A stretch of DNA of 64,000 nucleotides from a virus. A program made the position numbers and the translations under genes. Location: the IMG/VR virus record IMGVR_UViG_3300045051_000720, positions 62,001 to 126,000 of that record. One strand, written 5' to 3'. The notes below the pieces were generated by a model, which searched no databases, had not been told where the DNA came from, and saw only the letters and a list, made by a program, of their open reading frames with translations. Below, piece after piece: positions 1-64,000 of the stretch; positions within the stretch are counted from its first letter, which is position 1, and each line of letters starts with the position of its first letter.

Positions 1-1
1 T

Positions 2-26
2 AAAAAGCCCCCGCTCGGCGCGGGCC
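2..26 (-). terminator. Rho-independent terminator of the minus-strand operon
   Basis: Read on the minus strand, a GC stem CCCGC/GCGGG with a five-base loop is followed by GGCTTTTTA. It lies about 30 bases after the stop codon of the last gene of the operon, so it probably ends that transcript. Confidence 0.8.
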
Positions 27-59
27 AAGAGGGGGCGAAGGAGTTAGGTTGGGTCAACC

Positions 60-626
60 TTAGATCGCACCAAACGCATGGTCGGTCGAGTACCAACGCG
101 CGCCATAGGCGAGGAAGTTGAATGTCATGCCGCCCGTGAGGGTCGACGCGACAGACACACCTACCGAAGACGCCGCCGTCGCGCCTGCGTTAACAATCAG
201 GTCAGCCGCGTTGGCACAGCGGATGGTCGCCGTACCAGTCGTGGCCGTCTTGATCGTAACCGTCTTGCCCTGCATGTTGGCGGTCGGAGGAAGCGTGTAG
301 ATGACCGGCGCGAACCCGGACAGCAGCACGAAGTTTTCCGCGATGCCAGTGAAGTTGCTCGTCAGCGGGCCGACGCCGCTGAAGGAGGGCAGCGCGGCAA
401 TCCAGCGGCCCGTTGTGGGCGTAGAGAGGACGTTGATGTTATCTACCGTCGCAGTCGACGATGCCGAGAAGTAGTAAAGGTTGGCGCCACCGTCGTTGGG
501 GGTGTTCGTTCCAAGGGTGCGAACCACAGCGTTCTCACCAAGGGTTGCAACACTGATGGCGGCTAGGGCGGCATTGGTGGCAACCGCGCCATTGGGGAGA
601 GCAGAGATGGGGACGATAGTAGCCAT
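60..626 (-). CDS. Putative virion-associated (head or tail) protein
   Basis: A 188-residue protein rich in Ala, Thr, Ser, Gly and Val with few charged residues, a composition typical of phage decoration, fibre or tail-tip proteins. It begins MATIVPISALPNG and has alternating small and hydrophobic residues that suggest beta strands. I see no enzyme motif, signal peptide or membrane segment. It is the last gene of the minus-strand operon and is followed by a strong terminator. A GGTGTATAG element lies about 25 bases upstream, so it may also have its own promoter. The family is not recognised; the structural role is inferred from composition only. Confidence 0.55.
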   Translation of the reverse strand: MATIVPISALPNGAVATNAALAAISVATLGENAVVRTLGTNTPNDGGANLYYFSASSTATVDNINVLSTPTTGRWIAALPSFSGVGPLTSNFTGIAENFVLLSGFAPVIYTLPPTANMQGKTVTIKTATTGTATIRCANAADLIVNAGATAASSVGVSVASTLTGGMTFNFLAYGARWYSTDHAFGAI

Positions 627-658
627 GGAAGTAAGAGGGGTTGTCCATCGCTATACAC

Positions 659-672
659 CCGCGCTCGCGCGG
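659..672 (-). repeat. Intergenic hairpin CCGCGC/GCGCGG
   Basis: A perfect six-base inverted repeat with a two-base spacer lies between two minus-strand genes. No T-run follows it on the minus strand, so it is not a typical terminator. It sits directly before the GGTGTATAG element of the downstream gene. Confidence 0.4.
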
Positions 673-681
673 TTTATGCCG

Positions 682-969
682 CTAGGGATAGAGTTCTATC
701 CCGTAGGGTAGCTCGACTACGTAGGATGCATGGAACCGCTCCTTGCCATCCGCCGCGAAATAGATGCACTCCTGATTGTTGTGGAAGGTCTCAAACCCCT
801 TCTGGCTACCCCGACTCCACCACGTGTTGCTATTAGCCTTTAGCCACGCCTCGAAGGCGTTTGCTGCCGCCTTGTAGTCGGGAGTTAAAAGCAAGGTATC
901 GCCGTCCCCACCCTCGGCTAGGCAGGCCTGTTCGAGGGCGAGGAAGATGGTGGGGAGGGTGGTTGACAT
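682..969 (-). CDS. Hypothetical protein, 95 residues
   Basis: Starts MSTTLPTIF; an in-frame ATG 18 bases further upstream is possible. The protein has a helical N-terminal half, a YKAAANAFEAWL stretch that looks like an amphipathic helix, and an aromatic C-terminal half. No family is recognised. Its start lies inside the 3' end of the LAGLIDADG endonuclease gene, so the endonuclease inserted next to this gene and now overlaps it. It is probably translated as part of the minus-strand operon. Confidence 0.6.
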   Translation of the reverse strand: MSTTLPTIFLALEQACLAEGGDGDTLLLTPDYKAAANAFEAWLKANSNTWWSRGSQKGFETFHNNQECIYFAADGKERFHASYVVELPYGIELYP

Positions 970-1847
970 GGGGTTGAATTGAGCCATTTGTCTCTGATGG
1001 CGAGAACGGTTTCTGTTGTAAAAGCCACCCCACCTACATTGGTTGGGTTGTATTGCCTAAGATAGGCTATAAATTTATCGTATTTCCTTGACATTCTGAT
1101 AGTTGCATCAGAGTAAAGATAGTCTAAAAACACTATGGACCCTCGGGTTGACAGTTTTATATCTTTAGCTCGGCTATGGGAGTAACCATGCAAACGGGGT
1201 TTGACCCCTAATCGTTGTTCAATAAATGTTTGAACTCCTTCACAAAAATATGGAGAACCCGTAATTGAAACCCCTATTTTTCTATCTTTGGTATTAAAAT
1301 ATACGCTTCCATCTCCGTCGAATACTCCTCTTAAAAAATGAGACATCAAATCTCTAGGTACCTGCTGTTCGCTTGGAAACTGGAGAATGAGTGACTTGGC
1401 CGGTACGCATCCTAATTTACTAAGAGCATCGCTAATTTTTCGGCTGTAAATAGCCAGTACATACTTTTGCTTATGGAAAGGTTTACGTTTTGCCGGTTGA
1501 TGTAAATTTTGTGGAGAACCCATGGCACGCGCCATTTCAATAAGTAGGTATTGGTCGGGTTCGCACAACTGAAGTGTCAATCCCTCACGATTATTACATC
1601 CGTCCGAATACATCAGCCCTAAAAAATAAGCCTTTTCCGGATCGTCAATACGATCAAAATACGTTTCATTACACGATCTAAACCTAGAAGTGCGACTAAC
1701 ATATGAATCATATTTCTTGAGGATATTTCTTATCTGATCTTCGGTCACGCCATAGTCTTTCGCTATGTCAGACGGCTTCCTATGTCCGTTGACATGAGCA
1801 TCTATGATTCTTGGATGCTGCGATGGAAGTATTTTGACGTTTGGCAA
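918..1847 (-). CDS. LAGLIDADG homing endonuclease
   Basis: A 309-residue protein with a helix-turn-helix-like N-terminus (residues about 15-45, with the KDYGVTEDQIRN pattern) followed by two LAGLIDADG-type motifs, YFLGLMYSDG and FLRGVFDGDG, each carrying the acidic catalytic residue. Two motifs in one chain mean a monomeric enzyme. These enzymes cut a long DNA site and copy their own gene into it by repair. The gene is clearly richer in A+T than its neighbours, a sign of transfer. It lies between a glycosyltransferase gene and a small gene that it overlaps. No intron or intein borders are visible, so it is free-standing. Confidence 0.88.
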   Translation of the reverse strand: MPNVKILPSQHPRIIDAHVNGHRKPSDIAKDYGVTEDQIRNILKKYDSYVSRTSRFRSCNETYFDRIDDPEKAYFLGLMYSDGCNNREGLTLQLCEPDQYLLIEMARAMGSPQNLHQPAKRKPFHKQKYVLAIYSRKISDALSKLGCVPAKSLILQFPSEQQVPRDLMSHFLRGVFDGDGSVYFNTKDRKIGVSITGSPYFCEGVQTFIEQRLGVKPRLHGYSHSRAKDIKLSTRGSIVFLDYLYSDATIRMSRKYDKFIAYLRQYNPTNVGGVAFTTETVLAIRDKWLNSTPCQPPSPPSSSPSNRPA

Positions 1848-1848
1848 G

Positions 1849-2946
1849 TTACAAATCTTTTAGCAAAATGTCTACGGCTTGTGCATAGGTGTGGTTTTGC
1901 AGTTCCAAACCTGCCTTGTTTAATCCCGTTTTCGCCCGTCGTTCAGCCTCCTCAAAACCCGCTATGATGTCGTCATCACCCGCTACGAATAAGTTGCCTA
2001 CGTTAAATTGGCCCTGCGCGGCAAAATGTACCCCATCAGCAGCGGGTCGCTTCCCATTAGGATTGACTAACACGGCAGTGTCGTCCGCCAGATAGTCCAA
2101 ATAGGCATGGGCACGCATAGCCACAGGCCATGCCCCCATGGCAGTAGCGTGGTAGCACGGAAGGTCCCGGCCTTCGCCTCCCGACATTGCAATCACAATC
2201 TCGCTAGACTGAAGAGTCTGATTGTAGATGGCATTCGTGGAAGCCCACGGAAGGAAGTTGATATTGTTGTACCGCTTTCCTTCAAGAGCCTGCCCTATAA
2301 ACTGCTCTAACGCGCCGGGCGGAAGAAACCCATTATGTACCGCACAGTTGAGACGATAGTCCTTGTTATTACCATACCGCTTAGCCCAAAGACGCAGAAC
2401 CTGAGGATGACCTTTACGAGCCTCCCACTTTCCGGCCATCAAGAACGAAATCGCGCCTTCTATCGCAGGTCGCTTAGGTAATAGACTAAAATTGTGAGCA
2501 TCAAATCCCAGCGGCAGGTATTCACTTTGGACCCCAAACATACCAAACACGGTTTGGGTATACCGACTCGTCACATAGACCCTGTTCTGCTGACGGAGCA
2601 CATTGATTTCGCAAGGCGTTAGACTGTCCAGCTCGAAGAACGTCAGGAGATTGTTGCCTCGCTCAGAGTAGGAATGGATGCTATCATTGATGTGCCACAA
2701 TCGGATTGTGGCATGTTTGCGCGAATGGCGTTGCTGCGCGCTGTTGTGACAAGCACAAAGCCACTGCGTAAATCCCGGGTCATCTTTCTGAGTAGATAGA
2801 TCAAACGGATTGCGTGGGTCTGGAGTGATAGGAAACAGAGCGGGATTTAACCCACGCTTGTACATTTCACGCAGCAGGGCAATAGAGACATTGCCAAAAC
2901 TCAGGGCGTTGATAGCAAACGAGGTTGCGAAGGGGGGAGTAGACAT
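1849..2946 (-). CDS. Glycosyltransferase, GT4/GT-B-like
   Basis: A 365-residue protein. The central and C-terminal parts fit a GT-B glycosyltransferase: a SFLMAGKWEARKGH segment resembles the usual glycine-rich turn at the start of the C-terminal Rossmann domain, and GGEGRDLPCYHATAMGAWPV resembles the E-x7-E nucleotide-sugar region of GT4 enzymes. The MSTPPF start, four bases after the previous stop, is preferred to an upstream in-frame ATG. The gene is AT-rich like the homing endonuclease that follows directly, suggesting that flanking DNA moved with the endonuclease. Donor and acceptor are unknown. Confidence 0.7.
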   Translation of the reverse strand: MSTPPFATSFAINALSFGNVSIALLREMYKRGLNPALFPITPDPRNPFDLSTQKDDPGFTQWLCACHNSAQQRHSRKHATIRLWHINDSIHSYSERGNNLLTFFELDSLTPCEINVLRQQNRVYVTSRYTQTVFGMFGVQSEYLPLGFDAHNFSLLPKRPAIEGAISFLMAGKWEARKGHPQVLRLWAKRYGNNKDYRLNCAVHNGFLPPGALEQFIGQALEGKRYNNINFLPWASTNAIYNQTLQSSEIVIAMSGGEGRDLPCYHATAMGAWPVAMRAHAYLDYLADDTAVLVNPNGKRPAADGVHFAAQGQFNVGNLFVAGDDDIIAGFEEAERRAKTGLNKAGLELQNHTYAQAVDILLKDL

Positions 2947-2950
2947 AGGA

Positions 2951-3622
2951 TTACGTGATACCAAGGTGCGCCTTCACCAGCGCGAGGTTGTCGAAATAGA
3001 TCTGACGCGCGTGCTCGTGACTCACGTGCAACCGCTTTCCCACCTCACGCCAGCTCATGGTCTCATGGTCGGGTGAGAAATGCCTCCACTTGAGGATCAG
3101 ATCAAACCGCTTGTCCGTGCACACCTCGGCCGCGGCGCGGCGCACCTCATCGATCCCAATGTCGCGGTTGGTGGTTTGCACCACGTCGGTCTGCTCATCC
3201 TCAAGGGTGACAAACCCCCCGTTGGTGACCTGATAGGTATCGTCATCCACATCCAGCGGCGCCATGCCGGTGCCCGCATAAGGCCCAGCCGAGATCGGGT
3301 CGCGCGCGCCCTTCTTGAGCAGTCCACGACACATGTAGTCGGTGCGGTCGCCAATGTAGGTCGAGAGTTTGGTCCCGCGGCCCGGCTCGTACGCACAGAT
3401 GAACCGGTACAGATTGAACAGCTTCTCGTCATCCAGATCGCGCGCGTGGATGGTGTTGGGGTACGCGCTGGCATAGCGATTGACGACGGTGAAATAGATG
3501 CCCGAGTGCCGCTGGACCAGCTCAACCAAGGCCGTGCTGTCCTGCTCGGTTTTGACACGCGTGATGAGGTCGGATTCGGAGAGGCCGGTGTCGAGAGGTA
3601 AGGTGGGGTCGCGGCGACTCAT
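2951..3622 (-). CDS. Phage RNA polymerase sigma factor, sigma-70 family
   Basis: A 223-residue protein with the two conserved sigma parts. Residues about 60-105 match region 2 (DLDDEKLFNLYRFICAYEPG followed by an RG-x-LSTY motif), which binds core polymerase and the -10 element. Residues about 185-220 (SWREVGKRLHVSHEHARQIY) match the region 4 helix-turn-helix that contacts the -35 element. The middle is short, so it resembles group 3/4 or phage sigma factors more than a housekeeping one. It would redirect host polymerase to phage promoters and is a candidate reader of a promoter family in this window. It overlaps the membrane protein gene by four bases. Confidence 0.85.
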   Translation of the reverse strand: MSRRDPTLPLDTGLSESDLITRVKTEQDSTALVELVQRHSGIYFTVVNRYASAYPNTIHARDLDDEKLFNLYRFICAYEPGRGTKLSTYIGDRTDYMCRGLLKKGARDPISAGPYAGTGMAPLDVDDDTYQVTNGGFVTLEDEQTDVVQTTNRDIGIDEVRRAAAEVCTDKRFDLILKWRHFSPDHETMSWREVGKRLHVSHEHARQIYFDNLALVKAHLGIT

Positions 3623-4407
3623 CGGGTCTGTTCGTAGTCGAGAGGGTTGAAGGGGGTATCAGGACCGTCGATGAAGGTGCAGGTCTTGACGGGTACGTCA
3701 CCACATACATCGCGCGTCTGACCCGGGTCCCACCGGAGGCGATACATCAGTTCGCCCCACGTACTCGAACAGTCGTCACCGTTACGAAATCCATGTATGA
3801 TGGTACCAGTCTGTCCGTTGAAGTGCGTTGTGCGTACTCGGCGACCATACAGTGGGGCACAAGTGAATCCGCGCCCCCACTCACCCATACCGCTAGTGTA
3901 ATGCATCGTCCATCCATCTGGAATGGGACCTACCCATGGTGGGGGAGGTGGATTGAGACAGACTCTCATACTCTCGGGTATCTTGACCCCATCTCCTACC
4001 GCCACCTCCGCGCCTTTCAAGGGCACCAGCCCGCTTGCGCCTAGCGGCGCGCCAGATGTGGCTAGAACCGTCGATCCGCCGCCAGTTGAGGTCAGGGTAC
4101 CCCCCATGACGATCGGGGGCGTATTGGCCCGTTCTAGGGCCTTTAACGCCTCATCCAGCACCAGCATCAAGATCGGTGCGGCACACAGTGCTTCTAGGTC
4201 TATCAACACCCAGCCCGTTACCAACCATTTGAGGAGGGTGAGTCCCACTCCCACCCACCAGCCAAAGCAGACCGGACACCCCAATGGGTACACGATCCAC
4301 TCGGGGGACACCTTCCGTAGCCACGCCCGAGGCCGCGCGCAGATGCGTGATTGCCCAAGTACCCAGAAGGCGAAATATACAACCAGCGCATAGACAACGA
4401 GTTCCAT
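3619..4407 (-). CDS. Membrane protein with a C-x-x-C motif
   Basis: A 262-residue protein with two or three hydrophobic helices in the first 85 residues (from VVYALVVYFAFWVL and VGVGLTLLKWLVTGW) and a CPVCFGWW motif between them. This resembles small phage and Bacillus membrane proteins of the DUF1360 type (CxxCxGFWxG), a family of unknown function. The C-terminal 170 residues are soluble, with a proline-rich stretch and several cysteines. Neighbours are a sigma factor and an unknown protein in the same operon, which says little about its role. Confidence 0.6.
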   Translation of the reverse strand: MELVVYALVVYFAFWVLGQSRICARPRAWLRKVSPEWIVYPLGCPVCFGWWVGVGLTLLKWLVTGWVLIDLEALCAAPILMLVLDEALKALERANTPPIVMGGTLTSTGGGSTVLATSGAPLGASGLVPLKGAEVAVGDGVKIPESMRVCLNPPPPPWVGPIPDGWTMHYTSGMGEWGRGFTCAPLYGRRVRTTHFNGQTGTIIHGFRNGDDCSSTWGELMYRLRWDPGQTRDVCGDVPVKTCTFIDGPDTPFNPLDYEQTR

Positions 4408-4883
4408 CAGTTCGCGGAGGGGTCAGGCGGCCCCGAATCAGGCGCATGTTCCCCGTTCAGCTCATCCATCAAGGCGAAGCAGATCTGCCCCACCGCCGAG
4501 ATATCGGCATCGGTGATGGCCAACTTGTTGGGCGTGTAGTCATCATACCCCACCATGTCGCCGCACATATCGATCAGGTCCGCTATCAGCTCCGCTGTGC
4601 CGGGGCTAACCACCACCTGCTGCGCGAAGGTGTTGATCGGCTGAGTGAGGATATAGTACCCGTTCACCTTGTCGAGGGGTAACACCAACCCGGCCTTCTC
4701 CATATCATCCAGCGCGGCACGATATAAGGCCTCTTTATAGGGTTCCAGAGGGCTATCCTCGCCTATTCTCACGTTGACCAAATCGTGTTTGAGACTGAAG
4801 GTCGTCTGCCGCAGGAAGTGGCTGAACAAGTGGTTCTTGATGTCGAGGAGGGTCACAATGGCGGGCTGAGAGTGGGCTACCAC
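4407..4883 (-). CDS. Hypothetical protein, first gene of the minus-strand operon
   Basis: A 158-residue acidic protein starting at GTG, eight bases downstream of the promoter -10 element, so its message is essentially leaderless. The N-terminus (AIVTLLDIKNHLFSHFLRQ) is helical, and the rest looks like a compact alpha/beta domain ending in a Pro/Asp-rich tail. No motif is recognised. It shares its last base with the start of the membrane protein gene. Confidence 0.6.
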   Translation of the reverse strand: MVAHSQPAIVTLLDIKNHLFSHFLRQTTFSLKHDLVNVRIGEDSPLEPYKEALYRAALDDMEKAGLVLPLDKVNGYYILTQPINTFAQQVVVSPGTAELIADLIDMCGDMVGYDDYTPNKLAITDADISAVGQICFALMDELNGEHAPDSGPPDPSAN

Positions 4884-4891
4884 TAGGTACC

Positions 4892-4920
4892 ATGATAGGG
4901 GGGTTGGGTGGTGGTGTCAA
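4892..4920 (-). promoter_or_regulatory. Promoter, TTGACA-17-TATCAT, leaderless
   Basis: TTGACA, a 17-bp spacer containing CCCAAC, then TATCAT. The GTG start of the first gene lies eight bases after the -10 element, at about the expected transcription start. Confidence 0.8.
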
Positions 4921-4951
4921 CAGGTTGTTGAGTTGGGAGGCTGGAAACCAT

Positions 4952-4976
4952 AGTATATTACACTGTAGTATATTAA
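4952..4976. repeat. Direct repeat of TAGTATATTA
   Basis: Two copies of a ten-base AT-rich sequence are separated by five bases at the distal end of the candidate RNA. It could be a protein-binding site or part of the RNA 3' end; nothing in the sequence decides this. Confidence 0.4.
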
Positions 4977-5609
4977 GACTGATCTATTACGTCGCCAGCA
5001 TGGCGTGTTTCAGCCTTTGGCGGTCAGGCTTGCCCTGACCCTGCATCAATCGGGCGGAGCGTAGCGACGCTCGCGCGGGGTTGAGGGGCGCGTAAGCCCC
5101 TCTCCTTATTTGTCCACGGTGTCACTTTCCCTGTCCCCAGATGGGGTAAAACCAGAGAAGCGACAAGCCAATGGAAGTCGGGCGTTTACGAGCGCCGGGC
5201 GTTACTCAACTGGTTATTTTTATCGGTCCCCATTCGTCGTGTGACTCGGTGAGCCGGGATCTCGCGTATAGCTCGACACCGTTGTTGCCAACACTCACCG
5301 TTACCATCCCAATGAACACTCCTCCAGCATCGCAGGTTTGCCTACGACACGCCGCGCCGAAGGCTGGCCGGGAAAGGCACTGGGCGCGCGGCATGGGTAG
5401 AGTGACTATAAAGCCCAATCAGGTCGGCATTCCAGCCAACCATCCCGCCTGAGAAGTGACTACTCGGCGGCAGTAACGGGGACCTATCCATGTGACTAGG
5501 GCGGATGTGGTGACGACCGTCCCAAGCGTCGCCCATTATCCCGGGCCAGTGACTGTGTGCGGGTGTACCGCGAAAGAACAGGCGTTCCGTGTGAGGGATT
5601 GATGCCTAC
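4960..5609 (-). ncRNA. Candidate large structured RNA 1
   Basis: About 650 bases with no convincing gene, headed by a strong minus-strand promoter. On the minus strand there are many short hairpins: GAGGGGC/GCCCCTC, GAGCGT/ACGCTC, GGTCAGG/CCTGACC with a GCAAG loop, GCCA/TGGC, CCCC/GGGG and GGGAT/ATCCC at the 5' end. It contains TGGAATGCCGAC (5423-5434), a motif also found twice in the second gene-free region at 15.9-16.2 kb. It may belong to the class of giant phage RNAs found near tRNA genes, such as GOLLD or ROOL, but I could not test this. The 3' end is uncertain. Confidence 0.5.
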
Positions 5610-5614
5610 ATCCC

Positions 5615-5643
5615 ATCATAGGCCCGTTGGACAGCCTTGTCAA
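5615..5643 (-). promoter_or_regulatory. Promoter of candidate RNA 1, TTGACA-17-TATGAT
   Basis: TTGACA, a 17-bp spacer with TCCAAC, then TATGAT on the minus strand. The ATG right after the -10 element is followed at once by TAG, so the transcript does not start with a gene. It is divergent from, and close to, the helicase promoter. Confidence 0.75.
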
Positions 5644-5658
5644 CCACGATTTTGGTGT

Positions 5659-5687
5659 TTGACATCACCACCCAACATGGCTACTAT
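5659..5687 (+). promoter_or_regulatory. Helicase promoter, TTGACA-17-TACTAT
   Basis: TTGACA, a 17-bp spacer with CCCAAC, then TACTAT. The helicase ATG follows about 21 bases after the -10 element, so this transcript would have a short leader. Confidence 0.75.
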
Positions 5688-5708
5688 ACATTCTTAGCGA
5701 CCTTCACT

Positions 5709-7100
5709 ATGGCCTTCGGCAATCACTCTCGCCCGCGCGGCACCCGTGTCAACGGGGCTTATGTTCCCAACCCCGGTATCGCGCGGTTGTGGGAGGATTT
5801 CAAGGCATATGCCTCACCCCTCGGGTTTACACCCGATCAATGGCGATTCACCGAGGCGTTCTTCACCGGTCGCAACGTGTGTTTGTTGGGTCGAGCGGGT
5901 ACAGGCAAATCGTATGTGCTCAAGGCGCTGTTCGAGTACCTGACCAAACAGAAAGTGTCGGTGGGACGCACGGCCACGACTGGCGTTTCGGCGTTTGGGA
6001 TAGGTGGTCAAACGATCCATTCGTGGGCGGGGTTGGGTCTTGCGGACGAACATTCCGAGGCTATCATCGCGTCCATCCAGAAGAAGGGCAAGGTCAAGGC
6101 GCGGATTCGCGCGGCGCAGGTGTTGTTCATTGACGAGGTCTCGATGGCCAAGGCCGATCTGATGGACAAGCTGGATGCGGTGTTGCGCTATTACCGTGAC
6201 TCGGGCGATCCTTGGGGCGGCGTGCAAGTCGTTCTCTGCGGGGACTTTTTGCAACTTGCACCAGTCTTCAAGGGTGACGAGACCCAAGCCTTCGCTTTCC
6301 ACTCGGCGGTCTGGGATGAGGGTAACGTGCGTACCATCGTGCTCCAAAAGGTCGTTCGCCAGCAGGGCGATAATACGCTTTTGTCCATTCTCAACGACGT
6401 GCGCGTTGGCAATACCGATTCGCTCCATCTGCTGGACAGCCGGGTGGGCGCGACATGGCCCGACAACGAAATCGAGGCGGTGAGAATCTTCTGCAAGAAC
6501 ATTGATGTCGACGGGTACAACCGCGAACGCATGGCACAGCTCACCAGCGCCGCGAAGACCTACACTGCGCGCGATTCGGGCGAGTCTTTTCACACGGACA
6601 CGTTCAACAAGAACTGCCCCGCGCCGCAGGTGTTGGAGCTGAAGGTGGGGGCGCAGGTGCTCCTTGTTGCCAATCTGGATGTCCAGAGCGGCTTTGTGAA
6701 CGGTAGCGTAGGCATCGTCAAGGCTTTTGGTCCGAACGGGGTGACGGTCAAGTTCACCCAAGGTACGACCGTCGTCGAGCATAACGAGTGGACCATCAAG
6801 GAGCAGGCGGTCGGGATGGATGGCAAGATCATCTATCGCACGGTCGCCACGCGCCGACAGATCCCGCTCAAGGTGTGCTATGCGGTGACTACTCACCGGG
6901 TCCAAGGCATGACGCTGGACCGTGCGATTATTGACATGACGGAGGCCTTCACGACCGGGCAGGTGTACACCAGCCTGAGCCGTGTGCGTGATTTGGAATC
7001 ACTCTCGCTTGCCAGCGCCATTCCCCACTCGGCGATTCGAGTCAATCCCGAGTGCGTGGCGTTCTACGAGGAAGCGGAGCGGGCGGAGAACCCGTTTTAA
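5709..7100 (+). CDS. Pif1/RecD-like ATP-dependent DNA helicase
   Basis: A 463-residue superfamily 1B helicase. Walker A is LLGRAGTGKSYVL (about residue 55), Walker B is LFIDEVSMAK, motif III is VLCGDFLQLAPV, and the C-terminal motif VCYAVTTHRVQGMTLDRAI is the usual last helicase motif of Pif1 and RecD proteins. The enzyme moves 5' to 3' on DNA and would help phage replication or recombination. The ATG at MAFGNHSRPRG is chosen because the promoter -10 lies just before it and the in-frame codons further upstream would fall inside the promoter. Its last bases overlap the end of the convergent release factor gene. Confidence 0.88.
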   Translation: MAFGNHSRPRGTRVNGAYVPNPGIARLWEDFKAYASPLGFTPDQWRFTEAFFTGRNVCLLGRAGTGKSYVLKALFEYLTKQKVSVGRTATTGVSAFGIGGQTIHSWAGLGLADEHSEAIIASIQKKGKVKARIRAAQVLFIDEVSMAKADLMDKLDAVLRYYRDSGDPWGGVQVVLCGDFLQLAPVFKGDETQAFAFHSAVWDEGNVRTIVLQKVVRQQGDNTLLSILNDVRVGNTDSLHLLDSRVGATWPDNEIEAVRIFCKNIDVDGYNRERMAQLTSAAKTYTARDSGESFHTDTFNKNCPAPQVLELKVGAQVLLVANLDVQSGFVNGSVGIVKAFGPNGVTVKFTQGTTVVEHNEWTIKEQAVGMDGKIIYRTVATRRQIPLKVCYAVTTHRVQGMTLDRAIIDMTEAFTTGQVYTSLSRVRDLESLSLASAIPHSAIRVNPECVAFYEEAERAENPF

Positions 7101-7829
7101 CGCAGCAGCTCGAAACGCCCCTCCTCCAGCACTATCTCAGGCCGGTGACACTTGGCTCCAGTGCGATGGTCGGTGATGCGACGGTCGATCAGGTTGTAGG
7201 TTCTCACCTTCTCACCCCGCCCGGCTCCGCCGTAGGCCGCGCGGGTTTGCTGTCCCTTAACCCACTGCGCCAGTTTGCCTGCGAGACACTCGCGGGCGAC
7301 GCGGCGGTTTTGCCACTGGTCGCGCCCGTTGATGAAGACCTCAAGGCCGGTTGGGGTGTGGCGTAGACGGACGGCAGAGCAAACCTTGTTCGCGTTTTGC
7401 CCGCCTGCACCCTGTGAGCCGCGCTGGAAGGACTCCGCCAGATCACACTCGCGCATGGTGGTAGACCCTTGAGGCTTGAGCAAGGTCACGGTGACGGCCA
7501 CATAGCTAGTGTGACGCCTGCCACCGCGCTCAGTGTGAGGCACGCGTTGGACGCAGTGACCACCCGTCTCGGCGTCAAACAAATCGATGGCGCGCCGGTC
7601 ATGGATAGTAAAGGACCATTTGGATGGACCCTCCTCGCCCAGTTCGGGCGTTAGCCGATTGCGCGCGGCGTAGGCTAGGTAGGCCGACCAGAGCTGGCCA
7701 GCGAACGCTTTGCTGTCTTCCCCACCCTCGCCGGACTGAACCTCAACGAGAACCCCAACCGCGTCAAAGCGACTCCAGCCGTGCGACGTAGCCGTTAGAC
7801 TGCGGGACCGTGGTGCGGGTTGGGTTCAT
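7097..7829 (-). CDS. Peptide chain release factor, RF1-like, with programmed +1 frameshift
   Basis: Read continuously only if the ribosome shifts +1. From ATG at 7829 (seven bases after a TATGAT box) the first 21 codons end in CTT TGA C, with GGAG three bases before CTT. This is the layout of the bacterial prfB autoregulatory shift site. After the shift the frame runs to the stop and encodes release factor domains 2-4-3: VEVQSGEGGEDSKAFAGQLW, then GGHCVQRVPHTERGGRRHTS with a P-H-T tripeptide (the P-x-T type of RF1, not SPF of RF2), then the GAGGQNANKV catalytic loop that hydrolyses peptidyl-tRNA. About 243 residues, so the N-terminal domain is missing. The shift site makes synthesis depend on slow UGA termination. 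Confidence 0.85.
7763..7769 (-). promoter_or_regulatory. Programmed +1 frameshift site CTT TGA C
   Basis: In frame with the upstream ATG, CTT is followed by the stop TGA and then C; a Shine-Dalgarno-like GGAG sits three bases upstream. The +1 frame continues into the release factor, and the zero frame has no other start that could make the protein. Confidence 0.85.
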
Positions 7830-7836
7830 GAGGCGC

Positions 7837-7865
7837 ATCATATACACACGAGGCGAGAACGTCAA
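7837..7865 (-). promoter_or_regulatory. Release factor promoter, TTGACG-17-TATGAT, leaderless
   Basis: TTGACG, a 17-bp spacer without the YAAC box, then TATGAT. ATG follows seven bases after the -10 element. Confidence 0.75.
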
Positions 7866-7880
7866 GCACAAAAGCTGGCG

Positions 7881-8528
7881 TTATCCCAGAAACGGCTTCC
7901 ACACGGGGTGCTTTGGGTCCTCGCGTAGATGCACGATCGGCGGCACACTCGCCGGAGCCTTCGGGCGCGGGCGCGGTAGACCCGCTTCTTCGGGGGTCTT
8001 GTCGGCCTTCATGGTGTTGATCCGCTTGTCGCAGGTGACGGTATTCTCCCATGTATCGCGACCACCTCGCGAGCGCGGATCGATGTGGTCAACCGACAGT
8101 TCGGCGCGGGTCAGTTTGCGCTTGGTGTAGGCGCAGATGAAGTTGTCGCGGCGGTGCACGTTACCCGTGGACCAGCGCGTGGTGCGCATGGGGATCTTGT
8201 CGAAGTGAGCACAGATGACCACCAGTGGCGCGCGGATGCGGCCCTCGGGATTGTCCGCACTGCGTCCGACGCCAATCCACAGGTCGCCTTCACGCACGGG
8301 CAGCTTAACCCAGTTTTCCCATGCGGTCGGTTGGGCACTGACCAGTACGTGATCGCCATTCTCGTCAACGGCGGTCGTGATGTCGAGCGCGTAGCCCGGG
8401 TGGTCTCCGTCAGACTGGGAGTTGAGAAACACCACCGCGTCTCTCACACTCATCTGATCTACGGGGGACCACGAGCGGTTGAGCTTGAGGACGATGGTCT
8501 TGTCGAGGATGCTGAGGTGATCGGACAT
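7881..8528 (-). CDS. HNH endonuclease
   Basis: A 215-residue protein starting MSDHLSILDKT. Residues about 135-190 carry an HNH nuclease fold: RRDNFICAYTKRKL is the front strand, SVDHIDPRSRGG holds the DH catalytic pair, and WENTVTCDKRINTMKADKT supplies the N and last conserved residues. The pattern matches phage HNH proteins that act as nicking or homing enzymes. The N-terminal 130 residues are a separate domain of unknown role. Base composition is like the neighbours, unlike the AT-rich homing genes elsewhere, so it may be a long-term resident. Confidence 0.75.
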   Translation of the reverse strand: MSDHLSILDKTIVLKLNRSWSPVDQMSVRDAVVFLNSQSDGDHPGYALDITTAVDENGDHVLVSAQPTAWENWVKLPVREGDLWIGVGRSADNPEGRIRAPLVVICAHFDKIPMRTTRWSTGNVHRRDNFICAYTKRKLTRAELSVDHIDPRSRGGRDTWENTVTCDKRINTMKADKTPEEAGLPRPRPKAPASVPPIVHLREDPKHPVWKPFLG

Positions 8529-8580
8529 GGTGAGTGAGGGGCTAGAGTTAGGGTCTTTGTGTGATCTGATGGGAAAATGG

Positions 8581-8665
8581 CGGAAGCGAGAGGGCACGAT
8601 CCCCAACGCACGAGTCGTCCTGCGGTGTAGCACACCGTGGCAGTCGCCTGACTGCTTTCGCTTCC
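8581..8665 (-). tRNA. tRNA-Ser(GCT)
   Basis: Acceptor GGAAGCG/CGCTTCC pairs fully, G73 and encoded CCA. D arm GCAGTC/GACTGC with loop AGGC; anticodon loop GTGCTAC; long variable region as expected for serine. The T stem is weak. Confidence 0.65.
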
Positions 8666-8669
8666 GTGG

Positions 8670-8755
8670 CGGTAACAAGTGGGGTTCAACCACTGTGCAA
8701 TGAAGCACACTCTGGGTTTCGGGTCCAGTCGAGGAAAACGTCCTCAGTTGCTACC
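8670..8755 (-). tRNA. tRNA-Ser(CGA)
   Basis: Acceptor GGTAGCA/TGTTACC, encoded CCA. Anticodon loop CCCGAAA has C33 instead of U33. T-loop TTGAACC (U55, G56) with D-loop ACGTTTT, which offers C19 to pair with G56. Long variable arm. Confidence 0.7.
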
Positions 8756-8757
8756 GG

Positions 8758-8842
8758 CGGAGTGGTGCCGTACTGCCCGGCTGCCGGTTGCCCGACACAA
8801 CGCTTTCCAAGCGCCGTCCACCTCTAGGTGGCCCAACCCTCC
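8758..8842 (-). tRNA. tRNA-Ser(GGA)
   Basis: Anticodon loop TTGGAAA and T-loop GGCAGTA are clear; the acceptor stem has about two mismatches. Long D and variable arms fit serine. Confidence 0.5.
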
Positions 8843-8848
8843 AAAAAG

Positions 8849-8872
8849 ATACAGACCCGAGCGGGGTCTGTA
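8849..8872 (-). repeat. Strong inverted repeat ACAGACC/GGTCTGT
   Basis: An eight-base stem with a short loop, followed on the minus strand by ATCTTTTT and then directly by the 5' end of a serine tRNA. It could end transcription from the right, but a terminator at the 5' edge of a tRNA inside the array would be odd; a processing site is the alternative. Confidence 0.45.
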
Positions 8873-8878
8873 AAGTGG

Positions 8879-8969
8879 CGGTGAGTTGAGATCTTGCGTC
8901 CCAAGGCGGGGTTGGCCCTCCTCCATTCGCTTTCAAGGCGGCGGCAGCGCCTCGGCTGCTTAACTCACC
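8879..8969 (-). tRNA. tRNA-Ser(TGA)
   Basis: Acceptor GGTGAGT/ACTCACC pairs fully, encoded CCA. Anticodon loop CTTGAAA. T-loop CGCAAGA (G55, C56) and D-loop CGAGGC. Long GC-rich variable arm. Confidence 0.75.
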
Positions 8970-8976
8970 AAAGTGG

Positions 8977-9049
8977 TGCGGACACCCCGAGTTGCACGGG
9001 GACTATCCCTCGTTAGGACCGAGGTTGACTGTCTGTTGCCGATGTCCGC
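8977..9049 (-). tRNA. tRNA-Arg(CCT)
   Basis: Acceptor GCGGACA/TGTCCGC, T stem CCCCG/CGGGG with loop TGCAACT (G55), anticodon stem CCTCG/CGAGG with codon AGG shown on the plus strand. It overlaps the last 37 bases of the phosphatase gene. Confidence 0.8.
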
Positions 9050-9537
9050 GAAAAATACTTGTCGCGCTCGACGGTGCGGCGACCCAGCTCTGCGCTGAGG
9101 AAGGCTGTCATCTTGCCGTTGTGACTCATGAGCTTGTCGGCCCACCCCACCATCAGCTGGTTGGGGCACACAAACGGTCCGCGCGCGTTGACGATCAGTT
9201 GGTAGGCATCAGAGTAAGGTATCCTGTGGTGGACCAGCCAGATGAAGGCTGCTGCGCTTGACCGCGATACGCCTGCGAAGCAGTGAAAGAGGATGGACTG
9301 GTCGGGGCTGGTTTGGGCGTAGACACCCAGTAGCCGCCGTATCATCGCCTCTGTGGGAGCGAGAGGGTTGGACGAGTTGCCCGTATCAGCGAACACAAAT
9401 GAGTGGAGAGTGAAGGGGTACTTGAACGCTCGGATGTCGGGGCCGGGTTGGTGGACCTCGTGGAAAGAGATGATGTGGTCCAGCAGAACCGTCGCGAAGG
9501 CAGGAACCTCGGAGACGCCACAAATAGCGAAGGGCAT
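9013..9537 (-). CDS. Dual-specificity/tyrosine protein phosphatase-like protein
   Basis: A 174-residue protein with the cysteine phosphatase P-loop HCFAGVSRSS (HCx5R signature, near residue 100), which forms the phosphocysteine intermediate. The upstream Asp needed as general acid could be in the VFADTGNSSN region. Such enzymes remove phosphate from proteins or phospholipids, and in phages are rare. It starts five bases after the -10 element of its own promoter, so it is leaderless. Its 3' end runs into tRNA-Arg(CCT), so the C-terminal residues are read from tRNA sequence. Confidence 0.78.
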   Translation of the reverse strand: MPFAICGVSEVPAFATVLLDHIISFHEVHQPGPDIRAFKYPFTLHSFVFADTGNSSNPLAPTEAMIRRLLGVYAQTSPDQSILFHCFAGVSRSSAAAFIWLVHHRIPYSDAYQLIVNARGPFVCPNQLMVGWADKLMSHNGKMTAFLSAELGRRTVERDKYFSRTSATDSQPRS

Positions 9538-9542
9538 AGCCG

Positions 9543-9571
9543 ATGCTAGTCCGTAATGAGGGCGCTGTCAA
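9543..9571 (-). promoter_or_regulatory. Phosphatase promoter, TTGACA-17-TAGCAT, leaderless
   Basis: TTGACA, a 17-bp spacer without the YAAC box, then TAGCAT and ATG after five bases. It starts one base beyond the CCA end of the first arginine tRNA of the main array, so array read-through could also feed this gene. Confidence 0.75.
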
Positions 9572-9575
9572 GTGG

Positions 9576-9665
9576 CGCGAACGGCAGGATTCTCACCCAC
9601 ATCAGGGCCGAGCGGCCCTTCACCTGCGTTCGAAGCGCAGTTGACGCTATTATGTCGGCGTTCGC
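9576..9665 (-). tRNA. tRNA-Arg(TCG)-like with a long variable arm
   Basis: Acceptor GCGAACG/CGTTCGC and anticodon stem CTGCG/CGCAG are perfect, anticodon loop CTTCGAA, CCA encoded. T-loop TGAGAAT (G55, A56) with D-loop ATAATAGC, which offers A18 and T19. A six-base variable-arm hairpin AGGGCC/GGCCCT is unexpected for arginine. Confidence 0.65.
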
Positions 9666-9669
9666 ATGG

Positions 9670-9755
9670 TCTCGACGGCGAGAGTTGCACTCGCAGATTG
9701 GCTTGCGCCAGACGGTTTAGAGGACCGTTGCCTTGTCTACCCGAGCCCCGTCGAG
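9670..9755 (-). tRNA. Class II tRNA with anticodon TCT
   Basis: Acceptor CTCGACG/CGTCGAG, T stem GCGAG/CTCGC with loop TGCAACT, anticodon stem ACGGT/ACCGT with loop CCTCTAA (C33). A variable hairpin TGGC-GCAA-GCCA and the ACGGT stem resemble a serine GCT body, while the anticodon reads the arginine codon AGA. Confidence 0.6.
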
Positions 9756-9763
9756 GGAAATGG

Positions 9764-9837
9764 CGCGAGACCGGGGATTCAAACCCCGACTGATCCTCGT
9801 TCGCAACGAGGGCGACTATTCGGTTGCCGAGTCTCGC
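9764..9837 (-). tRNA. tRNA-Arg(GCG)
   Basis: All stems pair (acceptor GCGAGAC/GTCTCGC, T stem CGGGG/CCCCG). Anticodon loop TTGCGAA. T-loop TTTGAAT has T56, and the D-loop AACCGAATAGTC offers G18-A19, so 19-56 becomes A-T. CCA encoded. Confidence 0.8.
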
Positions 9838-9841
9838 AAAG

Positions 9842-9931
9842 AGATTGCACCGTCCCCAGTCGATGCGTCGCTGGGGAGCAGGACACCAGTAGGACATCGC
9901 ATTAGTCCACCCGGAGATTCCACGGTGCAAA
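9842..9931 (-). other. tRNA-like element, isotype unclear
   Basis: An eight-base closing stem TTGCACCG/CGGTGCAA encloses a hairpin CCCCAG/CTGGGG with an 11-base loop and a second hairpin GGAC/GTCC whose loop contains TGC. It has the size of a tRNA, but the T-loop is too long and no CCA is encoded. Confidence 0.4.
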
Positions 9932-9935
9932 TTGG

Positions 9936-10007
9936 GGCGCACGACCGGATCTACCCCGGCCCTCCAAGCGTCACAGGCTCGGGTGCTTCTACTACACTAC
10001 GTGCGCC
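9936..10007 (-). tRNA. tRNA-His(GTG)
   Basis: Has the extra G at position -1 opposite C73, the histidine identity mark, with acceptor GCGCACG/CGTGCGC and encoded CCA. Anticodon loop CTGTGAC. D-loop TAGTAGAAG has A18-G19; T-loop GGTAGAT has G54 and G58. Confidence 0.8.
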
Positions 10008-10016
10008 ATAAGGTGG

Positions 10017-10089
10017 AGCTTCAGTAGGGGTTCTCACCCTCCTCTCTCGGATACAAGCCGAGGCCATCGAATGTCTATGGGTCTGAAGC
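10017..10089 (-). tRNA. tRNA-Thr(TGT)
   Basis: Acceptor GCTTCAG/CTGAAGC, anticodon stem CTCGG/CCGAG with loop CTTGTAT. T-loop TGAGAAC (G55, A56) and D-loop TAGACATTCGA, which offers A18-T19, so 19-56 would be T-A. CCA encoded. Confidence 0.78.
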
Positions 10090-10096
10090 GAAATGG

Positions 10097-10167
10097 AGCC
10101 GAGGACCGGTAACGCTCCGGTGTCTATCGTTTACGAAACGATGGCTCTGCTTTTGAGCTACCAAGGC
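10097..10167 (-). tRNA. tRNA-Thr(CGT)
   Basis: Anticodon stem ATCGT/ACGAT with loop TTCGTAA; T stem ACCGG/CCGGT with loop AGCGTTA (G55, C56, A54-T58); D arm GCTC/GAGC with loop AAAAGCA. The acceptor stem has two central mismatches. Confidence 0.7.
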
Positions 10168-10174
10168 AAAGTGG

Positions 10175-10247
10175 TGGTCCCGGGAGAGCAACGATCCTCC
10201 ACGTCACGCCTATAAAGCGCGCAGTCTGCCGATTAACTTACAGGACC
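10175..10247 (-). tRNA. tRNA-Ile(TAT)
   Basis: Acceptor GGTCCTG/CGGGACC, anticodon TAT. One of the few array members with D-loop GG, and its eight-base T-loop ATCGTTGC keeps T55-C56. CCA encoded. Confidence 0.7.
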
Positions 10248-10248
10248 A

Positions 10249-10483
10249 AAAGGAGGGCATCGGAATCATCTCGGCGCGCAGTGTGCACCTTACGATCCGT
10301 CAGCCCTATAGGTGGTTTGTTTACGAGACGGTGCGTTTAACGACACAGGGCGCAAACGAAATGGTTCCACGGCTCAGGTCGATCAACCCCACCTTTGGCC
10401 AGCCACCTCAGCGAGGTTTGGTAGCTCGTTAGGCCCTTCGCTTCTGACGCCTCCAGTTGGATTGCCCTCAGTGACCGTGAAAG
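10249..10483 (-). other. tRNA-like and miniature elements, unassigned
   Basis: Holds a short element with closing stem AGGGC/GCCCT and an anticodon-like arm GGTGC/GCGCC, a 43-base miniature (10315-10357, closing stem GTTTG/CAAAC), and a long element (10366-10483) with acceptor-like pairing TTCACGG/CCGTGGA, encoded CCA and a variable-type hairpin ACCTC/GAGGT. None can be given an isotype. Confidence 0.4.
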
Positions 10484-10487
10484 ATGG

Positions 10488-10570
10488 TGGGCGTGGAGGG
10501 ATGCGAGCCCTCAAGGACAACGGAATTTGAACCCGTCGCTTCTACCAGTTTCGCTTTCGTCCACACGCCC
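10488..10570 (-). tRNA. tRNA-Leu(CAA)
   Basis: Acceptor GGGCGTG/CACGCCC, A73, encoded CCA, anticodon loop TTCAAAT, D-loop with TGG. T-loop CTCGCAT. The variable region is only TGTCCTT, and GGACG near position 10 could pair with it, replacing the usual leucine variable arm. Confidence 0.78.
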
Positions 10571-10572
10571 GA

Positions 10573-10655
10573 TCGGCATGGTGGGATTCGGACCCACAGG
10601 GGATAGCGCATTTTAAGTGCGCCGGTTGTCGCCAGTTTCCCTTATCCACATGCCG
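10573..10655 (-). tRNA. tRNA-Leu(TAA)
   Basis: Acceptor CGGCATG/CATGCCG, anticodon stem GCGCA/TGCGC with loop CTTAAAA, T stem GTGGG/CCCAC with loop TCCGAAT (C55). The variable region TATCC matches GGATA just after the acceptor. CCA not encoded. Confidence 0.8.
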
Positions 10656-10664
10656 GTAAGATGG

Positions 10665-10736
10665 TGGGACCATGGAGCCAACGCACTCCAATCTCCGCGC
10701 TGAGAACGCGGCGAACTACTCTTATTCGATGATCCC
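10665..10736 (-). tRNA. tRNA-Glu(CTC)
   Basis: Anticodon stem CCGCG/CGCGG with codon GAG on the plus strand; acceptor GGGATCA/TGGTCCC. D-loop TAAGAGTAG (A18-G19) and an eight-base T-loop TGCGTTGG (G55, C56). CCA encoded. Confidence 0.8.
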
Positions 10737-10737
10737 G

Positions 10738-10820
10738 TAGGCGTGGAGAGATTCGGACTCTCAAGGACACGTGATCCTAAGTCACGCGGTTCTGCCAATT
10801 TCCCTTCCGTCCACACGCCC
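10738..10820 (-). tRNA. tRNA-Leu(TAG)
   Basis: Acceptor GGGCGTG/CACGCCT, A73, anticodon stem CGTGA/TCACG with loop CTTAGGA, T-loop TCCGAAT (C55), D-loop AAATTGG. Variable region TGTCCTT faces GGAC after the acceptor, as in the CAA leucine tRNA. One base from tRNA-Glu; no CCA encoded. Confidence 0.8.
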
Positions 10821-10829
10821 ATAAAATGG

Positions 10830-10917
10830 TGGCCTCGGGGGGAGTCGGACCCCCACGCTACTATGATTTCGCTCGCGAATCTCATTCGCGCATGTCTACC
10901 AGTTCCATCACGAGGCC
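10830..10917 (-). tRNA. tRNA-Leu(GAG)
   Basis: All stems pair; anticodon stem CGCGA/TCGCG with codon CTC on the plus strand; a normal 19-base variable region and a normal leucine D arm with GG. T-loop TCCGACT has C55. CCA encoded. Confidence 0.82.
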
Positions 10918-10918
10918 G

Positions 10919-10994
10919 AGGTCCCAGTCGGAGTTGCACCGACCCTGTTCGTCATTACCAATGACGCGCCGTGGCTACACTCGGCATTGGGACC
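10919..10994 (-). tRNA. tRNA-Thr(GGT)
   Basis: Acceptor GGTCCCA/TGGGACC, T stem GTCGG/CCGAC with loop TGCAACT, anticodon stem CGTCA/TGACG with codon ACC, D arm GCC/GGC with TAG in the loop. CCA not encoded. Confidence 0.8.
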
Positions 10995-11002
10995 ATAAAT
11001 GG

Positions 11003-11076
11003 GGGCTCAGGTCAGATTTGCACTGACGACCGTCTCCGTATGGGGGAGCCGCGCTAGCTAGCTGCGCCACTGAGCC
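11003..11076 (-). tRNA. tRNA-Met(CAT), elongator type
   Basis: Acceptor GGCTCAG/CTGAGCC with a normal G1-C72 pair, so not an initiator; it could also be the isoleucine tRNA with a modified CAT anticodon. D arm GCGC/GCGC with loop AGCTAGCTA (A18-G19), T-loop TGCAAAT (G55). C33. CCA encoded. Confidence 0.75.
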
Positions 11077-11080
11077 GTGG

Positions 11081-11153
11081 TGGTCCCGTCGAGATTCGCA
11101 CTCGCCTCATCCGATTAAGAGTCGGAGTCCTCGCCTATCTAGGAGTCGAGACC
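11081..11153 (-). tRNA. tRNA-Lys(CTT)
   Basis: Acceptor GGTCTCG/CGGGACC, anticodon stem TCCGA/TCGGA with loop CTCTTAA, D-loop AGATAGGCG (A18-G19), T-loop TGCGAAT (G55). CCA encoded. Confidence 0.82.
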
Positions 11154-11161
11154 GTAAAGTA

Positions 11162-11452
11162 TTCAACCGCGTAGCCGCGTTTCTGTTGCCGGGCCATCCC
11201 GACCGACATCCATTTCTCTCACCCACGGTCACCCGTGAACGGGTATCGTTTATAGACACCTGCACCAACCACGCCCTGCTTGACGGCCAGAACTAGCCTC
11301 GGGCTCCATTTGGCTTGCTGGTATCGTGTGGTTATCGCGAGTGTCTACCGACGTAACATCGTCGGGACTGCTCTCCCATCGACTTCTGTCCAGACGCGAA
11401 CTTGACCTCTACGCACGCATCGAGTGCGCGGCAGCGGATGTCTGCGGTTGAA
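11162..11452 (-). ncRNA. Structured RNA of about 290 bases nested in the tRNA array
   Basis: A nine-base closing helix TTCAACCGC/GCGGTTGAA joins the ends. Inside, TAGACAC pairs with GTGTCTA (11253-11259 with 11341-11347), and there are hairpins CCGACG/CGTCGG and CACGG-GTGA-CCGTG with a GNRA loop. There is no convincing ORF and no normal tRNA. It is too short for a typical RNase P RNA and lacks a recognisable tmRNA tag or TTC loop. Function unknown. Confidence 0.5.
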
Positions 11453-11458
11453 AGATGG

Positions 11459-11530
11459 TGGAGGTACCGAGTGCCGCCCTCGGGCTTGAGTCATGCCATG
11501 ACCCTGTGCTGCTGTTATCACTATACCCCC
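11459..11530 (-). tRNA. tRNA-Ala(GGC)
   Basis: Acceptor GGGGGTA/TACCTCC, T stem CCGAG/CTCGG with loop GGCGGCA (G54, G55, C56, G58), D arm GTG/CAC with CAG in the loop, codon GCC in the anticodon loop. CCA encoded. Confidence 0.75.
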
Positions 11531-11531
11531 G

Positions 11532-11604
11532 CTGCCTCGGAGCGAATTGCACGCCCACCTAACACCTTCAGAGGGTGTCGGACTAGCTGTTATCCCACGA
11601 GGCA
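11532..11604 (-). tRNA. tRNA-Gln(CTG)
   Basis: Acceptor TGCCTCG/CGAGGCA, anticodon stem ACACC/GGTGT with codon CAG, D arm GGA/TCC with CAG in the loop, T-loop TGCAATT (G55). CCA not encoded. Confidence 0.8.
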
Positions 11605-11638
11605 AAAGTGATAGGGGTGACAAAACTGACCCGTCATT

Positions 11639-11709
11639 GGGTCAGTAGTGTAGTGGTAGCACGTCCGCCTGACTGGCGGGGGGCGCGGGTTCAAATCCCG
11701 TCTGATCCA
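11639..11709 (+). tRNA. tRNA-Val(GAC), plus strand, canonical elbow
   Basis: The only clear plus-strand tRNA. Acceptor GGGTCAG/CTGATCC, D-loop TAGTGGTAG with G18-G19, T-loop TTCAAAT, all canonical. Anticodon loop CTGACTG. The 5' acceptor strand is also matched by CTGACCC just upstream (11626-11632), an inverted repeat. No encoded CCA. Confidence 0.75.
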
Positions 11710-11718
11710 TTTAATTGG

Positions 11719-11791
11719 CTGCCCACCACGGATGACAGCCGTGACCCTCGCCTTCAAAGGGCGGTATGCTTGACGTTTACATCAATGGGCA
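11719..11791 (-). tRNA. tRNA-Gln(TTG)
   Basis: Acceptor TGCCCAT/GTGGGCA, T stem CACGG/CCGTG, anticodon loop with codon CAA. T-loop CTGTCAT (T55, G56, C54, C58) with D-loop TGTAAACG, which offers A18-C19, so 19-56 would be C-G. CCA encoded. Confidence 0.78.
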
Positions 11792-11801
11792 ATGAGAGTG
11801 G

Positions 11802-11876
11802 TCGGCGTGGAGGGATTCGCACCCCCGATCCTTCGCTTCCGGAGCGAGCATGTTGGCTAGGCTACACCACACGCCG
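11802..11876 (-). tRNA. tRNA-Pro(CGG)
   Basis: Acceptor CGGCGTG/CACGCCG, D arm GTGT/ACAT with TAG in the loop, T-loop TGCGAAT (G55), anticodon loop TCCGGAA with C33. CCA encoded. Confidence 0.8.
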
Positions 11877-11877
11877 A

Positions 11878-11976
11878 TATTGCGGGCCGGTTATCCATCC
11901 GGCGGCACCCGGCTTGATGGTGAGCAAGACGGAGACTCTGGAATTGGCGTGATTTTATGGCTCACGCCGCCGCAAA
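11878..11976 (-). other. tRNA-like element with a very long D-type stem
   Basis: About 99 bases closed by TTGCGG/CCGCAA. It has a T-like hairpin GCCGG/CCGGC with an eight-base loop and a seven-base stem GGCGTGA/TCACGCC in the D-arm position. Anticodon not assignable. Confidence 0.4.
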
Positions 11977-11980
11977 ATGG

Positions 11981-12055
11981 TCCTCGCGGCAGGCTTCGCT
12001 CCTGCGGCCTTCTGCATGTCGTGCAGCCGCTCTAACTGGGCTGAGCTACGCGAGG
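11981..12055 (-). tRNA. tRNA-Val(GAC), minus strand
   Basis: Acceptor CCTCGCG/CGCGAGG, T stem GCAGG/CCTGC with loop AGCGAAG (A54, G55, A58), D arm GCTC/GAGC with loop AGCCCAGTTA. Anticodon GAC with C33. Same anticodon as the canonical plus-strand copy. CCA encoded. Confidence 0.75.
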
Positions 12056-12063
12056 GAAAGTGG

Positions 12064-12138
12064 TCGGGCCAGTTGGATTCGCACCAACGATCTCATGCTC
12101 CCCGAGCATGCGCGATGACTAGGCTACGCTATGACCCG
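12064..12138 (-). tRNA. tRNA-Pro(GGG)
   Basis: Acceptor CGGGTCA/TGGCCCG, T stem GTTGG/CCAAC with loop TGCGAAT, anticodon stem CATGC/GCATG with codon CCC (C33), D arm GCG/CGC with TAG. CCA encoded. Confidence 0.8.
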
Positions 12139-12141
12139 ATT

Positions 12142-12237
12142 GGCAGATACCGTCTGTTACTCCCACCGTGGTGTCCCGTCTGCCGCGGGGCTTTAGGTGG
12201 TGTTTGGGTAATCCAAACGTCTCGTGAACGGCTAAGA
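12142..12237 (-). other. 43-base miniature element and spacer
   Basis: 12142-12184 is closed by GGCAGA/TCTGCC and holds one clear hairpin, CACC/GGTG. The following 50 bases show no tRNA. It resembles the other miniatures at 10315, 13274, 13574 and 14005. Confidence 0.35.
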
Positions 12238-12240
12238 TGG

Positions 12241-12336
12241 CTGTACCGGTAGGAGCCGCCCCTACACCGCCGCAGGTCATGCGTACGGGCTCGCTTAACA
12301 GGCGAGTGCAACGAACGTGCTATTTGCCTCGGTACA
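12241..12336 (-). tRNA. tRNA-Asn(GTT) with a long variable arm
   Basis: Acceptor TGTACCG/CGGTACA, anticodon stem CTCGC/GCGAG with codon AAC, T stem GTAGG/CCTAC with loop GGCGGCT (G54, G55, C56, G58), D-loop with TAG. The 24-base variable region folds into a hairpin, which asparagine tRNAs normally lack. CCA encoded. Confidence 0.75.
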
Positions 12337-12345
12337 ATAAAATGG

Positions 12346-12418
12346 TCGTCGCTGAGGGACTCGCACCCCCGAACCTCTGCGTGTAGGGCAGGTACCGTAG
12401 CTGCTGGGTCAAGCGACG
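12346..12418 (-). tRNA. tRNA-Val(TAC)
   Basis: Acceptor CGTCGCT/AGCGACG, codon GTA in the anticodon loop with C33, D arm ACC/GGT with CAG, T-loop TGCGAGT (G55). CCA encoded. Confidence 0.8.
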
Positions 12419-12425
12419 AAAGTGG

Positions 12426-12499
12426 CGCGATAGATGGGTGCTGCCCCCACTTGTCTCGGCATAGACAGTGCCGCGAGCATGCTGTTGCTCTTCTACCGC
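12426..12499 (-). tRNA. tRNA-Asp(GTC)
   Basis: Acceptor GCGGTAG/CTATCGC, G73, CCA encoded. Anticodon stem CGGCA/TGCCG with loop CTGTCTA. D arm GAGC/GCTC with CAG; T-loop GGCAGCA. Confidence 0.8.
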
Positions 12500-12500
12500 G

Positions 12501-12574
12501 TACGGATGGAGGGACTCGCACCCCCGTTATGTCCGGTCCCAAACCGGAAGCCATTGCTGCTAGGCGACATCCGT
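12501..12574 (-). tRNA. tRNA-Pro(TGG)
   Basis: Acceptor ACGGATG/CATCCGT, anticodon stem TCCGG/CCGGA with codon CCA, D arm GCC/GGC with CAG, T-loop TGCGAGT. No encoded CCA. Confidence 0.8.
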
Positions 12575-12583
12575 GTGAAATGG

Positions 12584-12653
12584 ATGCAGGGCCGAGGAAT
12601 CGCACCCGGTCAGGGCGACGGGTATGAACCGCGCTTGGTCTAACCTCCCTGCG
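12584..12653 (-). tRNA. Initiator tRNA-fMet(CAT)
   Basis: The first base pair is C1 x A72, the bacterial initiator mark; the remaining acceptor GCAGGG/CCCTGC pairs. Anticodon loop TTCATAC. The D-loop is reduced to TAG between GGT and ACC. T-loop TGCGATT with one bulged base in the stem. CCA encoded. Confidence 0.72.
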
Positions 12654-12656
12654 TAA

Positions 12657-12811
12657 AGTGTTCCCTTTGTAGGCGTGCTCCAACGCCTCGTTGTTTGTCA
12701 AAATGGCCGGTGCTCTACCGTTGAGCTAGCATCCTCCTTGCGAAGGACCGCAGGTGTCGAACCTGTATCTCCGGCAAGTGTTACCTTGCGGGCTTTTGAC
12801 CTCTAGGGAAA
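12657..12811 (-). other. Two tRNA-like elements with partly canonical loops
   Basis: One piece has a canonical D arm GCTC-AACGGTA-GAGC and an AGGCG/CGCCT stem. The next has a canonical T-loop TTCGACA in a CAGG/CCTG stem and an arm GCAAG/CTTGC, but little room for a D arm. Acceptor stems pair poorly. They may be decaying or D-arm-poor tRNAs. Confidence 0.4.
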
Positions 12812-12815
12812 GTGG

Positions 12816-12885
12816 TGGAGCCCCGGGCATCGCAGCCCAACGACAGCCGGATTTTCAGTCCAGCCCGTGCACTCGCACTGACTCC
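12816..12885 (-). tRNA. tRNA-Phe(GAA)
   Basis: Anticodon stem CTGGA/TCCGG with loop CTGAAAA. A tiny D-loop GAGT in GTGC/GCAC and a six-base T-loop TGCGAT. Acceptor GGAGTCA/GGGCTCC has one mismatch. CCA encoded. Confidence 0.72.
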
Positions 12886-12886
12886 G

Positions 12887-12943
12887 GAGCCATCGTTAGG
12901 TCCGCCGATGGCGCAGGCGGTCTCGGGTTATTGACGAGGAAGA
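12887..12943 (-). other. tRNA-like fragment, unassigned
   Basis: Two hairpins, CCATCG/CGATGG and CTCG/CGAG with a nine-base loop, but no acceptor stem found. Confidence 0.3.
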
Positions 12944-12946
12944 TGG

Positions 12947-13020
12947 GACGGACGGTGGGTAGCGCGCCCACATGAAGCCGGATTTGGAGTTCGGTGCCTT
13001 ACTTGTCGAGCCACGTCCGT
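12947..13020 (-). tRNA. tRNA-Trp(CCA)
   Basis: Acceptor ACGGACG/CGTCCGT, anticodon loop with codon TGG, T stem GTGGG/CCCAC with loop CGCGCTA (C54, G55, C56, C58), D-loop with AAGTA. CCA encoded. Confidence 0.8.
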
Positions 13021-13029
13021 ATGAAAAGG

Positions 13030-13195
13030 TGGAGCGAAGAGATGGTCATTTATTCACCGGGCTGGGACCAATCCACGAGGTGCCCGATCCAGATGTCTCC
13101 TGCCTCGCTCCGTTTGGAGACCAACGAGTGATGTGGTGTCAGGTTCCTGTAGGCTTCACTGACACCGACCCGCGGCGTGAACCGCGAGGTGAAGA
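13030..13195 (-). other. Two tRNA-like or hairpin elements, unassigned
   Basis: 13033-13108 has an acceptor-like GCGAGGC/TCTTCGC and encoded CCA, but its T-stem is only three pairs with a nine-base loop. 13112-13195 has an eight-base stem GGTGTCAG/CTGACACC with a large loop and a CGCGG/CCGCG hairpin. Confidence 0.35.
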
Positions 13196-13198
13196 TGG

Positions 13199-13269
13199 TG
13201 GTCAAGTCGGGTGCTGCCCCCGCGTCTAACGGTTATCGACCGTTGGCTCTACTGTTGAGCTACATGACC
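13199..13269 (-). tRNA. tRNA-Ile(GAT)
   Basis: Anticodon stem AACGG/CCGTT with codon ATC (C33), D arm GCTC/GAGC with loop AACAGTA, T-loop GGCAGCA (G54, G58). Acceptor GGTCATG/CTTGACC with one mismatch. CCA encoded. Confidence 0.78.
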
Positions 13270-13271
13270 AA

Positions 13272-13400
13272 AATTGCTGTCGCGGTCAACCCGCGTTTCG
13301 GCTCAGCTTGGCCGTTTGCAAAATGGCGACTACGTTAACCAGTCTTGACCGGAGGCGTGCTTGCGGGCGCGTCGTAGCCCGTTGGGTATTAGCCCAAAGT
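13272..13400 (-). other. 48-base miniature element and unassigned hairpins
   Basis: 13274-13321 is closed by TTGC/GCAA and contains two hairpins, CGGC/GCCG with an eight-base loop and CGCGG/CCGCG, like a tRNA without a D arm. 13325-13400 has further hairpins but no clear acceptor stem. Confidence 0.35.
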
Positions 13401-13402
13401 GG

Positions 13403-13491
13403 TGGACCCGGAGGGAGTTGCACCCCCGACGCCCCGTTAGGGGTCCAGATTTACAGTCTGGTGCAGCCATCTGACAGCTACCTCGTGGTCC
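13403..13491 (-). tRNA. tRNA-Tyr(GTA)
   Basis: Anticodon stem CCAGA/TCTGG with codon TAC; variable hairpin CCCC/GGGG fits class II tyrosine; T-loop TGCAACT (G55). The acceptor pairs at five positions. CCA encoded. Confidence 0.75.
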
Positions 13492-13500
13492 GAAAAATGG

Positions 13501-13572
13501 AGCGTCGTGCGGGACTCCCACCCGCGTGTGTCTGCTTGGAAGGCAGATGCCTTGGTTCTCGGCCAACGACGC
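13501..13572 (-). tRNA. tRNA-Gly(TCC)
   Basis: All stems pair (acceptor GCGTCGT/ACGACGC, T stem GCGGG/CCCGC, anticodon stem TCTGC/GCAGA). T-loop TGGGAGT has G55 and G56, and the D-loop GAGAACCAA offers A18-C19, so 19-56 becomes C-G. CCA encoded. Confidence 0.82.
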
Positions 13573-13573
13573 A

Positions 13574-13629
13574 TGGGGTTTATCGCCACCGCGGAGCGGC
13601 TGATTGGTTACAGCGGGGTGGAAGCCCCA
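13574..13629 (-). other. 56-base miniature element
   Basis: Closed by TGGGG/CCCCA, with hairpins CCGC/GCGG and GCTG/CAGC (eight-base loop). Same plan as the other miniatures of the array. Confidence 0.35.
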
Positions 13630-13635
13630 AGATGG

Positions 13636-13707
13636 TGGAGTCAACGAGATCCGCCCTCGTATGTCACGGATGCAAACCGTGTGCCTTTCTATGTCGGCCA
13701 TGACCCC
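13636..13707 (-). tRNA. tRNA-Ala(TGC)
   Basis: Acceptor GGGGTCA/TGACTCC, T stem ACGAG/CTCGT with loop GGCGGAT (G54, G58), anticodon stem CACGG/CCGTG with codon GCA, D arm GCC/GGC with TAG. CCA encoded. Confidence 0.8.
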
Positions 13708-13709
13708 AT

Positions 13710-13781
13710 TGGACCCGGCGAGTGCCGCCCTCGCGCCTCCGCGTTGCGAACGCAGCGTGCTACTGTTGTCACCACGAGCCC
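13710..13781 (-). tRNA. tRNA-Ala(CGC)
   Basis: Acceptor GGGCTCG/CGGGTCC, T stem GCGAG/CTCGC with loop GGCGGCA, D arm GTG/CAC with CAG, codon GCG in the anticodon loop. No encoded CCA. Confidence 0.75.
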
Positions 13782-13784
13782 GAA

Positions 13785-14052
13785 AAGAGTGACACGATAG
13801 ACTTGTCCGGCAGTCTGGGGAGTCTTGCGGGACTCCTATGGCCTAAACCACGTCTTACGCCGCCTCTTGCCTTAACGCGCGGCCCTTTCCCTTGCGGGTA
13901 CTCAGGGGCTCATCGGCTGTGGATAGAGGACGGACTGTTGGTCCGGGTAGTATCTATCGTGTTGCCCCGGTTAGGATCGACTCCGCCGAGGCGAAAAAGG
14001 ATGCCGGACCCCAGCTTTCGCTTGCGGGCGTCCCCTCGCGGGTCCGACGTAA
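13785..14052 (-). other. Hairpin-rich stretch with a 42-base miniature
   Basis: Contains AGACT/AGTCT, GGAGTC/GACTCC and CGGAC/GTCCG hairpins and a miniature at 14005-14046 closed by CGGACCC/GGGTCCG. No tRNA could be folded with confidence and no ORF is convincing. Confidence 0.35.
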
Positions 14053-14056
14053 GTGG

Positions 14057-14129
14057 AGGCGCGCCACGGTGCTGCCCCGTGCAAACAGTGTTTTGCAAAC
14101 ACGTCTCGTCGCTGGCTGAGTCGCGCGCC
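14057..14129 (-). tRNA. tRNA-Cys(GCA)
   Basis: Acceptor GGCGCGC/GCGCGCC and T stem CACGG/CCGTG are perfect; T-loop GGCAGCA; D arm CTC/GAG with loop AGCCAGCGAC; codon TGC in the anticodon loop. CCA encoded. Just upstream, GGCGTGGTTAGCTCAATGG looks like the 5' part of an ordinary tRNA left behind. Confidence 0.78.
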
Positions 14130-14179
14130 ATTGAGCTAACCACGCCAAGGGGGACCAACAGGTGTCGCTCAGGAAATGG

Positions 14180-14252
14180 TGGGTCCATCGGGCATCGATC
14201 CCGCTTCCACGGTTTAAAAGACCGCTGCTAATCCGGCTACAGCTCTGGACCC
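14180..14252 (-). tRNA. tRNA-Lys(TTT)
   Basis: Acceptor GGGTCCA/TGGACCC, codon AAA in the anticodon loop, D-loop with CGG and T-loop ATCGATG, so it keeps G18G19 and T55C56. CCA encoded. Confidence 0.8.
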
Positions 14253-14254
14253 AT

Positions 14255-14326
14255 TGCGGGTAGGGAGACTTGCGCTCCCCTCTCAGCCTTGGCAAAGCCG
14301 TGCGTCGCTATCTACGCTTCACCCGC
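14255..14326 (-). tRNA. tRNA-Gly(GCC)
   Basis: Acceptor GCGGGTG/TACCCGC, T stem GGGAG/CTCCC with loop CGCAAGT (C54, G55, C56), D arm GCGT/ACGC with loop AGATAGCG, anticodon loop TTGCCAA. No encoded CCA. Confidence 0.75.
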
Positions 14327-14329
14327 GAA

Positions 14330-14393
14330 AAGTGTCCGATGGGAGAACTGTCAAACCCCCTATGCCCTATGCGCATGGCGTCTCGTTGGTCGG
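14330..14393 (-). other. tRNA-like element, unassigned
   Basis: About 60 bases closed by GTCCGA/TCGGAC with an internal ATGCGCAT palindrome. No standard arms. Confidence 0.3.
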
Positions 14394-14484
14394 ACCCAAC
14401 GGCAGGTATCGATCCTGCGAACATGACGGTGACCGCACCCGGATTCCCACCGGGGTTCTTCGCTGGAAAGGCGAGAGTACTGGG
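14394..14484 (-). tRNA. Possible second tRNA-Ser(GGA)
   Basis: T stem GCAGG/CCTGC with loop ATCGATA and anticodon stem CCCGG/CCGGG are clear; the anticodon loop TGGGAAT would have G33. A long variable region supports serine, but the acceptor and D arm are weak. Confidence 0.45.
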
Positions 14485-14515
14485 GTGCTATACGATGCGG
14501 CCAAAAGTGGGCTGA

Positions 14516-15118
14516 CTACGAAGCCGTCCGACCAGTCGCCGGAGTGAGAAATGACGGAACACAAGGACGGTCAGGACGATTATACCGACTCCTTGGACAG
14601 AGAGCACCTAAAGGTAGAGCCGGTGGGGTAATCTTAGGCGCGTTCTCCCTCTTCCGTTTGTGTTCTATTTGACCATGAAAGCGATCAAATCCTAGCATTC
14701 TAGCGGCTGTGATAGCAACGTGATGGTCTTGTGTCTGTCCGAGACGAAAGGAGAGATCGTTGCGATCTTCTAGTCCGAAATCTTTGACGAGCTTATCTTT
14801 TTGGGAGCTGGTCAGATACTGGAAGATAGCCCTTCGATGAATACTTCGAGGCTCTTTCACCGTTGGCTTGTTTCGGGTAGCCCTTTCTGCGCGGTGATGT
14901 GCCTCGTGACAATCCCGACACAGTACCTCCAGATCCTCCATTCGTTCGTTACCACCTACCCGTTCGTAGGTTTTGTGATGGACATCGGTGCCGTGTTCAT
15001 GACATCGATTACAAACGGGACCATAGTAAGCAATCGCCTCAGCCCGCTTGGCCTTCCAGATGGGTGACTGGAGGTATTGACGATGGAGCAATTGATTGTC
15101 GGTAAGATGCTGGGCCAC
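14516..15118 (-). CDS. HNH endonuclease beside the tRNA array
   Basis: A 200-residue protein with a zinc-finger HNH fold at residues about 35-75: CNRCHEHGTDVHHKTY gives the first CxxC and the catalytic HH, and NERMEDLEVLCRDCHEAHH gives the N and second CxxC. Start is GTG 14 bases after a TATCAT box. The C-terminal third is proline- and arginine-rich and reaches the edge of the tRNA array. It may act as a free-standing homing or nicking enzyme; its position between the array and a large RNA candidate suggests a tRNA or RNA gene as its target, which is inference. Confidence 0.78.
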   Translation of the reverse strand: MAQHLTDNQLLHRQYLQSPIWKAKRAEAIAYYGPVCNRCHEHGTDVHHKTYERVGGNERMEDLEVLCRDCHEAHHRAERATRNKPTVKEPRSIHRRAIFQYLTSSQKDKLVKDFGLEDRNDLSFRLGQTQDHHVAITAARMLGFDRFHGQIEHKRKRENAPKITPPALPLGALCPRSRYNRPDRPCVPSFLTPATGRTAS

Positions 15119-15132
15119 GGGTGATATATACC

Positions 15133-15161
15133 ATGATAGCTCGCTATCCGCCTACTGTCAA
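15133..15161 (-). promoter_or_regulatory. HNH promoter, TTGACA-17-TATCAT
   Basis: TTGACA, a 17-bp spacer without the YAAC box, TATCAT, then GTG after 14 bases. It may also serve the tRNA array downstream. Confidence 0.72.
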
Positions 15162-15428
15162 TCGCTGTAAAGTGACCATCGCGCAAGCCGGACCAATGGC
15201 CCTGTTGAACGCCTCGCGCACTCAGCTGCGATGGTAACGTCTGCATCTAGAGACCCTTGCCGCGCAATCGGGCAGGTGAGAGGAGCTTGTTAACGCCTAC
15301 AAGCGGAGATAGCATGACTTGATAGGCTCATGCGGGCCGTAGACGCAGGTTGAAGAACATGGCTTCACGCCACACTCTGGGTGTGCATCTGACCTCGACT
15401 GCGATTTCAAAGACCTGCTCTAGCTAAC

Positions 15429-15455
15429 AAAAAGACCCACCTATCTGGTGGGTCT
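15429..15455 (-). terminator. Strong Rho-independent terminator
   Basis: Minus strand AGACCCACC/GGTGGGTCT (nine pairs, five-base loop) followed by TTTTTG. It ends the transcript that holds the 41-residue ORF and perhaps RNA candidate 2. Confidence 0.88.
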
Positions 15456-15481
15456 CGGAAAGGATTAGACTGGATGTCGTC

Positions 15482-15607
15482 TTAGGTCCCGAGACCCCCT
15501 GTGGTGACCGGCTTGGCGTTCAGCCAAAAGCTGATCATATCCACGCACGTATACCCTTCACGGAGGGACCGTGTCGTGGGCAGTGGTGACTTTTGGAGGT
15601 GGGACAT
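15482..15607 (-). CDS. Small protein, 41 residues
   Basis: ATG to TAA just before a strong terminator and after a promoter, which makes this a complete one-gene unit. The peptide begins MSHLQKSPLPTT and ends in TTGGLGT, with no motif that I recognise. The leader contains a near-perfect 31-base inverted repeat (GATATA-ACCCGCAC ... GTGCGGGT-TATATC, about 15636-15668) that could hide the start or stabilise the RNA. No good ribosome-binding site is seen. It could also be a non-coding RNA. Confidence 0.5.
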   Translation of the reverse strand: MSHLQKSPLPTTRSLREGYTCVDMISFWLNAKPVTTGGLGT

Positions 15608-15635
15608 TGAAGGTGAGAAAAGTGAAGGTTGAGGC

Positions 15636-15668
15636 GATATACACCCGCACGGTGCGGGTTTATATCGA
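15636..15668 (-). repeat. Long inverted repeat in the leader of the small gene
   Basis: About 15 base pairs with one mismatch at the very 5' end of the transcript from the promoter at 15698. Confidence 0.6.
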
Positions 15669-15669
15669 C

Positions 15670-15698
15670 ATCATAGGCGAGTTAGACGCGCTCGTCAA
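15670..15698 (-). promoter_or_regulatory. Promoter, TTGACG-17-TATGAT
   Basis: TTGACG, a 17-bp spacer with TCTAAC, then TATGAT; drives the 41-residue ORF unit. Confidence 0.7.
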
Positions 15699-15699
15699 G

Positions 15700-16638
15700 G
15701 GTTGGTTGCGCTGATCTCGCGTGGGTTGTGTAACACACTGGCGCGGAGCAGGTTGGGTATAAAGAAAGGATGGATGGGGTTACGACCCACTGATTGACCG
15801 TTCACGTACCACGTTCGTACGCCGGTTTGTCTTTCGACCGTGTGCGTTCTGATGGTCAGCACACTCGCGTCATCAACCGTAGCGTGTCAGCAATCCACGC
15901 CGCCATCCTAAAGGTCAACTCCCCTTGACGCGCGTGAGTGGCCTGAAGCAAGGTCGGCATTGCGCCCGAGGGTAGCAATCCTAGTCGCGGTACCGTCAGA
16001 GGCGCGCCAGAGGGGGAGTTCAAGGAGGGAGCGACCCACCAAGAGAATGGATAGGTCGGGCGCAACTCCGACTGGTAGGTTTCCCCACGCCGGGCGCGCC
16101 TTTCGGCGGACCACTTGTTGAGGCTTACTCCGCATTACGCTTGCATGTCTGCTTTCCATGCCGCTATCCAAAAGGATGCCCACCCCTTGCGTTCGCCATC
16201 TTGGGCGACCCAAAGCGTGTCATTCGGGACATGCATCCTAGCTCGTGCTCGACGGGTTGTGATGGTTGTCATGAGACAAGCGCATCGCCGGTAAGGGAGG
16301 ATAGAGCCAGACCACGCGCGACCGCGAGTGATCGTGTATACCTTGAGGGGTGGGCAGAGGGGATGAGAAAGAACAAAAGGGGGCGAGCCGCTGTTATGAG
16401 GTTACGGCTCAGGCGAATGAATGACCACGGCAGCGCAAGGAGGAAAACAGATAAACTCCCTCGCCACAGCGCCTCATTACCCGTCAGTATCCCACGCCAT
16501 CGCGAGACCTGACACTCGGCTTTTACGTGGTACCAAGTCGGGGATGTAACTGACTAGCCTGCTCGGCCGCCACTATTCCCGGCGGGATTGCCCCGCTATG
16601 CACCCGCCGTTGCGGGAAGTGAAAGAACGTATCCTATA
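15700..16638 (-). ncRNA. Candidate large structured RNA 2
   Basis: About 940 bases with no convincing gene, headed by a minus-strand promoter. The 5' end has CCCGC/GCGGG and GCGGG/CCCGC hairpins. An approximately 50-base unit occurs twice (16139-16190 and 15877-15928): CAAGGGG, then GGAT-GCGGC, then a hairpin GCATG/CATGC in one and GCGTG/CACGC in the other, with TGGAWWGCNGAC in the loop. The A-to-G and T-to-C changes compensate, which supports folding as RNA. Place beside a tRNA array and size resemble GOLLD-type RNAs, an inference I could not test. Confidence 0.55.
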
Positions 16639-16644
16639 CACCCC

Positions 16645-16673
16645 ATGGTAGGCGTGTTGGATGGCACTGTCAA
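16645..16673 (-). promoter_or_regulatory. Promoter of candidate RNA 2, TTGACA-17-TACCAT
   Basis: TTGACA, a 17-bp spacer with TCCAAC, TACCAT; back to back with the methylase promoter. No start codon with a real reading frame follows. Confidence 0.75.
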
Positions 16674-16685
16674 GAGAGATTGGCG

Positions 16686-16714
16686 TTGACAGTGGGGTCT
16701 AACCCGACTAGACT
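16686..16714 (+). promoter_or_regulatory. Methylase promoter, TTGACA-17-TAGACT, leaderless
   Basis: TTGACA, spacer with TCTAAC, TAGACT, six bases, ATG. Confidence 0.8.
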
Positions 16715-16720
16715 GAGGGG

Positions 16721-17428
16721 ATGAAGTACATGGGGTCCAAAGCGCGCTATACCAAGAGCATCTTACCCATCATCCTTGCCAACCGCGCGCCCGACCAATG
16801 GTATGTTGAGCCGTTCGTAGGCGGAGCCAATGTGATTGACAAGGTATCGGGGCCGCGCATCGGGGCCGACATCAATCCTTACCTCATCGCCCTGCTAGAG
16901 GCGCTACGGGATGGTTGGATACCACCACGGTTGACCCGCGACGAATATAACACCATCCGCGCGGACAAGGGCGCACACGAGACCTGTTTGGTTGGCTGGG
17001 CCGGTGTTGGCTGCTCATACAGCGGCAAATGGTTTGGCGGCTATGCTGGTACCGTTCAAACCCGAGACGGGGTCCGCGATTACATCGCCGAGGCTATCGC
17101 CAACGCGACGCGGCAGGCCAAGGGATTAGCGGGAGCCGAGTTTGTCAGTCTGTCGTACGACCAGATCACTTTGCCACCATCGAGCCTTGTGTACTGTGAC
17201 CCGCCCTATGCGGACACAACCTCATACGCTAACACGTTTGACACGCCTGCGTTTTGGGAGTGGTGTTGTCATGCTGTGGACGCTGGCCATCGGGTGTTTG
17301 TCTCGGAGTATCGTGCCCCCGAGGACTGGTGCTGTGTGTGGGAAGGTCGGGCGACGAGCAGCTTGTCGGCCAACGGCAAGTGTGGAGGTAACAAAGTCTC
17401 GACCGAGAGATTATTCACCAAGGGTTGA
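16721..17428 (+). CDS. DNA adenine methylase, D12 class (Dam-like)
   Basis: A 235-residue methyltransferase. The order is typical of D12 enzymes: an N-terminal KYMGSKARYTKSIL motif, YVEPFVGGANV (the FxGxG-type motif I that binds S-adenosylmethionine), a target-recognition region in the middle, and the catalytic CDPPYADT (DPPY, motif IV) near residue 165. It would methylate adenine in DNA, perhaps protecting phage DNA from host restriction. The start is fixed by the -10 element six bases upstream. It is the first gene of the long plus-strand region, followed by another promoter. Confidence 0.9.
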   Translation: MKYMGSKARYTKSILPIILANRAPDQWYVEPFVGGANVIDKVSGPRIGADINPYLIALLEALRDGWIPPRLTRDEYNTIRADKGAHETCLVGWAGVGCSYSGKWFGGYAGTVQTRDGVRDYIAEAIANATRQAKGLAGAEFVSLSYDQITLPPSSLVYCDPPYADTTSYANTFDTPAFWEWCCHAVDAGHRVFVSEYRAPEDWCCVWEGRATSSLSANGKCGGNKVSTERLFTKG

Positions 17429-17453
17429 CAGTGAGGTTCAACACCCCTATGAT
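17425..17453 (+). promoter_or_regulatory. Glycan locus promoter, TTGACA-17-TATGAT, leaderless
   Basis: TTGACA overlaps the stop codon of the methylase; spacer with TTCAAC; TATGAT; six bases; ATG. Confidence 0.82.
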
Positions 17454-17459
17454 AGGGTC

Positions 17460-18356
17460 ATGGTCGTCACGTGTTATGGTTTTCGCGGGGTGGGTAGTCA
17501 GATCGATAGAATCGAAGAGGGCTTTCGCGCGCTTGGTCACGAGGTGACCTCTGACGTGGGGTTGGCCGATTTGGTATATTGCAACGATTCGGGGTCGTTC
17601 GGTCAGGTCATCGACGCCAAGGCGCGCGGGACGATTCGCGGCAAGGTGGTGTTTAACCAACTGGATCTTGCGCCACATCTCGGTGCGGCTTTCCCCCTTG
17701 CGCTCATTCGAGAGCAACTGACCCACGCCGATGCGGTGACTACCATCTCACAGACAGTCGCGCGCGACATCAAGGCGCGGCTGGGTATTGACGCGACCGT
17801 CATCTACAATCCGATCCGGGCGGTCACCCGCGCGCGGGGTGTGCGTCTCTATAAGGGGCTGTTCGTCGGTAGGGTTCAGGACCATGAAAAAAGAGCGGTC
17901 ATCGGAGCGGCGGCTCTTTCCATCCTTGGCTATGGGTGGGACGACATGGTCACGGTGGGTCGCGAGCTACCGCCCTATGGAGGTCAGTACTATGGCGAGG
18001 CTACGGATGCGGAGCTGAGCGGGTTTTACAACACCTGCGACTATCTGATTTGCCCCACCCGCAACGCCTTTCTCGGGCCCCCCATCCTCGAAGCGATGGC
18101 GTGCGGGTGCATCCCGGTCGTGTGTCGCGACCTTGACATCCTCGACGAGTTCCTGCCCGCGACTCTCTTTCCCGAGTACCGGGAGGTGGAGCCCACCGCC
18201 CCGTCGATCGCTCGGTTCATCGCGAGGTATCAGGGCGACATCTCGCGAGCGGAGATGAGCGACCGGCTGTACAACCACTACGCGCGCACGTGGGCGGGGG
18301 CGCTCAGCCCGGCGGGCGTGGCGAGTGCGATTGAGCGGGTTTATCGGAGCCTATGA
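17460..18356 (+). CDS. Glycosyltransferase, GT4 family
   Basis: A 298-residue GT-B enzyme. The N-terminal domain has a GFRGVGSQIDRIEEGF segment in the acceptor side and VTTISQTVARDI before the hinge. The C-terminal domain carries YKGLFVGRVQDHEK and the diagnostic FLGPPILEAMACGCIPVVC, the E-x7-E donor-binding motif of retaining GT4 enzymes. It would move a sugar from a nucleotide donor; donor unknown. First gene of the run of overlapping sugar genes, and leaderless. The next gene overlaps by four bases. Confidence 0.85.
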   Translation: MVVTCYGFRGVGSQIDRIEEGFRALGHEVTSDVGLADLVYCNDSGSFGQVIDAKARGTIRGKVVFNQLDLAPHLGAAFPLALIREQLTHADAVTTISQTVARDIKARLGIDATVIYNPIRAVTRARGVRLYKGLFVGRVQDHEKRAVIGAAALSILGYGWDDMVTVGRELPPYGGQYYGEATDAELSGFYNTCDYLICPTRNAFLGPPILEAMACGCIPVVCRDLDILDEFLPATLFPEYREVEPTAPSIARFIARYQGDISRAEMSDRLYNHYARTWAGALSPAGVASAIERVYRSL

Positions 18357-19198
18357 CCTACACCGAGCCCCCCCTTGCCGTCCTCGTCCTTGACTTCGAG
18401 CGTGAGGAGGAGACCCGTGCATGTCTCGCCTCCATCCGCGACCACATCAAGATCCCGCACAAGGTCATCTATCTCCATAACGGACCCGCTGATTACCCTT
18501 CCGCCCTCCTCAAGGAGGGACTCATCCACCAGCTCATCCAGCCCGCAACGAATAACGGCCTCGGCATCGGGACGCGCGATCTGTTCGCGGCATCGTTTAG
18601 TCGCTACTCGCTCTACCTCCAACCCGATCAGGTCTTGCGTGTGGACATCACTCCCGAGGTCTTCGCCAACCTGACGGGCATGCTGGGGGGTAAGATGATG
18701 CTCCAGATCAAGGACGAACCCACGCCGCGCGATTCAGGGTGGACGGTCGCGTCTGTCAGCCTCGCCGGACAAGTGTGTGGTCCAAGTGAGTACAGTGAAA
18801 GGGCACACCTCATCGAGACGGCCTTCTATAAAGGGTTGGAGTGGAACGGATTGCCGTGCCACGGCGCAGGACCTTATCACGATGGCGAGTGGCGCGAGGC
18901 TACCATTCAGCGGTACTACCGCGAGCACCAGCTCATTCACGCGACCCATCTCCCTCCCCTCGTAGAGGACCGAGGCTATCGTGCGCGACGCCAGAATCCG
19001 GATGGTTCGGTGTGGGAGCACCAACCCGACACGAAGGCCTTGACACTTGTGCGCGGGCCGGTGCGCGAACGGTATGTGTATCCCAAGCTCAGTCCGCGCG
19101 AGTGGGAGTCTGTGCTGGCTACGCAGGCATGGCCGGCGGGCCAGATTCCTGAGGACGAGGTCAAGGACAGCTTCACGGTACCCCATTGGCACGCATGA
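18353..19198 (+). CDS. Probable glycosyltransferase, GT2-like
   Basis: A 281-residue protein. The N-terminus LAVLVLDFEREEETRACLAS and the later LQPDQ acidic motif fit a GT-A fold, in which the first strand binds the nucleotide and a D-x-D-like motif binds the metal. It overlaps both neighbours by four bases, so it is translated with the GT4 gene before it and the GT-A gene after it. No membrane segment. Family assignment rests on fold pattern, and the substrate is unknown. Confidence 0.6.
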   Translation: MTYTEPPLAVLVLDFEREEETRACLASIRDHIKIPHKVIYLHNGPADYPSALLKEGLIHQLIQPATNNGLGIGTRDLFAASFSRYSLYLQPDQVLRVDITPEVFANLTGMLGGKMMLQIKDEPTPRDSGWTVASVSLAGQVCGPSEYSERAHLIETAFYKGLEWNGLPCHGAGPYHDGEWREATIQRYYREHQLIHATHLPPLVEDRGYRARRQNPDGSVWEHQPDTKALTLVRGPVRERYVYPKLSPREWESVLATQAWPAGQIPEDEVKDSFTVPHWHA

Positions 19199-19992
19199 GT
19201 CTATCCTTGTACGCTTACGCGTTTAACTGTGCCAAAAGGGACTTCGATCTCGACGGCGCGGTTGCCAACTTCCTTGCCTTCAGCGACGAGGTCGTGATCG
19301 CCACTCTCGCCACCCAAGAGGATGACACCCTAGATCGCCTCCGCGCCCACGCTGCGGCCAACCCGCGCCTCAAGGTGGTGGTTTCCGACATGGACATCAA
19401 GCGCAACAACCGCTTCGACGGCGACCTCAAGACCCTCGCACTTCAGGCCTGCACCCATCCTATCCGAGTCATCGCGGACGCCGACGAACGTTTCGTCATC
19501 AGCCAGCGCATGTGGTGGGATGCGTTGGGGGCGAGACTGTTGGAGCAACCGACAATCGATGGGTGGCTCATCCCTGTCATCGATCTGTACGGGAGCAAAG
19601 ACACCATCCGCGCCGACCAGCATGTTGGGCTCAAGATGCGCATCCATAAGGCCACGGTGGTCAAGAGGGGAGTGCATCACCTAGCGGAGCGCGGCGCGGG
19701 GCTTATCGACACCTCGATGTCCGACACTACTGACCCGTTGCTCGCGGACGGCAGCATGGCGAGGTTCGCGCCGGTTGTCAATCCCAGCCAGCTCCATCCC
19801 CTGATGTGCAACCAACTGCCGGTGTTCGTGTTGCACTACGGCTACCTTGACCTCGCCCGCCGCGCCAAACTCGGTCGCGAGTTTTGGAAGACTCACTGGG
19901 AAGCGCGCTCGGGCCACGTAGAAAACGTGGCGGTTGACAAGGCCTCGTTGGAGGGTTATCCTGTGGTGCCCCATGGACTGAAGCTGACATGA
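19195..19992 (+). CDS. Probable glycosyltransferase, GT-A fold
   Basis: A 265-residue protein starting MSLSLYAYAFNCAKRDFDLD, with VIADADERF near residue 95 as the metal-binding D-x-D motif of GT-A enzymes. The early segment FSDEVVIATLATQEDDT matches the first half of GT2-like domains. The start at the ATGA overlap is chosen over an ATG nine bases upstream because this is the normal spacing in the locus. Cytoplasmic; substrate unknown. Confidence 0.68.
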   Translation: MSLSLYAYAFNCAKRDFDLDGAVANFLAFSDEVVIATLATQEDDTLDRLRAHAAANPRLKVVVSDMDIKRNNRFDGDLKTLALQACTHPIRVIADADERFVISQRMWWDALGARLLEQPTIDGWLIPVIDLYGSKDTIRADQHVGLKMRIHKATVVKRGVHHLAERGAGLIDTSMSDTTDPLLADGSMARFAPVVNPSQLHPLMCNQLPVFVLHYGYLDLARRAKLGREFWKTHWEARSGHVENVAVDKASLEGYPVVPHGLKLT

Positions 19993-20261
19993 CCACCAAA
20001 CCCTTCATCGAGATCCACGAGACCGTGGGCGGCAAGGTTGCAACAGCCTATCGTCCCGCTGAGGGACACTGTCCCATGCTGATGGGTATTGCCTTGGCAT
20101 CGGCCACTCGCGTTATCACCCAGTCCTTCCTCGCCGAGATGGAGTTGGGCGAGGAGCATCGCAAGCCCATTGAGCGCGAGATCGTGGCGACCTACCTGCG
20201 CGACCTCCAGATGGGAGACATGGGCGAGGCCGAGAGCACGGATGTGAAGGATTTGTCATGA
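19989..20261 (+). CDS. Hypothetical protein, 90 residues
   Basis: Starts MTTKPFIEIHETVGG; the middle is a helix-rich stretch (MLMGIALASATRVITQSFLA) followed by a charged helix ELGEEHRKPIEREIVATYL. It could be a small helical regulator. It overlaps the genes on both sides by four bases, so it belongs to the operon. No family recognised. Confidence 0.6.
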   Translation: MTTKPFIEIHETVGGKVATAYRPAEGHCPMLMGIALASATRVITQSFLAEMELGEEHRKPIEREIVATYLRDLQMGDMGEAESTDVKDLS

Positions 20262-20479
20262 CCCACCGCGAACGCATCCTCACCAAGCTCGCCGCCGCGT
20301 GGGATCACGCACCCAACGCGCGTCTCGGCCAGCTCCTTGAGTCGGTTGAGAACGTAGGCTGGGACATCAGCCCTCAGCGCGTGGCTGCGCCGAGGCTTTT
20401 ATGGATGGGTAATGACCTGTTCGAGGCGGCGCTGGACCAGTGGAACGCCGATGCGGGGCGGAAGGTGGTGGGGGTATGA
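20258..20479 (+). CDS. Hypothetical protein, 73 residues
   Basis: Begins MTHRERILTKLAAAWDHAPNARL, with a LGQLLESVENVG stretch of the kind seen in many small phage proteins that follow an R-L-G-Q pattern. No catalytic motif. Translationally coupled to both neighbours by four-base overlaps. Confidence 0.6.
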   Translation: MTHRERILTKLAAAWDHAPNARLGQLLESVENVGWDISPQRVAAPRLLWMGNDLFEAALDQWNADAGRKVVGV

Positions 20480-21330
20480 CCGTGCCGCGCAACTGGCTCT
20501 GCCTCATCACGTCTGACCGGGAAGAGGTTAACGTTGATGAGTTGACCCGCGACGTGTGGCCTCACTTCGACGGTATCTGTGCGGTGGTCCACCCACAGGG
20601 CGGAGACGACAAGGTCAAAGCCATCCTTGAGGACCGCAAGGGCGACGGTTTCGTTGTCGAGCAGCCCTACCTCTGGCATCATAGCCACGCGATGAACCGT
20701 TGGCTGCTTGACCCGCGCGTTCACCTGATGGACGCCTGTTGGATTCGCGACAGCTCTGAACGCTTCAATCCCACCTTCACCGCGAGCCTCGCCGCGTTCT
20801 CGGCCGACCTCCTACGTCATGACATCTGGAACCTCGCCCAGCGATCCAAGCTTCTCATGTTCCGCCGCTGGTACGGGCAGCAGTTTTTCAACGGCCTGCA
20901 CTGGGGATTGAGTGGCACGAACGGTGCAACCATCGCGATGGACCGCATGGCCCAGTTCGCTAACGACCGCGACTATGCCTACTCTGTGCGCGACGAGAAG
21001 CGGCCCGCGACGCACCGCTACGAGCACGAATTGAGGTATTTGATCGACTACGGTCCCAACGGCAACCACCTTGCACTATTCCACCCCAACCAAGCTGACC
21101 TCGAACGCGCGCAATGGGGTCTGTTCCACTACACCACGTGGCTGCGCGGGCAGGGTGTGACCACTGCTGACCAGCTCATTAACTGGTGGCAGCGCAACCC
21201 CATCGACGCGCAACACGTGGCATGGATCAATGCCGAGCGTCCGCTCCGCAACGCCTACCGTTTCTTTGCTCTCCACCATACCAACGAGGCCATCCTTGCC
21301 GATGAGGACACATGGAGGCTAACCCTATGA
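20476..21330 (+). CDS. Protein of the glycan locus, possible glycosyltransferase
   Basis: A 284-residue soluble protein starting MTVPRNWLCLITSDREEVNV. The opening strand followed by WPHFDGICAVVHPQGGDDKV, and later MDACWIRDSSERFNP, fit the layout of GT-A enzymes with a D-S-x-E acidic patch, but the D-x-D motif is not clean. Many aromatic residues in the C-terminal half suggest a carbohydrate-binding surface. Family uncertain; function inferred mainly from neighbours. Confidence 0.5.
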   Translation: MTVPRNWLCLITSDREEVNVDELTRDVWPHFDGICAVVHPQGGDDKVKAILEDRKGDGFVVEQPYLWHHSHAMNRWLLDPRVHLMDACWIRDSSERFNPTFTASLAAFSADLLRHDIWNLAQRSKLLMFRRWYGQQFFNGLHWGLSGTNGATIAMDRMAQFANDRDYAYSVRDEKRPATHRYEHELRYLIDYGPNGNHLALFHPNQADLERAQWGLFHYTTWLRGQGVTTADQLINWWQRNPIDAQHVAWINAERPLRNAYRFFALHHTNEAILADEDTWRLTL

Positions 21331-21788
21331 GTGATCCCATCACCCTTACCGAGGCCCAGTGCTACGAGGCGATTGAACGCTGGCAAGACTATGCGGTGTT
21401 CATGTATCACACTGAGCGCGGGGTAGCCTTGTTTGCGACCAACAGCATCCAGCACGATGGACGACACGTTACCATGTCTATCGAGCCGGACGGACGTATC
21501 GCGGCAACGCGCAAGGAGGACGGTGTCAAAGTGGTCTACGATGTCGTCATCACTACCGCGCCCTTACAGGGAGACAACAGCCTCGACAACGTCCAGTACC
21601 TCGCGCGGGTGTCGGACGTGGCTTCGCTTCCGCCAAACGACCAGACCTATTTCAACGGTTTGCGCCCGTTTGTCTATTCTCTGTTCCAGCGTACGGTGGC
21701 CAATCAGTTCATCGCGCGCATGGCTCCCGAGACTATCAAGGTCATCGCTCATGACCTGTCGTTGGCTGCGCCTAAAGCCGCCCCATGA
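21327..21788 (+). CDS. Hypothetical protein, 153 residues
   Basis: Starts MSDPITLTEAQCYEAIERWQ. A GGAGG ribosome-binding site lies eight bases upstream, unusual here where most genes rely on stop-start overlap. The middle has regular beta strands (YAVFMYHTERGVALFATNSI, VVYDVVITTAP). No motif recognised. Confidence 0.6.
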   Translation: MSDPITLTEAQCYEAIERWQDYAVFMYHTERGVALFATNSIQHDGRHVTMSIEPDGRIAATRKEDGVKVVYDVVITTAPLQGDNSLDNVQYLARVSDVASLPPNDQTYFNGLRPFVYSLFQRTVANQFIARMAPETIKVIAHDLSLAAPKAAP

Positions 21789-22147
21789 CCATCTACCTTG
21801 TCCTCCGCCACGATGGGACCTTTCGCGCCCACTCCTACGTCTCCTACTGGACCGACGACATGCAGGCGGCGCGAGTGTACACCAAGCTTGGACCGGCCAA
21901 GGCTCTGGTCACTCGCTGGCAGCGCGAGAACCCCAATGAACCCACGCCTACCCTGCTCATGCTGCCTTTCGAGGCTGCCGACATGCACGTGGTAGACCTG
22001 AGCGAGTCTACATCCAAGGCCATCGCGCGCATTGAGCGGCGTAAGCTGGAGCGGGCCAAGATGCAGGCCGCGTGGGAGATCGAGGAGCTACAACGCAAGC
22101 AGGCCGAGATCCAGCAGCGACTGGCCACCCTTCACCATGAGCACTAG
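21785..22147 (+). CDS. Hypothetical protein with a C-terminal coiled coil
   Basis: A 120-residue protein. The first 80 residues form a small alpha/beta domain (MTIYLVLRHDGTFRAHSYVS); the last 45 residues (from AIARIERRKLERAKMQAAWE) form a long charged helix with heptad-like leucines and glutamines, likely a coiled coil for oligomer formation. It overlaps the next gene by 11 bases. Function unknown. Confidence 0.6.
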   Translation: MTIYLVLRHDGTFRAHSYVSYWTDDMQAARVYTKLGPAKALVTRWQRENPNEPTPTLLMLPFEAADMHVVDLSESTSKAIARIERRKLERAKMQAAWEIEELQRKQAEIQQRLATLHHEH

Positions 22148-22736
22148 AACCTCCCACGCCGACGCCAACTATTTTTCCGTCTCGGCGAACACCTACCAGT
22201 GGTTCGCTGGTACCCCCGAAGCCCGTTCCGATACTCAGCCGCCGAGCGATCTGACCTTTAGACCCGACCAACCCGCCAACTGGGATGCGGTTCTAAAGAT
22301 CTGCGACGAGACGAACGGGTTGCGGTGGTATACCGTTCGCGCAGCACAGGGGCGAGAGAATGCCCTTGACCTCAACAACCGCGTGACCGATTGCCTGATC
22401 AAAGGCGAGTGGGGGCTGGACGCTGCATCTGGTGATCAGGTTATCACGGTCAAGGGTGGGTGCAGAGGCATCCGGCTGTGGGGAGAGGTTTACTCCACCG
22501 GTCGCAACGCCGACATCGTGGTTGGAGCATGGAGCGATCAGTGCCACGACGTGTCAACCGATCTCGATTTCTCGCAGCTTGGTCGTCCTGATGGACGGCC
22601 TTTGACCGTTATCCTTGCGCGTTGTAAGGGGGTGAAGCTGCCACCCGGCGCGCGTGTGTTGCGCCTCAAGAGTCTCGGCTATTCCGCGTACTGGTGGCTC
22701 AAGCTCGCCGCCGTCAAGCTGGGGGTGCTGCGATGA
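22137..22736 (+). CDS. Hypothetical protein, beta-rich
   Basis: A 199-residue protein starting MSTRTSHADANYFSVSANTYQ. The central part (VITVKGGCRGIRLWGEVYST, NADIVVGAWSDQ) has short repeating strands and turns like a right-handed beta helix, a fold common in phage tail spikes and sugar-acting proteins. This is a pattern impression only. The start codon is chosen at the overlap with the upstream gene. Confidence 0.5.
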   Translation: MSTRTSHADANYFSVSANTYQWFAGTPEARSDTQPPSDLTFRPDQPANWDAVLKICDETNGLRWYTVRAAQGRENALDLNNRVTDCLIKGEWGLDAASGDQVITVKGGCRGIRLWGEVYSTGRNADIVVGAWSDQCHDVSTDLDFSQLGRPDGRPLTVILARCKGVKLPPGARVLRLKSLGYSAYWWLKLAAVKLGVLR

Positions 22737-23386
22737 ACGTCTCGGTCCCCAACGTGTCTACCTACATCCCCCTCCTCATCTGCGGAGAGGGTACCAGTCA
22801 AGAGATCGCTCGCGTGGGTGCGGACGGCACCGTCGTCCTCTCCAAACCCGGCGCGGACAAGGAAGCGGCGCGGCTGTTCTGGGACGCCATCCAGTTTAAG
22901 GGCAAGACCTTTCGCGCGCGCATTGCCGAGCTGGAGGCCGCACAGCCCAAGGAGGTGTACGTCGTGACAAAGGGCCAGTACAGCGACTACGGCATCCTTG
23001 GGGTCTATCTTGACCGTACCCTAGCCGACGAGTTCGCGGCCCAGCGTCATGCTGACGTTGAAGTCTGGCCTCTTGGTGCGCTTGACTTGCCTCGCGGCCA
23101 TCGTCGCTACTCCGTGATCATGGATGGCGAGGGCAGCACGGCGGTGTATGGCGTGAACGAGGTCGACTCATCGGACGAGGGCGCGGATGAGAACCTGACG
23201 GAGACTGATGACACTGGTCCCAAGAACGAGTGGGGTTACTCTACTCGCTATGTCTACACCGGCTATCGCCGGTTCTATGTCACCACCGACATGGGTGAGC
23301 AAGGCGCACTCAAGATCGCCAACGAACGGCGCGCCCAACTCATCGCGCTCAACCAATGGCCACAAAAGGGTGCACTCGTCGAGTAA
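22733..23386 (+). CDS. Hypothetical protein, 217 residues
   Basis: Starts MNVSVPNVSTYIPLLICGEG and contains a Lys-rich helix, a YVVTKGQYSDYGILGVYLDR segment often seen in small phage proteins that bind or sense ligands, and an acidic linker (SSDEGADENLTETDD) before a basic, tyrosine-rich C-terminus. No known family. It overlaps the stop of the previous gene by four bases. Confidence 0.55.
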   Translation: MNVSVPNVSTYIPLLICGEGTSQEIARVGADGTVVLSKPGADKEAARLFWDAIQFKGKTFRARIAELEAAQPKEVYVVTKGQYSDYGILGVYLDRTLADEFAAQRHADVEVWPLGALDLPRGHRRYSVIMDGEGSTAVYGVNEVDSSDEGADENLTETDDTGPKNEWGYSTRYVYTGYRRFYVTTDMGEQGALKIANERRAQLIALNQWPQKGALVE

Positions 23387-23427
23387 GATGGCATCCCATC
23401 ACCCAGCCGCCGCGCTGCGCGGGCCGG

Positions 23428-23553
23428 GTGCTTGTTTATTGCCCTACCTACCCTCACCGTCGCGTCCGCCCCATCTCAATCGACCTTCTGCAATGGTGCA
23501 CCGACGCTACGCATTGGCATCCTCTGGTTGATCCCTATCCATCCCCGCCATGA
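23428..23553 (+). CDS. Small protein, 41 residues
   Basis: GTG start, peptide LVYCPTYPHRRVRPISIDLL followed by a tryptophan- and proline-rich tail; its TGA overlaps the ATG of the next gene in the standard ATGA manner, which supports it being real. A GC-rich hairpin CCGCG/CGCGG lies just upstream and may act as a terminator or attenuator. Function unknown. Confidence 0.5.
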   Translation: MLVYCPTYPHRRVRPISIDLLQWCTDATHWHPLVDPYPSPP

Positions 23554-23852
23554 CCCATCGCCCGCGCCTTTGGTTCCTCACTCGCTACGAGCACCGGGGT
23601 TGTGTGCGCCTTGCTATCTATCACGCGCGCGATGCGCTTGACGCAAAGGCGATGGTAGAGCGAGAGCCGGCGGTGAGGGAGATCGATCCCGACTGGGTTC
23701 GATCCCACCAGATCGAGGCGGACCTCCTGACCAGCCAGTGGGCAGATCTCGTGCTGCGGCAGTGGTTCCGGGCCGACTATGTGCGCAAGCTCCGCCAGAG
23801 CATCGACACCCTCGCACCGTGGGCCTTCGCTTATGGTCACCGCGCGCCTTAG
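23550..23852 (+). CDS. Hypothetical protein, 100 residues
   Basis: Begins MTHRPRLWFLTRYEHRGCVR and continues as an alpha-helical, basic protein with many tryptophans and arginines (DLVLRQWFRADYVRKLRQSI). It might bind nucleic acid, but there is no defined motif. It ends four bases before the next promoter. Confidence 0.58.
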   Translation: MTHRPRLWFLTRYEHRGCVRLAIYHARDALDAKAMVEREPAVREIDPDWVRSHQIEADLLTSQWADLVLRQWFRADYVRKLRQSIDTLAPWAFAYGHRAP

Positions 23853-23855
23853 GGG

Positions 23856-23884
23856 TTGACACCGCCATCCAACCCGGCTACCAT
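23856..23884 (+). promoter_or_regulatory. Promoter, TTGACA-17-TACCAT, leaderless
   Basis: TTGACA, spacer with TCCAAC, TACCAT, six bases, ATG. Confidence 0.82.
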
Positions 23885-23890
23885 GGGATC

Positions 23891-24250
23891 ATGACCCTTG
23901 ACTATACCCCCACCATCCGCGCCGAGATCGAGGTAGAGGTTGCTCGGCTCAAGAGGCGGTTGGAGGCGAGGGCCGAAGTTGCCGGTTGGCCTATCGTCGA
24001 TGATGTGGCGGCCGAGTACGTCGAGCTGGGCTATCTCGTCAACCTCCATCACGGGCACGACCTGTTTGGGGAGAACGACACGATTTGCGGTCTGCCTATC
24101 TCCATCAATCGCGCCTGTCCGCGCACCATTCGGGTGGGTGCGGACGATGTGTACTCCGTTGATGAATGGGTGGTCTATGATGAAGACGGCGAGCCCGAGA
24201 CGCGTTCCCTTACCCACAAAACCGACCTGTTTGAGGAGACCATCTGGTAA
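23891..24250 (+). CDS. Hypothetical protein, 119 residues, leaderless
   Basis: The start is set by the -10 element six bases upstream. The protein opens with a charged helix (EIEVEVARLKRRLEARAEVA) and has two cysteines (DTICGLPISINRACP), followed by an acidic C-terminus. Function unknown; it heads a new transcript within the locus. Confidence 0.62.
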   Translation: MTLDYTPTIRAEIEVEVARLKRRLEARAEVAGWPIVDDVAAEYVELGYLVNLHHGHDLFGENDTICGLPISINRACPRTIRVGADDVYSVDEWVVYDEDGEPETRSLTHKTDLFEETIW

Positions 24251-24594
24251 TGCTCATCCAACACGCCATCTACGTTCCGGCCGAGGACTGTTTCCTCGTG
24301 TCCGCCCACCGCGACATCCCGAATGTTTACACCTTCCCCGATGGTCAGACCCTCGCCATCTCTGGTGCGCTTGAGTGGACACATCGCGATGGTGACCTTA
24401 TCGCGCTGGAGGGGCGTTATGAGGAATGGAACTTGATGGACGACTGGCCCTTCGAGGACATCGCCGCGCGATTGCTGTTCCAGCGCGGGGACGAATGGCG
24501 ACCCATCAAGGAGGCTACGGCGAGTGAGCTGGAGACCCTCGCGCGCGGCGAGGGGTGGACGGCACGGGTGGCGGCGCACTGGTTGACCAAATAA
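24250..24594 (+). CDS. Hypothetical protein, 114 residues
   Basis: Starts MLIQHAIYVPAEDCFLVSAH, immediately at the stop of the previous gene (TAATG). Mixed alpha/beta with an acidic patch GRYEEWNLMDDWPFEDIAAR; no motif recognised. Confidence 0.58.
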   Translation: MLIQHAIYVPAEDCFLVSAHRDIPNVYTFPDGQTLAISGALEWTHRDGDLIALEGRYEEWNLMDDWPFEDIAARLLFQRGDEWRPIKEATASELETLARGEGWTARVAAHWLTK

Positions 24595-24595
24595 T

Positions 24596-24967
24596 ATGCA
24601 CTATCGCGACGGTACGGAAGCCCAAGTGGGCGACATTGTAACAGGCCGAGGCTACAACCTCCCCTATCTTATCGTGGGTCCCGTGACCCAGCTCATCCCC
24701 GCTAACGGGGACGCTTGCAATCTGCGCGTCGAGGTGCGCGTGGCCAAGTGGCATGACTACTCTCACGAGGACGGTTGTCCCGACACCCCCGCCCACTTCA
24801 CCTTCGAGACCTACGAGGAGGCAGGCGCGGTACGGGACTTCGAGCTGGTCTATCGCGAGGGCTGGAAGCAGACGCAGGTGGCCCGTTCGATCTGGCTGCC
24901 CAAGGACGCGAGGGGGTTTGTCGAGGACGAACGGGGGCGGCGCTGCATGGTGGTAGAGAAGCCGTGA
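24596..24967 (+). CDS. Hypothetical protein, 123 residues
   Basis: Begins MHYRDGTEAQVGDIVTGRGY, a small beta-barrel-like opening (xDGTxAxVGDxV) seen in several phage proteins that resemble SH3 or KOW-type barrels. C-terminal half charged and helical. Function unknown. Confidence 0.58.
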   Translation: MHYRDGTEAQVGDIVTGRGYNLPYLIVGPVTQLIPANGDACNLRVEVRVAKWHDYSHEDGCPDTPAHFTFETYEEAGAVRDFELVYREGWKQTQVARSIWLPKDARGFVEDERGRRCMVVEKP

Positions 24968-25599
24968 TCTCACGTCGCTCATTCCTGACCCGCATGTTGG
25001 TGGCTGCTGGGCTGGCCCCGCTGGCAGCGCGCGCCGCCAAAGACCCGGGTTATCATGTCGGCATTGACCCTGCTGGTCCCGGCTCTGATGCCACGGACCA
25101 TCACGCTGTCTGGGTGAATGGCCCGGCCATCAAGGTCCCGAGCAATCGGGTGATGTGGCCTCACGATGACGTGTTTCGGCGCGAGTGGGTGATGGTGTCC
25201 CGCTATATCGGTGATTGGGACGGCACGTTCAAATTGGCGCGCGGCTGCACGAATCCCGCGTATATCCTCGCGGACTTGTATGACAGGGCGCGGGAAGGGC
25301 GGTTGCCCGAGCCAGACTGGGTCCTGCAAGATAGCGTGGGTTTCCTCGACTGGCAGATGCTGTATGATTTCGGGCGGTGGTGCGACGAAACTGTGGTCGG
25401 TACAGGGGTAGTCATCACCAACGGTAGCGCGGTTCATACGCGACTGAACGCCTTCACCCCCCGCTTGACGGTTCACGCAGCCCTTGTAAACGAAGAGCAG
25501 ATTGACGGGCTCCGCGAGACCCTCCGTATGCACTGCCTCAGCTGGCAGTCCACGGACCCGCGCTATCGCACTAGTTGGCCGGGTATTTCCTACGCATGA
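24964..25599 (+). CDS. Exported protein with twin-arginine signal
   Basis: A 211-residue protein, GTG start overlapping the previous stop. The N-terminus ISRRSFLTRMLVAAGLAPLA fits a Tat signal (S-R-R-x-F-L then a hydrophobic stretch) ending in an A-x-A cleavage site, so a folded protein would be sent across the host inner membrane. The mature part (from KDPGYHVGIDPAGPGSDATD) shows no known domain. Tat export of a phage protein is unusual and could alter the host envelope. A second Tat-like protein lies at 48194. Confidence 0.6.
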   Translation: MISRRSFLTRMLVAAGLAPLAARAAKDPGYHVGIDPAGPGSDATDHHAVWVNGPAIKVPSNRVMWPHDDVFRREWVMVSRYIGDWDGTFKLARGCTNPAYILADLYDRAREGRLPEPDWVLQDSVGFLDWQMLYDFGRWCDETVVGTGVVITNGSAVHTRLNAFTPRLTVHAALVNEEQIDGLRETLRMHCLSWQSTDPRYRTSWPGISYA

Positions 25600-26351
25600 C
25601 CTCACGTCTACCCATCACCCTTTGTTTATGGACCAGCACGAAGGGCCACTTCGGTCATAGAGACGTGTACCGGACAACGCTTGCGCATCTAGACCGCCAG
25701 TTGCCGATCTCCACGTTTGGACAACTCGTTACACACGCGAAAGTTAGCCCCGGTGACGAGGCTGTGGCTGCCGATATGGTTGCCGATCTTGAGGCGCGCG
25801 GGTTTAAGGTACTCACCACCACCGCTGACTGGGGGCGTGGTCTCAGTCATCAGGCTCAGTACATGGCCGATGTCGTCAAGCTGTCCAAGGAGAAGGCGGT
25901 TTACGAGCAGCCCTACGTGCTGTGGCTCGAAGACGACTCGACGTTGGATAGTCATGTCGTTCCACTTGACGACCTCCTCGCGCAGTCCTGTCAGATGCTC
26001 GCTAAGGACCATGACCTGACTTCGATTCGCTTACTCCGTCCCACCGATTTGAGCACGAGCCCTATGGTGAGCGTACCACCCGAGCAATCAGACCCGCGCT
26101 GGTTCTACTCGCCCGATTTCAACTTCCAGCCCGCATTGCTTCGCTCTCGCGACTTCTACCTTGCCGCGCGGTTTGTCGAGGAGAACCCCCAAGCCGCCGC
26201 GTTGGTTCAGTGTGAGGCGCTATGGCGCATGGTGCTGACTCCGTTCTCGCGGTCCCCGCGCCAGCATCTGGTCTATCATCCAACCTACGCGAGCACTACG
26301 CATCTCGGTGTTCCTGAGTATCCCGCTATCAAAGCAAGTCTCAACCTATGA
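25596..26351 (+). CDS. Probable glycosyltransferase, GT-A fold
   Basis: A 251-residue protein: opening strand PITLCLWTSTKGHFGHRDVY, a helix, then VLWLEDDSTLD near residue 115, an E-D-D motif in the place of the D-x-D metal site of GT-A enzymes. The rest has the usual alternating strands, and the C-terminus contains many aromatic residues. No membrane segment. Donor and acceptor unknown; assigned mainly from the acidic motif and its place in the locus. Confidence 0.6.
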   Translation: MTSRLPITLCLWTSTKGHFGHRDVYRTTLAHLDRQLPISTFGQLVTHAKVSPGDEAVAADMVADLEARGFKVLTTTADWGRGLSHQAQYMADVVKLSKEKAVYEQPYVLWLEDDSTLDSHVVPLDDLLAQSCQMLAKDHDLTSIRLLRPTDLSTSPMVSVPPEQSDPRWFYSPDFNFQPALLRSRDFYLAARFVEENPQAAALVQCEALWRMVLTPFSRSPRQHLVYHPTYASTTHLGVPEYPAIKASLNL

Positions 26352-26503
26352 CCCTCCCCCTCCCCCCCCACGCCTTGGGTAAGGCCCACCAATACCGCCT
26401 CGTCAAGATCGGTAACCAAGAAGCGTGGGTCCAGCGCAAACGGTTCCGGCGCTCCAAGCACCGCGGCGCGTGTGTGGGGGCGTTTGGGGGAGGTCGGAAG
26501 TGA
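26348..26503 (+). CDS. Small basic protein, 51 residues
   Basis: Starts MTLPLPPHALGKAHQYRLVK and ends in a strongly basic tail (RKRFRRSKHRGACVG). The ATGA overlap with the previous gene supports it. The charge suggests nucleic acid or ribosome binding. It was probably followed directly by the methyltransferase before the AT-rich homing gene inserted. Confidence 0.55.
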   Translation: MTLPLPPHALGKAHQYRLVKIGNQEAWVQRKRFRRSKHRGACVGAFGGGRK

Positions 26504-26523
26504 ACAGATAGATGGAAGATTTC

Positions 26524-27297
26524 ATGATTACGCATCGCGACACAGATTGGGCGTGGAAAATACCTTTACGAGACACAAGGGGTGAAGTTATTGCCTATGC
26601 ACTGGTTGATGAGGAGGACTATGCTTGGCTTTCATCATTTCGCTTTTCTGTCAAGCGAAACAGACTAAAACATGACGTTATTCTTTACGCCTATACTAGT
26701 CACCGAGAGTCACTAACAGCAAGCGGGCCAGCCTTACATCGGATGGTTATGCATCGCCATTATGGCGATATTGAGGGCAAGATAGTGGATCATAAAAAAG
26801 ATACTTTGGACAATCGTAAGGATAACTTGAGGTTAACTGATCGCACCGGGAACGCCCGCAATAAAAGCAAGCATGTTCAAACGACATACAAAGGGGTTCG
26901 ACAGATTAAGGGCTATGGACGATATAGGGCTTATATCTGTATCGAGTATAAGCAAAAACACATCGGATCTTTCGATGACCCTAAGGATGCAGCCATCGCC
27001 TATGATTTGATAGCTAGGCAAGAATTTGGAGAGTTCGCCCATCTCAATTTTCCACATGCGACCGAATCAGACTATGATCGGGTTAGGATGATGATAGCTG
27101 AAGCAAAAGTAGTTAAGGGAACCTCTCGATATAGAGGAGTATCAAAGAGTTTTGGTAAATGGGTAGCACAGCTTTCTACTGGGGGACAGCACTACCGTCT
27201 TGGCAGATTTGATTCCGAGGAAGAAGCGGCTTTGGCCTATAACGAAGCTGCTGCCAAACATTTTGGCCCCAAAGCTCGACTAAATATAATCAAATGA
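26524..27297 (+). CDS. Homing endonuclease, HNH with two AP2 domains
   Basis: A 257-residue protein. Residues about 70-115 are an HNH nuclease (VDHKKDTLDNRKDNLRLTDR, with the D-H pair and the N), followed by two AP2-type DNA-binding domains: YKGVRQIKGYGRYRAYICIE with AAIAYDLIARQEFGEFAHLN, and YRGVSKSFGKWVAQLSTGGQ with AALAYNEAAAKHFGP. This HNH-AP2 arrangement is known from phage and bacterial homing enzymes. The gene is much richer in A+T than its surroundings, and the richness continues into the first 500 bases of the next gene. Confidence 0.88.
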   Translation: MITHRDTDWAWKIPLRDTRGEVIAYALVDEEDYAWLSSFRFSVKRNRLKHDVILYAYTSHRESLTASGPALHRMVMHRHYGDIEGKIVDHKKDTLDNRKDNLRLTDRTGNARNKSKHVQTTYKGVRQIKGYGRYRAYICIEYKQKHIGSFDDPKDAAIAYDLIARQEFGEFAHLNFPHATESDYDRVRMMIAEAKVVKGTSRYRGVSKSFGKWVAQLSTGGQHYRLGRFDSEEEAALAYNEAAAKHFGPKARLNIIK

Positions 27298-28031
27298 ATC
27301 AACTACAATGGCGTAAAATGGGGATACGGATGTCGGGGTGTGAGGCACCAATAGAAGACCTTATCAAGCAGCATTCTTCTCTGCTACCCACTGATCACAT
27401 CTACACGTTATTAGAAGTAGGGTCGGCGGGGTGTGTGACGCTGCGTGCATTTAGCGATATTTTACGTGAGGCTCGTGGGGACAAATGGCGCACAATAGGA
27501 CTCGATCTCACGCTAGATAAAGCATGGTCAGTTGATATGACTGAAGTCCATCAATCATTTGCAGGTTTACGTGAGCAGATTATTGTTGCGGGCCAGTTAG
27601 ATGCTCTGATGGGGGACTTGCGTGGGATGAGTCTCTTGTTATTGGACGACCCCCGTGCGTTCGTTCGGGATACGCTATCCTACGCACCGGACCTGACTTT
27701 TATTGATGGGTCTCACGGTGTAAGTTGTGCCAGAGACTTCGTCGCCGTCGAACCGAAAGTGCCGATTGGAGGACTCATCCTATTCCATGATTATGGCATC
27801 CCAGAGCAGGGCACCGACTGGCAGACCCTTGACCGCGAGTTCATCTCTGTCCGCTCCTATGTCCACCGATTGGGCCTCAACCAACCCTGCAACGCGCCCC
27901 GCAAGGGCTGGCGGTGGGTGGGCGAGATCAAAGGGTCCCGGCATTGGGGCGGCGACGGTAACTCATGCGCGGTCGTCCAGCGGACGGAGGAGCCATTGGC
28001 AGACCAGTCGGAGCTGTCGATTGATCCATGA
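27294..28031 (+). CDS. Class I SAM-dependent methyltransferase
   Basis: A 245-residue methyltransferase of the Methyltransf_24 type: LLEVGSAGCVTLRAFSDIL is motif I, and LTFIDGSHGVSCARDF followed by GGLILFHDY are the typical motif IV/V region with the D-G-x-H. It probably methylates a sugar hydroxyl. The first half of the gene is AT-rich like the homing endonuclease upstream, and composition changes to normal near position 27790, as expected for a co-conversion tract. Confidence 0.78.
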   Translation: MNQLQWRKMGIRMSGCEAPIEDLIKQHSSLLPTDHIYTLLEVGSAGCVTLRAFSDILREARGDKWRTIGLDLTLDKAWSVDMTEVHQSFAGLREQIIVAGQLDALMGDLRGMSLLLLDDPRAFVRDTLSYAPDLTFIDGSHGVSCARDFVAVEPKVPIGGLILFHDYGIPEQGTDWQTLDREFISVRSYVHRLGLNQPCNAPRKGWRWVGEIKGSRHWGGDGNSCAVVQRTEEPLADQSELSIDP

Positions 28032-28039
28032 GACAGGGT

Positions 28040-28975
28040 TTACAGATCGGGTACCGGAGGCAACGCGAGCAGGCTTCGTGCACTTTGTCGCGCCTGTTGC
28101 GGGGTCCACGACCGAATAGTCTCTTCTCTGACGCGACAGATCTCCATCCACTTAACATATTTCCGCTCCATCCTCAGCCCTGTATGTTCGGCGTAGAGCC
28201 AGTCCATCAGGCGCTGGATGTTGCACTGAGCACCGTAACGCAGCACGTGCGTGCCTCCGTCCTTAAAAATTGTGTTGGGATGGGGGATTCCCAAACGTCG
28301 CTCCAGATGTTGGGCGATTTGGTGCAGAATCGTTGGGGTGCCTACGAGACTCCAACTGGTGATTACAGTGTTGCGTCGTTTGCAATAGGTAATAGAGCCA
28401 TCTCCTTCGAACATCCCGAGAATGAACCAACGGATCAAATGGTCGGGAATAGGAGGCAGCGGCAAGTCAAGATAGGTTTTCCCGGGACGCAAGCCAAGAT
28501 TGATCAGATCTTCATATATTCGTTTTCGGGTCAACGCCAATGTGCATATGTCTTGCGCGGGGTGAAGACACCCCGTCTGGGGACCGACCATGGTAGTGCG
28601 ACGTACGTAGTACAGAGGTTTGGTGTGCCCCATGATGCGATTGATGGTTTGCAGATAGCTTTCATCGGTGATGGCTACTCCAATAGACATCGCCTTAACG
28701 CTCGCACTCATGCATCCATCCGCGTAGATGAAGCCGAGAATCTGGGCTTTCGCGGGGGTGTCGATGACGCTGAAGAAGGTCTCATCCACAGAGTAGAGGG
28801 TGACGAATCGCTGCTTCGAGGTCAGTTTTACCCCGGTTTGGCGCATGTTGCGCGCCAATGCAGAGGCGCTGATGCCGAATCGCTGAGCAAGACCCTTACG
28901 GGTCTCAGTATCGGGGTTGGCGCGCGCCGCCGCAAGGGCGGCTTGCAGGTTGGCCTTGAACAAGTGGCTAGACAT
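28040..28975 (-). CDS. LAGLIDADG homing endonuclease
   Basis: A 311-residue double-motif enzyme: ILGFIYADGCM and FILGMFEGDGSI are the two catalytic motifs about 120 residues apart, and KGLAQRFGISASALARNMRQ near the N-terminus is a helix-turn-helix. It has the same plan as the enzyme at 918-1847. It is transcribed against its neighbours, ends just after the stop of the convergent methyltransferase, and has a GGTGTATAG element right before the start. Composition is close to the local one, so it may be an older resident. Confidence 0.87.
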   Translation of the reverse strand: MSSHLFKANLQAALAAARANPDTETRKGLAQRFGISASALARNMRQTGVKLTSKQRFVTLYSVDETFFSVIDTPAKAQILGFIYADGCMSASVKAMSIGVAITDESYLQTINRIMGHTKPLYYVRRTTMVGPQTGCLHPAQDICTLALTRKRIYEDLINLGLRPGKTYLDLPLPPIPDHLIRWFILGMFEGDGSITYCKRRNTVITSWSLVGTPTILHQIAQHLERRLGIPHPNTIFKDGGTHVLRYGAQCNIQRLMDWLYAEHTGLRMERKYVKWMEICRVREETIRSWTPQQARQSARSLLALPPVPDL

Positions 28976-29065
28976 ATCCATCTATACACCGCCGCGTTGC
29001 ACAGTTCGGCTGTCTCTCTCGTAATCTATCTCAGATACTAGCCTAACCTTTTACCCATTAACACA

Positions 29066-29446
29066 ATGCGTACCCTAACCAACCATGTCACTAACGGGCT
29101 AAACGAAGCCCTCCGTATCACCGTCCTCGATGAACCCGGCCAAGGTGGAGCCTGCCACGAGTATCTCACCGACTACATCACGACCGACGAGGACGGCAGC
29201 CCCGCGCACGCGACCCAGTACGTCGTGTTCCAGAACGGCCCCGTCAAGGAGAACGGCGTCAACGGCACGTCGCAGGAGGCTCTCCTCGCCATTCTCATCG
29301 ACCGCCTGCGCGGGTTCCAGTCAGGCCAGTTCGCTTGCCCCGATAACGCCGAGGCTCTCGCCCACCTTGAGGGTGCGCTAGCCGCCCTCAATCGACGCAC
29401 AAACGCACGGGTGTTTCGGGGTGTGGAGGGAACGAACGTCGTCTGA
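29066..29446 (+). CDS. Small conserved phage protein, Acb2/Tad1-hairpin-like
   Basis: A 126-residue protein with the pattern NGLNEALRITVLDEPGQGGA in the N-terminal half, FQNGPVKENGVNG in the middle, and a helical hairpin ending in RVFRGVEGTNVV. From memory this matches a widespread family of small phage proteins whose C-terminal hairpin has been related to Acb2 and Tad1, which sequester cyclic nucleotide signals of CBASS and Thoeris defence. If correct, it would counter host immunity; the family link needs a profile search. Confidence 0.55.
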   Translation: MRTLTNHVTNGLNEALRITVLDEPGQGGACHEYLTDYITTDEDGSPAHATQYVVFQNGPVKENGVNGTSQEALLAILIDRLRGFQSGQFACPDNAEALAHLEGALAALNRRTNARVFRGVEGTNVV

Positions 29447-29448
29447 AT

Positions 29449-29649
29449 ATGTGGACCATCCTCGCTACCCGCCCTTTTTCCATGTCGTTCACCGATCCGT
29501 GTGGTAATGACCTCTTCCCTACTGTCGCGGAAGGGGTGTTAACCGTTGAGCAGGACGAGTGGGACCACCAGCGTGCGCGCTGGACGGACGGGGTCAGCTC
29601 GGTGAAGATTGATGTGGCCTATGCGTGGGAGCAGATGAAGGGAACATGA
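29449..29649 (+). CDS. Hypothetical protein, 66 residues
   Basis: Starts MWTILATRPFSMSFTDPCGN, ending in an acidic-aromatic helix. It follows the Acb2/Tad1-like gene by two bases and overlaps the next gene by four, so it is in the same operon. No motif. Confidence 0.55.
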   Translation: MWTILATRPFSMSFTDPCGNDLFPTVAEGVLTVEQDEWDHQRARWTDGVSSVKIDVAYAWEQMKGT

Positions 29650-30464
29650 GTATCCTCGCTTCAGTCTACGGTGGCAACCTCGGGGACACCCTCTGGCTCA
29701 CCCCCCTTGCGCGCTACGAGGACCTGACCGTGTGGATGCGCGGCGATGACACCAAAGCCCGTTCTGTCGCTCCGATCCTCGACGGGGTTTGCTCGGTCGT
29801 TCTCAAGCCCAACCCCCCCGAGACCCTCAAAGCGCCTATTCGCGCGCATGTGACGCAGCAGATCTTGGCGGCATATGGTCATGGCGGTAAGCCCTCCATC
29901 CCGCGGGTCATCTTGCGTCCCGACGAGGTGCAGTGGGCGGTTGACTACGTTAAGGGCGTAACGGGCGGTCACTCCTCCAAGATAGTAGCCATGGTCAACC
30001 ACTGCTCTGGCTCCGCCGACCCAACCAACTATCGCGCGGCCTATGTGCGGGGCAACCCGGCGGTGTTCGAATCCCTCGCGCGGTTTTGGAAGGGCGCTGG
30101 TTACAAGGTGCTTCAGTTCGGTCCCGCGCCGGGATTCTACACCCCAGACGTGTTCACGCCGATCGAGGGCGCTATCCCCGTGCGCGGGCTCAGCGTGCGG
30201 CAGCTCGCGGCGGTTTATCATGTCATTGGTAAGCTCATCTCGCTCGATACAGGCGACCGATGGCTGATGCTGGCCGTTGGCGGCAAGGTTGCTTGCCTCG
30301 TCCCACCTCATTCCGACCAGATGGGCTATCGCCATTGGGACCTACTGCTCGACGCCACCTGTTGGGGCGACGAACGCTCGCGCGAGGGTTATGCTCTTCA
30401 TCACGACTGGACCCATCTGTGCAACACCCACCTGTTTGACGAGATCGAATACCTCACGCTATGA
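29646..30464 (+). CDS. GT9-like glycosyltransferase (heptosyltransferase family)
   Basis: A 272-residue protein. VYGGNLGDTLWLTPLARYED is the GT9 N-terminal pattern (G-x-GD-x-x-x-x-P), and KLISLDTGDRWLMLAVGGKV near residue 195 matches the conserved DTG-x-x-H/L region of ADP-heptose:LPS heptosyltransferases that binds the donor. It is slightly shorter than cellular enzymes. Likely cytoplasmic; acts on a phage or host surface glycan. Confidence 0.72.
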   Translation: MSILASVYGGNLGDTLWLTPLARYEDLTVWMRGDDTKARSVAPILDGVCSVVLKPNPPETLKAPIRAHVTQQILAAYGHGGKPSIPRVILRPDEVQWAVDYVKGVTGGHSSKIVAMVNHCSGSADPTNYRAAYVRGNPAVFESLARFWKGAGYKVLQFGPAPGFYTPDVFTPIEGAIPVRGLSVRQLAAVYHVIGKLISLDTGDRWLMLAVGGKVACLVPPHSDQMGYRHWDLLLDATCWGDERSREGYALHHDWTHLCNTHLFDEIEYLTL

Positions 30465-30721
30465 CCATCTACCTTGCCCATCCTGTCGGCTACGCCTACG
30501 ATCTCCTTGCTCGCGCCGCGGTTAAGGCGCGTTGCGATCCCACTAGCATCCAAGCCAAGGAGACCCTCCTCCTGCTCGACGAGGCCATTCAGGCGCAGGT
30601 CGGTGTTCTCCTTCACGAGCAGATCTGCGCATCGGACGAGTATCGCGTGTTGATGGCCATCAACGAACAGGGAGGCGACCATGACGCCGCTCAACGCGCG
30701 CTAGGAGCACGCTTCGCATGA
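30461..30721 (+). CDS. Hypothetical helical protein, paralogue of the next gene
   Basis: An 86-residue alpha-helical protein. The segment LLHEQICASDEYRVLMAINE matches ELFTAIIASPEYTALVRINS of the next gene in spacing and key residues (A-S-x-E-Y ... L-x-x-I-N), so the two probably arose by tandem duplication. Function unknown. Confidence 0.6.
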   Translation: MTIYLAHPVGYAYDLLARAAVKARCDPTSIQAKETLLLLDEAIQAQVGVLLHEQICASDEYRVLMAINEQGGDHDAAQRALGARFA

Positions 30722-31140
30722 TTCGGGTACCCGTAGACGAGGCGTATGCCTTCGACATGCTCTCGATCCTGCGTGTCAAGAATGAGCATGTATTGACGGA
30801 CGCGGGAGTTGACGCCCACGACCGCCTTGCCAACGCCATCCGCGACGAGGTGGGTGGTGAGCTGTTTACCGCCATCATCGCGTCGCCCGAGTACACTGCG
30901 CTCGTGCGCATCAACAGCGCGCTGTTTGACGCCCTTGAGATGCTCAAGCGCACCGACAAGCACTTCGAGGCCGCGACTGATGGCGAGTGGCCACCCAAGC
31001 ACACGATAGGCGAGTGGCCCGGCGCGGCCAGTGAGGTGGACCAGATGGTCTATCGCCGCTACCTCTGCAAGCGTGCGCTTCAACAACGCTTCTTCCCAAC
31101 CGTCGCCCTGACCGAGCGCAAGATCGGTTATTCATCATGA
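30718..31140 (+). CDS. Hypothetical protein, 140 residues
   Basis: Starts MIRVPVDEAYAFDMLSILRV; mostly helical with the shared A-S-P-E-Y motif of its upstream neighbour and an added C-terminal part of 50 residues. Overlaps neighbours by four bases on each side. No known family. Confidence 0.6.
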   Translation: MIRVPVDEAYAFDMLSILRVKNEHVLTDAGVDAHDRLANAIRDEVGGELFTAIIASPEYTALVRINSALFDALEMLKRTDKHFEAATDGEWPPKHTIGEWPGAASEVDQMVYRRYLCKRALQQRFFPTVALTERKIGYSS

Positions 31141-32096
31141 GTCTGCCTACCAATCGTCCTGTCCGATGCTGGGGTGTTAGGGCCAGCCTAATCGGAGACA
31201 CGCTGTCTGCACTGCCTACGTTGAACTGGCTCGAACGCCGCTTTCCCGGGTCTTACAAGCACTGGGTGGTCGCGCGCAAGTGCTCGCAGTCCATCCAGCT
31301 CTACCTCAATCACCCGCTCATCGACAAGCTGGTCGTGACCGATTGTCACGAGGGCATGGGGCCACGCGACATTGAACTGGCCAACACGTGTGACATTCGA
31401 TTCGACATCATGCCCCAGCACCCCGAGGGCGACATCTGGCCCAACCGGCGCAACCTATGGGAGGAAACGTGGGTGATGGCCGGGTTGCCACTGAGCGAGT
31501 ACCATGCGTTGCCACCTGCTGAGCAGCGGTCACATCTGGTGCAGTGGTTCGAGGTCGAGAAGCAACCCGCCAAAACCATCGCGCTGTGGCCTTGTGCGGG
31601 CTACGGCATCGAGAACAAGCGCAACCCTAGTCGCGAGTGGTATGTCAAACTGCTCAACCAGCTTCACGCCGAGGGATGCATCATCTACCAGTTCGGCCAC
31701 CCCAAGGACTATACCTTCGACCTGTGGAGTGGTCCGACCTACCGCGATTTCCGCCGGCTGGCGTTCTTCGATCAGATCAAGCTGACGCTGGGGTGTGACC
31801 TGATGATCGGGACCGACAGCGGGTCCGCGCTGGTTGTCGGGGCCTACGAGAAGATCCCGCAGATTAGCCTGCTTACGAATCATTGGCCGGGGCATACCGA
31901 AAATCCGACTGCGTTCGCGACCCTCAACCCGCTCAACACCAGCTTCTTCTCGCCCGGCACGGCGGACGGTATCAAGCAGGAGGAGGTAGTCGCTAAGGCC
32001 TTGGAGCTGGTTGCCTCGCGCGCGGGTGAACAACACGCTGCCGATGGTACGGTGCCTAACGTCGCCGAGAGCGTGACCCATGGAGGACGACACTGA
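31137..32096 (+). CDS. GT9 glycosyltransferase (heptosyltransferase-like)
   Basis: A 319-residue GT-B enzyme: WGVRASLIGDTLSALPTLNW is the GT9 start pattern, TIALWPCAGYGIENKRNPSR the hinge region where the glycan-transfer site lies, and LMIGTDSGSALVVGAYEKIP the donor site (D-T/S-G). Full length for the family, unlike the two other GT9-like proteins in this locus. It would transfer a heptose or related sugar; neighbours are a methyltransferase and GT4 enzymes. Confidence 0.8.
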   Translation: MSLPTNRPVRCWGVRASLIGDTLSALPTLNWLERRFPGSYKHWVVARKCSQSIQLYLNHPLIDKLVVTDCHEGMGPRDIELANTCDIRFDIMPQHPEGDIWPNRRNLWEETWVMAGLPLSEYHALPPAEQRSHLVQWFEVEKQPAKTIALWPCAGYGIENKRNPSREWYVKLLNQLHAEGCIIYQFGHPKDYTFDLWSGPTYRDFRRLAFFDQIKLTLGCDLMIGTDSGSALVVGAYEKIPQISLLTNHWPGHTENPTAFATLNPLNTSFFSPGTADGIKQEEVVAKALELVASRAGEQHAADGTVPNVAESVTHGGRH

Positions 32097-32728
32097 TGAG
32101 TGTGGTCATCGACTCCAACCTGTTCGCGGATCTGCCTGCGTGGGAGATGAAGAATGTGCTCGGCAGCGCCACGCATACGTTTTTCGGGCTCACCATGAGT
32201 CAGCATCCCCACGCGGTCATCAAGCTCAACCAGCTCCTGAACGCCACGAGACCGGCGCGCATCGTGGAGGTCGGGACGGGGGCGGGTGGACTCACGGTTT
32301 TGTTTGCCCTGTTCTGCAAGGCCACAGGCGCGGCCCTTCACTCGTACGACCAGCAGGGTGGGAAACATCACGAGCTACTGGCTCAACTGGGGTATCCCGT
32401 GCGACGTGGTGACGCGTTGGGAGATCCGGCGGTAGTGGAGGAAATCAAATCTATCGTCGCGCGCGAGGGGCGTTCGGTGATCTTCGCGGACGCCGGGAAA
32501 GCGATCGAGGCAAATCTGCTCATCCCCGTCATGAAGCCCGGCGACCTCATCCTCATGCACGACTTCGCCCCCGATGCAGAGACCTTCCGCCGCGACATCC
32601 AAGGTGTCCGATGGAACTGGTTCGAGGCGTGGTACGAGCGCGTGGCGGAGGTTTCAAACGCGCACGGTATTGTGTACTCACCCTATACGAACGACGTGGT
32701 CTGGAGCGTCGGAATAAAGACCCGCTGA
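32096..32728 (+). CDS. CmcI/rhamnosyl O-methyltransferase-like methyltransferase
   Basis: A 210-residue SAM-dependent methyltransferase. RIVEVGTGAGGLTVLFALFC is motif I, SVIFADAGKAIEANLLIPVM and GDLILMHDF follow the order of CmcI-type enzymes that methylate sugar hydroxyls with a divalent metal (the D and H of MHDF). Starts at the last base of the previous stop. Likely finishes a phage-encoded sugar. Confidence 0.74.
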   Translation: MSVVIDSNLFADLPAWEMKNVLGSATHTFFGLTMSQHPHAVIKLNQLLNATRPARIVEVGTGAGGLTVLFALFCKATGAALHSYDQQGGKHHELLAQLGYPVRRGDALGDPAVVEEIKSIVAREGRSVIFADAGKAIEANLLIPVMKPGDLILMHDFAPDAETFRRDIQGVRWNWFEAWYERVAEVSNAHGIVYSPYTNDVVWSVGIKTR

Positions 32729-33744
32729 TGCGCGTTGCCTATTTCGATTTGGGGCTCTCTCGGGAAGAGTACACACTCCAGCCCCGCCATTACGGCGGAG
32801 GCGCGGTCGCGGCCCGCTACCTCAAAGAGTCCGATGTCGACTTCCACATCTTCGCGCCGCCCGATGCGTTCGACAACGTCGGGGTGGACGAACGTCGGGA
32901 CCGGTGCAACCCGTTACCTTACGAGGTCTGCAAGTGGTTGGCCGAAGGTGGCTCCCTAGACAAGGTGTGGCCCAATGGGGCGGCGGGGTTTCCTTTTGAC
33001 CTCATCCTTCATCCACACACCTGTGCCACGATCAATCGGGGGAGCTATCGCGGGCCGGTGTGTCACTTCTGTGGCTTCGATGGGTCTGCCGGGCACCCCG
33101 GCAACGATTACGTCTTATTGTACGACAAGACCTTCCGCGCCCAGTTCGGCGAGTGCGCGAAATATGTGCGCATAGGCAAGCCCGTGCCTGCGCAGTGTCC
33201 CGAGAAACCCAGCGCGTTCAGCAGTGCGGAGCAGCCCTTTTTGTTCCAAGTGAGCCGCCATGACGACCACATGGGCAGCATTGCCATCGCCAAGGCCTGT
33301 CTTGAGGCGGGTATCCCGGGCGTGTTCGCCGGACCGATTCACCACGATTACCCCCTGCGCGACTACATTGATGGCAAGACCACGACGTACCTCGGTGAGA
33401 TCGACGAACAGACCAAGATGGACCTGCACCGCCGCGCGCGGTTGGGTGTGTTGTGCGCCGACTGGGACCTGCCTTTTTCGCAGACCCTGATCGAGGCCCA
33501 AGGTCAAGGCACACCCATCTACGTCAACCGACGCGGCCCGTTCCTCAAGACCTATCTGAAGGACGGGGTGAATGGGTTTGACGCGGCGGGGTGTTCGCTG
33601 CGGGAGGCGTTTGAGCGCGCGCCGTTGATTGACCCGCAAGAGTGTTGGGCGTCAGCCAAGGCATATGACGTGCCGGTGATGGTCGAGTCCTTCCGCCGAG
33701 CCTTCAACGAGATCGTCGCCGAGTGGCGCGCCACTCATCCCTAA
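32728..33744 (+). CDS. Glycosyltransferase, GT4-like
   Basis: A 338-residue GT-B enzyme. After an N-terminal acceptor domain, PFLFQVSRHDDHMGSIAIAK opens the C-terminal domain, and LPFSQTLIEAQGQGTPIYVN is the donor-binding motif, with E and the following turn in place of the E-x7-E pattern. The gene starts at TGATG right after the methyltransferase. The role of the several cysteines and histidines around PVCHFCGFDG is unclear. Confidence 0.76.
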   Translation: MRVAYFDLGLSREEYTLQPRHYGGGAVAARYLKESDVDFHIFAPPDAFDNVGVDERRDRCNPLPYEVCKWLAEGGSLDKVWPNGAAGFPFDLILHPHTCATINRGSYRGPVCHFCGFDGSAGHPGNDYVLLYDKTFRAQFGECAKYVRIGKPVPAQCPEKPSAFSSAEQPFLFQVSRHDDHMGSIAIAKACLEAGIPGVFAGPIHHDYPLRDYIDGKTTTYLGEIDEQTKMDLHRRARLGVLCADWDLPFSQTLIEAQGQGTPIYVNRRGPFLKTYLKDGVNGFDAAGCSLREAFERAPLIDPQECWASAKAYDVPVMVESFRRAFNEIVAEWRATHP

Positions 33745-34487
33745 TGCACCTATCCTATGTCACCGTGTCGGTGGACTACTCCGACTATCTGGCTATCACC
33801 CTGCGCCACAACCGCCCTCACTTCGACGATATGATCGTGGTCACCGCGCCGCGCGATCGGGCGACGCAGGAGTTGTGCGCGCGCGAGGGGGTGCGGTGCG
33901 TGGTAACGGACGCTTTCTACCATCCATTCGGCGTGGCCTTCAACAAAGGCGCGGGACTGAACGCGGGGCTGGCGGCCCTCAAGGAGCCGCAGTGGGTGGC
34001 GATTTTCGACGCCGATACCTTTGTTCATCCCACCTTCCGGCAGGACCTCGAAGCCCTGCCGCTGGACATCGAGTGGCTCTACGGCACCGAGCGCGTCCTT
34101 CTCCCTACCTACGCCGACTACATCGCCCTTGTCACTGGCGCGCGGTCTGTTGAGTCGTTTGAGTCGCCGCGTGGCTTTGCGTTCGGCTGGATGCAGTTGA
34201 TACACTGGGGTAGCCACGCCATGCAGTCCTGCGTGCCGGGTGAGTGGTATCCCCAAGGGCGGGATTGCACCGAGGTGGACTGGAGATTTTTTCGGCGCTG
34301 GGGCAATCTGATCAACGACTACGCCGCCGCTGAGGGGCGCATTGCCAAGCTGCCGTTCAAGTCGTTCAATTTGGGTCCCCACGGAGTCAACCATCAAGCG
34401 CGCCGGTCTCCCGCTTTCGTCCCTTCCATCTGGGGCGACGGTAGTGACGACATCCCAATGGGTGGACCCCCAATGCCTCATGACTGA
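33744..34487 (+). CDS. GT2-like glycosyltransferase
   Basis: A 247-residue GT-A enzyme: SYVTVSVDYSDYLAITLRHN at the start, NKGAGLNAGLAALKEPQWVA for nucleotide binding, and VAIFDADTFVHPTF with the D-A-D metal site near residue 97. No membrane helix. Starts at TAATG, so is coupled to the gene before. Substrate unknown. Confidence 0.74.
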   Translation: MHLSYVTVSVDYSDYLAITLRHNRPHFDDMIVVTAPRDRATQELCAREGVRCVVTDAFYHPFGVAFNKGAGLNAGLAALKEPQWVAIFDADTFVHPTFRQDLEALPLDIEWLYGTERVLLPTYADYIALVTGARSVESFESPRGFAFGWMQLIHWGSHAMQSCVPGEWYPQGRDCTEVDWRFFRRWGNLINDYAAAEGRIAKLPFKSFNLGPHGVNHQARRSPAFVPSIWGDGSDDIPMGGPPMPHD

Positions 34488-35136
34488 TCCTCTCTCCCTC
34501 ATCAACTGGGTCCTCAAGGACCTGCCGGTCCCTCTCGTTGGGTCGGTGTGTTACGACGGTCAGAAGCAAACCAAGGAGTGCACCGCCAAGGCGTTTGCGG
34601 CCTTCACTGAATGCTACTCGCTCGTCCGACCGCGCCGTGTCCTTGAGATCGGCACCCACGCAGGTGGCTCCGCGCTGATGGCCCTCGCGCTGACCGAGGC
34701 GTCTGTGCTGTCCGTCGATATAGGCTCGACGTGGATCACACCCGAGCGTTCATTCGCCGATTGGGGGTGCGAGTCAGGTGAGGGCGGCCTATATCAGGTT
34801 GAGCGCGTGTTGCGTGCGGCGTTTCCAGACCGGTTTAGTTTGCTCATTGGCGATTCAACTGACCCTAGCACTCGTGCGACCATCAAGGTGTGCCATACGT
34901 TGGAGCCCTTTGACCTCGCGTTTATCGACGGGAATCATGCCTACGAGTACGTGCTCAGCGACATCCGGTTCGCGCGCTCGTTAGGTGTTAAGACCCTCAT
35001 CCTCGACGACATGAACAGTAGCGACCCCAACAGCGATGTGGCCCGCGCCGCGCGCGAGGAGGGGTTGGTGATTGTCAAGGAGTGGGCGACTATCCATTCG
35101 GGTGGCGTGAGCTTCGCGTTGACGCGGGTGCCCTAG
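34480..35136 (+). CDS. SAM-dependent methyltransferase
   Basis: A 218-residue protein: RVLEIGTHAGGSALMALALT is motif I, VLSVDIGSTW follows for the ribose-binding acid, and FDLAFIDGNHAYEYVLSDIR is the D-G-N-H motif of the Methyltransf_24/CmcI group, with TLILDDMN after it. Overlaps the glycosyltransferase by eight bases. Probably methylates a sugar in the glycan made by this locus. Confidence 0.75.
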   Translation: MTDPLSLINWVLKDLPVPLVGSVCYDGQKQTKECTAKAFAAFTECYSLVRPRRVLEIGTHAGGSALMALALTEASVLSVDIGSTWITPERSFADWGCESGEGGLYQVERVLRAAFPDRFSLLIGDSTDPSTRATIKVCHTLEPFDLAFIDGNHAYEYVLSDIRFARSLGVKTLILDDMNSSDPNSDVARAAREEGLVIVKEWATIHSGGVSFALTRVP

Positions 35137-35147
35137 ACGACTATCAT
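35119..35147 (+). promoter_or_regulatory. Promoter, TTGACG-17-TATCAT, leaderless
   Basis: TTGACG lies at the end of the methyltransferase gene; spacer without the YAAC box; TATCAT, five bases, ATG. Confidence 0.75.
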
Positions 35148-35152
35148 AGGCT

Positions 35153-36331
35153 ATGCCCCTACCGCGATTTGACTGGCCTCTCGCTACGGATTCGTTCAGC
35201 CTGCTTGACCGCGCCCGCATTGCGTGGTGGCAACTGACCACCCCCCAGTTCACCATGGGTCCGCGCGTCGAGGAGTTCGAGCGCGAGATGAGCAAGCTGG
35301 CGGGGGTGCGCGCGTTGGGGGTATGCAACGGATCTGTTGCCAACCAGCTGGTGTTCGAGCTGTGGAAGGTCAAGCATCCTGACCAGCCGAGGCCCCTCGT
35401 CATCGTTCCTGCCGTGACGTGGGTGTCCAGCATTACCCCGGCCATGATGGCGGGTTTTGAGATTGCGTTCTGCGACATCAACCTGACCGATCTCAGCTTC
35501 GACTACGACATGCTCGCGCGGATGCTGGAGAACCGGTCTGGACAACCGACCATCATCTGGCCCACCGCCTTGATTGGCTTTTGTCCCGACATGGAGCGCC
35601 TCCATCAGCTTGCCGCCAAACACGGCGCGGAGGTGTTCCTTGACGCTTGTGAGAACACCCTCAGCTATACGCGGTGGGACCAGTCTATCCTCGCAAGTGC
35701 CGCACTGACAACGACTAGCTGCTATTTCAGCCATCAGATCACTGCGGTGGAACTGGGTTTTGTTTTCTTCCGCGACGAGTCCGACTACATGCTCGCGCGG
35801 ATGTTCCGCAACCACGGCATGTCACGCTCGCTGACCGGCCCTCACGCCGCCGCGCGCAAGCTGATTGAGGACGCCAATCCGTCTATAGACCCGTCCTTCC
35901 TATTCGCCGTACCCGGCACCAACCTGCGCCCGAGCGATGTCCACGCTATGTTCGGGCTGAGAGACATCAAGCGGGTGGACCGGTACCGCCTGCACCGCAC
36001 GGCCATCTACCGCCGGTTCCACGAGGGGTTGGACCAATCCCGCTACTACCTCCCGCCACTCACCGAGACCCATGTGGGGTTCTGTTTACCGATCATGCGG
36101 CGAGACGATGCAATCGGCTTTGTCAAGCAGATGCTGAACGGGATGGGTGTGGCCACTCGTCCGCTCATTGGCGGGAATCTCCTCCATCAACCCCCGTTCA
36201 AGCGGTACGGGCGGCCGGAGGACTATCCTAATGCCGAGTGGGTTCACCAGCACGCTGGGTATTGCGGCCTACATCCGGGCGTGACCGAGGACATGGTGGA
36301 TGGGCTCGTGGAGGTCCTCAACGGTCTATGA
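35153..36331 (+). CDS. DegT/AHBA-fold PLP/PMP enzyme, ColD-like sugar 3-dehydratase
   Basis: A 392-residue fold type I enzyme. GVCNGSVANQLVFELWKVKH binds the phosphate of the cofactor, VFLDACENTL holds the aspartate that pairs with the pyridine nitrogen. At the place of the usual catalytic lysine the chain reads TSCYFSHQITAVELG: a histidine replaces lysine, as in ColD, which removes the 3-OH of GDP-4-keto-6-deoxymannose. Length fits ColD. The N-terminal region FTMGPRVEEFEREMSK is also typical. Leaderless from its own promoter. Confidence 0.75.
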   Translation: MPLPRFDWPLATDSFSLLDRARIAWWQLTTPQFTMGPRVEEFEREMSKLAGVRALGVCNGSVANQLVFELWKVKHPDQPRPLVIVPAVTWVSSITPAMMAGFEIAFCDINLTDLSFDYDMLARMLENRSGQPTIIWPTALIGFCPDMERLHQLAAKHGAEVFLDACENTLSYTRWDQSILASAALTTTSCYFSHQITAVELGFVFFRDESDYMLARMFRNHGMSRSLTGPHAAARKLIEDANPSIDPSFLFAVPGTNLRPSDVHAMFGLRDIKRVDRYRLHRTAIYRRFHEGLDQSRYYLPPLTETHVGFCLPIMRRDDAIGFVKQMLNGMGVATRPLIGGNLLHQPPFKRYGRPEDYPNAEWVHQHAGYCGLHPGVTEDMVDGLVEVLNGL

Positions 36332-36753
36332 AGACGCTCGCGGAACTGCCCGCGCTAGATCAGCTAGCCCACTGCCCTCTCAACACCCGCATCTGGTTTG
36401 AGGAGGAGAGTCAGCCGTACCGCGTGCGGGCGCGTAGCTCGCGCTATCTTGTCTGCACCAAACCGTTCAACCCAAAGCACACCGTCCTTTACACCATCGT
36501 GGACCTCGTGGAGAACGTGCGCGGCCCAGAGAATCTCGTCTTTGGGATGGGTGCGGAGAGCGACGAAGACTGCGTTGCGATGATTGAGCGGCTACACGGG
36601 ATCACCAGACCGCTAACCGCCAAGGAGACGGCGGAGGTAAAAACACTCCCGCGCAACCTGCGGCGGGTATGTCAACCACTGTTGGTTGAACCAACCGAGG
36701 TATCTCATCGTCACCGCATCGATCTCAAGGTGGCGCGGGTAGCGTTGTCATGA
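36328..36753 (+). CDS. Hypothetical protein, 141 residues
   Basis: Starts MKTLAELPALDQLAHCPLNT. A beta-rich first half (QPYRVRARSSRYLVCTKPF), then a helix with EDCVAMIERLHGI and a basic C-terminus. No known motif. Coupled to both neighbours. Confidence 0.58.
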   Translation: MKTLAELPALDQLAHCPLNTRIWFEEESQPYRVRARSSRYLVCTKPFNPKHTVLYTIVDLVENVRGPENLVFGMGAESDEDCVAMIERLHGITRPLTAKETAEVKTLPRNLRRVCQPLLVEPTEVSHRHRIDLKVARVALS

Positions 36754-36923
36754 TAGCCCGCGCCAAGCGTTACCGTCTGGTCAAGCGTCTCGTCAACGAG
36801 TACCTCGACGCGGCCATTCGTGATCAACGCCGTCGTCCTCACATGGCGCGACTCAACTTGACCGGCGCGCAGGGTGTGCTGGACGCCGCGGTGAGATGCG
36901 AAGCGAAGGCGGGATTTGGATGA
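36750..36923 (+). CDS. Small basic protein, 57 residues
   Basis: ATG overlapping the previous TGA; peptide begins MIARAKRYRLVKRLVNEYLD and is rich in Arg and Lys throughout, with one likely helix. ATGA overlaps at both ends support it. Could bind nucleic acid. Confidence 0.55.
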   Translation: MIARAKRYRLVKRLVNEYLDAAIRDQRRRPHMARLNLTGAQGVLDAAVRCEAKAGFG

Positions 36924-37618
36924 CCCCCCAACCGATCCTCCTCCCTGATGGCGAGACTCTCTTACCGATCACCCTCTACGGAGTGAATCGCGACCCTCTC
37001 GTTACTGATTGGCACCGCCGCGTCATCAACCACTTCTGCTGGACGTGGAATTATATCGAGGCCCCTTTCCACCTCGGGGTCTCGCACGGCTATGTGATGA
37101 ACACCATCCTGCGCGCGCTGGTGCAGGAGGTGAATCCCCCAACCTACGTCATGTTCTGTGATAATGACAACATCCCCATGCGGCGGGAGGCTTTGGACAG
37201 CATGGTTATGTCGGTGCGGAACAAGGTCACGGTCTATGGCTGTGCGTGGCAAAGTTCGCATAAGGTAGGGCCTAACGGGTCGGTTCAGCACGCCTATGCC
37301 AGCCAAGCCTGTTTGTGTTTCCCTCTTTCGCTCTATCGCGCGTTAGGGTGTCCCGATTGTGACCATTTCAACCCGTGCTCTGACACGAGCGAGGAGATTA
37401 CTTACGAAGCCCAGCTCCGCGGGTACCAGCTCTCGCTTTTATACCCATCTCACAGTGAGGAACCCACCGTCGCGCTGGACAACGGGTGTCAATACGGCCA
37501 CTCTATCGTGTACGGCCCGAACCTCTGGTTCCATGAGACGCGCGCTGATTTGCCGGGTGCTAGTGAGCGTTTTGTAGCGATGGCCAAGCGGGTCATCGCG
37601 GGGGAGTTCCAATGCTGA
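36920..37618 (+). CDS. Probable glycosyltransferase, GT-A fold
   Basis: A 232-residue protein. YVMFCDNDNIPMRREALDSM near residue 80 is a D-x-D metal site in the usual place, and CWTWNYIEAPFHLGVSHGYV before it resembles the first strands of a GT2-like domain. The C-terminal half contains several cysteines (CLCFPLSLYRALGCPDCDHF) that may form a zinc or disulfide site. Substrate unknown. Confidence 0.66.
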   Translation: MTPQPILLPDGETLLPITLYGVNRDPLVTDWHRRVINHFCWTWNYIEAPFHLGVSHGYVMNTILRALVQEVNPPTYVMFCDNDNIPMRREALDSMVMSVRNKVTVYGCAWQSSHKVGPNGSVQHAYASQACLCFPLSLYRALGCPDCDHFNPCSDTSEEITYEAQLRGYQLSLLYPSHSEEPTVALDNGCQYGHSIVYGPNLWFHETRADLPGASERFVAMAKRVIAGEFQC

Positions 37619-37824
37619 TCGCCGACTCGTTAGGTGGCAACCTTACCGATTACCCCTCGGTCCTTGACGCCCTGCGCGAGGCCAATGTGATGACCATCAA
37701 ACCAATGGATGGTCACTCTCGCGTGCGCGAGAGGTGTGATCGGTACTACCAGATCTACTTGACCCGCGATCAGGTGCTGGCGTGGGCTGATGAGTTGCGC
37801 GCAATGGTTGACAAGGGGGTCTAA
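37612..37824 (+). CDS. Hypothetical protein, 70 residues
   Basis: Starts MLIADSLGGNLTDYPSVLDA, ends with a helix DQVLAWADELRAMVDKGV. Overlaps the stop of the previous gene by seven bases; its 3' end runs into the promoter of the next gene. No motif. Confidence 0.55.
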   Translation: MLIADSLGGNLTDYPSVLDALREANVMTIKPMDGHSRVRERCDRYYQIYLTRDQVLAWADELRAMVDKGV

Positions 37825-37836
37825 CCCCGCTAACAT
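37808..37836 (+). promoter_or_regulatory. Promoter, TTGACA-17-TAACAT, leaderless
   Basis: TTGACA, spacer with TCTAAC, TAACAT, seven bases, GTG start. Confidence 0.82.
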
Positions 37837-37843
37837 GGGGTCA

Positions 37844-39160
37844 GTGGATACCCCTTTCGCCGCTGATTTCCGCGCGTTGTTGACCAAGCATGGGATCACT
37901 GCGCCTCGGGCTGCACATGGGTCCTATGTCTTCAATCCCGCCAAGCCCAGTGTGCTTTACTCTGGCCCCGTGCACGACGCCGAAGAGATGGTTGCGGCGG
38001 TGAGTGCGCTCGTGGAGTCTCGATGGTCAGTTGCGGGGGAGCAGGTGGGACGGTTTGAGCGCGCGTTTGCTCAGACCGTGGGCAACCGCTACGGCGTCAT
38101 GGTCAACTCAGGGTCCTCAGCCAATCTCGTTTTGATTGGCGCGGCGAAGGAGGTGTTTGGGTGGACCACGGATGATGAGGTCATCACCTCGTGTGTGGGT
38201 TTCCCCACGACCGCATCCCCTATCGTCCAGCACGGACTGACTCCTGCGTGGGTGGACATTGAGTGGGACAGCCTGAACCTAGACCTCGGCGCGGTCAAGC
38301 GGGCTATCACGAACCGCACTCGCGCGGTGCTGGTCGCGCCTGTATTGGGCAACCCACCCGATATGGATGCTCTCATCGCACTGTGCCGCGAGAACGGGCT
38401 GGTGTTGTTAGTCGATGACTGCGATGGACTCGGCACCAAATGGGATGGGTTACCACTGCCCGCGCTGCCGGGCGTCTATGCTTCCACTTGTTCGCTTTAC
38501 CCCAGTCATCATATATCGACTGGGGGCGGCGGCATGGTGACCTCCAATGATGAGAGGGTGATCGATGTCGCGCGCAGTCTCGCTAGTTGGGCCAAGGACT
38601 GCTTCTGTTCTGGCGTGGGCAACCTTATCCCCAACGGTTGCTGCGGCAAACGATTCTCGCGCTGGCTTGAGTCGGAACCCGACCTCATCGTGGACCACCG
38701 CTACACCTTCCCTCGGATCGGCTACAACCTGCTCCCCCTTGAGATCCAAGGGGCAATGGGTCTCACCCAGCTGATCAAGCTGCCCTCCATCATTGCCAAG
38801 CGGCGCGCTAACCACGATCTAATCGCGCAGTGGTTGTACGCTATCCCCGGAGTGCGCGGCGTGAGGGTTGAGCCCAAAGCAGAGGTGTCGTGGTTCGGGG
38901 TACCAATCGTTGCGGAGACACAGGCGCTCAAGGAGGAGCTGCTCAATCACCTTGAGGCACACGGGATTCAGACGCGCGGGTATTTCGCCGGCAACCTGCT
39001 CGCGCAGAAGGGTTTCGCTCATCTGGGTGACTATCGCGCCTATCCGAATGCCAATCAGGTTCTACGGAAGGTATTTTTCGTGGGCTGTGCGCCCACGTAT
39101 AGTCCCGCGCATCTTGCCCATATCGAATCGACCCTCAAGACCTTCGTGCCACCGACATGA
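37844..39160 (+). CDS. RfbH/E1-like 3-dehydratase with iron-sulfur motif
   Basis: A 438-residue enzyme of the DegT fold; GTG start seven bases after a -10 element. SSANLVLIGAAKEVFGW binds the cofactor phosphate and LLVDDCDGLG holds the key Asp. The catalytic Lys is replaced by His in STCSLYPSHHISTGGGGM, as in RfbH/E1 enzymes. A cysteine cluster DCFCSGVGNLIPNGCCGKRF matches the place of the [2Fe-2S] site of that family. It would dehydrate a nucleotide-linked 6-deoxy-4-ketohexose at C3. With the ColD-like gene at 35153 this gives two different dehydratases. Confidence 0.8.
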   Translation: MDTPFAADFRALLTKHGITAPRAAHGSYVFNPAKPSVLYSGPVHDAEEMVAAVSALVESRWSVAGEQVGRFERAFAQTVGNRYGVMVNSGSSANLVLIGAAKEVFGWTTDDEVITSCVGFPTTASPIVQHGLTPAWVDIEWDSLNLDLGAVKRAITNRTRAVLVAPVLGNPPDMDALIALCRENGLVLLVDDCDGLGTKWDGLPLPALPGVYASTCSLYPSHHISTGGGGMVTSNDERVIDVARSLASWAKDCFCSGVGNLIPNGCCGKRFSRWLESEPDLIVDHRYTFPRIGYNLLPLEIQGAMGLTQLIKLPSIIAKRRANHDLIAQWLYAIPGVRGVRVEPKAEVSWFGVPIVAETQALKEELLNHLEAHGIQTRGYFAGNLLAQKGFAHLGDYRAYPNANQVLRKVFFVGCAPTYSPAHLAHIESTLKTFVPPT

Positions 39161-39381
39161 CCTCATCCATTTGGACCAGCCAAGACGGTAACACCACTCT
39201 CATTCTCTCTAAGGTGGACGGTTTCACACTGTGGCCCGCAGGAAGCAGCGGCAGCAGCAGCTACCCCCGCCGTCTCTCGGTCTATGTCAATGGGGTAGAC
39301 GTGCTGATCCGTGAGGATGCTGACATCGAGTCGCTACTCGCTATGCTGAAGACGCGAGTGGCGAAAGGAGCAATGGGATGA
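39157..39381 (+). CDS. Hypothetical protein, 74 residues
   Basis: Starts MTSSIWTSQDGNTTLILSKV; a small beta-rich protein with a serine/glycine loop and a helix at the C-terminus. ATGA overlaps at both ends. No motif. Confidence 0.56.
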   Translation: MTSSIWTSQDGNTTLILSKVDGFTLWPAGSSGSSSYPRRLSVYVNGVDVLIREDADIESLLAMLKTRVAKGAMG

Positions 39382-39659
39382 CCAAGACCACCATCGAACT
39401 GGAGCGTCATACAGTTGTCGAGACTGACAACGGGACGCCCCTATGTGCCATAAGTCCATCGGTTGACGTGATGGATCGTGTGATGCAGACGGCCAACGAG
39501 GCTGGACTCAAGGTCTATCACCACGCCGTGCGTGGCGCGCGCCAAGTGTTGTCGACGCGTACCGTCGCCGATCCGGTTCGATCCTACGATACTTATGCCG
39601 CAACGATGACCGAGCGGACAGTCGAATACGTCTGGTTTGTTGACATCTACCTCCAATGA
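39378..39659 (+). CDS. Hypothetical protein, 93 residues
   Basis: Starts MTKTTIELERHTVVETDNGT and has alternating short strands, ending ERTVEYVWFVDIYLQ. Overlaps both neighbours by four bases. No family recognised. Confidence 0.56.
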   Translation: MTKTTIELERHTVVETDNGTPLCAISPSVDVMDRVMQTANEAGLKVYHHAVRGARQVLSTRTVADPVRSYDTYAATMTERTVEYVWFVDIYLQ

Positions 39660-39871
39660 GCCTCACCAATCACGACCTGTGGCAGCTGCGCTGGTTCTGG
39701 GAGGACAAGGGTGATGTCACCCGCTACTGCCGGTGGGATGAGATTGAGGCGGAGGTAGAGCGCACGCACCCCGAGATCACGCAGGCCTACCGCAACCTGA
39801 TCGCGGCGCGACGCACGCTGTCCGCAGTGCTGGTAGCCGCGACGAATGGGCTACCGGAGGACGAATCATGA
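39656..39871 (+). CDS. Hypothetical protein, 71 residues
   Basis: A helical, tryptophan-rich small protein beginning MSLTNHDLWQLRWFWEDKGD, with a second helix AYRNLIAARRTLSAVLVAA. Coupled to both neighbours. Function unknown. Confidence 0.56.
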   Translation: MSLTNHDLWQLRWFWEDKGDVTRYCRWDEIEAEVERTHPEITQAYRNLIAARRTLSAVLVAATNGLPEDES

Positions 39872-40707
39872 GCGCGTCCGTTATGGGGGTAGGTTTCGTC
39901 GGTGGTCGCTACTGCGCGATGTACCCGGACGCCATGCCGGAACCTCGCTATACCGTCAAGCCCACGCGAGATGACGTTCTCTTCACCCGTTCGACCGTCG
40001 ATAACTACGCGCCGCTTCACGGTGATTTCCACACCGACATCGAGACCAACTTGCTTCACCTAACCGAGGTGCTCCCCCACGTCTCCGGGATATTCAACTT
40101 CGTGTCGAGCTGGTTCACGGTCGCCAACGCCGGGCAGTGTTTCGATTCGCCCGCGCGCGAGGACGACCTCTGCGACCCCAACGGGTACTACAGCGCGACA
40201 AAGGCCTGCGCCGAACACCTTGTACGCTCCCACACCCAAACCGCTCAAGCGGGGCTTATCCCCGGCCCGCGTGCCTACCGCATCCTGCGTCTTGGTAACG
40301 TGCTTGGCATTGACCCACGCGCGTCCAAGACTAAAAACGCGCTTGTTCACCTGCTCGCCAAGGTCAAAGCGGGCGAGGACGTGACGGTGTATACCGGCGA
40401 TTGTCTGCGCGACGTGATGCATGTTGATGACACTTGCCGCGCGATTCGGCTGTGTCTTGAGCGTGGCACACTCGACACCATCTACCATATCGGCTACGGG
40501 ACCAGTGTGCGTACCATCGATTTGATCGAGCACGCGAAGGGCGTGACGGGGTCGCATTCACGCATTACGCTCGTCGCGCCGCCGAGGTTCCATCAAATCG
40601 TGCAGGTGCCTGATTTCCATTTTTGCACAGCCAAGCTCCGCGGGCTGGGCTTCGTCCCTGATATGGACCCCTACCAAGCGGTTGAGCGGGTGTTGGCAAA
40701 CCTATGA
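39868..40707 (+). CDS. NAD(P)-dependent sugar epimerase/reductase (SDR family)
   Basis: A 279-residue extended short-chain dehydrogenase. GVGFVGGRYC is a short glycine-rich start for the cofactor site, FNFVSSWFTVANAGQ follows the active-site serine region, YYSATKACAEHLVRS gives the catalytic Y-x-x-x-K, and YRILRLGNVLGIDPRASKTK plus DVMHVDDTCRAIRL complete the sugar-binding side. Compared with typical enzymes the N-terminus is about 30 residues short. Could act as the final ketoreductase/epimerase on the product of a 3-dehydratase. Confidence 0.78.
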   Translation: MSASVMGVGFVGGRYCAMYPDAMPEPRYTVKPTRDDVLFTRSTVDNYAPLHGDFHTDIETNLLHLTEVLPHVSGIFNFVSSWFTVANAGQCFDSPAREDDLCDPNGYYSATKACAEHLVRSHTQTAQAGLIPGPRAYRILRLGNVLGIDPRASKTKNALVHLLAKVKAGEDVTVYTGDCLRDVMHVDDTCRAIRLCLERGTLDTIYHIGYGTSVRTIDLIEHAKGVTGSHSRITLVAPPRFHQIVQVPDFHFCTAKLRGLGFVPDMDPYQAVERVLANL

Positions 40708-41174
40708 GACCTAAGCTGCGCATCTGGGTCTTCTCCTATGGCGAGGAGAACACCATGTACGACCCCTCATGGCCGACCGTTCGGGTTCGCGCCCGCACTC
40801 GCCGCCAAGCTCGTCGTCGTGCTGAGGTCAAGGCTCAGCAGCTCCTCCGCCAACACCGCGCGCGGTGGGAATGGTTGGATGGTGATTGGCAACCCATCCC
40901 GCTACCTAAGGGCGGTATCATGCCATGGTCGAAGGGAGAGGTCGTCAAACCGCGCGGGCGGCGTAAGGCCCCCAAGCCGTTCGTATGGCCCAAGTGCCTT
41001 GGGGGCAGTCAAGAGGCCTTCGCGTCGTTCATCAGTGGGCCTATCCTCCAGACCATTGAGGCGGCTCCTGCGCTGGCGGACCTGTTTGGCAAGACGACTT
41101 TGAGCGACGGACCAACCATTCCCCTCGCGCAGTTTGCCTACACTCGCGCGCGACCTACGTGGAGGCCAGTATGA
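40704..41174 (+). CDS. Hypothetical basic protein, 156 residues
   Basis: The N-terminal half is very rich in arginine (RVRARTRRQARRRAEVKAQQ), the C-terminal half hydrophobic-helical (FISGPILQTIEAAPALADLF). Might bind nucleic acid or phospholipid; no known motif. Confidence 0.55.
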   Translation: MRPKLRIWVFSYGEENTMYDPSWPTVRVRARTRRQARRRAEVKAQQLLRQHRARWEWLDGDWQPIPLPKGGIMPWSKGEVVKPRGRRKAPKPFVWPKCLGGSQEAFASFISGPILQTIEAAPALADLFGKTTLSDGPTIPLAQFAYTRARPTWRPV

Positions 41175-42007
41175 TCATCGCCTCGGCCCTCTACTATGCC
41201 GGCTCTCTCGCCAATCCGGCGAGCCTCGTGCGGGACAATCGTTTTTATCCAGCCAAGGCAGTTCAAACCTTTGGGGTCTGGTGGCAATACCTGCGCCGCC
41301 ACTATCCCGACGTGCCAGTAGTGCTGTTTGCGGACACCGCGTCGCCGATACCCATCCGTCCTCTGTTAAACACACTGCCCGAACCGTGGTGGGACGTGGA
41401 CGAGCGACACCTACCCTGCTCAGAGGACATGGTCCCGCAGGTGATGGTCAAGTGGCTTTCTGCTCACTCGGGCAAGTACTTCTGGCCCATGCAGCGTAAC
41501 CTCGTCGAGGCCATTTGCTGGGCCTATCGCGCGAACAAATCGCTGCTGTGGATCGATGCGGACGCTTTTCTCAATACCGACATCCGGCCCCTCCTGCGCG
41601 GGTGTGATTGCGCCGCTAGTGGAATCCAACCCCACCAGATGACCATGGATTCGGTGTGCTTCTATCTCAGCGCGCGCCGTCTCCACGCACTGGACGGTCT
41701 GGTAGACCTTCCGTCCTTCCTCACCACCATGCTGAATGAGGGACCCACGGAGACGCGCATGCACACGCTCCAAGAGGGTGGTCTATACAAGCTGTTTGCG
41801 TATGGCGACGTGCGCGCGCTCGGCCGCGATATCCAACTCGCGCATCTGAGCTGCTACGATCGGTTTCTCACTTTCCTCCGGCGCAATCCCCTCGACACAC
41901 CCGAGTACCGCGCGCTCGTCACGGCGCTGAAGGGGGTGGATTGGACAACACTGCCCAGCGTCGAGCGCGCCTTCTGGGACATGCTTTATCCCGACAACGC
42001 TGTATGA
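41171..42007 (+). CDS. Probable glycosyltransferase, GT-A fold
   Basis: A 278-residue protein. VVLFADTASPIP and especially SLLWIDADAFLNTDIRPLL (D-A-D, about residue 122) match the metal site of GT-A enzymes of the GT77 or GT8 kind. CWAYRANKS lies just before. Cytoplasmic. The start overlaps the previous stop by four bases. Donor unknown. Confidence 0.7.
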   Translation: MIIASALYYAGSLANPASLVRDNRFYPAKAVQTFGVWWQYLRRHYPDVPVVLFADTASPIPIRPLLNTLPEPWWDVDERHLPCSEDMVPQVMVKWLSAHSGKYFWPMQRNLVEAICWAYRANKSLLWIDADAFLNTDIRPLLRGCDCAASGIQPHQMTMDSVCFYLSARRLHALDGLVDLPSFLTTMLNEGPTETRMHTLQEGGLYKLFAYGDVRALGRDIQLAHLSCYDRFLTFLRRNPLDTPEYRALVTALKGVDWTTLPSVERAFWDMLYPDNAV

Positions 42008-42315
42008 CCATCACCGAACGCAACGACTTCATCACCCATTTGACCTGTATCCTCAACGATCTGCCCGGGGACTTGCACACCATGGTCAATGTCAATGGGC
42101 CAACTGGCCCTGCGCTCGACCTCGTGATGTATGAGCGCAAGTCGTGGCCGAGTGGCCGGGCTATCGTGACCAAGAGCGACCTTCCGTTGTGTGCCACGGT
42201 GACCATCACCTATGACGAGCTGGGTGAGGCCATGACGCGCGGCTGGGGTTATCCGCAACACCTGATCCGCAAACGCTGGGACATCGCCCTTGCGGCGCAA
42301 CGTGCAGATTCATGA
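42004..42315 (+). CDS. Hypothetical protein, 103 residues
   Basis: Starts MTITERNDFITHLTCILNDL; short strands and helices, ending RWDIALAAQRADS. No motif. Overlaps both neighbours by four bases. Confidence 0.56.
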   Translation: MTITERNDFITHLTCILNDLPGDLHTMVNVNGPTGPALDLVMYERKSWPSGRAIVTKSDLPLCATVTITYDELGEAMTRGWGYPQHLIRKRWDIALAAQRADS

Positions 42316-42527
42316 CCATCACCGACCGTATTGCCTCGCTCCTCTGGGACTACACCATCGCGCATAACGCGCGACCGACCGTGCTGCGTTTGACCCGCGA
42401 GGACGAACAGGCTCTAGGTGTGTTGACCTGTTTATACGGTGGACCCGATGTGTGTGGCGCGCCCCCTCCTCCACGCTTCATGGGGATGGTTATTGAGCTG
42501 GACGCCGAGAGGACAGAGGTATGCTGA
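42312..42527 (+). CDS. Hypothetical protein, 71 residues
   Basis: Starts MTITDRIASLLWDYTIAHNA, similar to the start of the previous gene (MTITERNDFI), which may point to a shared N-terminal module. C-terminal strand FMGMVIELDAERTEVC. No function known. Confidence 0.55.
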   Translation: MTITDRIASLLWDYTIAHNARPTVLRLTREDEQALGVLTCLYGGPDVCGAPPPPRFMGMVIELDAERTEVC

Positions 42528-43096
42528 CGCGCCTGCATCACGTCGTCGAAATCGGCGCGGGTGACGTTGCGTCATCTGCCCTGAGCTGGGCTACCCACGC
42601 GGACCGCGTTTCGCTTTATGAACCGAACGTCCTGCTTTGGAGCGACCTGATGCGCGGCGCGGCGGGTCTGGACAACGTGACGGCGCGCAACATGGCCGTC
42701 AGCGATGTTGGAGGTAACCAACCCCTCTATCATCTGGGCCTCGGGTCATACCTCGCGGGTGCGCCGTCGTTTTATGCGACATCTATCGAGCCTGAGGGTG
42801 TGCCGTTCATCGTGTCCCTCGCGCGCGCGGTGGAGGTCATCACAATCAATCAGGCGGTGCCCGAGGACACGGATCTCCTCATCATCACGATTGGCGGCGG
42901 CGAGTGGCGGTTGCTGGCCCCCATGACAATGCGCCCCAAGACCATCGAGACGGCGCACTATTGCCACAATGCCGCGCAGTGGGCAGACACGCATCGTACG
43001 TGGGATTGGTTGCAGGGAGCGGGCTACGTGGGGATGGTGATGGCGACTAATCAGCACTCCACCTTCCACCGTGTGAGATGGACCTTGACACCCTAG
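42521..43096 (+). CDS. Methyltransferase-like protein, FkbM-type
   Basis: A 191-residue protein with HHVVEIGAGDVASSALSWAT (motif I), DRVSLYEPNVLLWSDL (acidic residue after the second strand) and DLLIITIGGGEWRLL in the place where FkbM enzymes keep their catalytic-side Asp. Small for the family. May methylate a sugar; assignment is moderate. Confidence 0.6.
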   Translation: MLTRLHHVVEIGAGDVASSALSWATHADRVSLYEPNVLLWSDLMRGAAGLDNVTARNMAVSDVGGNQPLYHLGLGSYLAGAPSFYATSIEPEGVPFIVSLARAVEVITINQAVPEDTDLLIITIGGGEWRLLAPMTMRPKTIETAHYCHNAAQWADTHRTWDWLQGAGYVGMVMATNQHSTFHRVRWTLTP

Positions 43097-43113
43097 GTCA
43101 ACCCCGCTACGAT
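43085..43113 (+). promoter_or_regulatory. Promoter, TTGACA-17-TACGAT, leaderless
   Basis: TTGACA at the very end of the methyltransferase gene; spacer with GTCAAC; TACGAT, six bases, ATG. Confidence 0.8.
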
Positions 43114-43119
43114 AGGGTC

Positions 43120-43281
43120 ATGCGCTTCATCACTGATCCTCGGGTGTTCAACTACGTCATCATGACGCTGTACGCCCTGTCGGCAGCTCGCTGGGCCTAC
43201 CTGCACAAGTGGGCGGATATGTGTTACTGGCTCTCGGCTATCGCCATCACGGCGACGGTGACGTGGGGGTATAAGCACTGA
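43120..43281 (+). CDS. Small membrane protein, 53 residues
   Basis: The start is set by the promoter six bases upstream. Two hydrophobic segments (NYVIMTLYALSAARWAY and YWLSAIAITATVTWGY) form a helical hairpin with a short basic loop. Holin-like size, but unrelated to lysis genes here; role unknown. Confidence 0.62.
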   Translation: MRFITDPRVFNYVIMTLYALSAARWAYLHKWADMCYWLSAIAITATVTWGYKH

Positions 43282-44138
43282 TGAGCCTCATCATCGAGAC
43301 CGACATCGGTCATGACCCCGATGACCTGTTCGCCATCTGCTACCTCGCGGCGGCGGGAGCGGACATCCTCGCCATTTGCGTGACGCCGGGTGACCCTGAC
43401 CAGATAGCCATCGCGCGGTTTGCGTGCGAACGGTTGGGGTTGGACATACCCATCGGCGCGGCTAAGCTGGGGCGCGAGAAGCTGTCGTCCGGTTCCATCC
43501 ACCACGCGCTGCTCAAACGGTACGGCAAGGACCTGTGTGCGGAGGCGGACGGGTTAGGGCACGACATCATCGCGTCAACAGTGCAGCATGGCAGCGAGCT
43601 GTTCGTCATCGGTCCGGTCACCAGTGTAGGGACCTACCTGTCGATCCATCGACATCAACGATGCCCTTTCACTCGCGCGACCATGCAGGGAGGGTTCGTT
43701 CCCTACTCACTGTACCGCCCTCCGGTGACCCTTCCCAAGTTTGAGGGGCGCGGGCACATGCCCACTTTCAACCTAAACGGCGACGTGGGGAATGCTTACT
43801 ACTTCCTGTCTGCGCCTATGGCGCGCCAGATGGTTGGCAAAAATGTGTGCCATACGATGCTGTTTGACGCGGCCCGATTCGCACGGTTCACCAAGCCCAC
43901 CTGTGCCGCCGCTGAGCTGTTCGCGGAGGCGGCTACTCTACTTCTCGCAGACGGTCGGACCAAGGCTTTCCACGACCCCACTGCCGCGGTGTGTCACCTC
44001 CATCCTGAGGTTGGCACATGGATCGACGGCAAGACCATCCGGTGCAAGGATGGGTGGACCACGGTCCCCGGCGAGGACAAGGTGTTGGTGGACATCGATA
44101 GGGATGCCCTGTGGGGGCGACTGGAGACGTGGTCATGA
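43281..44138 (+). CDS. Nucleoside hydrolase family protein
   Basis: A 285-residue protein of the inosine/uridine-preferring nucleoside hydrolase family: TDIGHDPDDLFA is the calcium-binding DxDxxxDD-type N-terminal motif, FNLNGDVGNAYYFL is the middle motif, and FHDPTAAVCHL is the C-terminal HD-P motif. These enzymes cut the bond between base and ribose. In a phage it may salvage nucleosides or remove nucleoside-like signals or modified nucleosides. Follows the membrane protein with a one-base overlap. Confidence 0.82.
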   Translation: MSLIIETDIGHDPDDLFAICYLAAAGADILAICVTPGDPDQIAIARFACERLGLDIPIGAAKLGREKLSSGSIHHALLKRYGKDLCAEADGLGHDIIASTVQHGSELFVIGPVTSVGTYLSIHRHQRCPFTRATMQGGFVPYSLYRPPVTLPKFEGRGHMPTFNLNGDVGNAYYFLSAPMARQMVGKNVCHTMLFDAARFARFTKPTCAAAELFAEAATLLLADGRTKAFHDPTAAVCHLHPEVGTWIDGKTIRCKDGWTTVPGEDKVLVDIDRDALWGRLETWS

Positions 44139-44662
44139 AGAGGGGTGGCAGGGGTCGCGGTTGGAGTAAAGAAGACGAAGACGTTCTTCGAGCAGAATAT
44201 CCAAAGGGTGATTTGGCGGCGGTTGCATTGCGTCTTGGGAGAACAGAGACGGCAGTGAGGATGCATTCAAAAATACTTGGATTTCGTCGGCCTCGACGTT
44301 TCCATGGTAGCCGTAATCCAAACTTTGCTGGTTATGGCAGGATATCAAAAAGTTATTTTAGTCGAGTCAAAAGAGGTGCTTATAAAAAGGGGTTAGAAAT
44401 GTCAGTGTCATTGGAATATCTTAATTCTATCACAGTAGATCGTTGTCCTTTTTGTGGTAGGGCCTTGGTTTACAAAAACTTTAGTGTTGGGGAAGAGGTG
44501 ACCGCCTCCTTGGACCGTATTGATTCTAGACGGGGCTATATTGAAGGTAATTTACGTTGGATTCATAAAGACATTAACATCATGAAGTCTAATATGACCG
44601 ACGCTGAATTTTTGGGTTGGGTGTTTGACATATGGAGGCACACACATGATCAAGGGATCTAA
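44135..44662 (+). CDS. HNH homing endonuclease
   Basis: A 175-residue protein: an N-terminal Myb/SANT-like DNA-binding part (GWSKEDEDVLRAEYPKGDLA, LGRTETAVRMHSKILG) and a C-terminal zinc HNH-type domain (VDRCPFCGRAL and ASLDRIDSRRGYIEGNLRWI, then HKDINIMKSNMTDAEFL). The gene is AT-rich. It is followed by a related gene with the same domain order, so the pair may be a duplication of an invading unit. Confidence 0.78.
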   Translation: MKRGGRGRGWSKEDEDVLRAEYPKGDLAAVALRLGRTETAVRMHSKILGFRRPRRFHGSRNPNFAGYGRISKSYFSRVKRGAYKKGLEMSVSLEYLNSITVDRCPFCGRALVYKNFSVGEEVTASLDRIDSRRGYIEGNLRWIHKDINIMKSNMTDAEFLGWVFDIWRHTHDQGI

Positions 44663-46082
44663 TTGGACCGCAGAAGAAGATTGCGTGCTCCGCGCTCTTT
44701 ACTCCCACGCTACGACAAAGCGTGAAGATTTGTTGTCAGCGTTACCCAAACGCACTTGGAAAGCCATTCTTAGTCGAGCTAACAAAAAATTAGGTCTGAC
44801 ACAAAAATATCATATTGGCAGCCCGCGGGGCACAGCCAATCCGTTAGCTACAGGAAAGGGTCAAATTATTGGCTCATTTATGTATCAAATGAGACAGAGC
44901 GCGGATACTCGTAATTTGGAGCGTCCTTTGCTTGATGGGTCTGATGAGGGCTACGATTACCTTAACGAAATCATTACAGAAGTCTGTCCGTTGTCAGGTA
45001 GGCCGCTTACGTTTCCTAAATTTAGTGGAGATCAGTCTAAGACTGCGTCTCTTGACAGAATAGATTCTTCACTAGGCTATGTTAAAGGTAACGTAAGATG
45101 GGTTCATAAGACGGTCAATATCATGAAAAAGAATATGGGAGACGCACAATTCATGGACCTTATCGAGGATATGGTTGAGCATTGTGTTGTAGCAAAGCCA
45201 AAAACAGACGAAGAGCGTTCGCGTATGAAAAAGATACTTGTTTGCACGATTGCCCGTAATGTTGAAAAGCAATTACCAGAGTGGGCCAAACGCCTAGAGC
45301 GGTTACGTTTTTTGCTGGCTCAAGAAGGTTGGCTAACTGATTTCAGTGTTTACGAAAACGATTCAACGGATTTAACCTCTTCTACCGCGAAGGCCTTGTT
45401 AGATGGGTTGGGTAATCAGGATTCTCGGATCTGGTTTACTTCTGAGGTGATTGGTACTAAGCACTATGGTTCAATATGGAATATAGATCGTTTACGTAAT
45501 CTGGCTAATGCCCGGCAAAAATGTTTAGATCAGATTGGGTCAGACGCACTGCAAACCTATCACAAAATTGCGTATATAGAGCCTGACGTTACTTATGACC
45601 CAGTGTGGTGTAGTGAATTGGTGTTGGCTCGTCACCCCCGAGCCGCTGGGCTAGGCGAACCAGACATCTATAGCGGATGGAGTCTTCGCACTCAAAAAAA
45701 TCCAAAGGAAAGTATTTTTTTGTTTGATACCTGTGCCACCCGCGCGACCAAGGATGATGTGTGTTGGGACATCACCGAGCGCAACGGTACTTGGCGCGGC
45801 GCAACGGTTGTACCGACCGATCTGGGCGGTCACGATGCAATGTGCCTCCATCCTGTGTGGTCAACGTTCTCGTGCTTCTGCGTCTACAACGCCGAGCCGT
45901 TCAAACGTGGCGTGCGGTGGGGGTTCGTCAATGCCCGACTCAACACGGGGCAGACGCCCGTGGGAGATACTGCGTTTCTTGGCTGGTTGGATGCGGACAC
46001 TTCGGTAGTCTGCGAGGCGTTCCGCGCGCGGGGCTATGATAAGGTCTATCTCAACACCAACTGTTTGATCAGACACGCATGA
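44646..46082 (+). CDS. HNH endonuclease fused in frame to a GT69-like glycosyltransferase
   Basis: A 478-residue chain. Residues 1-190 repeat the plan of the previous gene: Myb-like WTAEEDCVLRALYSHA, then CPLSGRPLTFPKF and ASLDRIDSSLGYVKGNVRWV. From about residue 193 a glycosyltransferase begins, MKKILVCTIARNVEKQLPEW, with KIAYIEPDVTYDPVWCSEL as the acidic site and FCVYNAEPFKRGVRWGFVNA near the end, like GT69 (CAP59/CMT1) enzymes. The internal Met may be the true start of the enzyme. Composition is AT-rich up to about 45730, inside the transferase, then becomes normal. Confidence 0.7.
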   Translation: MIKGSNWTAEEDCVLRALYSHATTKREDLLSALPKRTWKAILSRANKKLGLTQKYHIGSPRGTANPLATGKGQIIGSFMYQMRQSADTRNLERPLLDGSDEGYDYLNEIITEVCPLSGRPLTFPKFSGDQSKTASLDRIDSSLGYVKGNVRWVHKTVNIMKKNMGDAQFMDLIEDMVEHCVVAKPKTDEERSRMKKILVCTIARNVEKQLPEWAKRLERLRFLLAQEGWLTDFSVYENDSTDLTSSTAKALLDGLGNQDSRIWFTSEVIGTKHYGSIWNIDRLRNLANARQKCLDQIGSDALQTYHKIAYIEPDVTYDPVWCSELVLARHPRAAGLGEPDIYSGWSLRTQKNPKESIFLFDTCATRATKDDVCWDITERNGTWRGATVVPTDLGGHDAMCLHPVWSTFSCFCVYNAEPFKRGVRWGFVNARLNTGQTPVGDTAFLGWLDADTSVVCEAFRARGYDKVYLNTNCLIRHA

Positions 46083-46906
46083 ACCCGCGTCGTCAAGTCC
46101 GCTTCGGTTTCCCCACAAACGGGTTCAGCGTAGGCGACACCTTCCTGTTCACTCCGGTGTGCCGCTACACTGACGTGACCTACGAGATCCCCGTCGACTC
46201 ATTTTGCGCGTCGGACATCGCGTCCGTCCTCCAGAGCGTGGCCCGCATCGAGTACGTCCATACTCCCATCAAGGAGGAGGAGTCGTTCGCGCAGTACGTG
46301 GCCCAGTATGGCCCGGTCCCTCAGATCCCACCCGTGCGTTGCCTCCACTCTGCACGACGTTGGTTGCTGCGGTATGGCATTGACGCGCCTAACGCTCTCC
46401 CTTACGCCGAGCCGCCGATGGCGGACGTAGAGTGGGCGATGAAGTGGCTTCGGCTGTACCGGCGTCCCATCGTGTTTACTCCCATTCCCGGCGGTCTGAG
46501 CAATCCCGCCGACCTGTTAGCGCGGTATAAGTACGTGCCGCCGCAGGTGTGGACTGCGACATTGGAGCGCCTCGCGCGCGACCACGACCTCCTCTACTTC
46601 ACCGCCCGGGAACACCACGTGCCCTTTCCCCACGTCAAGACCCTTCTTGGGTTTCCCGTGGCTAAGATCGCGGCTATCATGTGGCTCTGCAAGCGCCACC
46701 TCGGCGTCGAGAACGGGCTCCTGCATCTGGCCATTGCTATGGGAGCGACCTGCCGGGTGGGTATGCCCACCATTGACGGCAAATCCCTCTGCGAGGTGGC
46801 CGACTACTACGTCTATGCGGGTGATATGTGGCGCACGGAGCCGTGCCGTGCGTTCTATCATCTGTTCGACGACGCATCGGACCACGCCAATATCGTCTAT
46901 TCATGA
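46079..46906 (+). CDS. GT9-like glycosyltransferase
   Basis: A 275-residue protein. It opens RFGFPTNGFSVGDTFLFTPV, the GT9 pattern, and KRHLGVENGLLHLAIAMGAT near residue 205 fits the donor motif where E replaces the D of D-T/S-G. FTPIPGGLSNPAD is the hinge region. Probably the third GT9-like enzyme of the locus. Confidence 0.7.
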   Translation: MNPRRQVRFGFPTNGFSVGDTFLFTPVCRYTDVTYEIPVDSFCASDIASVLQSVARIEYVHTPIKEEESFAQYVAQYGPVPQIPPVRCLHSARRWLLRYGIDAPNALPYAEPPMADVEWAMKWLRLYRRPIVFTPIPGGLSNPADLLARYKYVPPQVWTATLERLARDHDLLYFTAREHHVPFPHVKTLLGFPVAKIAAIMWLCKRHLGVENGLLHLAIAMGATCRVGMPTIDGKSLCEVADYYVYAGDMWRTEPCRAFYHLFDDASDHANIVYS

Positions 46907-47436
46907 ACCTCCATCTCGGCTGCGGCAATGTGCGCCTGCCCGGCTTTGTTAACATCGACAGCCGTCACCTTCCCGCGGTAGACCGGGTGGACAACATCCG
47001 CCATTTGCGCTCGGTACCGGATGGTTCGGTCGATCTTGTCTACTGCTCCCACGTACTAGAGCACTTCAGCCGGTGGGACTACCCGCAGGTGCTGGCAACG
47101 TGGCATCGCGTGTTGCGGCGCGGAGGCGTCTTGCGCGTAGCCGTGCCCGATTTCCGTGCCATCGTCAACCGCTATATCGACACGCACGACCTGCCAGACC
47201 TTATCGGTCTGCTCTATGGCGGACAAGACTACCCCGAGAACCACCATCACTACGCGTGGGACATTGCGTCGTTGACGCATGACCTAACCGCAGTGGGGTT
47301 CACTAATGTGCGCCGGTACGACGCGCGAGCCACTGAGTACGCTCACATCCACGATTGCAGTCAAGCCTACCTGCCGCGCATGGACAAGGTCAATGGGGAG
47401 CTGATGAGCCTCAACGTCGAGTGCGAGAAGCGTTGA
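46903..47436 (+). CDS. SAM-dependent methyltransferase, Methyltransf_11 type
   Basis: A 177-residue protein: NLHLGCGNVRLPGFVNIDSR is motif I with the acid of motif II, SVDLVYCSHVLEHFSRWDYP is motif IV, and WHRVLRRGGVLRVAVPDF motif V. Complete for a small class I enzyme. Starts at the ATGA overlap. Likely modifies a sugar or lipid-linked intermediate. Confidence 0.82.
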   Translation: MNLHLGCGNVRLPGFVNIDSRHLPAVDRVDNIRHLRSVPDGSVDLVYCSHVLEHFSRWDYPQVLATWHRVLRRGGVLRVAVPDFRAIVNRYIDTHDLPDLIGLLYGGQDYPENHHHYAWDIASLTHDLTAVGFTNVRRYDARATEYAHIHDCSQAYLPRMDKVNGELMSLNVECEKR

Positions 47437-47461
47437 CACCACCATCCAATCACCCTATCAT
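47433..47461 (+). promoter_or_regulatory. Promoter, TTGACA-17-TATCAT, leaderless
   Basis: TTGACA overlaps the stop of the methyltransferase; spacer with TCCAAT; TATCAT, six bases, ATG. Confidence 0.82.
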
Positions 47462-47467
47462 TAGGTC

Positions 47468-47968
47468 ATGACTCCTCTCACGCGCGCCCACCTTCTCATT
47501 CTCCTCACCTTCGGTCTAATCTGCGGTGTCGTTGCCTGCGGCTACGCTCCCCATAAGGACCCACCCCTTTTTACCTACCCCACCGCGCGCATGGCCGAGG
47601 AGTCGGCGCGCCTGCACGCGCGTGACATTGGCGGGTCTTTTAATCAGAACCTGTGCTGCGGGTCTATGGTGCCGCTTATGCAGGCGGGCGACTGGATTGT
47701 CGTCGCGGACCCAATCAAGGTCCCCTTCACCGACGATCTGCTCGGGCGCCCTTGCGTGTACCAGCCCAAGTGGTTGCCGGCGGGACAATACGTACTCCAT
47801 CGCTTCACCTCGGGCAGCGCGCGCGACGGGTTCATCGCCAGCGGTGATGGGGTCAAACCAGACATCGATCCACGCACCGGGCGCGATTTTCACTCAGAGG
47901 CCAGCTATCGGGTCACCGCCGCGGACTATCGCGGGCGCGTTGAGGGCATCTATCGGGTCAAACCCTAA
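47468..47968 (+). CDS. Signal-peptidase-like (S24/S26) membrane protein
   Basis: A 166-residue protein with a hydrophobic N-terminus (LLILLTFGLICGVVACGYAP) whose VACG looks like a lipoprotein box. CCGSMVPLMQAGDWIVV holds the S-M-x-P serine motif of type I signal peptidases, and YVLHRFTSGSARDGFIASGD follows as the second conserved block, where the basic partner is R instead of K in the H-R pair. It may be an outward-facing processing enzyme. Leaderless. Confidence 0.65.
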   Translation: MTPLTRAHLLILLTFGLICGVVACGYAPHKDPPLFTYPTARMAEESARLHARDIGGSFNQNLCCGSMVPLMQAGDWIVVADPIKVPFTDDLLGRPCVYQPKWLPAGQYVLHRFTSGSARDGFIASGDGVKPDIDPRTGRDFHSEASYRVTAADYRGRVEGIYRVKP

Positions 47969-47972
47969 CACC

Positions 47973-48197
47973 ATGTCGAAAGGCTCACGCAGGAGACCGG
48001 GCAAACCCGGCGCATATGAGCGCGGCTACGAGGCCATCAACTGGGCCAAGGGGCGACCTGTGCGTAGGGTGACCAAGCTGACGACGCAGGAGACGTTGAC
48101 GAAGGACTATACCGACAAGGCGGACTGGGTCATCCTGCCTCTCGAAGACCTGCTTGGTCCTTCCTACGCCAAGCGAGGACGTACTCTCTCGTCATGA
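47973..48197 (+). CDS. Hypothetical basic protein, 74 residues
   Basis: Starts MSKGSRRRPGKPGAYERGYE. Positively charged N-terminus and a folded C-terminal part with DWVILPLEDLLGPSYAK. No known motif. Confidence 0.56.
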   Translation: MSKGSRRRPGKPGAYERGYEAINWAKGRPVRRVTKLTTQETLTKDYTDKADWVILPLEDLLGPSYAKRGRTLSS

Positions 48198-48508
48198 GCA
48201 TCAACCGTCGCTTCTTTCTCCGTGCCCTTATCGGCGCACCCATCGCCGCCAAGGCCGTCGAGCGCATCATCGCGGCTGGTGGACCTAAGGTTCAGCCTGT
48301 TAAACCGACACCCGAGCCATCATGGACAAAGGGAGCGGCTGACAAGGTGGACCCCCGCTGTTATGCGATATCGGGGGCCGCTAGGTACTCTAGCGACGGC
48401 TGCCCGTGCTTTTCTATACAGTCGTCACGGCAGACGGGCAGCTTCGGTTTATTCCCTTCTCATGACCGGCGTCATTCTCTGCGCTTTTCAATCCGAGGAC
48501 ACGCTTGA
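48194..48508 (+). CDS. Hypothetical protein with Tat-like signal
   Basis: A 104-residue protein beginning MSINRRFFLRALIGAPIAAK: N-R-R-F-F-L followed by a hydrophobic stretch resembles a twin-arginine signal, although the hydrophobic part is short. The C-terminal half overlaps the start of the next gene by 47 bases and a CTGCCCGT/ACGGGCAG inverted repeat, so its real end may be earlier. Confidence 0.45.
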   Translation: MSINRRFFLRALIGAPIAAKAVERIIAAGGPKVQPVKPTPEPSWTKGAADKVDPRCYAISGAARYSSDGCPCFSIQSSRQTGSFGLFPSHDRRHSLRFSIRGHA

Positions 48509-49235
48509 CGCCTGCCTCGCCCCTTGGCTGGCTACTAAGCGCGCACATCCGGGTGACTATATCATCTGCGCGGTGAGTGTGCCCTTCGAGGGTTTCCCCC
48601 AAGACCCACCCGACCGCACTCGCCAGATCCTAGACGGCTATGCTGCGACCGGTGAGATTGACCATCTCATCACGAGCGACCAACCGATGAAGGAAACCGA
48701 GGCGCGCGGACGCGCGTTGCGGTGGTTGGTGGAGAAGGGGGCGGCGCTGACGGTCATGGTTGACAGTGATGAGACGTGGTCTCAAGAGCAGATCACTGCC
48801 GCGCTGGCTTTCGTCGACGCCAATCCGTGGGTGCAGTGGTTCCGCGTACCCTACAAGCAGATGGTCTTCACGCGCGACCAGTGGTTGGCTCAGCCCTTCA
48901 TCCCGGCGCGTATACACCGCACGCACATCCACGGTGGGTACGTTGCAGCGGGTTTCTGGGACGACAACAACGTGTTCTATCGACGCCCATGGGAGGCAGA
49001 TGGGAAGGTTGTACGGGATGCTGAGCTAGCGTGTCTCGTTATCCCTCAGGCCTTGGTCTGGGTATCGCACGAGACGTGGTTATCGAACGCCCGAAGCCGC
49101 GCCAAGGTGCGATATCAAACGTCTCGCGGCTGGCAGTGTTCGTTCTGTTGGGATGAAGCGACCGATTCGCTCAGATTCAATGACGCCTACTATGCTCTGA
49201 CGGGTGAGTGCATCCCCGAGGTTGTCCATGCCTGA
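48462..49235 (+). CDS. GT2-like glycosyltransferase
   Basis: A 257-residue GT-A enzyme: GVILCAFQSEDTLDACLAPW at the start, ARGRALRWLVEKGAALTVMV for the nucleotide site, VDSDETWSQEQI with the D-S-D metal motif, and WVSHETWL near the end. Cytoplasmic. ATG follows an inverted repeat. Substrate unknown. Confidence 0.76.
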   Translation: MTGVILCAFQSEDTLDACLAPWLATKRAHPGDYIICAVSVPFEGFPQDPPDRTRQILDGYAATGEIDHLITSDQPMKETEARGRALRWLVEKGAALTVMVDSDETWSQEQITAALAFVDANPWVQWFRVPYKQMVFTRDQWLAQPFIPARIHRTHIHGGYVAAGFWDDNNVFYRRPWEADGKVVRDAELACLVIPQALVWVSHETWLSNARSRAKVRYQTSRGWQCSFCWDEATDSLRFNDAYYALTGECIPEVVHA

Positions 49236-49473
49236 TCTTATCGCCCCCGAGGGTTTCCGCTGGGTATGCGTCGGTGAAGATCTCGCCGCCAACGACTTCG
49301 AGCGCAATGCGTGGGGGCAGTGGGAGGGTGTCTACTCCTACTATAAGGTCACTCGCACCCACCGATGCATGGTGCCTTATACCTATCTGCGCGCATTCCT
49401 CGGGGTTTATCAGCATCCGGCGTTTGTCGCTGGGTCGCATCGTGCTGCACGTCTCGCCCCTTTGTGGGCGTGA
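49228..49473 (+). CDS. Hypothetical protein, 81 residues
   Basis: Starts MPDLIAPEGFRWVCVGEDLA. Aromatic residues in the centre (WGQWEGVYSYYK) suggest a small soluble domain. No motif. Overlaps the glycosyltransferase by eight bases. Confidence 0.55.
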   Translation: MPDLIAPEGFRWVCVGEDLAANDFERNAWGQWEGVYSYYKVTRTHRCMVPYTYLRAFLGVYQHPAFVAGSHRAARLAPLWA

Positions 49474-49549
49474 CCTACACCTGCCGCGCCCGCGTTTTGG
49501 GCACAGGTTGTTCACCAAACGGGGTCGTGTATAACCCTTTCCCGCTATC

Positions 49550-52015
49550 ATGACGAAGCAAATTTCGACCACCTATTCTTACGATGAGTGCTTGAGCGCC
49601 TCCCAAGCCTATTTCGAAGGAGATGATTTAGCTGCCAAGGTCTTTGTTGATAAGTATGCCTTACGCGACAATGAGGGGAATTTATTGGAGAAGACCCCCG
49701 ATCAAATGCATTGGCGAATCGCACGGGAGTTTGCGCGCGTTGAGAAGAGCAAGTTCAAACATCCGTTGGGGGTAGATGGGATTTATGGTCTGCTTGACCA
49801 TTTCCGTTACATCATTCCGCAGGGATCACCGATGTTTGGAATAGGAAATCCTTATCAAACCATCTCGTTATCCAACTGCTTTTTGTTGGACGTTCCTCTT
49901 GATTCTTATTCGTCTATCCTTCAGGTAGATGAGCAATTGGTCAATATATGCAAACGACGAGGTGGGGTTGGAATTGATTTGTCTAATCTACGGCCTGCGG
50001 GAACGATAACGCGTAACGCTGCGCGTCAGTCAACAGGCATCGTAACGTGGATGGAACGGTATTCCAATTCTATTCGCGAAGTAGGACAAGGAGGGCGCAG
50101 AGGGGCATTGATGCTGACTTTGTCTATTCATCATCCGGACATCATTTCTTTTTGCACGATTAAAAACGATCCAGCCAAGGTAACGGGGGCTAACATATCG
50201 GTTCGTTTGACGCGGGAATTTTTAGACGCCGTCAAGAAAGACGAAGAATATGAACTGCGGTTTCCCGTAGATGCAGCGAAGCCCATTATCTCTACTAAGA
50301 TGCGCGCCAAGGAAGTATGGGATGTTATTATCAAATCTGCTTGGCTGCGCGCAGAGCCCGGATTATTGATGTGGGACAACGTGACAGAAAACACACCCGC
50401 TGATTGTTATGAGGAATACCAAAGTCGCGGTACCAATCCCTGCTCGGAGTTAAATCTTTCACCATTAGACAGTTGTAGACTTTTATGTCTCAATTTGCTG
50501 TCTTATGTCGTCAAACCGTTCACCAAAGAAGCTGCTTTTGATTTTGCTCTTTTTCATCAGCACGGTAAGATTGCCCAGCGTTTCATGGATGATTTGGTCG
50601 ATTTAGAGTCTGAGAAAATAGACTCTATTCTTGCGAAGATTCAGACCGACCCCGAATCAGATCTCGTCAAACGTAACGAGATAGTGTTATGGCAACGCGT
50701 CAAACGCTTCAATGACGAAGGAAGACGCACCGGTACTGGGATTACTGCACTTGGTGATGCCCTAGCCGCCCTAGGGATTGCTTATGGTTCTGAGCAATCA
50801 ATTCAAGTTACGGAAGATATTTATCGCTCTTTGAAGTTGGCTTGTTATGAGTCGTCTATTGATATGGCAGAAGAGTTGGGGTGTTTCAAAGTTTACGATG
50901 CCGCTCGTGAAAAGGATTGTCCTTTTATCAAGAGAATAGCCAAAGAATCTCCTGCTTTGTATGCACGCATGGTTAAGTTTGGTCGACGGAACATTTCATT
51001 AACGACTACCGCTCCGACTGGCTCGGTCAGTCTTATGACTCGCACCACATCGGGGATTGAACCCTTATTTATGACGGGTTATACTCGGAGGAAGAAAATC
51101 AATCCAAATGAGAAAAATGTAAAGGTTGATTTTGTTGACCAAAATGGGGATGCGTGGCAAGAGTTTGTAGTTTATCATCCTACTATTAAAACGTGGATGA
51201 CCATTACTGGGGAAACGAATGTCAAAAAATCTCCGTGGTACGGATGTTGCGCTGAAGATATTGATTGGATCAATCGTGTCAAGTTACAGGCAGCAGCGCA
51301 AAAACACGTTTGTCATGCTATATCATCTACGATCAATCTTCCAGAAAACGTGACGAAGGTAAAAGTGAGTGAGATTTATCAGACCGCTTTTGAGAACGGG
51401 CTCAAAGGTATCACGGTTTACCGCAAGAATTGTCGTAGCGGGGTCATGGTTGAAACCGCCGCCTCCGATCGCGGTGAGAGGATTGTCAAAACTAAGGCCC
51501 CTAAACGACCCTATAGGCTACATGGGGAAGCGCACCATTTTACAATCAAAGGACACCGTTATTTTGTTGCTGTGGGGCTACTAGAAGGGGAACCATATGA
51601 GATATTTGGTGGTGAGAATTGCGATTCCGAGGGTGAGGTCTTGATACCCAAAAATGTAGTTGAGGGGCAACTCGTCAAACATGCCCGAGGTAAGTATAGT
51701 TTAGTAATTGCCGACCACGATTATCCTGTCGTAGGCCCATACTCCGATACCACTGTAGACTCTCTTACAAGAATGATTTCGACAGCTCTCCGTCACGGGG
51801 CAGATATTTCATTCGTTGTTCATCAGTTGGAAAAAACAAAGGGCGAGATGCAAAGTTTTTCCAAAATTCTTGCGCGTACACTCAAAAAATATATCAAGGA
51901 CGGTACTAAAGTAACAGGAGACAAGTGCCCAGAATGTAAGAGGGAAGATTGTGAACTGATTAGAGAAGATGGGTGCATTAAATGCGTGACATGTGGATGG
52001 ACGAAATGCGGATGA
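49550..52015 (+). CDS. nrdJ: Class II (adenosylcobalamin-dependent) ribonucleotide reductase
   Basis: An 821-residue enzyme that makes deoxyribonucleotides using vitamin B12 coenzyme, so no oxygen or small subunit is needed. Signature blocks: SLSNCFLLDVPLDS, then ICKRRGGVGIDLSNLRP, the active-site NPCSELNLSPLDSC, and LTTTAPTGSVSLM for substrate binding. The C-terminal end KCPECKREDCELIREDGCI carries two Cys pairs that reload the active-site disulfide, as in NrdJ/NrdZ proteins with a TSCPD-like domain before it. The gene is clearly richer in A+T than the glycan genes, like the endonuclease gene that follows with a four-base overlap. Confidence 0.92.
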   Translation: MTKQISTTYSYDECLSASQAYFEGDDLAAKVFVDKYALRDNEGNLLEKTPDQMHWRIAREFARVEKSKFKHPLGVDGIYGLLDHFRYIIPQGSPMFGIGNPYQTISLSNCFLLDVPLDSYSSILQVDEQLVNICKRRGGVGIDLSNLRPAGTITRNAARQSTGIVTWMERYSNSIREVGQGGRRGALMLTLSIHHPDIISFCTIKNDPAKVTGANISVRLTREFLDAVKKDEEYELRFPVDAAKPIISTKMRAKEVWDVIIKSAWLRAEPGLLMWDNVTENTPADCYEEYQSRGTNPCSELNLSPLDSCRLLCLNLLSYVVKPFTKEAAFDFALFHQHGKIAQRFMDDLVDLESEKIDSILAKIQTDPESDLVKRNEIVLWQRVKRFNDEGRRTGTGITALGDALAALGIAYGSEQSIQVTEDIYRSLKLACYESSIDMAEELGCFKVYDAAREKDCPFIKRIAKESPALYARMVKFGRRNISLTTTAPTGSVSLMTRTTSGIEPLFMTGYTRRKKINPNEKNVKVDFVDQNGDAWQEFVVYHPTIKTWMTITGETNVKKSPWYGCCAEDIDWINRVKLQAAAQKHVCHAISSTINLPENVTKVKVSEIYQTAFENGLKGITVYRKNCRSGVMVETAASDRGERIVKTKAPKRPYRLHGEAHHFTIKGHRYFVAVGLLEGEPYEIFGGENCDSEGEVLIPKNVVEGQLVKHARGKYSLVIADHDYPVVGPYSDTTVDSLTRMISTALRHGADISFVVHQLEKTKGEMQSFSKILARTLKKYIKDGTKVTGDKCPECKREDCELIREDGCIKCVTCGWTKCG

Positions 52016-53037
52016 CTAACAAGACCAAACAATACCTTGAACGGGCCTGCCAGATTCATAAGAATAAATATGACTATTCACTAGTGAGCGACATCACGAC
52101 GAATAAGCAGTATATTGAAATCAAGTGCCCTATACATGGTGTGTTTAAGCAAGCCGTCTCATCGCATGTCAATGCCAAACAGGGCTGCCCACGATGTGGG
52201 GGTAACTTTCGCAGGACAACAGAAGAGGTGATGGATGAGATTCGCAAGGTACACGGAGACAGATTTACCTATACCCCGTTTCAGTATAAATGTAATAAGC
52301 AGAAAATTGAGATATTCTGTAAAGTGCACGGCTCATTCAAGACTGGTGTTAAAGAACATCTGAACGGTGGTGGGTGTCCTAAGTGCGCTAAGAACGCCAA
52401 AATGAATACGGAGGATTTTATCAAGAAGGCGCGTAAAAAACACGGGGATCGTTATGATTATAGCAAAGTAGATTATCGGTTGTGTGACCAACATGTAACC
52501 ATTACCTGTCGAACTCATGGAGATTATTTACAAACTCCGCACGCGCATCTTGCCGGATATGGTTGTTCTAGATGTGTGGCCAATTCGTCTCGCAAGGAAA
52601 ATTGCTGGCTAGATTCGCTACAGATTGTGGGTTTGCTTAGACAGCATAAGGTCAAAGTAGGAAAAAGGAGATATACAGTAGATGGGTTCGATCCAAAGAC
52701 AAATACGATATATGAGTTTAACGGAGATTATTTCCATGGTAATTACAAGTATTTCGATGGTTGTTGGACTAACCGCGTAACGAAAACGTCGTTTGCCGAG
52801 TTGGCGCGTAAAACACGCGAAAAAGAAAAGGCGTTGAAACAAGCGGGGTATACAGTTGTCTCGATCTGGGAGAGTGACTATCTCGCTTCCTTGGGCAAAG
52901 AATACCGCGATGAGGTTGACTCCACGCAACGGCGGGTCAATCAATTGGCTTTCATTAGAGAATGGCAATTAGCTGACGACGAATGTTTTGATTGGCAGAA
53001 TTTTGCGGCCTTGTTAGGCAAGCCTAAATCTGTCTAG
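52012..53037 (+). CDS. Putative homing endonuclease with CxxC repeats and Vsr-like nuclease
   Basis: A 341-residue protein. Three repeats of about 65 residues have the pattern HGDRYDYSKVDY ... ITCRTHGDYLQTPHAHLAG ... CPxC, a DNA-binding element known from giant virus and phage endonucleases. The C-terminal domain contains YTVDGFDPKTNTIYEFNGDY and FHGNYKYFDGC, which fits a PD-(D/E)xK or Vsr-type nuclease core (D ... E-F-N-G-D). AT-rich. It starts at the stop codon of the reductase, an insertion site often used next to nrd genes. Confidence 0.78.
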   Translation: MTNKTKQYLERACQIHKNKYDYSLVSDITTNKQYIEIKCPIHGVFKQAVSSHVNAKQGCPRCGGNFRRTTEEVMDEIRKVHGDRFTYTPFQYKCNKQKIEIFCKVHGSFKTGVKEHLNGGGCPKCAKNAKMNTEDFIKKARKKHGDRYDYSKVDYRLCDQHVTITCRTHGDYLQTPHAHLAGYGCSRCVANSSRKENCWLDSLQIVGLLRQHKVKVGKRRYTVDGFDPKTNTIYEFNGDYFHGNYKYFDGCWTNRVTKTSFAELARKTREKEKALKQAGYTVVSIWESDYLASLGKEYRDEVDSTQRRVNQLAFIREWQLADDECFDWQNFAALLGKPKSV

Positions 53038-53069
53038 GTGCTCGCGCCCTTGGCGAGCCGGTTAGATAG

Positions 53070-53098
53070 TTGACACCCCCATCCAACGTGGCTAGCAT
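53070..53098 (+). promoter_or_regulatory. Promoter, TTGACA-17-TAGCAT, leaderless
   Basis: TTGACA, spacer with TCCAAC, TAGCAT, six bases, ATG. Confidence 0.82.
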
Positions 53099-53104
53099 AG
53101 GTGG

Positions 53105-53851
53105 ATGACCATTATCATCTCCGACCTCCACGGGTGTTGGTTTTCGACCGTACGTTTGCTCAACACCTGTGCCGCGCAATACCCCGGCGCGCGGCTGGTG
53201 CTGTTGGGCGATCTGGTTGATCGCGGTCCCCACTCGCGCGCGGTGGTGGAGTTCGCGATGGGTCATCAGATACCCACGGTACTCGGGAATCACGAGTCAC
53301 TTTGCCTTGCCTACTCCGCCCATGCCCGCCAAGGCTACGATGCACGATGTGCGAGCTACTACGAGCGCGACATCTGGCTCTACAACGGGGGTGAAGAGAC
53401 CCTCGCCAACTGGCTCCCCGACGAGTCACAGTGGCGGGAGGGTCTGCCCAAGGATGTGCTCGATTGGATGGCGGCGCTCCCACCCTATATCATCCTTGAT
53501 GAGGTGGACGAACAGGGGCGCAAGTTGCTTTGTTCGCATACCGGCTACGGGCTGGATGCCGATAGCGGCGGCTGGTTCCGCGCGCTATGGGGGCGGCATG
53601 AATATGGCGACGGGGAGTTCCCCGAGGACAACCTATACAGAGCGTTCGGTCACACCCAAAAGCGCGAGGCTGAGGTGACGGACAAGTGGGCGATGATAGA
53701 CAGCGGCGCGGCGTACGCCAAGCGCGGCCTTGGCACCCTCACCGCCTTCATTTGGCCTACCAAAGCCCTTATCCAGCAACGCTTTGACGAGACCCCAATC
53801 CAACCCCAATTCAGTATCGTTGGCGGGTGTATAGAAAAGGCATCCTTCTAA
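53105..53851 (+). CDS. Metallophosphoesterase, PP2A/ApaH-like
   Basis: A 248-residue phosphatase with the complete set of metal-binding motifs in order: ISDLHGC, LVLLGDLVDRGPHS, TVLGNHESLC, LLCSHTGYG and AFGHTQKRE. The family removes phosphate from serine/threonine or splits dinucleoside polyphosphates; bacteriophage lambda carries a well-known relative. It is the second phosphatase of the window (with the one at 9013). Leaderless from its own promoter. Confidence 0.88.
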   Translation: MTIIISDLHGCWFSTVRLLNTCAAQYPGARLVLLGDLVDRGPHSRAVVEFAMGHQIPTVLGNHESLCLAYSAHARQGYDARCASYYERDIWLYNGGEETLANWLPDESQWREGLPKDVLDWMAALPPYIILDEVDEQGRKLLCSHTGYGLDADSGGWFRALWGRHEYGDGEFPEDNLYRAFGHTQKREAEVTDKWAMIDSGAAYAKRGLGTLTAFIWPTKALIQQRFDETPIQPQFSIVGGCIEKASF

Positions 53852-53853
53852 CC

Positions 53854-54252
53854 ATGCCCCCCGAATCCACCCCTCCTTTTGTGAGTTCACTCCCGCCTGA
53901 GCTGCTGGACGGTCTGGACGATAGAGGGAGATACCTTTACCAATCGGTAGACCGCATCACGCAGGCCCAAGCGTGGCTGATCGAACGGTCTAAGGAGCAT
54001 ACTGAGACCCTCGCTGCGGTGCGGTTGCAGGTCGAGAAAACAAATGGACGTACGACCGCCAGCGAGGCCAAGATCCTCGCGCTGGAAAGCGACCCCGGTC
54101 TCAAGCTGGCTCGGGTGGGCGCGACCCTTGTGCGATCAAAGTGGTTTTGGGGCGCGGCGGCATCGGCGATTATCGTCACGATTTCGGTAGTTGGTGGATA
54201 TGGAGCCGTTGCTCCGCTACAGGCAATAGTTAAGTTGGTGTTTGGGCTTTAA
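53854..54252 (+). CDS. Small phage membrane protein, coiled coil plus transmembrane helix
   Basis: A 132-residue protein. Residues about 30-80 form a long charged helix (ITQAQAWLIERSKEHTETLA and following), then SKWFWGAAASAIIVTISVVGG is one transmembrane segment near the C-terminus. Such a plan is common in small phage proteins next to virion or lysis genes; here the neighbours do not say. A GGTGTATAG element lies 20 bases before the start. Its end overlaps the end of the convergent GIY-YIG gene. Confidence 0.62.
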   Translation: MPPESTPPFVSSLPPELLDGLDDRGRYLYQSVDRITQAQAWLIERSKEHTETLAAVRLQVEKTNGRTTASEAKILALESDPGLKLARVGATLVRSKWFWGAAASAIIVTISVVGGYGAVAPLQAIVKLVFGL

Positions 54253-55348
54253 TCTGTTTCCAGCCCTTGCACTTGTGCTTTGGGGGACCACCAATTCTTT
54301 TCCATCCGAGTACTTCGGAAGTTTTTTCTTTGGCCAACCAATAAAAAGGTTCATAGGGCAGGTTGTTTTGGTGGCAGAATAAACGAAGATTATCGATGTG
54401 AATAGTCTGGCCCGTGGGGTCAATGAGATCAAGACTAAGTATTTTTAAGCAACGACGTGAAATAATGGTTTCGTCGGTAGTTTCGGGGAGTTTCCACCCA
54501 CGATGACTTAGTTGTCTCTTAGCCAAGACGGCCCCTATAGCCTGAGGACGAAGGTTGTTCTTTTTACAAAAGTTACCAATTCCAATACCACTAATTATTT
54601 CTCCCGTGGGAGCGCGTAACGTAAAATGTCTTTCACATTTGCTAACCTCATCTAAACGTTCTTGCAGACGCCATCCTTGGTATTCTAGTTGTTTTTTGTC
54701 TAATAGCCGCAAAAACGAGGCAAGGGTAAATCCATACTCTTGAATGGTTTGTCGGATGTTTGATACTACTAGGGTCCTGCCGTCTTTGTGTTGGAGGTAG
54801 TATCGTTTCCCCACCCTCTCGCCCAATTTGGGGTTATCAAGTTGTTCGCGTGTTAAGCTTACAGAACAAAATCCTTTATGTGTGCGGTATTTTTCGGGGT
54901 GTTTGACGATATACTTCATTTGAGAATTAGATAGTCCATGCGTACGACAAAAGGCTGCTAGATTTACTCCTTCAACGATTTCCCATGTATCAATTCGTCG
55001 TACCCGAAATGGGCGCGAATGGTTCGCGCGAATTTTTTCAATTGATTCGGGCGATAACAAACGATTATCTCCGCAATTTTTCAGGTTAAACCCATTGGGG
55101 ATGTACGCATTAAAACGTTGCGCATAAAAATGTTCCAGTTTATTTAGTTGGGCTATGTCAGTGATATCCTTTTCTAAAATTTCAACGTCGAACGCGTGAT
55201 GCCCGTATTTTTGTGCGGCGTTGAACAAAAGCGGGTTGGTTGTTTGCTCCCACCAGCGACCTCCGGAGTATCGGCGTCGAAAAGAGGTAACGCTTTGGCC
55301 GATGTAACTCTTACCCGTCTCTCGATGGTAGATGCGATAGATGATCAT
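54230..55348 (-). CDS. GIY-YIG homing endonuclease
   Basis: A 372-residue enzyme. IIYRIYHRETGKSYIGQSVT and SFRRRYSGG form the GIY-YIG nuclease core; YAQRFNAYIPNGFNLKNCGD contains the conserved N-G-x-N-L part. Behind it lie repeated DNA-binding (NUMOD-like) segments, for example VNLAAFCRTHGLSNSQMKYI and IGNFCKKNNLRPQAIG. The start MIIYRIY is chosen because the domain begins there; about 24 more residues are possible upstream. AT-rich and opposite in direction to its neighbours. Confidence 0.87.
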   Translation of the reverse strand: MIIYRIYHRETGKSYIGQSVTSFRRRYSGGRWWEQTTNPLLFNAAQKYGHHAFDVEILEKDITDIAQLNKLEHFYAQRFNAYIPNGFNLKNCGDNRLLSPESIEKIRANHSRPFRVRRIDTWEIVEGVNLAAFCRTHGLSNSQMKYIVKHPEKYRTHKGFCSVSLTREQLDNPKLGERVGKRYYLQHKDGRTLVVSNIRQTIQEYGFTLASFLRLLDKKQLEYQGWRLQERLDEVSKCERHFTLRAPTGEIISGIGIGNFCKKNNLRPQAIGAVLAKRQLSHRGWKLPETTDETIISRRCLKILSLDLIDPTGQTIHIDNLRLFCHQNNLPYEPFYWLAKEKTSEVLGWKRIGGPPKHKCKGWKQIKAQTPT

Positions 55349-55468
55349 GAGGGTATGGTGTGATACACCTACCGTCGGCATATTTTGGACTAAATGGGGT
55401 GTGTTTATGGTTGAAGGCATCTCTTTCGAGGCGATTTCTTCATTTATGACGGCGTATCGCCTAGGGTC

Positions 55469-55497
55469 TTGACAAGGGCGGTTAACCCGCCTATGAT
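55469..55497 (+). promoter_or_regulatory. Promoter, TTGACA-17-TATGAT, leaderless
   Basis: TTGACA, spacer with GTTAAC, TATGAT, six bases, ATG. Confidence 0.82.
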
Positions 55498-55503
55498 GGG
55501 GTC

Positions 55504-55785
55504 ATGCCATATGAACACCCCACCGATGACCTGAGACAGGTCCTTGTCGAGCACTGGGAGCAGGTAGGTCCCGAGGGCGCGACCGAGATTGGGTATAGGA
55601 TCTTGAGAGGGCTGCACTATCGCGTGCAGCGCAAGTGGCTTGTGTTTGACGGGGTGCCGTCTGACCCCAAGCAGCACTTTATGGGGACAATGGACGGCAC
55701 CGAGATCAATGGGGTTAAAGGACGACCAGAGTGGTGTGACCTTCCTATCGTGTCTGAGACCGAAGCACAAACCCCTTCTACATGA
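55504..55785 (+). CDS. Hypothetical protein, 93 residues, leaderless
   Basis: Starts MPYEHPTDDLRQVLVEHWEQ six bases after a -10 element. Mixed fold; no motif recognised. It is co-transcribed with the GDP-mannose dehydratase gene, which it overlaps by four bases. Confidence 0.6.
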   Translation: MPYEHPTDDLRQVLVEHWEQVGPEGATEIGYRILRGLHYRVQRKWLVFDGVPSDPKQHFMGTMDGTEINGVKGRPEWCDLPIVSETEAQTPST

Positions 55786-56831
55786 CCAAAATCGCTATCG
55801 TCACGGGCGCGAATAGCATGGATGCCAAGTCCCTCGCGCGCTTCCTCCAGTATAAGGACTATCATGTAGTCCTCACCTTCCGCCGCAACTCTCTCTTCAA
55901 TCGCGATGACTGGTATCGTGAGGTACAGATTGACGCCGCCAATGTCGGACGGTTCTCATTTGAGGTCTGTGACATCACCGACCAGAACAGTGTGCGCGAG
56001 TGCCTGACCGCTGTCCTTGCCAAGCACGGTGCGGTGCACGAGCTGTACATGATAGCTGCCATGAGCCACGTGGGCTACTCCTTCACCCAAAAGGAATACT
56101 CCATCGCCGCGAACGGGCAGTCCTACTATTTTTTCCTTGAGGCCCTTCGCCTGCTCTCGCCCACTACGCGCGTCTATGGTGCGCTCACATCCGAGCTAGC
56201 GGGCAATGTGCCTGACGGATCGGTCTTCAATGAAGACACTCTCTGGCATCCCAAGAGTCCCTACTCGATCGGTAAGGCCCTTGGCGGTCACTGGATTCAG
56301 TTCTACCGCGAGTCGCGCGACGCGGGGATGTTCGCTTGCTTTGGTATCCTGTTCAACCACTCCAACTGGTTCAGAACCAACGACTTCTACGTGATGAAGT
56401 GTGCACAAGCGGCGGCGGAGATAGTGGAGGGCAAGCGTATGTCACTCGCCCTCGGAAATCTGTCGTTTTACCGTGACGAACACTGGAGCGACTACGGGGT
56501 TGAGATGATGTGGGCCATGCTCCAACGAGACACCCCCCAAGACTACGTCGTGGGCACGGGGGTGTGTCATCATGGCGAGGAGTATCTCGACCACGCGTTT
56601 GGCCACTTCAACCTTGATTGGCACAAGCACGTGGTGATTGACGAAACTCTCAAGCGCCCCAACGAGGTGCACCGTTTGGTTGCGGACAGTACTCGCGCGC
56701 AACGCGACCTCGGCTGGAACCCGCGTCGGCTGTCGTTCCAGAACCACATGCGGCATCTGTGTGAGTATGCTTATGTCAAAGCGCGCGGGCAGGTACCTGT
56801 GCTGCCAAACATGTATACGCTGTACCCATGA
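55782..56831 (+). CDS. gmd: GDP-mannose 4,6-dehydratase-like enzyme
   Basis: A 349-residue extended SDR enzyme. IAIVTGANSMDAKSLARFLQ is the glycine-rich NADP site, VYGALTSELAGNVPDG the active-site T/S-x-E region, YSIGKALGGHWIQFYRESRD gives the Y-x-x-x-K, and ACFGILFNHSNWFR the substrate-binding loop of GDP-mannose dehydratases. It would convert GDP-D-mannose to GDP-4-keto-6-deoxy-D-mannose, the start of GDP-fucose, -rhamnose, -perosamine and -colitose routes. The ColD-like enzyme at 35153 can use this product. Confidence 0.84.
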   Translation: MTKIAIVTGANSMDAKSLARFLQYKDYHVVLTFRRNSLFNRDDWYREVQIDAANVGRFSFEVCDITDQNSVRECLTAVLAKHGAVHELYMIAAMSHVGYSFTQKEYSIAANGQSYYFFLEALRLLSPTTRVYGALTSELAGNVPDGSVFNEDTLWHPKSPYSIGKALGGHWIQFYRESRDAGMFACFGILFNHSNWFRTNDFYVMKCAQAAAEIVEGKRMSLALGNLSFYRDEHWSDYGVEMMWAMLQRDTPQDYVVGTGVCHHGEEYLDHAFGHFNLDWHKHVVIDETLKRPNEVHRLVADSTRAQRDLGWNPRRLSFQNHMRHLCEYAYVKARGQVPVLPNMYTLYP

Positions 56832-57025
56832 CCGACGTAACCGATCAAGTCTCCTTCGGCTCGGTCGACGACGAAGCGTTGCCCCTTCACCGCTGCATCT
56901 GCGGACGCGAGTTCGGCTCGTGGGAGGAGATTCTCTCCATCTATCCCGACCACCCGTGGCAGTGTCCGCACTGCGGCGCGCGGCTGGTGTTTACCAATTC
57001 AATCAGGGTGTACCGCTGTGAGTGA
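56828..57025 (+). CDS. Zinc-ribbon protein, 65 residues
   Basis: Starts MTDVTDQVSFGSVDDEALPL. Two cysteine pairs, HRCICGREF and WQCPHCGARL, can bind one zinc as in zinc ribbons. Role unknown; possibly a transcription or nucleic acid-binding accessory. Confidence 0.65.
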   Translation: MTDVTDQVSFGSVDDEALPLHRCICGREFGSWEEILSIYPDHPWQCPHCGARLVFTNSIRVYRCE

Positions 57026-57221
57026 GATTCCCAACGACATCTACGACCAAATCCCACCTCGCTCCATCCTGATCGTCCGGGGGACCGACGAGGAGGCCCA
57101 AGCGGTCAAGGAGAAGGTTGGGCTTACGACCACGGTCTTCCCGGTCAAGCGGGACACCGATATTTTTTGCATCGTCGAGGAGAGTCTCAACGCCGCGGGG
57201 TGGTTTAAGAGGATGACATGA
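57018..57221 (+). CDS. Hypothetical protein, 67 residues
   Basis: Starts MSEIPNDIYDQIPPRSILIV, a small alpha/beta protein with EEAQAVKEKVGLTTTVFPVK in the middle. Overlaps both neighbours by four to eight bases. No motif. Confidence 0.57.
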   Translation: MSEIPNDIYDQIPPRSILIVRGTDEEAQAVKEKVGLTTTVFPVKRDTDIFCIVEESLNAAGWFKRMT

Positions 57222-57694
57222 CCCCCACCGAATCCATCCGTGCGCTGGTCGGGCGCTATCAACTGGGCTACTACTTCAACCCCGGCGGGTGCGAGTTCTT
57301 CTCGTCCGCTCATCCATCCATCCCGCACTGCCAGACAAGTGGTGGCTATGAAGAGGAGAAAGACGCCGCCAAGCTCGCGGCGTGGTGTGCGCAACACGAG
57401 GCTGTGCTGACCACCCCACAGCCCGACACCTATCTCTGGTATAGCGAGGGGCAGTACCCCGTCCGCGTGATTCGCGGCAAGTGCTTTCACCGATGCACGC
57501 TCGCGTGTCAGGTCGATGGCGATCACGGCGTTGAGGAATGGGAGCAGGAGTTTGACGACATCGAGGAGATCGAGGGTGGGTGGCGACTGCGCTGTGTGAC
57601 ACGCGGCGAACCCGCGACCTATGTGATTGTCAAACCCGACACGCCCGAGGCCCGCGCTGAGTGGGAGAAGAGATTGTTCACTGACCATCCTTGA
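57218..57694 (+). CDS. Hypothetical protein, 158 residues
   Basis: Starts MTPTESIRALVGRYQLGYYF and contains a Cys/His-rich stretch (GKCFHRCTLACQVDGDHGVE) that might bind metal. The rest is mixed alpha/beta. No family recognised. Confidence 0.57.
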   Translation: MTPTESIRALVGRYQLGYYFNPGGCEFFSSAHPSIPHCQTSGGYEEEKDAAKLAAWCAQHEAVLTTPQPDTYLWYSEGQYPVRVIRGKCFHRCTLACQVDGDHGVEEWEQEFDDIEEIEGGWRLRCVTRGEPATYVIVKPDTPEARAEWEKRLFTDHP

Positions 57695-58068
57695 TGGCCA
57701 TCCGCCGCGCTAAAGATCCCTCGGCTAAGCCATCTCGCGCGCAGATGGATGCCATCATCCGGCGGTATGTCAAGGATGGGGTGACGCCCGATTGGCGCAA
57801 GGACATGCCGATTGCGTACAACCTCTTCAAGCGTTACCCCAGTCTGGCGTTCTGGACCCATCACGAGCTACCCTTTGGACTGAACAGCATGGCGTGGTTC
57901 CTGACCGAGCAGGGTGCGGCACAGCTGGAGAGCGATTGGGTAGTGTTTCACTACGACATTCCTAAGGAACCAGAGTTACCGCCTATTGAGATCCTTATTA
58001 AGCCGCCTTCTCCTTATCATGCTTCCCCCGCAAGGCCTAAAACTGTAGCAGAGTTTTTACGTACCTGA
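57694..58068 (+). CDS. Hypothetical protein, 124 residues
   Basis: Starts MAIRRAKDPSAKPSRAQMDA at TGATG after the previous gene. Basic N-terminus, then FKRYPSLAFWTHHELPFGLN and a proline-rich C-terminus. Its end overlaps the end of the convergent endonuclease gene by 52 bases, which suggests that the endonuclease insertion replaced the original 3' end. Confidence 0.57.
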   Translation: MAIRRAKDPSAKPSRAQMDAIIRRYVKDGVTPDWRKDMPIAYNLFKRYPSLAFWTHHELPFGLNSMAWFLTEQGAAQLESDWVVFHYDIPKEPELPPIEILIKPPSPYHASPARPKTVAEFLRT

Positions 58069-58982
58069 CCGTATTTTTTGTCAAATCTCTTTTGGGTATG
58101 TTCGGTCCATTTGATATGTCCCGCGTCGTATGCTCTAAGCCACTGCTGGTCATCAACGTTGGGGTCTAAGATTACATATTCCTTACCCCATTCCTTACAT
58201 TTTAGAGACGCCGCCTCGGTCTTCAAATGAACTTCATTGGTAGTCCAAAACTCGATAGGTTTGATTTCGTAGACGATTGCTGGGGTGATAAAATCAGGAT
58301 AGTAGAGGCGGGCGTAACCAGTTTCGTCAATGTAGGGAATAGCGTAGGTTGGATTTTCGCCACTTTCCCAAGGAATTTGTTGCTTCTCTAAGATATCTAT
58401 CATGAAAAATAGTTCTGACTTACTACGGAAATAGTGGCCCTTGTACCATCCTTCGTACCCTCTGCTGCTATGCGTCCAACGTCCATTAGAAACACGTCCC
58501 TTGAGTCTTTGTAGGTTATGTTGTTTAATAAGTCGACGTAATATGACCAAACTTACGCCGTATTTGGCACAGATTTGTTTACGGTGTAAACCACTATGGA
58601 CGTAATCCGCCATCATGGATTGTCTAGTTTCGGGTCGGATGTAATAGTCCCGAAGGGTGACTCCATTTTTTATCAAGTGGCGACCAACGCGATTCGTGTG
58701 TATGCCTAATTGACGCCCTACCTCTGACAGTGATAAGCCATCCTTGACATATAGATCGATCATCTTGTTGGTTATTTCTTTACTCCATGGTGCACGATAT
58801 ATCTTCTTGAGATCTAAAAGGGTTATGAGATCGTGTGCGTATATGTATCGGTGTATTGTATGTTGGCTCACTCCTAGTTCTTGTGCGACCTGCCGCTGGG
58901 TTTTTCCTTCTGATAATTGCTTACGTATCAATTGGTCTTCTTCGGGCGAGAAGATCCATATTCCATGAGGACCCCTATTCAT
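58017..58982 (-). CDS. Putative homing endonuclease, PD-(D/E)xK type with HTH repeats
   Basis: A 321-residue protein. Three or four helix-turn-helix modules (KTQRQVAQELGVSQHTIHRY, LSLSEVGRQLGIHTNRVGRH, LHRKQICAKYGVSLVILRRL) precede a nuclease-like domain: YKGHYFRSKSELFFMIDILE, then LYYPDFITPAIVYEIKPIEF with D ... E-x-K, the PD-(D/E)xK core seen in I-Ssp6803I-like and VSR-related enzymes. AT-rich, antisense to its neighbours. The start MNRGPHG is one of two possible ATGs; the other lies inside a plus-strand promoter. Confidence 0.76.
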   Translation of the reverse strand: MNRGPHGIWIFSPEEDQLIRKQLSEGKTQRQVAQELGVSQHTIHRYIYAHDLITLLDLKKIYRAPWSKEITNKMIDLYVKDGLSLSEVGRQLGIHTNRVGRHLIKNGVTLRDYYIRPETRQSMMADYVHSGLHRKQICAKYGVSLVILRRLIKQHNLQRLKGRVSNGRWTHSSRGYEGWYKGHYFRSKSELFFMIDILEKQQIPWESGENPTYAIPYIDETGYARLYYPDFITPAIVYEIKPIEFWTTNEVHLKTEAASLKCKEWGKEYVILDPNVDDQQWLRAYDAGHIKWTEHTQKRFDKKYGQVRKNSATVLGLAGEA

Positions 58983-58988
58983 CCGTGT

Positions 58989-59017
58989 TGACACCAAGGT
59001 CTAACTATCCTATCATT
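58989..59017 (+). promoter_or_regulatory. Promoter, TTGACA-17-TATCAT, upstream of recA
   Basis: TTGACA, spacer with TCTAAC, TATCAT. No clear protein starts next to it (an ATG ten bases on opens a weak 55-codon frame), so it may serve the recA-like gene 215 bases downstream with a leader that is antisense to the small repressor gene. Confidence 0.7.
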
Positions 59018-59046
59018 GCACTTACATGCAGCCATTTTTGTTCTTT

Positions 59047-59196
59047 TCATCGCTTGCCCTCCTTTGCCGTGCTCAAAAACGAATCAAGGATGCGTCGGAT
59101 CAGTTCCGCCGTCTTGAGCCCTTGGGTAAGGGCAACTTGTTCGAGGCCGCGCTTCTGCACGTCTGTCAGATAGATATTGGTTCGGATGTATGACAT
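59047..59196 (-). CDS. Ribbon-helix-helix DNA-binding protein, 49 residues
   Basis: MSYIRTNIYLTDVQKRGLEQ followed by a helix and TAELIRRILDSFLS: a short N-terminal strand, then two helices with a polar turn, the Arc/CopG/ParD plan in which the strand lies in the major groove of an operator. ATG to TGA is complete. It sits between two promoters and divergently from the recA-like gene, with a GGTGTATAG element just before its start. A likely transcriptional repressor or regulator; the target could be one of the shared promoter boxes. Confidence 0.72.
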   Translation of the reverse strand: MSYIRTNIYLTDVQKRGLEQVALTQGLKTAELIRRILDSFLSTAKEGKR

Positions 59197-59231
59197 GGCG
59201 TTCACTATACACCTACTAACCCACCGTTTAT

Positions 59232-60458
59232 ATGGCCACTCCTAAGCCCTCCAAAACTGCACCCGTAACACCCGCTGAACCAACGGGTTCTGCCGAGGCT
59301 CAGTTGACGAAGTTTCTCAACGCCAACAAGGACGAGCACTTCAACTACGTCGAGGACGCTAACTACGCCGTGTCGACTGGGTCCCTCAACCTAGACGCAG
59401 AGCTTGGGCTACTGGGGCCATCGCTGGTACGTTTGGTCGGCCCGAGCGCCAGTGGAAAAACCTCGTTCGCATTCGGCGTCACGAAGGAGTTTCTTGCGAC
59501 CGTGCCGGGTTCGCGCGCCGTGTACATAAAAGCCGAGGGGAAACTGTCGGCCGATCTCAAGGAGCGCACCGGTTTGACTTTCATTACCGATCCCAAGCTA
59601 TGGGCTGACGGCACGGTGTTTGTATTCGAGTCTAATGTGTACGAGGTGGTCATCAGTCTCATCCGCGAACTGATTACCAACAACCCACAGAACCATCGGT
59701 ACGCCTTCATCCTTGATAGCATGGATGGGCTGATCCTACGGGAGGACGCCGCCAAGACGGTTGACCAGAATGTACGCGTAGCCGGCGCCCCCAAAATTAC
59801 AAAGGAATTTTTACAAAAGGTCAGTGTCGCGATGACCAAGCGCGGGCACCTCTGTTTCTTCCTCGGGCAGGTTTCTGCCGAGATCAAGCTGGACCCTTAT
59901 GCTAAAGGCCCACCCCGTCTAGTGCCCGGTGCTGGTGGTTCAGCGGTCCAACACTTCGCATCACACGTGCTGGAGTTCCAGAACTGGTACGAAGGTGACC
60001 TCATCCTTGAGAAGCCTGAGGAGCGGCTCAACCGCATGACCAACAAAGCGTTGGGGCACATCTGCAAGGTCAAGATCAACAAGACCGACCGCGAGAAGCG
60101 GTACGTGACCGTGGAGATCCCCATCAAGCACAGTCAAACGGGTGGGGGGTCTATCTGGCGTGAGCGCGAGATCGCAGATGCTCTGCTTATGTGGCAGCTC
60201 GTTACCAAGACCAATCCCAACCCGCCTGAGCCCAAGAAGGGCAAGGAGGAACCTGCCAAGGACAAGAAGGGCGGTTCGTGGCTCTACTTCGCGCCGTCGC
60301 TGGTTTCTGACCTAGAAAAGGCGGGTATGGAGCTGTCCAAAGACGAACGGGGTTCCGTCAAGATCCAAGGCATGAACCAGCTCTACGACCTCCTCGAATC
60401 CCGCAAGGACGTGTCCGACTACCTCTTCAACCGCTTCCGCGCGATGGTGGGGTCATGA
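59232..60458 (+). CDS. RecA/UvsX-like recombinase
   Basis: A 408-residue ATPase. LVRLVGPSASGKTSFAFGVT is Walker A, RYAFILDSMDGLI is Walker B, and the L1/L2 region LVPGAGGSAVQHFASHVLEF matches RecA-type loop positions. An N-terminal proline-rich stretch and an acidic, lysine-rich linker (KPKKGKEEPAKDKKGG-like) before a C-terminal wing domain are typical of phage recombinases. Used for strand exchange in recombination-dependent replication. Confidence 0.86.
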   Translation: MATPKPSKTAPVTPAEPTGSAEAQLTKFLNANKDEHFNYVEDANYAVSTGSLNLDAELGLLGPSLVRLVGPSASGKTSFAFGVTKEFLATVPGSRAVYIKAEGKLSADLKERTGLTFITDPKLWADGTVFVFESNVYEVVISLIRELITNNPQNHRYAFILDSMDGLILREDAAKTVDQNVRVAGAPKITKEFLQKVSVAMTKRGHLCFFLGQVSAEIKLDPYAKGPPRLVPGAGGSAVQHFASHVLEFQNWYEGDLILEKPEERLNRMTNKALGHICKVKINKTDREKRYVTVEIPIKHSQTGGGSIWREREIADALLMWQLVTKTNPNPPEPKKGKEEPAKDKKGGSWLYFAPSLVSDLEKAGMELSKDERGSVKIQGMNQLYDLLESRKDVSDYLFNRFRAMVGS

Positions 60459-60634
60459 TCGATTTCGACCTGATGGGCTGGATGCTGGATGAAGAGGTGC
60501 GCCCCGTTGCGCCGCCCGACATCGACATATCCGACATCCCCTTCGACGAGTTGGGCGAAGCACACATCCGCCGCGCGGCGACCGAGGCGCGCGAAGAGGT
60601 GGACGATCCACGAGGTTTTCTCAATGACCAATGA
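60455..60634 (+). CDS. Small acidic protein, 59 residues
   Basis: Begins MIDFDLMGWMLDEEVRPVAP and is acidic throughout. ATGA overlaps with the recombinase before and the next gene after support it. Perhaps a recombination or replication accessory; no motif. Confidence 0.58.
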   Translation: MIDFDLMGWMLDEEVRPVAPPDIDISDIPFDELGEAHIRRAATEAREEVDDPRGFLNDQ

Positions 60635-60870
60635 CCGCCGCTGACATCGTCAAGGCTCATCAGTATCTCTACTACGTCCGCGCCCAGCCAATCTGGACGG
60701 ACTATGATTACGACCGGTTCTGTTCGGTCCATTCTATTGAGGGAGGTGGTGGGTCGGACCGCGCGGCCGATTACGCACCTGACATCGTTAACCTTGCCGA
60801 GCGCATGACACTCGCACCGCATGAATGGTGGCCCGATCTCGTGACCGCGCGGCTGCGTGAGTGTATCTAA
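60631..60870 (+). CDS. Small protein resembling domain Ia of NAD-dependent DNA ligase
   Basis: A 79-residue protein. AHQYLYYVRAQPIWTDYDYD followed by RFC resembles the Y-Y ... P-x-x-x-D-x-x-Y-D pattern of domain Ia of LigA, which binds the nicotinamide part of NAD. The other ligase domains are absent here, so it may be a free NAD-binding fragment or part of a split enzyme. The similarity is from memory and modest. Confidence 0.5.
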   Translation: MTAADIVKAHQYLYYVRAQPIWTDYDYDRFCSVHSIEGGGGSDRAADYAPDIVNLAERMTLAPHEWWPDLVTARLRECI

Positions 60871-60881
60871 GACAGACCCAC

Positions 60882-61298
60882 ATGATGTTCAGAACCCTTA
60901 ACGGACGAGAGCGAGATGTCAGCATCAAGAGATATTTGATCGACTGGTCACCCGAGCGGGAGGTGTCCTCGTTCCAGCGCGACACCAAGCGGTTTCTCTA
61001 TCCCTACTGGCGACACGACATCGTGCTCGAAGAATTTCGCATCCCCGGCGCGGGGTTGCTACGTGTTGATTTACTCAACGTGGTCAAGGGCATCATGGTT
61101 GAGGTGTCTCCCGAGTCCAGCCACTCATATAACGCCTTCTTCCACCGCGGCTCGATGAACGTGTTCAAGGATGCGCTGAAGCGCGACTTGGCCAAGGCCA
61201 AGTGGGCTGAGGCCAATGGGTTTCAGTACGTCGAGATCATCGGCTCGGACTTCCCTTTGTCCCAAGCCGTGTTCGAGCGGCAGGGGGTGACGCTATGA
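60882..61298 (+). CDS. Putative PD-(D/E)xK-like endonuclease
   Basis: A 138-residue protein. The order of conserved acids, LLRVDLLNVVKGIMVEVSPE with D then E-V-S, followed by AKWAEANGFQYVEII, fits a small PD-(D/E)xK nuclease such as those of phage or Vsr type. FPYWRHDIVLEEF lies upstream. Start ATG at MMFRTLN is preferred; a GTG 21 bases earlier is possible. Confidence 0.6.
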   Translation: MMFRTLNGRERDVSIKRYLIDWSPEREVSSFQRDTKRFLYPYWRHDIVLEEFRIPGAGLLRVDLLNVVKGIMVEVSPESSHSYNAFFHRGSMNVFKDALKRDLAKAKWAEANGFQYVEIIGSDFPLSQAVFERQGVTL

Positions 61299-61489
61299 TG
61301 TCATACGAGTACAACCGCGGCTACGAGGCCGCTAAGCGGGTCATCGCGCATGATGTGGAGAACGGGGACTATATCAATCGACGCGTCGCCGCTGCACACC
61401 ACGCCGCGGTGGGGCGAAGTAGCCTCGATCAAGACGAGTGGACGCAGGGCTGGGTGGCGTATTGTGAGGAGGCGGCGGAGATTTTATGA
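61295..61489 (+). CDS. Hypothetical protein, 64 residues
   Basis: Starts MMSYEYNRGYEAAKRVIAHD; helical, with RGYEAAKRV resembling small phage proteins of unknown role. Overlaps both neighbours by four bases. Confidence 0.58.
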   Translation: MMSYEYNRGYEAAKRVIAHDVENGDYINRRVAAAHHAAVGRSSLDQDEWTQGWVAYCEEAAEIL

Positions 61490-62037
61490 TCACCCTCGAC
61501 GTAGAGACCGGCGGACTCATCGCCACCCAACATGCCCTGCTGAGTATCGGCGCAGTGGACTACACAACCGGCGACGAGTTCTATATCGAGTGTCGCGCGG
61601 GGAGTGCCCTAGAATTGGATGACAAAGCCTTGGCGGTGAATGGCTTCACCCGCGAGCAAGCTCTCGACCCTGCCAAACCCTTTCGGGACGTTGCTTACGT
61701 GCGATTCCTTGACTGGTGTAAGGGGCGTGATTGTCTTGTAGGTGGTCAACAGGTGGGGGCGTTTGATCTCAACTGGCTCAAGCAGGTCCACGTCTACACG
61801 GAAAGTGCGGCAAAGGCGGAGAACTACGTCCACTACGAGGACATCAAGGGTATTACGGCGTGGCCGTTCGGTCATCGTTCCGTTGACCTCCATAGCGTCG
61901 CCTATGCCAAGTTGGGTAAGTCACTCTCCCTCGATGGGATTCTCCAAGCACTCGGCTTGACCCCTGAACCCAAACCCCACAACGCGCTCACGGGCGCGCG
62001 GCTGGAGCGGGACGCATTCAAGCTGTTGTTAGCCTAA
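61486..62037 (+). CDS. DnaQ-like 3'-5' exonuclease
   Basis: A 183-residue DEDD exonuclease: MITLDVETGGLIATQHALLS holds the D-x-E (Exo I), GGQQVGAFDLNWLKQVHV is Exo II with the D, and PHNALTGARLERDAFKLLLA has the H-x(4)-D of Exo III (DEDDh). It degrades DNA or RNA from the 3' end; in phages it serves proofreading, repair or nucleotide recovery. Neighbours are recombination proteins. Confidence 0.84.
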   Translation: MITLDVETGGLIATQHALLSIGAVDYTTGDEFYIECRAGSALELDDKALAVNGFTREQALDPAKPFRDVAYVRFLDWCKGRDCLVGGQQVGAFDLNWLKQVHVYTESAAKAENYVHYEDIKGITAWPFGHRSVDLHSVAYAKLGKSLSLDGILQALGLTPEPKPHNALTGARLERDAFKLLLA

Positions 62038-62047
62038 CCCCTACCTT

Positions 62048-63448
62048 ATGAGTAAGTCCCAGCCCAACCGTTACGATCAAGACACTGTCGCGCAGTTGCG
62101 CACTCACCTCAAGGACTGCGAGAGCATCAGCGATGCGCTGACCGCTCTCCAAGAGCGCCTTCAGATCACGCGCGACCACGCGCAGCGCCTCAATCGCCAG
62201 TACGCTTTCTGGGGCCGTGCCGAGGGGACCAAGGGTTACGACACCCCCCCACAAACCCCCAACGAAGAGCCCGAGAACGAGGCCGATCTACCCGGCGCGC
62301 CGGGGACCCACGTGTCCTTCAAGGGTGACACGGGTGTCATCGATCTCGTGTCCGAGATGCCCAAGACGCTGGATGAGCTGCTCGCTGCCTGTCAAGTCGA
62401 TCCTGAGATCTGGGAGGTCGAGCGGTACGTGTGCAATCAGTGGCAGATGGGCCGCAAAGACAAGCGGGTCAACCTCACGTGGAGAGAGGGCGTCGCTACG
62501 GGTTTTGTCGACGACTCGGGCAAGATTGCCCGCGCGCCGCTGTGGCAGGTGAAGGCGTGGTTGCGGCGCAAGGTCGAGAAGACCACCCTCAACCTGATGC
62601 TGGAGCAGTTCGCCCTAAAGGCGGCCAAACACGCGCCGCGCAAGTGGGTGTTCGAGCGACCCAAGCGCGCGAAAGGCGACTGTTGTTATGTGCTCAACGG
62701 GCAGGACCTGCACCTCGCGAAGCTGGCGTGGTCACCAGAGACGGGCGGGGCGGACTGGGACATCAACATCGCGCGCAAGGTGGACGACGCTGCCGTCGAG
62801 GATCTGATGGGTAAGGTGCCTATCGAGCGCATCGACGAGGTGATTGTGATCGTCGGCTCGGACCTCCTTCAGGTGGACAACGACAAGAGCACCACCACGG
62901 CGGGGACGTATGTCGATTCCGACTCGCGCCTCGCCAAGGTCTACAATGTGGCCTGCGACATGCTCACGGCGCGCATCGAGCGGCTCGCCTCGCGTTTCAA
63001 GGTCAAGGCTATAGTCATCCCCGGCAACCACGATTCGACTGTGTCCTTCTTCCTCGGTCGCTATCTCGCGGCGTGGTTCCGTACCCACCCCAATGTTGAG
63101 GTGGACTCGCGTCCCCTCAGCCGCAAGTACCACGGGTTCGGCAAGACCCTTTTGACGTTTGACCACGGCGACGAGACCAAGATCAAGGACCTCCCGCTCA
63201 TCATCATGCGCGAGAATCAGGCGACTATCAGTCAGTACCGCTTCATGGAGGCCTTGACGGGCCACCTCCACCACGAGGAGAGCAACGACATCAAGGGTAT
63301 CGTGTTGCGCGTCGCGCCCGCGTTGTGCGCGGCTGACAAGTGGCACGCGCGCAAGGGTCTGGTTGGCTCGATTCGGCGTTCGCAAGGGTTGCTCTATCAG
63401 CGCGAGAACGGGCTGGAGGCCATCTACTATTCAACTCCCCTCGACTAA
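62048..63448 (+). CDS. Metallophosphatase, SbcD/Mre11-like DNA-processing protein
   Basis: A 466-residue protein. The C-terminal 300 residues carry the metallophosphoesterase series: LNGQDLHLAKLAWSPETGGA, then VIVGSDLLQVDN, PGNHDSTVSF, LLTFDHGDETKI and ALTGHLHHEESND. The N-terminal part has a helical segment DALTALQERLQITRDHAQRL and an acidic linker. This resembles phage SbcD-like nucleases that process DNA ends in recombination. The companion ATPase SbcC is not in the window. Confidence 0.78.
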   Translation: MSKSQPNRYDQDTVAQLRTHLKDCESISDALTALQERLQITRDHAQRLNRQYAFWGRAEGTKGYDTPPQTPNEEPENEADLPGAPGTHVSFKGDTGVIDLVSEMPKTLDELLAACQVDPEIWEVERYVCNQWQMGRKDKRVNLTWREGVATGFVDDSGKIARAPLWQVKAWLRRKVEKTTLNLMLEQFALKAAKHAPRKWVFERPKRAKGDCCYVLNGQDLHLAKLAWSPETGGADWDINIARKVDDAAVEDLMGKVPIERIDEVIVIVGSDLLQVDNDKSTTTAGTYVDSDSRLAKVYNVACDMLTARIERLASRFKVKAIVIPGNHDSTVSFFLGRYLAAWFRTHPNVEVDSRPLSRKYHGFGKTLLTFDHGDETKIKDLPLIIMRENQATISQYRFMEALTGHLHHEESNDIKGIVLRVAPALCAADKWHARKGLVGSIRRSQGLLYQRENGLEAIYYSTPLD

Positions 63449-64000
63449 TGACCGGCGACCTCCACATGATAGAGCAACTGGCCGCGCAGCGCCGCGCGCG
63501 AGGCGAGCCTGAGACCTTTTACCAACCCGTGACCAAAGACCTATCCGTTCACTTCTCCTCCGCCTCCAACGAATGGCAGACGCCGAGTTGGCTGTTTGAC
63601 CGCCTCAACGCCGAGTTCGCGTTCGATCTTGACGCTGCCGCCAGCGACGCCAACCATCTCTGTGCGCGATACTATACCGCCGAGCAGGACGCCCTCAAGC
63701 AGGACTGGGGGAAGGATGGTACGGTGGCTTTCATAAATCCCCCCTACGGGCGCCTTGGCCCGCGCTTCCTATCATATGGACACGAGCAGACCATCGCTCA
63801 TCCTCATTTAACCGCGGTCTTCCTTGTACCCGCCCGGCCCGACACCAAGGTATGGCACGAGCACTGCGCGCGCGGCGAGGTGCGCTTCATGCGGGGGCGT
63901 ATAGGCTTCATCAATCCCGCCCTGCCGTCGTTTCGCGCGGATGGTGATTTCAAGGTCTCACCCGCGCCTTTCCCCAGCGCCATCGTGGTCTTCGGCGCGA
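63448..64000 (+). CDS. Phage N6-adenine DNA methyltransferase (partial)
   Basis: The reading frame starts at TAATG and runs off the window after 184 codons. NEWQTPSWLFDRLNAEFAFD, then LDAAASDANHLCARYYT, the catalytic FINPPYG (N/D-PPY) and VFLVPARPDTKVWHEHC follow the order of the phage DAM-type family (Pfam Dam). It would methylate adenine, the second DNA methylase of the region along with the D12-type at 16721. Two methylases of different classes point to protection from several restriction systems. Confidence 0.86.
   Translation, partial: MTGDLHMIEQLAAQRRARGEPETFYQPVTKDLSVHFSSASNEWQTPSWLFDRLNAEFAFDLDAAASDANHLCARYYTAEQDALKQDWGKDGTVAFINPPYGRLGPRFLSYGHEQTIAHPHLTAVFLVPARPDTKVWHEHCARGEVRFMRGRIGFINPALPSFRADGDFKVSPAPFPSAIVVFGA

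Follow-up and report, generated by a model that had tools for sequence, protein, structure and literature searches.

The window analysed here, a 64,000-nucleotide stretch of viral DNA (IMGVR_UViG_3300045051_000720:62001-126000), contains a large tRNA array whose members carry a recoded elbow. About 42 tRNA genes lie in the array region, a nearly complete set of the giant phage's own, and together cover all 20 amino acids, the assignments of Phe and initiator Met being tentative. The features are given below with their detection: A, ARAGORN; R, Rfam; S, a structure-only scan; SS, structure-only scans; T, the tRNA table.

7097..7582, minus: short peptide-chain release factor (RF-1 domain and end of PCRF), near the array
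7881..8708, minus: HNH_4 protein adjoining the array
8578..14502, minus: tRNA array, about 41 minus-strand genes, elbow recoded, CCA encoded in nearly all (A, R, SS, T)
8578..8665, minus: Ser(GCT), T-loop ATCGTGC (A54/T58, T55) (A, S)
8667..8755, minus: Ser(CGA), T-loop TTGAACC (G56), C33 (SS)
8876..8969, minus: Ser(TGA), T-loop CGCAAGA (G55) (S)
8974..9049, minus: Arg(CCT), A18/G55 (A, S, T)
9573..9665, minus: Arg(TCG), T-loop TGAGAAT (G55, A56) (SS)
9667..9755, minus: class II tRNA, anticodon TCT, T-loop TGCAACT (G55), C33 (SS)
9761..9837, minus: Arg(GCG), G18/T55 with A19-T56 (A, S, T)
9933..10006, minus: His(GTG), C73, G54/G58, A18/G55 (S, T)
10014..10089, minus: Thr(TGT), A18/G55 with T19-A56 (S, T)
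10094..10167, minus: Thr(CGT), T-loop AGCGTTA (A54/T58), A18/G55 (S, T)
10172..10247, minus: Ile(TAT), 8-nt T-loop ATCGTTGC (A54/T58, T55), G18G19 (S)
10485..10570, minus: Leu(CAA), C54/C58, G18/T55 (SS, T)
10574..10654, minus: Leu(TAA), T-loop TCCGAAT, G18/C55 (S; register by hand)
10662..10736, minus: Glu(CTC), 8-nt T-loop TGCGTTGG, A18/G55 (SS)
10738..10818, minus: Leu(TAG), T-loop TCCGAAT, G18/C55 (R, S; register by hand)
10827..10917, minus: Leu(GAG), G18/C55 (A, R, S)
10918..10994, minus: Thr(GGT), A18/G55 (A, S)
11000..11076, minus: Met(CAT), A18/G55, C33 (A, R, S)
11078..11153, minus: Lys(CTT), G55 (SS)
11456..11530, minus: Ala(GGC), G54/G58, A18/G55, G3-U70 kept (S, T)
11531..11604, minus: Gln(CTG), A18/G55 (A, S)
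11638..11710, plus: Val(GAC), sole member with a fully canonical elbow (GG / TTCAA) (A; R, 60.3 bits; S)
11716..11791, minus: Gln(TTG), C54/C58, G56 (SS)
11799..11876, minus: Pro(CGG), A18/G55, C33 (A, R, S)
11978..12055, minus: Val(GAC), A18/G55, C33 (A, S)
12061..12138, minus: Pro(GGG), A18/G55, C33 (A, R, S)
12238..12336, minus: Asn(GTT), long variable arm, G54/G58, G55 (SS)
12343..12418, minus: Val(TAC), A18/G55, C33 (R, S)
12423..12499, minus: Asp(GTC), G54/G58, A18/G55 (SS)
12500..12574, minus: Pro(TGG), A18/G55 (A, R, S)
12581..12653, minus: tentative initiator-like Met(CAT), C1-A72 mismatch, shortened D arm, T-loop TGCGATTC (G55) (S; by eye)
12679..12796, minus: permuted tRNA-like RNA of YrlA (Y RNA) topology: T-arm, closed acceptor hairpin, D-arm (R; RF02553 below cut-off)
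12813..12885, minus: tentative Phe(GAA), shortened D arm, T-loop TGCGAT (G55) (S)
12944..13020, minus: Trp(CCA), C54/C58, A18/G55 (S, T)
13196..13269, minus: Ile(GAT), G54/G58, A18/G55 (S, T)
13400..13491, minus: Tyr(GTA), class II, A18/G55 (SS)
13498..13572, minus: Gly(TCC), A18/G55 with C19-G56 (A, R, S)
13633..13707, minus: Ala(TGC), G54/G58, A18/G55, G3-U70 (SS, T)
13710..13781, minus: Ala(CGC), G54/G58, A18/G55, G3-U70 (R, S)
14054..14129, minus: Cys(GCA), G54/G58, A18/G55 (SS)
14177..14252, minus: Lys(TTT), A54, G18/T55 (SS)
14255..14326, minus: Gly(GCC), T-loop CGCAAGT, A18/G55 (R, S)
14427..14502, minus: Glu(TTC), T-loop TGGGAAT (G55, G56) (S)
14516..15118, minus: second HNH protein, opposite end of the array

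The array fits the RF00005 cloverleaf, its units having a 7-bp acceptor stem, D and anticodon stems, a 5-bp T stem and an anticodon loop of 7 nt. ARAGORN reported only 14 of the tRNAs and Rfam (RF00005) 15 above its cut-off, because the elbow is unusual, which also explains why standard tRNA finders miss most of such arrays. Structure-only scans, which score stems, spacing and CCA and ignore the elbow bases, recover the array; one and the same threshold gave 24 hits in the array, 41 in a relative's array and none in a 109 kb control. The Rfam alignments place the arms as the earlier note on this DNA had done by hand, with UGCGA, CGCAA and GGCGG under the consensus UUCgA, so that a different arm placement restoring TTCRA at 54-58 does not hold.

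The G18-G19/T-Psi-C elbow ranks with the best-conserved features of RNA biology; the ribosome, RNase P, RNase Z, and the CCA-adding and modification enzymes all read it. Its recoding here is confirmed: G18-G19 with T54-T55-C56-R57-A58, a consensus rather than an absolute requirement for tRNA status, is kept in only 1 of the 40 tabulated tRNAs. Specifically, these comprise 29 with G55, 3 with C55 and 8 with T55, and adding the tentative Phe and initiator Met, both G55, yields the 31 G55 and 3 C55 counted in the earlier note. With the D-loop register assigned blind to the T-loop, 26 tRNAs combine A18 with G55, in line with the claim that most G55 members carry A18, while 7 are G18/T55 and 3 are G18/C55. 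Positions 54 and 58 change together as reported, G54 being paired with G58 in all eight cases and C54 with C58 in Gln(TTG), Trp and Leu(CAA). The exchanged 19-56 pairs hold for Thr(TGT) (T-A), Gly(TCC) (C-G) and Arg(GCG) (A-T), while the register is ambiguous in Gln(TTG), Ser(CGA) and Arg(TCG), for which such pairs had also been proposed. Of three members said to keep a normal elbow, only the plus-strand Val, probably a recent arrival, does so; Lys(TTT) has A54, and Ile(TAT) has A54/T58 in an 8-nt loop. The T55 tRNAs change position 54 or 56 instead, and Leu uses C55; different tRNAs thus take different routes, and what they share is that T54-T55-C56 is gone.

To our knowledge, canonical tRNAs hardly ever covary at 18-55 and 54-58. 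Among 483 distinct viral tRNAs in a fixed D-loop register, with 500 within-locus shuffles as control, mutual information exceeded the shuffle maximum at all three pairs of positions: 0.84 versus 0.20 for 18-55, 1.15 versus 0.21 for 54-58, and 0.17 versus 0.09 for 19-56. With the search seeds excluded, A18 still goes with G55 (Fisher 4.7e-78 in viral sequences, 1.2e-12 in genomes), and 54-58 switches among T-A, A-T and G-G. Elements of aminoacylation identity are retained: G3-U70 is present in all three Ala tRNAs of the array and, across related loci, in 31/35 rewired Ala tRNAs versus 4/817 non-Ala tRNAs, and the discriminator base matches that of canonical tRNAs in 615/789 rewired ones. These data, together with the intact stems, strongly support coordinated change rather than decay.

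The recoding is not one phage's oddity. The nearest phage relative, judged by its DNA polymerase (48% identity), shows recoding of the elbow in 40/40 tRNAs, and T54-T55-C56 occurs in 1/40 tRNAs here, 0/40 in that relative and 26/27 in canonical relatives. Canonical loops in related phages, which the earlier note would have taken as a refutation, do occur in part, in relatives further away and in one at roughly equal distance; with the nearest relative rewired, this distribution indicates a trait gained or lost repeatedly rather than an artefact. By a DNA pattern that favoured one loop type, we found the recoded elbow in more than 100 further viral contigs and in bacterial genomes, mainly Verrucomicrobiota (44/80 among the matches listed), including the isolate Chthoniobacter flavus. 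Arrays range from one recoded tRNA to all recoded, and many phages have a single one, usually Ile-GAT, inside a canonical array. No earlier report of a recoded elbow was found in the open-access literature searched.

Rewired arrays are associated with RNA repair genes. Of 16 viral contigs with rewired or mixed tRNA sets, 7 encode RtcB, whereas none of the 22 viral contigs carrying canonical arrays does (p 9e-4). The phage itself has an rtcB gene (L013:6010-7506, Pfam RtcB E 7.5e-83), separated from the array by about 55 kb. Eight Verrucomicrobiota loci have rtcB inside or next to a rewired array, and some of these also contain Ro60 and Y RNAs; Ro60/TROVE is likewise present in two rewired viral contigs, and a search for it in the phage found none. 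The tRNA-mimic domains of the Y RNAs in rewired Verrucomicrobiota loci retain a canonical T-loop. Similarly, the RNA at 12679..12796 has a canonical elbow (TTCGACA / GG); its topology and loops fit YrlA, and at 17.5 bits against RF02553, under the 69-bit cut-off, it is YrlA-like only.

The same rewrite in other phages and in Verrucomicrobiota RNA-repair islands suggests spare tRNAs that survive attacks on normal tRNAs. With about even confidence, we propose that these tRNAs are recoded to evade an elbow-reading, tRNA-damaging agent and are deployed with RNA repair. The array would be a spare, self-sufficient set in which, for most members, A18 with G55 replaces G18 with U(Psi)55 while 19-56 stays complementary, and in which positions 54 and 58 read A54/U58, G54/G58, C54/C58 or U54/A58, the standard being U54 with A58. 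Compared with the canonical elbow (PMC4810234), the Watson-Crick 19-56 pair, the contact of 18 with 55 and the closing 54-58 pair would persist, presumably preserving the L-shape; G18 with Psi55 gives way to A18 with G55, 54-58 reads A-U, G-G or C-C, and U54-U55-C56 is avoided. Because the recoding leaves acceptor, anticodon and identity elements in place, the tRNAs, once expressed, should remain acceptable to host synthetases and ribosomes. Whatever attacks the cell's ordinary tRNAs would read their G18-G19/T-Psi-C elbow, and a tRNA-cleaving defence or toxin is the likeliest candidate; the recoded ones may escape recognition, so that translation continues, while RtcB would handle the damaged pool and Verrucomicrobiota would add Ro60 along with Y RNAs whose tRNA mimics keep the canonical elbow. 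Escape, already suggested in the earlier note, fits the varied avoidance of T54-T55-C56, the RtcB/Ro60/Y RNA linkage and the canonical Y RNA mimics in the same loci. Against it count that no elbow-reading nuclease was identified in this analysis; that the phage-triggered tRNA nucleases known so far cut mainly in the anticodon loop or at the CCA end; that RtcB is missing from relative B and from roughly half of the viral contigs with rewired tRNAs, many of them fragments, and lies far from the array here; and that a lone recoded tRNA in a canonical array is not what an attack on elbows in general would obviously favour. If true, this reading ties phage tRNA arrays to bacterial RNA repair, and the recoded elbows point to an unidentified selective agent. 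A bolder version, which we offer only tentatively, is a second elbow code (A18/G55 with covarying 54-58 and 19-56) kept as a parallel supply for translation in many phages and in Verrucomicrobiota repair islands against an undescribed, widespread elbow-reading destroyer, with canonical-elbow Y RNAs as decoys. Either way, hundreds of natural paired-replacement tRNAs offer a ready experiment on which elbow contacts translation needs.

The altered positions are sites of TrmA/TrmFO, TruB and TrmH action, and A18-G55 with recoded 54-58 might instead stabilise the tRNAs without m5U54, Psi55 and Gm18, so that burst or stress tRNAs work without host modification enzymes. Consistent with this, and counting against evasion, modifiable U16 (23% versus 62%) and G46 (30% versus 47%) are rarer in rewired tRNAs, as are U8 and U33 overall; however, U20 stays common, as does U8 within fixed-register tRNAs. 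The chromosomal Verrucomicrobiota arrays occur without obvious shortage of modifying enzymes, and the idea predicts neither the RtcB/Ro60 linkage nor the TTC kept by Y RNAs of the same loci, and we consider it unlikely. Less probable still is a self/non-self mark, whereby a factor of the phage's or repair island's own making destroys or sidelines tRNAs with a canonical elbow, the recoded set being the maker's immune copy. Full amino-acid coverage and TTC avoidance agree with it, as does the HNH_4 protein (7881..8708), which shares 33-39% identity with proteins adjoining rewired arrays in six contigs, five from Verrucomicrobiota and one viral, and with a protein that the relative encodes elsewhere in its genome. 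But this family resembles DNA or homing endonucleases of the ordinary kind, for no gene is action on tRNA established, and self-killing is less easily accounted for in a chromosomal system.

Duplication of a single ancestral recoded tRNA with new anticodons, the elbow being inherited rather than selected in each tRNA, could start from the widespread Ile-GAT, the commonest lone recoded tRNA (57/85 cases, under a pattern that favoured one loop type); it is very unlikely, as several elbow solutions coexist in one array, stems and identity elements fit each isoacceptor, and arrays hold anything from one recoded member to a full set. Drift of non-essential accessory tRNAs under relaxed constraint would account for shortened D arms, 8-nt T-loops or C33 in some members, yet it is highly improbable, being already contradicted by near-perfect covariation with stems, Ala G3-U70 and discriminator bases kept, by recurrence of the same solutions in distant genomes and by avoidance of TTC in 79/80 tRNAs. 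Mimicry of host housekeeping tRNAs with recoded elbows, prompted by the concentration of the trait in Verrucomicrobiota, is largely refuted, since only 3/388 Verrucomicrobiota genomes match the pattern and the Chthoniobacter flavus array is a separate low-scoring cluster beside dispersed tRNAs that mostly score 60-77 bits on the canonical model.

Evasion of an elbow reader by spare tRNAs has partial precedents. The toxin CdiA-CT E479 shows that enzymes cutting at the T-Psi step of the T-loop exist, though as an interbacterial toxin it is precedent only for the phage and Verrucomicrobiota case (PMC9086364). Phage tRNAs that evade anticodon nucleases (PMC10264068) or retrons (PMC11555353) are likewise phage-borne replacements for many isoacceptors with proposed insensitivity to damage; those sets change the anticodon loop of otherwise canonical tRNAs, whereas here paired elbow substitutions run through almost the whole array. 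In the anticodon loop, C33 is commoner in rewired tRNAs (13.6% versus 2.2%). Anabaena PCC 7120 also has a second large tRNA set beside its housekeeping tRNAs, a cryptic array switched on under translational stress and regulated together with rtcB; as far as its description goes, that array is plasmid-borne and cyanobacterial, with no elbow change mentioned (PMC10272220). Finally, the RNA-repair operon rsr-yrlBA-rtcBA, switched on by damaged tRNAs, likewise unites RtcB, Ro60 (Rsr) and Y RNAs with a tRNA-like domain (PMC7790460); compared on these three components, the loci described here differ in that a multi-tRNA recoded-elbow array belongs to them.

The window spans bases 62,001-126,000 of an IMG/VR virus record of 219,464 bases, and in its array region ARAGORN reports 14 tRNAs and Rfam 15 above its cut-off. 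We also scanned for cloverleaves by scoring stem pairing and spacing only, leaving the elbow bases free; at a fixed threshold the array gave 24 matches, that of the nearest relative gave 41, and a 109 kb control gave none. Hand folding and the scan together support 40 genes well and two more tentatively, one for Phe and the other an initiator-like Met gene in which C1 and A72 are mismatched; the listed genes cover 20/20 amino acids. Base 55 is G in 29 of the 40, C in three and T in eight; the two tentative genes bring G55 to 31, which agrees with the 31 G55 and three C55 tRNAs counted in an earlier note made from the sequence alone. The Rfam alignments set this G under U55 and keep C56, as that note had it, and their concurrence with the structure-only scans rules out an artefact of arm placement. 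When positions 18 and 19 were set blind to the T-loop, A18/G55 was found in 26 tRNAs, G18/T55 in seven and G18/C55 in three. The G54 with G58 (8/8) and the C54-C58 of Gln(TTG), Trp and Leu(CAA) described earlier were likewise recovered. A normal elbow had been claimed for Lys(TTT), Ile(TAT) and the plus-strand Val, which holds for Val and fails for the other two. Specifically, the T55-retaining tRNAs are altered elsewhere: position 54 is A in Lys(TTT), Ile(TAT) and Ser(GCT) and C in Leu(CAA) and Gln(TTG), and position 56 is not C in Arg(GCG), Ser(CGA) or Gln(TTG). T54-T55-C56 (TTC) thus stays intact in 1/40, the plus-strand Val. The common feature of the array is loss of this motif, with no single new motif. 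Additionally, the variable arm of tRNA-Asn(GTT) is long and class II-like in this phage (window 12238-12336) and in the relative (L104:15293-15386), and many recoded tRNAs have C33 for the near-universal U33 (e.g. window 11799-11876, 11978-12055 and 12061-12138).

Covariation was assessed in 483 distinct viral-contig tRNAs, with the register fixed by a 7-nt D-loop. Positions 18-55 read G-U in 286, A-G in 179, G-C in 8, G-G in 8 and other pairs in 2, while 54-58 read U-A in 319, A-U in 109, G-G in 49, A-A in 4 and C-A in 2. At all three position pairs named in the earlier note, mutual information lay above every one of 500 within-locus shuffles (18-55, 0.84 vs 0.20; 54-58, 1.15 vs 0.21; 19-56, 0.17 vs 0.09). 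With search-pattern matches removed, A18 and G55 were still associated at viral loci (89/1/8/299, Fisher 4.7e-78) and genome loci (119/2/15/18, Fisher 1.2e-12); these tests assume independent tRNAs, whereas related phages are not independent, yet chance is not a tenable explanation given the effect size and the shuffles within loci. The identity elements are also kept. The G3-U70 alanine signal is present in 31/35 recoded Ala tRNAs vs 4/817 other recoded tRNAs, 93% of recoded tRNAs encode CCA, and the discriminator base is the canonical choice in 615/789, including G73 in Asp, Asn, Ser and Trp, U73 in Cys and mostly C73 in His; Thr, Glu and Gly depart from the canonical majority. C33 is commoner in G55 tRNAs (13.6% vs 2.2% of TTC tRNAs), and U16 and G46 are rarer in recoded tRNAs. 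Covariation and identity elements together rule out decay and bear out the coordinated change that had been proposed.

Searching DNA for a single elbow type (A18-G19 plus AGCRTTA) gave matches in at least 119 viral contig stretches and, for a GGCRGCA version of the pattern, in 19. At 136 pattern-matched loci the structure-only scan found 1,839 tRNAs (TTC 1,264, G55 456, T55 non-canonical 106, C55 13), and none in a 160 kb control. Recoding per array spans one tRNA, most commonly Ile-GAT (57 of 85 lone cases), through half (locus L212, 16 and 16), to near-complete (L211, 30/33; L148, 30/32).

Single-protein searches found no close relatives of this phage; a clade was recovered via polymerase alignment. 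Its nearest member (polymerase 48% identical; two contigs of 107,636 and 186,105 bases) has about 40 proteins in common with this phage at 23-48% identity, with a GC content of 47% vs 59%. Canonical loops in related phages, which the earlier note regarded as evidence against its reading, are not seen in this relative, whose array has 37 G55 tRNAs (34 of them A18/G55) and TTC in 0/40, whereas contigs with polymerases 37-43% identical do have them (TTC 26/27). The isolated phages matched by blastn (ukendt, Pokken, DSS3P8 and CcrRogue) are canonical. A concatenated tree groups this phage, its relative and the canonical G001 with 100% support at pairwise identities of 39-40%, and the polymerase-only tree groups this phage with G001; this implies either repeated gain or loss of the trait or a branching order that the tree leaves unsettled. 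The relative's array also holds a tRNA with a CTA (amber) anticodon (L104:10418-10491); stop codon recoding was rejected, with 0 in-frame stops in 37 homologous stretches. Its DnaE-like polymerase (L067:2983-6018) has an apparent intein between FN and SHS.

The AGCRTTA-type pattern matched 84 stretches in a search of 84,980 prokaryote species. Verrucomicrobiota make up 44/80 among the matches listed, and most of these have arrays almost wholly of G55 tRNAs. In the isolate Chthoniobacter flavus the array forms one cluster amid ordinary chromosomal genes, on a contig without a terminase match, and the housekeeping tRNAs (mostly 60-77 bits) are dispersed apart from it. Only 3/388 genomes in an even sample of Verrucomicrobiota match this narrow pattern, a lower bound, and the recoded array is therefore accessory there. 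Pelagibacteraceae contribute 13 contigs among the matches listed (L268, L276, L335 and others); at each resolved locus the only recoded tRNA is a tRNA-Val(GAC), which may be native or mobile. Lone recoded tRNA-His(GTG) genes occur at L266, L269, L273 and L343, from Daviesbacteria, Microgenomates and one further bacterium.

Clustering of array-adjacent proteins identified RtcB, in this phage and at eight loci adjoining rewired arrays, nearly all Verrucomicrobiota. It also identified an HNH_4 protein, encoded at window 7881-8708 and next to arrays on six contigs, five from Verrucomicrobiota and one viral; the nearest relative has a homologue away from its array. A further apparent family of array-adjacent proteins is probably a spurious reading frame.

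RNA-repair and Y RNA-like features of this phage
L013:6010-7506, phage-encoded RtcB RNA ligase (Pfam E 7.5e-83)
Window 12,679-12,796, minus strand, YrlA-like permuted tRNA-like RNA with a closed acceptor hairpin, within the array; canonical elbow (YrlA 17.5 bits)

Several Verrucomicrobiota loci (L332, L333) share the order recoded tRNAs, rtcB, recoded tRNAs, Y RNAs and Ro60, the last with TROVE and vWA domains; no Ro60 was found in this phage. Among viral contigs, RtcB accompanies 7/16 rewired or mixed arrays vs 0/22 canonical ones (p 9e-4), and RtcB or Ro60 9/16 vs 1/22, in groups defined after the arrays were known and on fragments of unequal size. The Y RNA matches are under the Rfam cut-off yet significant (E to 6e-6). 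Their tRNA-like domains, beside recoded tRNAs, all have a TTC T-loop, with G18-G19 in the YrlA type; recoding is therefore tRNA-specific and not a matter of locus composition. A motif-based count of permuted Y RNA-like units was set aside as confounded by adjoining canonical tRNAs. A conserved protein of ~217 aa lies near Ro60 and recoded tRNAs (L333:4754-5407, L332:935-1582, L272:4440-5117); the one member searched had no Pfam match, and the structure model (pLDDT 45) is too poor to interpret.

Alongside the observed structure, covariation, TTC avoidance, kept identity elements and co-occurrence with RtcB, Ro60 and Y RNAs, we favour spare tRNAs, recoded for escape from an elbow-reading agent and deployed with RNA repair. 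The recoded tRNAs would be expressed and accepted by the ribosome, and would escape an attacker that presumably reads the canonical elbow (anatomy reviewed in PMC4810234), while repair works alongside. tRNases acting on the T-loop exist (PMC9086364), and phage tRNAs can evade tRNA-targeting defences (PMC10264068, PMC11555353). The Rtc operon is induced by damaged tRNAs, and the Y RNA tRNA-like domain has been proposed as a nuclease decoy (PMC7790460); a study on Anabaena PCC 7120 describes a cryptic tRNA array that is switched on by translational stress under shared regulation with rtcB (PMC10272220). The strongest rival is that the new elbow forms without the need for host modification. Phage or accessory tRNA arrays and RNA-repair loci are already known as kinds, and the elbow code and its tie to repair islands appear new: searches of a library of open-access papers and few preprints turned up neither A18/G55 tRNAs nor recoded arrays, which is no proof of novelty.

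The window also encodes a short peptide-chain release factor (7097-7582, minus strand; RF-1 domain, truncated PCRF), whose best phage match, 44.6% identical, is in a 595-kb uncultured phage. The protein set of the phage genome has Pfam matches to the Acb1 (anti-CBASS) and 2'-5' RNA ligase families.

Follow-up and report, generated by a model that had tools for sequence, protein, structure and literature searches.

Gene content of the window

The window, the whole stretch of 64,000 nucleotides analysed here (G+C 59%), corresponds to bases 62001-126000 of a virus record of 219,464 bases from a large uncultured phage. Judged from the encoded proteins, the phage setting is sound, because genes for a terminase, a prohead protease, a capsid protein, a tape measure protein and a J-type tail fibre lie elsewhere in the record. 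This bore out the phage context that an earlier note on this DNA had assumed. Host contamination as a source of the sugar genes was considered and ruled out, with phage-type genes on both sides and homologues in other viral contigs.

The four enzyme frames named in the earlier note were all present, at the same coordinates or a few codons off (Table 1). Pfam assigns two of them to the DegT family and two to the SDR superfamily, and a genome-wide search of the record returned no further DegT or extended SDR members. The five methyltransferases claimed around them were recovered as five methyltransferase-like genes backed by family matches, counted from position 27294 on. The number of glycosyltransferases, given as about ten, held only in part: approximately five frames have any family support (31137, 32728 and 48222, both weak, 33723, and 44625, weak and in its C-part), and the remainder have none. 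By eye, other frames in this region resemble glycosyltransferases, yet they are without any family match. The proposed tie between such dehydratase genes and glycosyltransferases and methyltransferases was itself borne out.

Table 1. Sugar-related genes of the window (positions in the window; L163, related phage described in the text)
Feature	Position	Strand	Basis
Methyltransf_24-type methyltransferase	27294..28031	+	Pfam
GT9-like glycosyltransferase (frame 31137)	31266..32096	+	Pfam Glyco_transf_9
CmcI/rhamnosyl O-methyltransferase-like protein	32096..32728	+	Pfam
Possible GT4-like glycosyltransferase	32728..33744	+	Weak Pfam Glycos_transf_1
GT2-like glycosyltransferase (frame 33723)	33744..34487	+	Pfam Glyco_tranf_2_4, below cut-off
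Methyltransf_24-type methyltransferase, immediately 5' of the ColD-type gene	34480..35136	+	Pfam
ColD-type PLP/PMP C3-dehydratase, divergent, His194 at Lys position	35153..36331	+	2gms match, model, tree
E1/RfbH-like C3-dehydratase, four [2Fe-2S]-type Cys	37835..39160 (start 37835 or 37844; first start codon 37790)	+	3bcx match, alignment, tree
Short extended SDR, partner of the E1-like enzyme	39868..40707	+	Pfam Epimerase, neighbourhood in related loci, model, fold matches
FkbM-like methyltransferase	42521..43096	+	NCBIfam, below cut-off
Glycosyltransferase candidate	frame 44625		Weak family support, C-part alone
Methyltransf_11 methyltransferase	46903..47436	+	Pfam
GT2-like glycosyltransferase (frame 48222)	48462..49235	+	Weak Pfam; homologue in sister phage L163, 42% identity
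Divergent GDP-mannose 4,6-dehydratase-like SDR	55782..56831	+	Pfam/NCBIfam, PDB GMDs, homologue in L163

The ColD-type enzyme and the GDP-mannose dehydratase

In both DegT-family proteins, the position of the catalytic aminotransferase lysine is occupied by histidine. The histidine occurs in all rows of alignments with 28-31 relatives, both window proteins included, and correct alignment restored no lysine (His194 in the 35153 protein). Dehydratase-type residues are also found near the histidine in both enzymes, namely a tyrosine at -3 and an acidic residue (E167 or D194) where aminotransferases presumably have histidine. Residue roles follow earlier work on E1 mutagenesis and on the structure of ColD, and a review (PMC8987622). 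Lys-type members form a separate branch, and the reading of both enzymes as C3-dehydratases rather than aminotransferases was thereby upheld.

The 35153 protein has a DegT fold (Pfam, 153 bits) and, as had been suggested, is closest to ColD in sequence and fold. Its best PDB match is ColD (2gms, E 2.7e-30, 108.7 bits, versus 63 bits for E1 and 47 bits for perosamine synthase), and the top eleven Foldseek matches of its predicted model (mean pLDDT 92.6; two rows from annotated phage records were left out of the prediction input) are all ColD chains. D164, C166, E167, W90, R219, R225, N257, R259, F310 and R336 are retained, several of which separate ColD-type from E1-type rows; W90, R219, R225 and R259 are ColD-type-only residues, but R225 is also arginine in two of three E1 rows. 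The [2Fe-2S] cysteine motif is absent, with Cys166 alone present among E1's four cysteine positions. In a maximum-likelihood tree of 141 sequences, the protein is placed with viral ColD-type sequences (support 96), but its branch is very long (2.77) and its exact place unsure. Of 66 columns with 90% or more conservation among its relatives, it has lost 20 (8 in the next worst member), including the second histidine (Gln195) and the glycine of an EGG motif. Searched as a lone query in viral contigs it found no relatives; the alignment used as a profile found 58, and 38 ColD-type loci were recognised among the loci L105-L144.

The designation of the 55782 protein as a GDP-mannose 4,6-dehydratase (GMD) stood with regard to the family and the active site: the protein matches Pfam GDP_Man_Dehyd with 204 bits and keeps the Thr-Ser-Glu (TSE), YxxxK, FNH and RPxEV motifs. 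It did not stand with regard to the NCBIfam gmd model, where its 192 bits are below the equivalog cut-off of 415, or the Rossmann motif GxxGxxG, which reads GANSMDA here and GITGMDC in the sister phage. As in the sister-phage homologue, 43 of 116 conserved columns are lost.

In related loci, the two enzymes are linked. A GMD gene is nearby in 35 of the 38 viral ColD-type loci, many of which also contain a GDP-L-fucose synthase-like gene, and the active site reads SFYFGHH in nearly all of them; among cellular ColD-type loci, 10 of 20 have a GMD gene within 3 kb. The 35153 protein thus resembles ColD (WbdK) of the E. coli/Yersinia colitose pathway in its fold, histidine base, lack of a cysteine cluster, W90/R219/R259-type residues and family-wide GMD linkage. 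It differs in that it is only 24% identical, has glutamine for the second histidine, and lies 20 kb from the GMD gene in a genome without ColC. The Synechococcus phages S-CAM7 and ACG-2014f likewise carry GMD and ColD-type genes together with glycosyltransferases. Their operons, however, are contiguous and include an Fcl-like gene (annotated in S-CAM7 as GMD, GDP-L-fucose synthetase(-like), 3-dehydrase (colD) and GT11), whereas the genes of the window phage are scattered, diverged and without an Fcl-like gene.

A sister phage (L163, 205 kb) has a terminase 35% identical to that of the window phage and shares with it the order in which GMD, RecA-like and exonuclease genes lie. Its GMD is likewise diverged (48% identical), and it has neither a DegT enzyme nor the short SDR. 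Because it keeps GMD without these genes, GMD probably predates the two dehydratases and the SDR, which look like accessory genes, and it must be of use in their absence. This pattern and the divergence weaken the case for a GDP-dideoxyhexose route without excluding it. They are also what speaks for the alternative that decay, or a switch to another function, has affected the ColD-type protein and GMD, so that no GDP-dideoxyhexose would come from the phage. We consider this unlikely, though more than a formality: the frames are intact and lie within a tight run of overlapping genes, the fold is predicted with confidence, and both the catalytic His, Asp, Trp and Arg residues and the GMD active-site motifs were retained despite the losses.

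The E1-like enzyme and the short SDR

The second DegT enzyme was confirmed as RfbH/E1-like, with a His-His pair and an iron-sulfur cysteine motif. Its best PDB match is the E1 dehydrase (3bcx, E 6e-59), and it retains C193, D194, Y219, His222-His223, C253, C255, C267 and F351, of which the His-His pair and the four cysteines are invariant in an alignment of nine subfamily members. In the tree of 141 sequences, it lies within a 34-row subfamily (support 100) beside classical E1, and it has lost 22 of 134 columns conserved to 90% or more (15 in the next worst member). The inspected members of the subfamily, from phages and bacteria, space their cysteines as C-x-C-x11-C, and the two recovered E1 proteins of the classical type as C-x-C-x7-C. 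No E3-type reductase (NAD_binding_1) and no Fer2 ferredoxin were matched in the 219-kb record, which may be incomplete; a host could supply the reductase. Of three small genes that separate the E1-like gene from the SDR (39157-39871) and were considered as possible electron carriers, none encodes a cysteine cluster; two gave no significant family match, and the first was judged from its sequence alone.

The subfamily comprises 34 loci, namely the window, 8 viral loci and 25 cellular loci. The latter were collected by a genome scan at 44-51% identity, beyond which identity drops to 38% or less over comparable lengths. A short SDR is encoded within 3 kb of the E1-like gene, often directly adjacent, in 19 of these loci, so the SDR accompanies this enzyme across unrelated phages and bacteria. 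The 55 loci of other His-type dehydratases yielded no homologue, and neither did the neighbours of ColD-type genes in the loci examined. The protein proposed as a short SDR reductase is confirmed as a short extended SDR, but its assigned place in one route with ColD is not, as it pairs with the E1-like enzyme. We regard it as a probable 4-keto reductase; its predicted model (pLDDT 89.5) and fold comparison fit an epimerase, a dehydratase and a reductase alike.

RmlA or RmlB is encoded within 3 kb in 10 of the 34 loci, a count to be read with the facts that many loci are fragments and that rml genes are common in glycan loci, and RfbF/RfbG, the CDP-glucose genes, in none. The latter are present at both classical E1 loci and at 9 of the 24 loci that belong to a third clade of the His type. 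Two subfamily loci (L003 and L038) contain contiguous runs of RmlB, RmlA, E1-like enzyme and SDR. RmlA scored above the NCBIfam cut-off in L003 and L029, and the L038 nucleotidyltransferase below it (290 versus 361 bits); the dTDP-glucose 4,6-dehydratase RmlB was above the cut-off in L003, L004, L005, L019 and L029, and the L020 dehydratase below it. Given this gene linkage, the E1-like enzyme and the SDR most likely work on a dTDP sugar, with a dTDP-linked 3,6-dideoxyhexose as the best guess.

The alternative is a CDP-linked route, in which the host would supply CDP-4-keto-6-deoxyglucose and the enzyme would act on it like RfbH/E1. It is consistent with the nearest solved structure being a CDP enzyme and with RfbH being the best NCBIfam model, although the score of 309 bits is under the equivalog cut-off of 423. 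The missing RfbF/RfbG neighbours and the different cysteine spacing argue against it, and we consider it distinctly unlikely. The CDP-type dideoxysugar of the earlier note was accordingly not sustained, since the subfamily co-occurs with dTDP-glucose rather than CDP-glucose genes and neither a cytidylyltransferase nor a CDP-glucose dehydratase was found.

Compared with E1/RfbH/AscC, the CDP-4-keto-6-deoxyglucose 3-dehydrases, the window enzyme thus shares the fold family, His-His and four cysteines, but differs in spacing, SDR partner and rml rather than rfbFG neighbours. The same E1-like subfamily and short SDR occur in the Synechococcus phages S-B05, S-B43 and S-H68 and in the marine virus AG-345-D19. 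S-B05, S-H68 and AG-345-D19, which were examined in detail, also carry an RmlB-type dehydratase, in contrast to the window phage. A precedent for dTDP use by an E1-type Fe-S enzyme is SpnQ, the dTDP-4-keto-2,6-dideoxyglucose 3-dehydrase (PMC8987622), which is likened here by description, not sequence, and whose substrate, unlike the one proposed below, is without O2. Tentatively, and as a reading that is less likely than not, we suggest that the C-x-C-x11-C subfamily and the short SDR represent an unrecognised dTDP-linked 3,6-dideoxyhexose pathway (RmlA, RmlB, E1-like enzyme, short SDR) in many bacterial phyla and phages, which is here combined with a GDP-linked ColD-type route.

Two proposed partial routes and their alternatives

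Taken together, we put the probability at roughly one half that the phage holds genes for portions of two distinct routes of nucleotide-sugar C3-deoxygenation. The phage probably helps to make rare dideoxysugars, with neither route complete in its own genome. In the record, the NTP_transferase family, which would include any sugar nucleotidyltransferase and RmlA, gave no match, RmlB and CDP-glucose dehydratase were absent, and a search for RmlD, ColC and Fcl returned the known short SDR as the sole RmlD-like signal and no ColC or Fcl. Because no matching genes were found, the host or unrecognised proteins would have to supply GDP-mannose, dTDP- or CDP-4-keto-6-deoxyglucose, the electron donor of the E1-like enzyme and the final reductase of the GDP route.

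In ColD, PMP and the 4-keto sugar are joined in a Schiff base, O3 is expelled by a histidine, and after hydrolysis of the intermediate PMP is regenerated by glutamate; E1 and SpnQ use a [2Fe-2S] cluster and a reductase instead (PMC8987622). By analogy, the ColD-type enzyme of the window would use PMP, with His194 acting as the base and glutamate for recycling, to take off O3 and yield GDP-4-keto-3,6-dideoxymannose, and a reductase from the host or as yet unrecognised would complete colitose or an isomer. GDP-linked C3-deoxygenation of heptoses by ColD-type enzymes is described for Campylobacter (PMC10440746). In the second route, RmlA and RmlB of the host would provide dTDP-4-keto-6-deoxyglucose, which the E1-like Fe-S enzyme would deoxygenate at C3, its electrons supplied by a ferredoxin or flavin reductase of the host; the short SDR would then reduce the keto group of the dTDP-linked product. 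The surrounding phage glycosyltransferases and methyltransferases may use the sugars on a surface glycan.

The four enzymes had originally been placed in one linear route. Such a colitose-like route, from GMD through the ColD-type enzyme (and/or the E1-like enzyme) to the short SDR as a ColC-like reductase, would agree with all enzyme classes lying within one 22-kb stretch and with there being no other SDR in the genome, apart from GMD, that could reduce the keto sugar. The comparative loci, however, split into GMD plus ColD-type enzyme and E1-like enzyme plus SDR, and the known ColD-type partners in phages and cells are Fcl-like, making a single route improbable. Instead of decorating the virion or the host surface, the sugars could hypermodify phage DNA, since several phages glycosylate their DNA with their own transferases. 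Examples are cited in PMC12619734. A thymidylate-synthase homologue, the sole marker searched and a common one for base hypermodification, is absent from the 219-kb record, and we consider this explanation very improbable. That either DegT enzyme, or both, is a conventional sugar aminotransferase, as the Pfam family name and phage annotations have it, is largely refuted by the clade-invariant histidine and the separate branching of Lys-type members.

As antigens and as phage receptors, 3,6-dideoxyhexoses are strong determinants; they are known chiefly in the O-antigens of bacteria, with CDP-glucose or GDP-mannose as the starting compound. Sugar genes in phages, GMD and fucose synthase among them, have already been described (PMC9602691), and colitose-type phage operons are already in public genomes: cyanophage records hold ColD-type operons whose dehydratase is named aminotransferase or CDP-4-keto-6-deoxyglucose dehydrase. 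A literature search that covered only a minority of subscription journals found no published phage-borne 3,6-dideoxyhexose route, nor a dTDP-linked one. Phages carrying C3-deoxygenating enzymes, with one subfamily tied to dTDP-glucose genes, lead to a testable prediction of a new nucleotide-sugar pathway. The presence of such enzymes would also account for the "aminotransferases" next to GDP-mannose dehydratases in many marine phages.

Bacterial clusters with two C3-dehydratases

The classical E1 dehydratase adjoins a CDP-glucose dehydratase gene in two bacterial clusters, from Hydrogenophilales and Uliginosibacterium (loci L050 and L055), and the same clusters hold a ColD-type dehydratase, so a pair of C3-dehydratases within a single cluster is found in some bacteria as well.

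Features located in the window and in the bacterial loci
Feature	Sequence	Coordinates	Strand
Classical E1 with ColD-type dehydratase	L050	1251-8761	
Classical E1 with ColD-type dehydratase	L055	9863-14346	
14 tRNA genes in 5 kb	window	8578-13572	
Ribonucleotide reductase large subunit	window	49550-52015	
Homing-endonuclease-like gene	window	26512-27297	
Homing-endonuclease-like gene	window	44625-46082	
Homing-endonuclease-like gene	window	51982-53037	
Homing-endonuclease-like gene	window	54230-55420	-

Third His-type DegT clade

Most members of a third His-type clade (L051, L052, L054, L056-L060, L064-L066 and others) come from CPR bacteria or small archaea. The clade has the motif SFYGSHIINGAGGG and lacks a Cys cluster. 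CDP-glucose genes occurred within 3 kb in 9 of 24 loci. These proteins are possibly CDP-linked 3-dehydratases lacking Fe-S.

Sister phage and other window genes

The sister phage L163, a 205-kb viral contig, lacks the DegT-fold dehydratases; it shares with the window phage the gene order around GMD, a RecA-like protein and an exonuclease.

Phage records closest to the ribonucleotide reductase large subunit include uncultured huge phages at 46% identity; vitamin B12 dependence is stated in the annotation of some related records.

Homing-endonuclease-like genes (GIY-YIG at 54230-55420, HNH+AP2 at 26512-27297 and DUF723/treble clef at 51982-53037) are dispersed between the sugar genes, one immediately preceding GMD. 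A fourth, at 44625-46082, joins an N-terminal part resembling an endonuclease to a C-terminal part resembling a glycosyltransferase.
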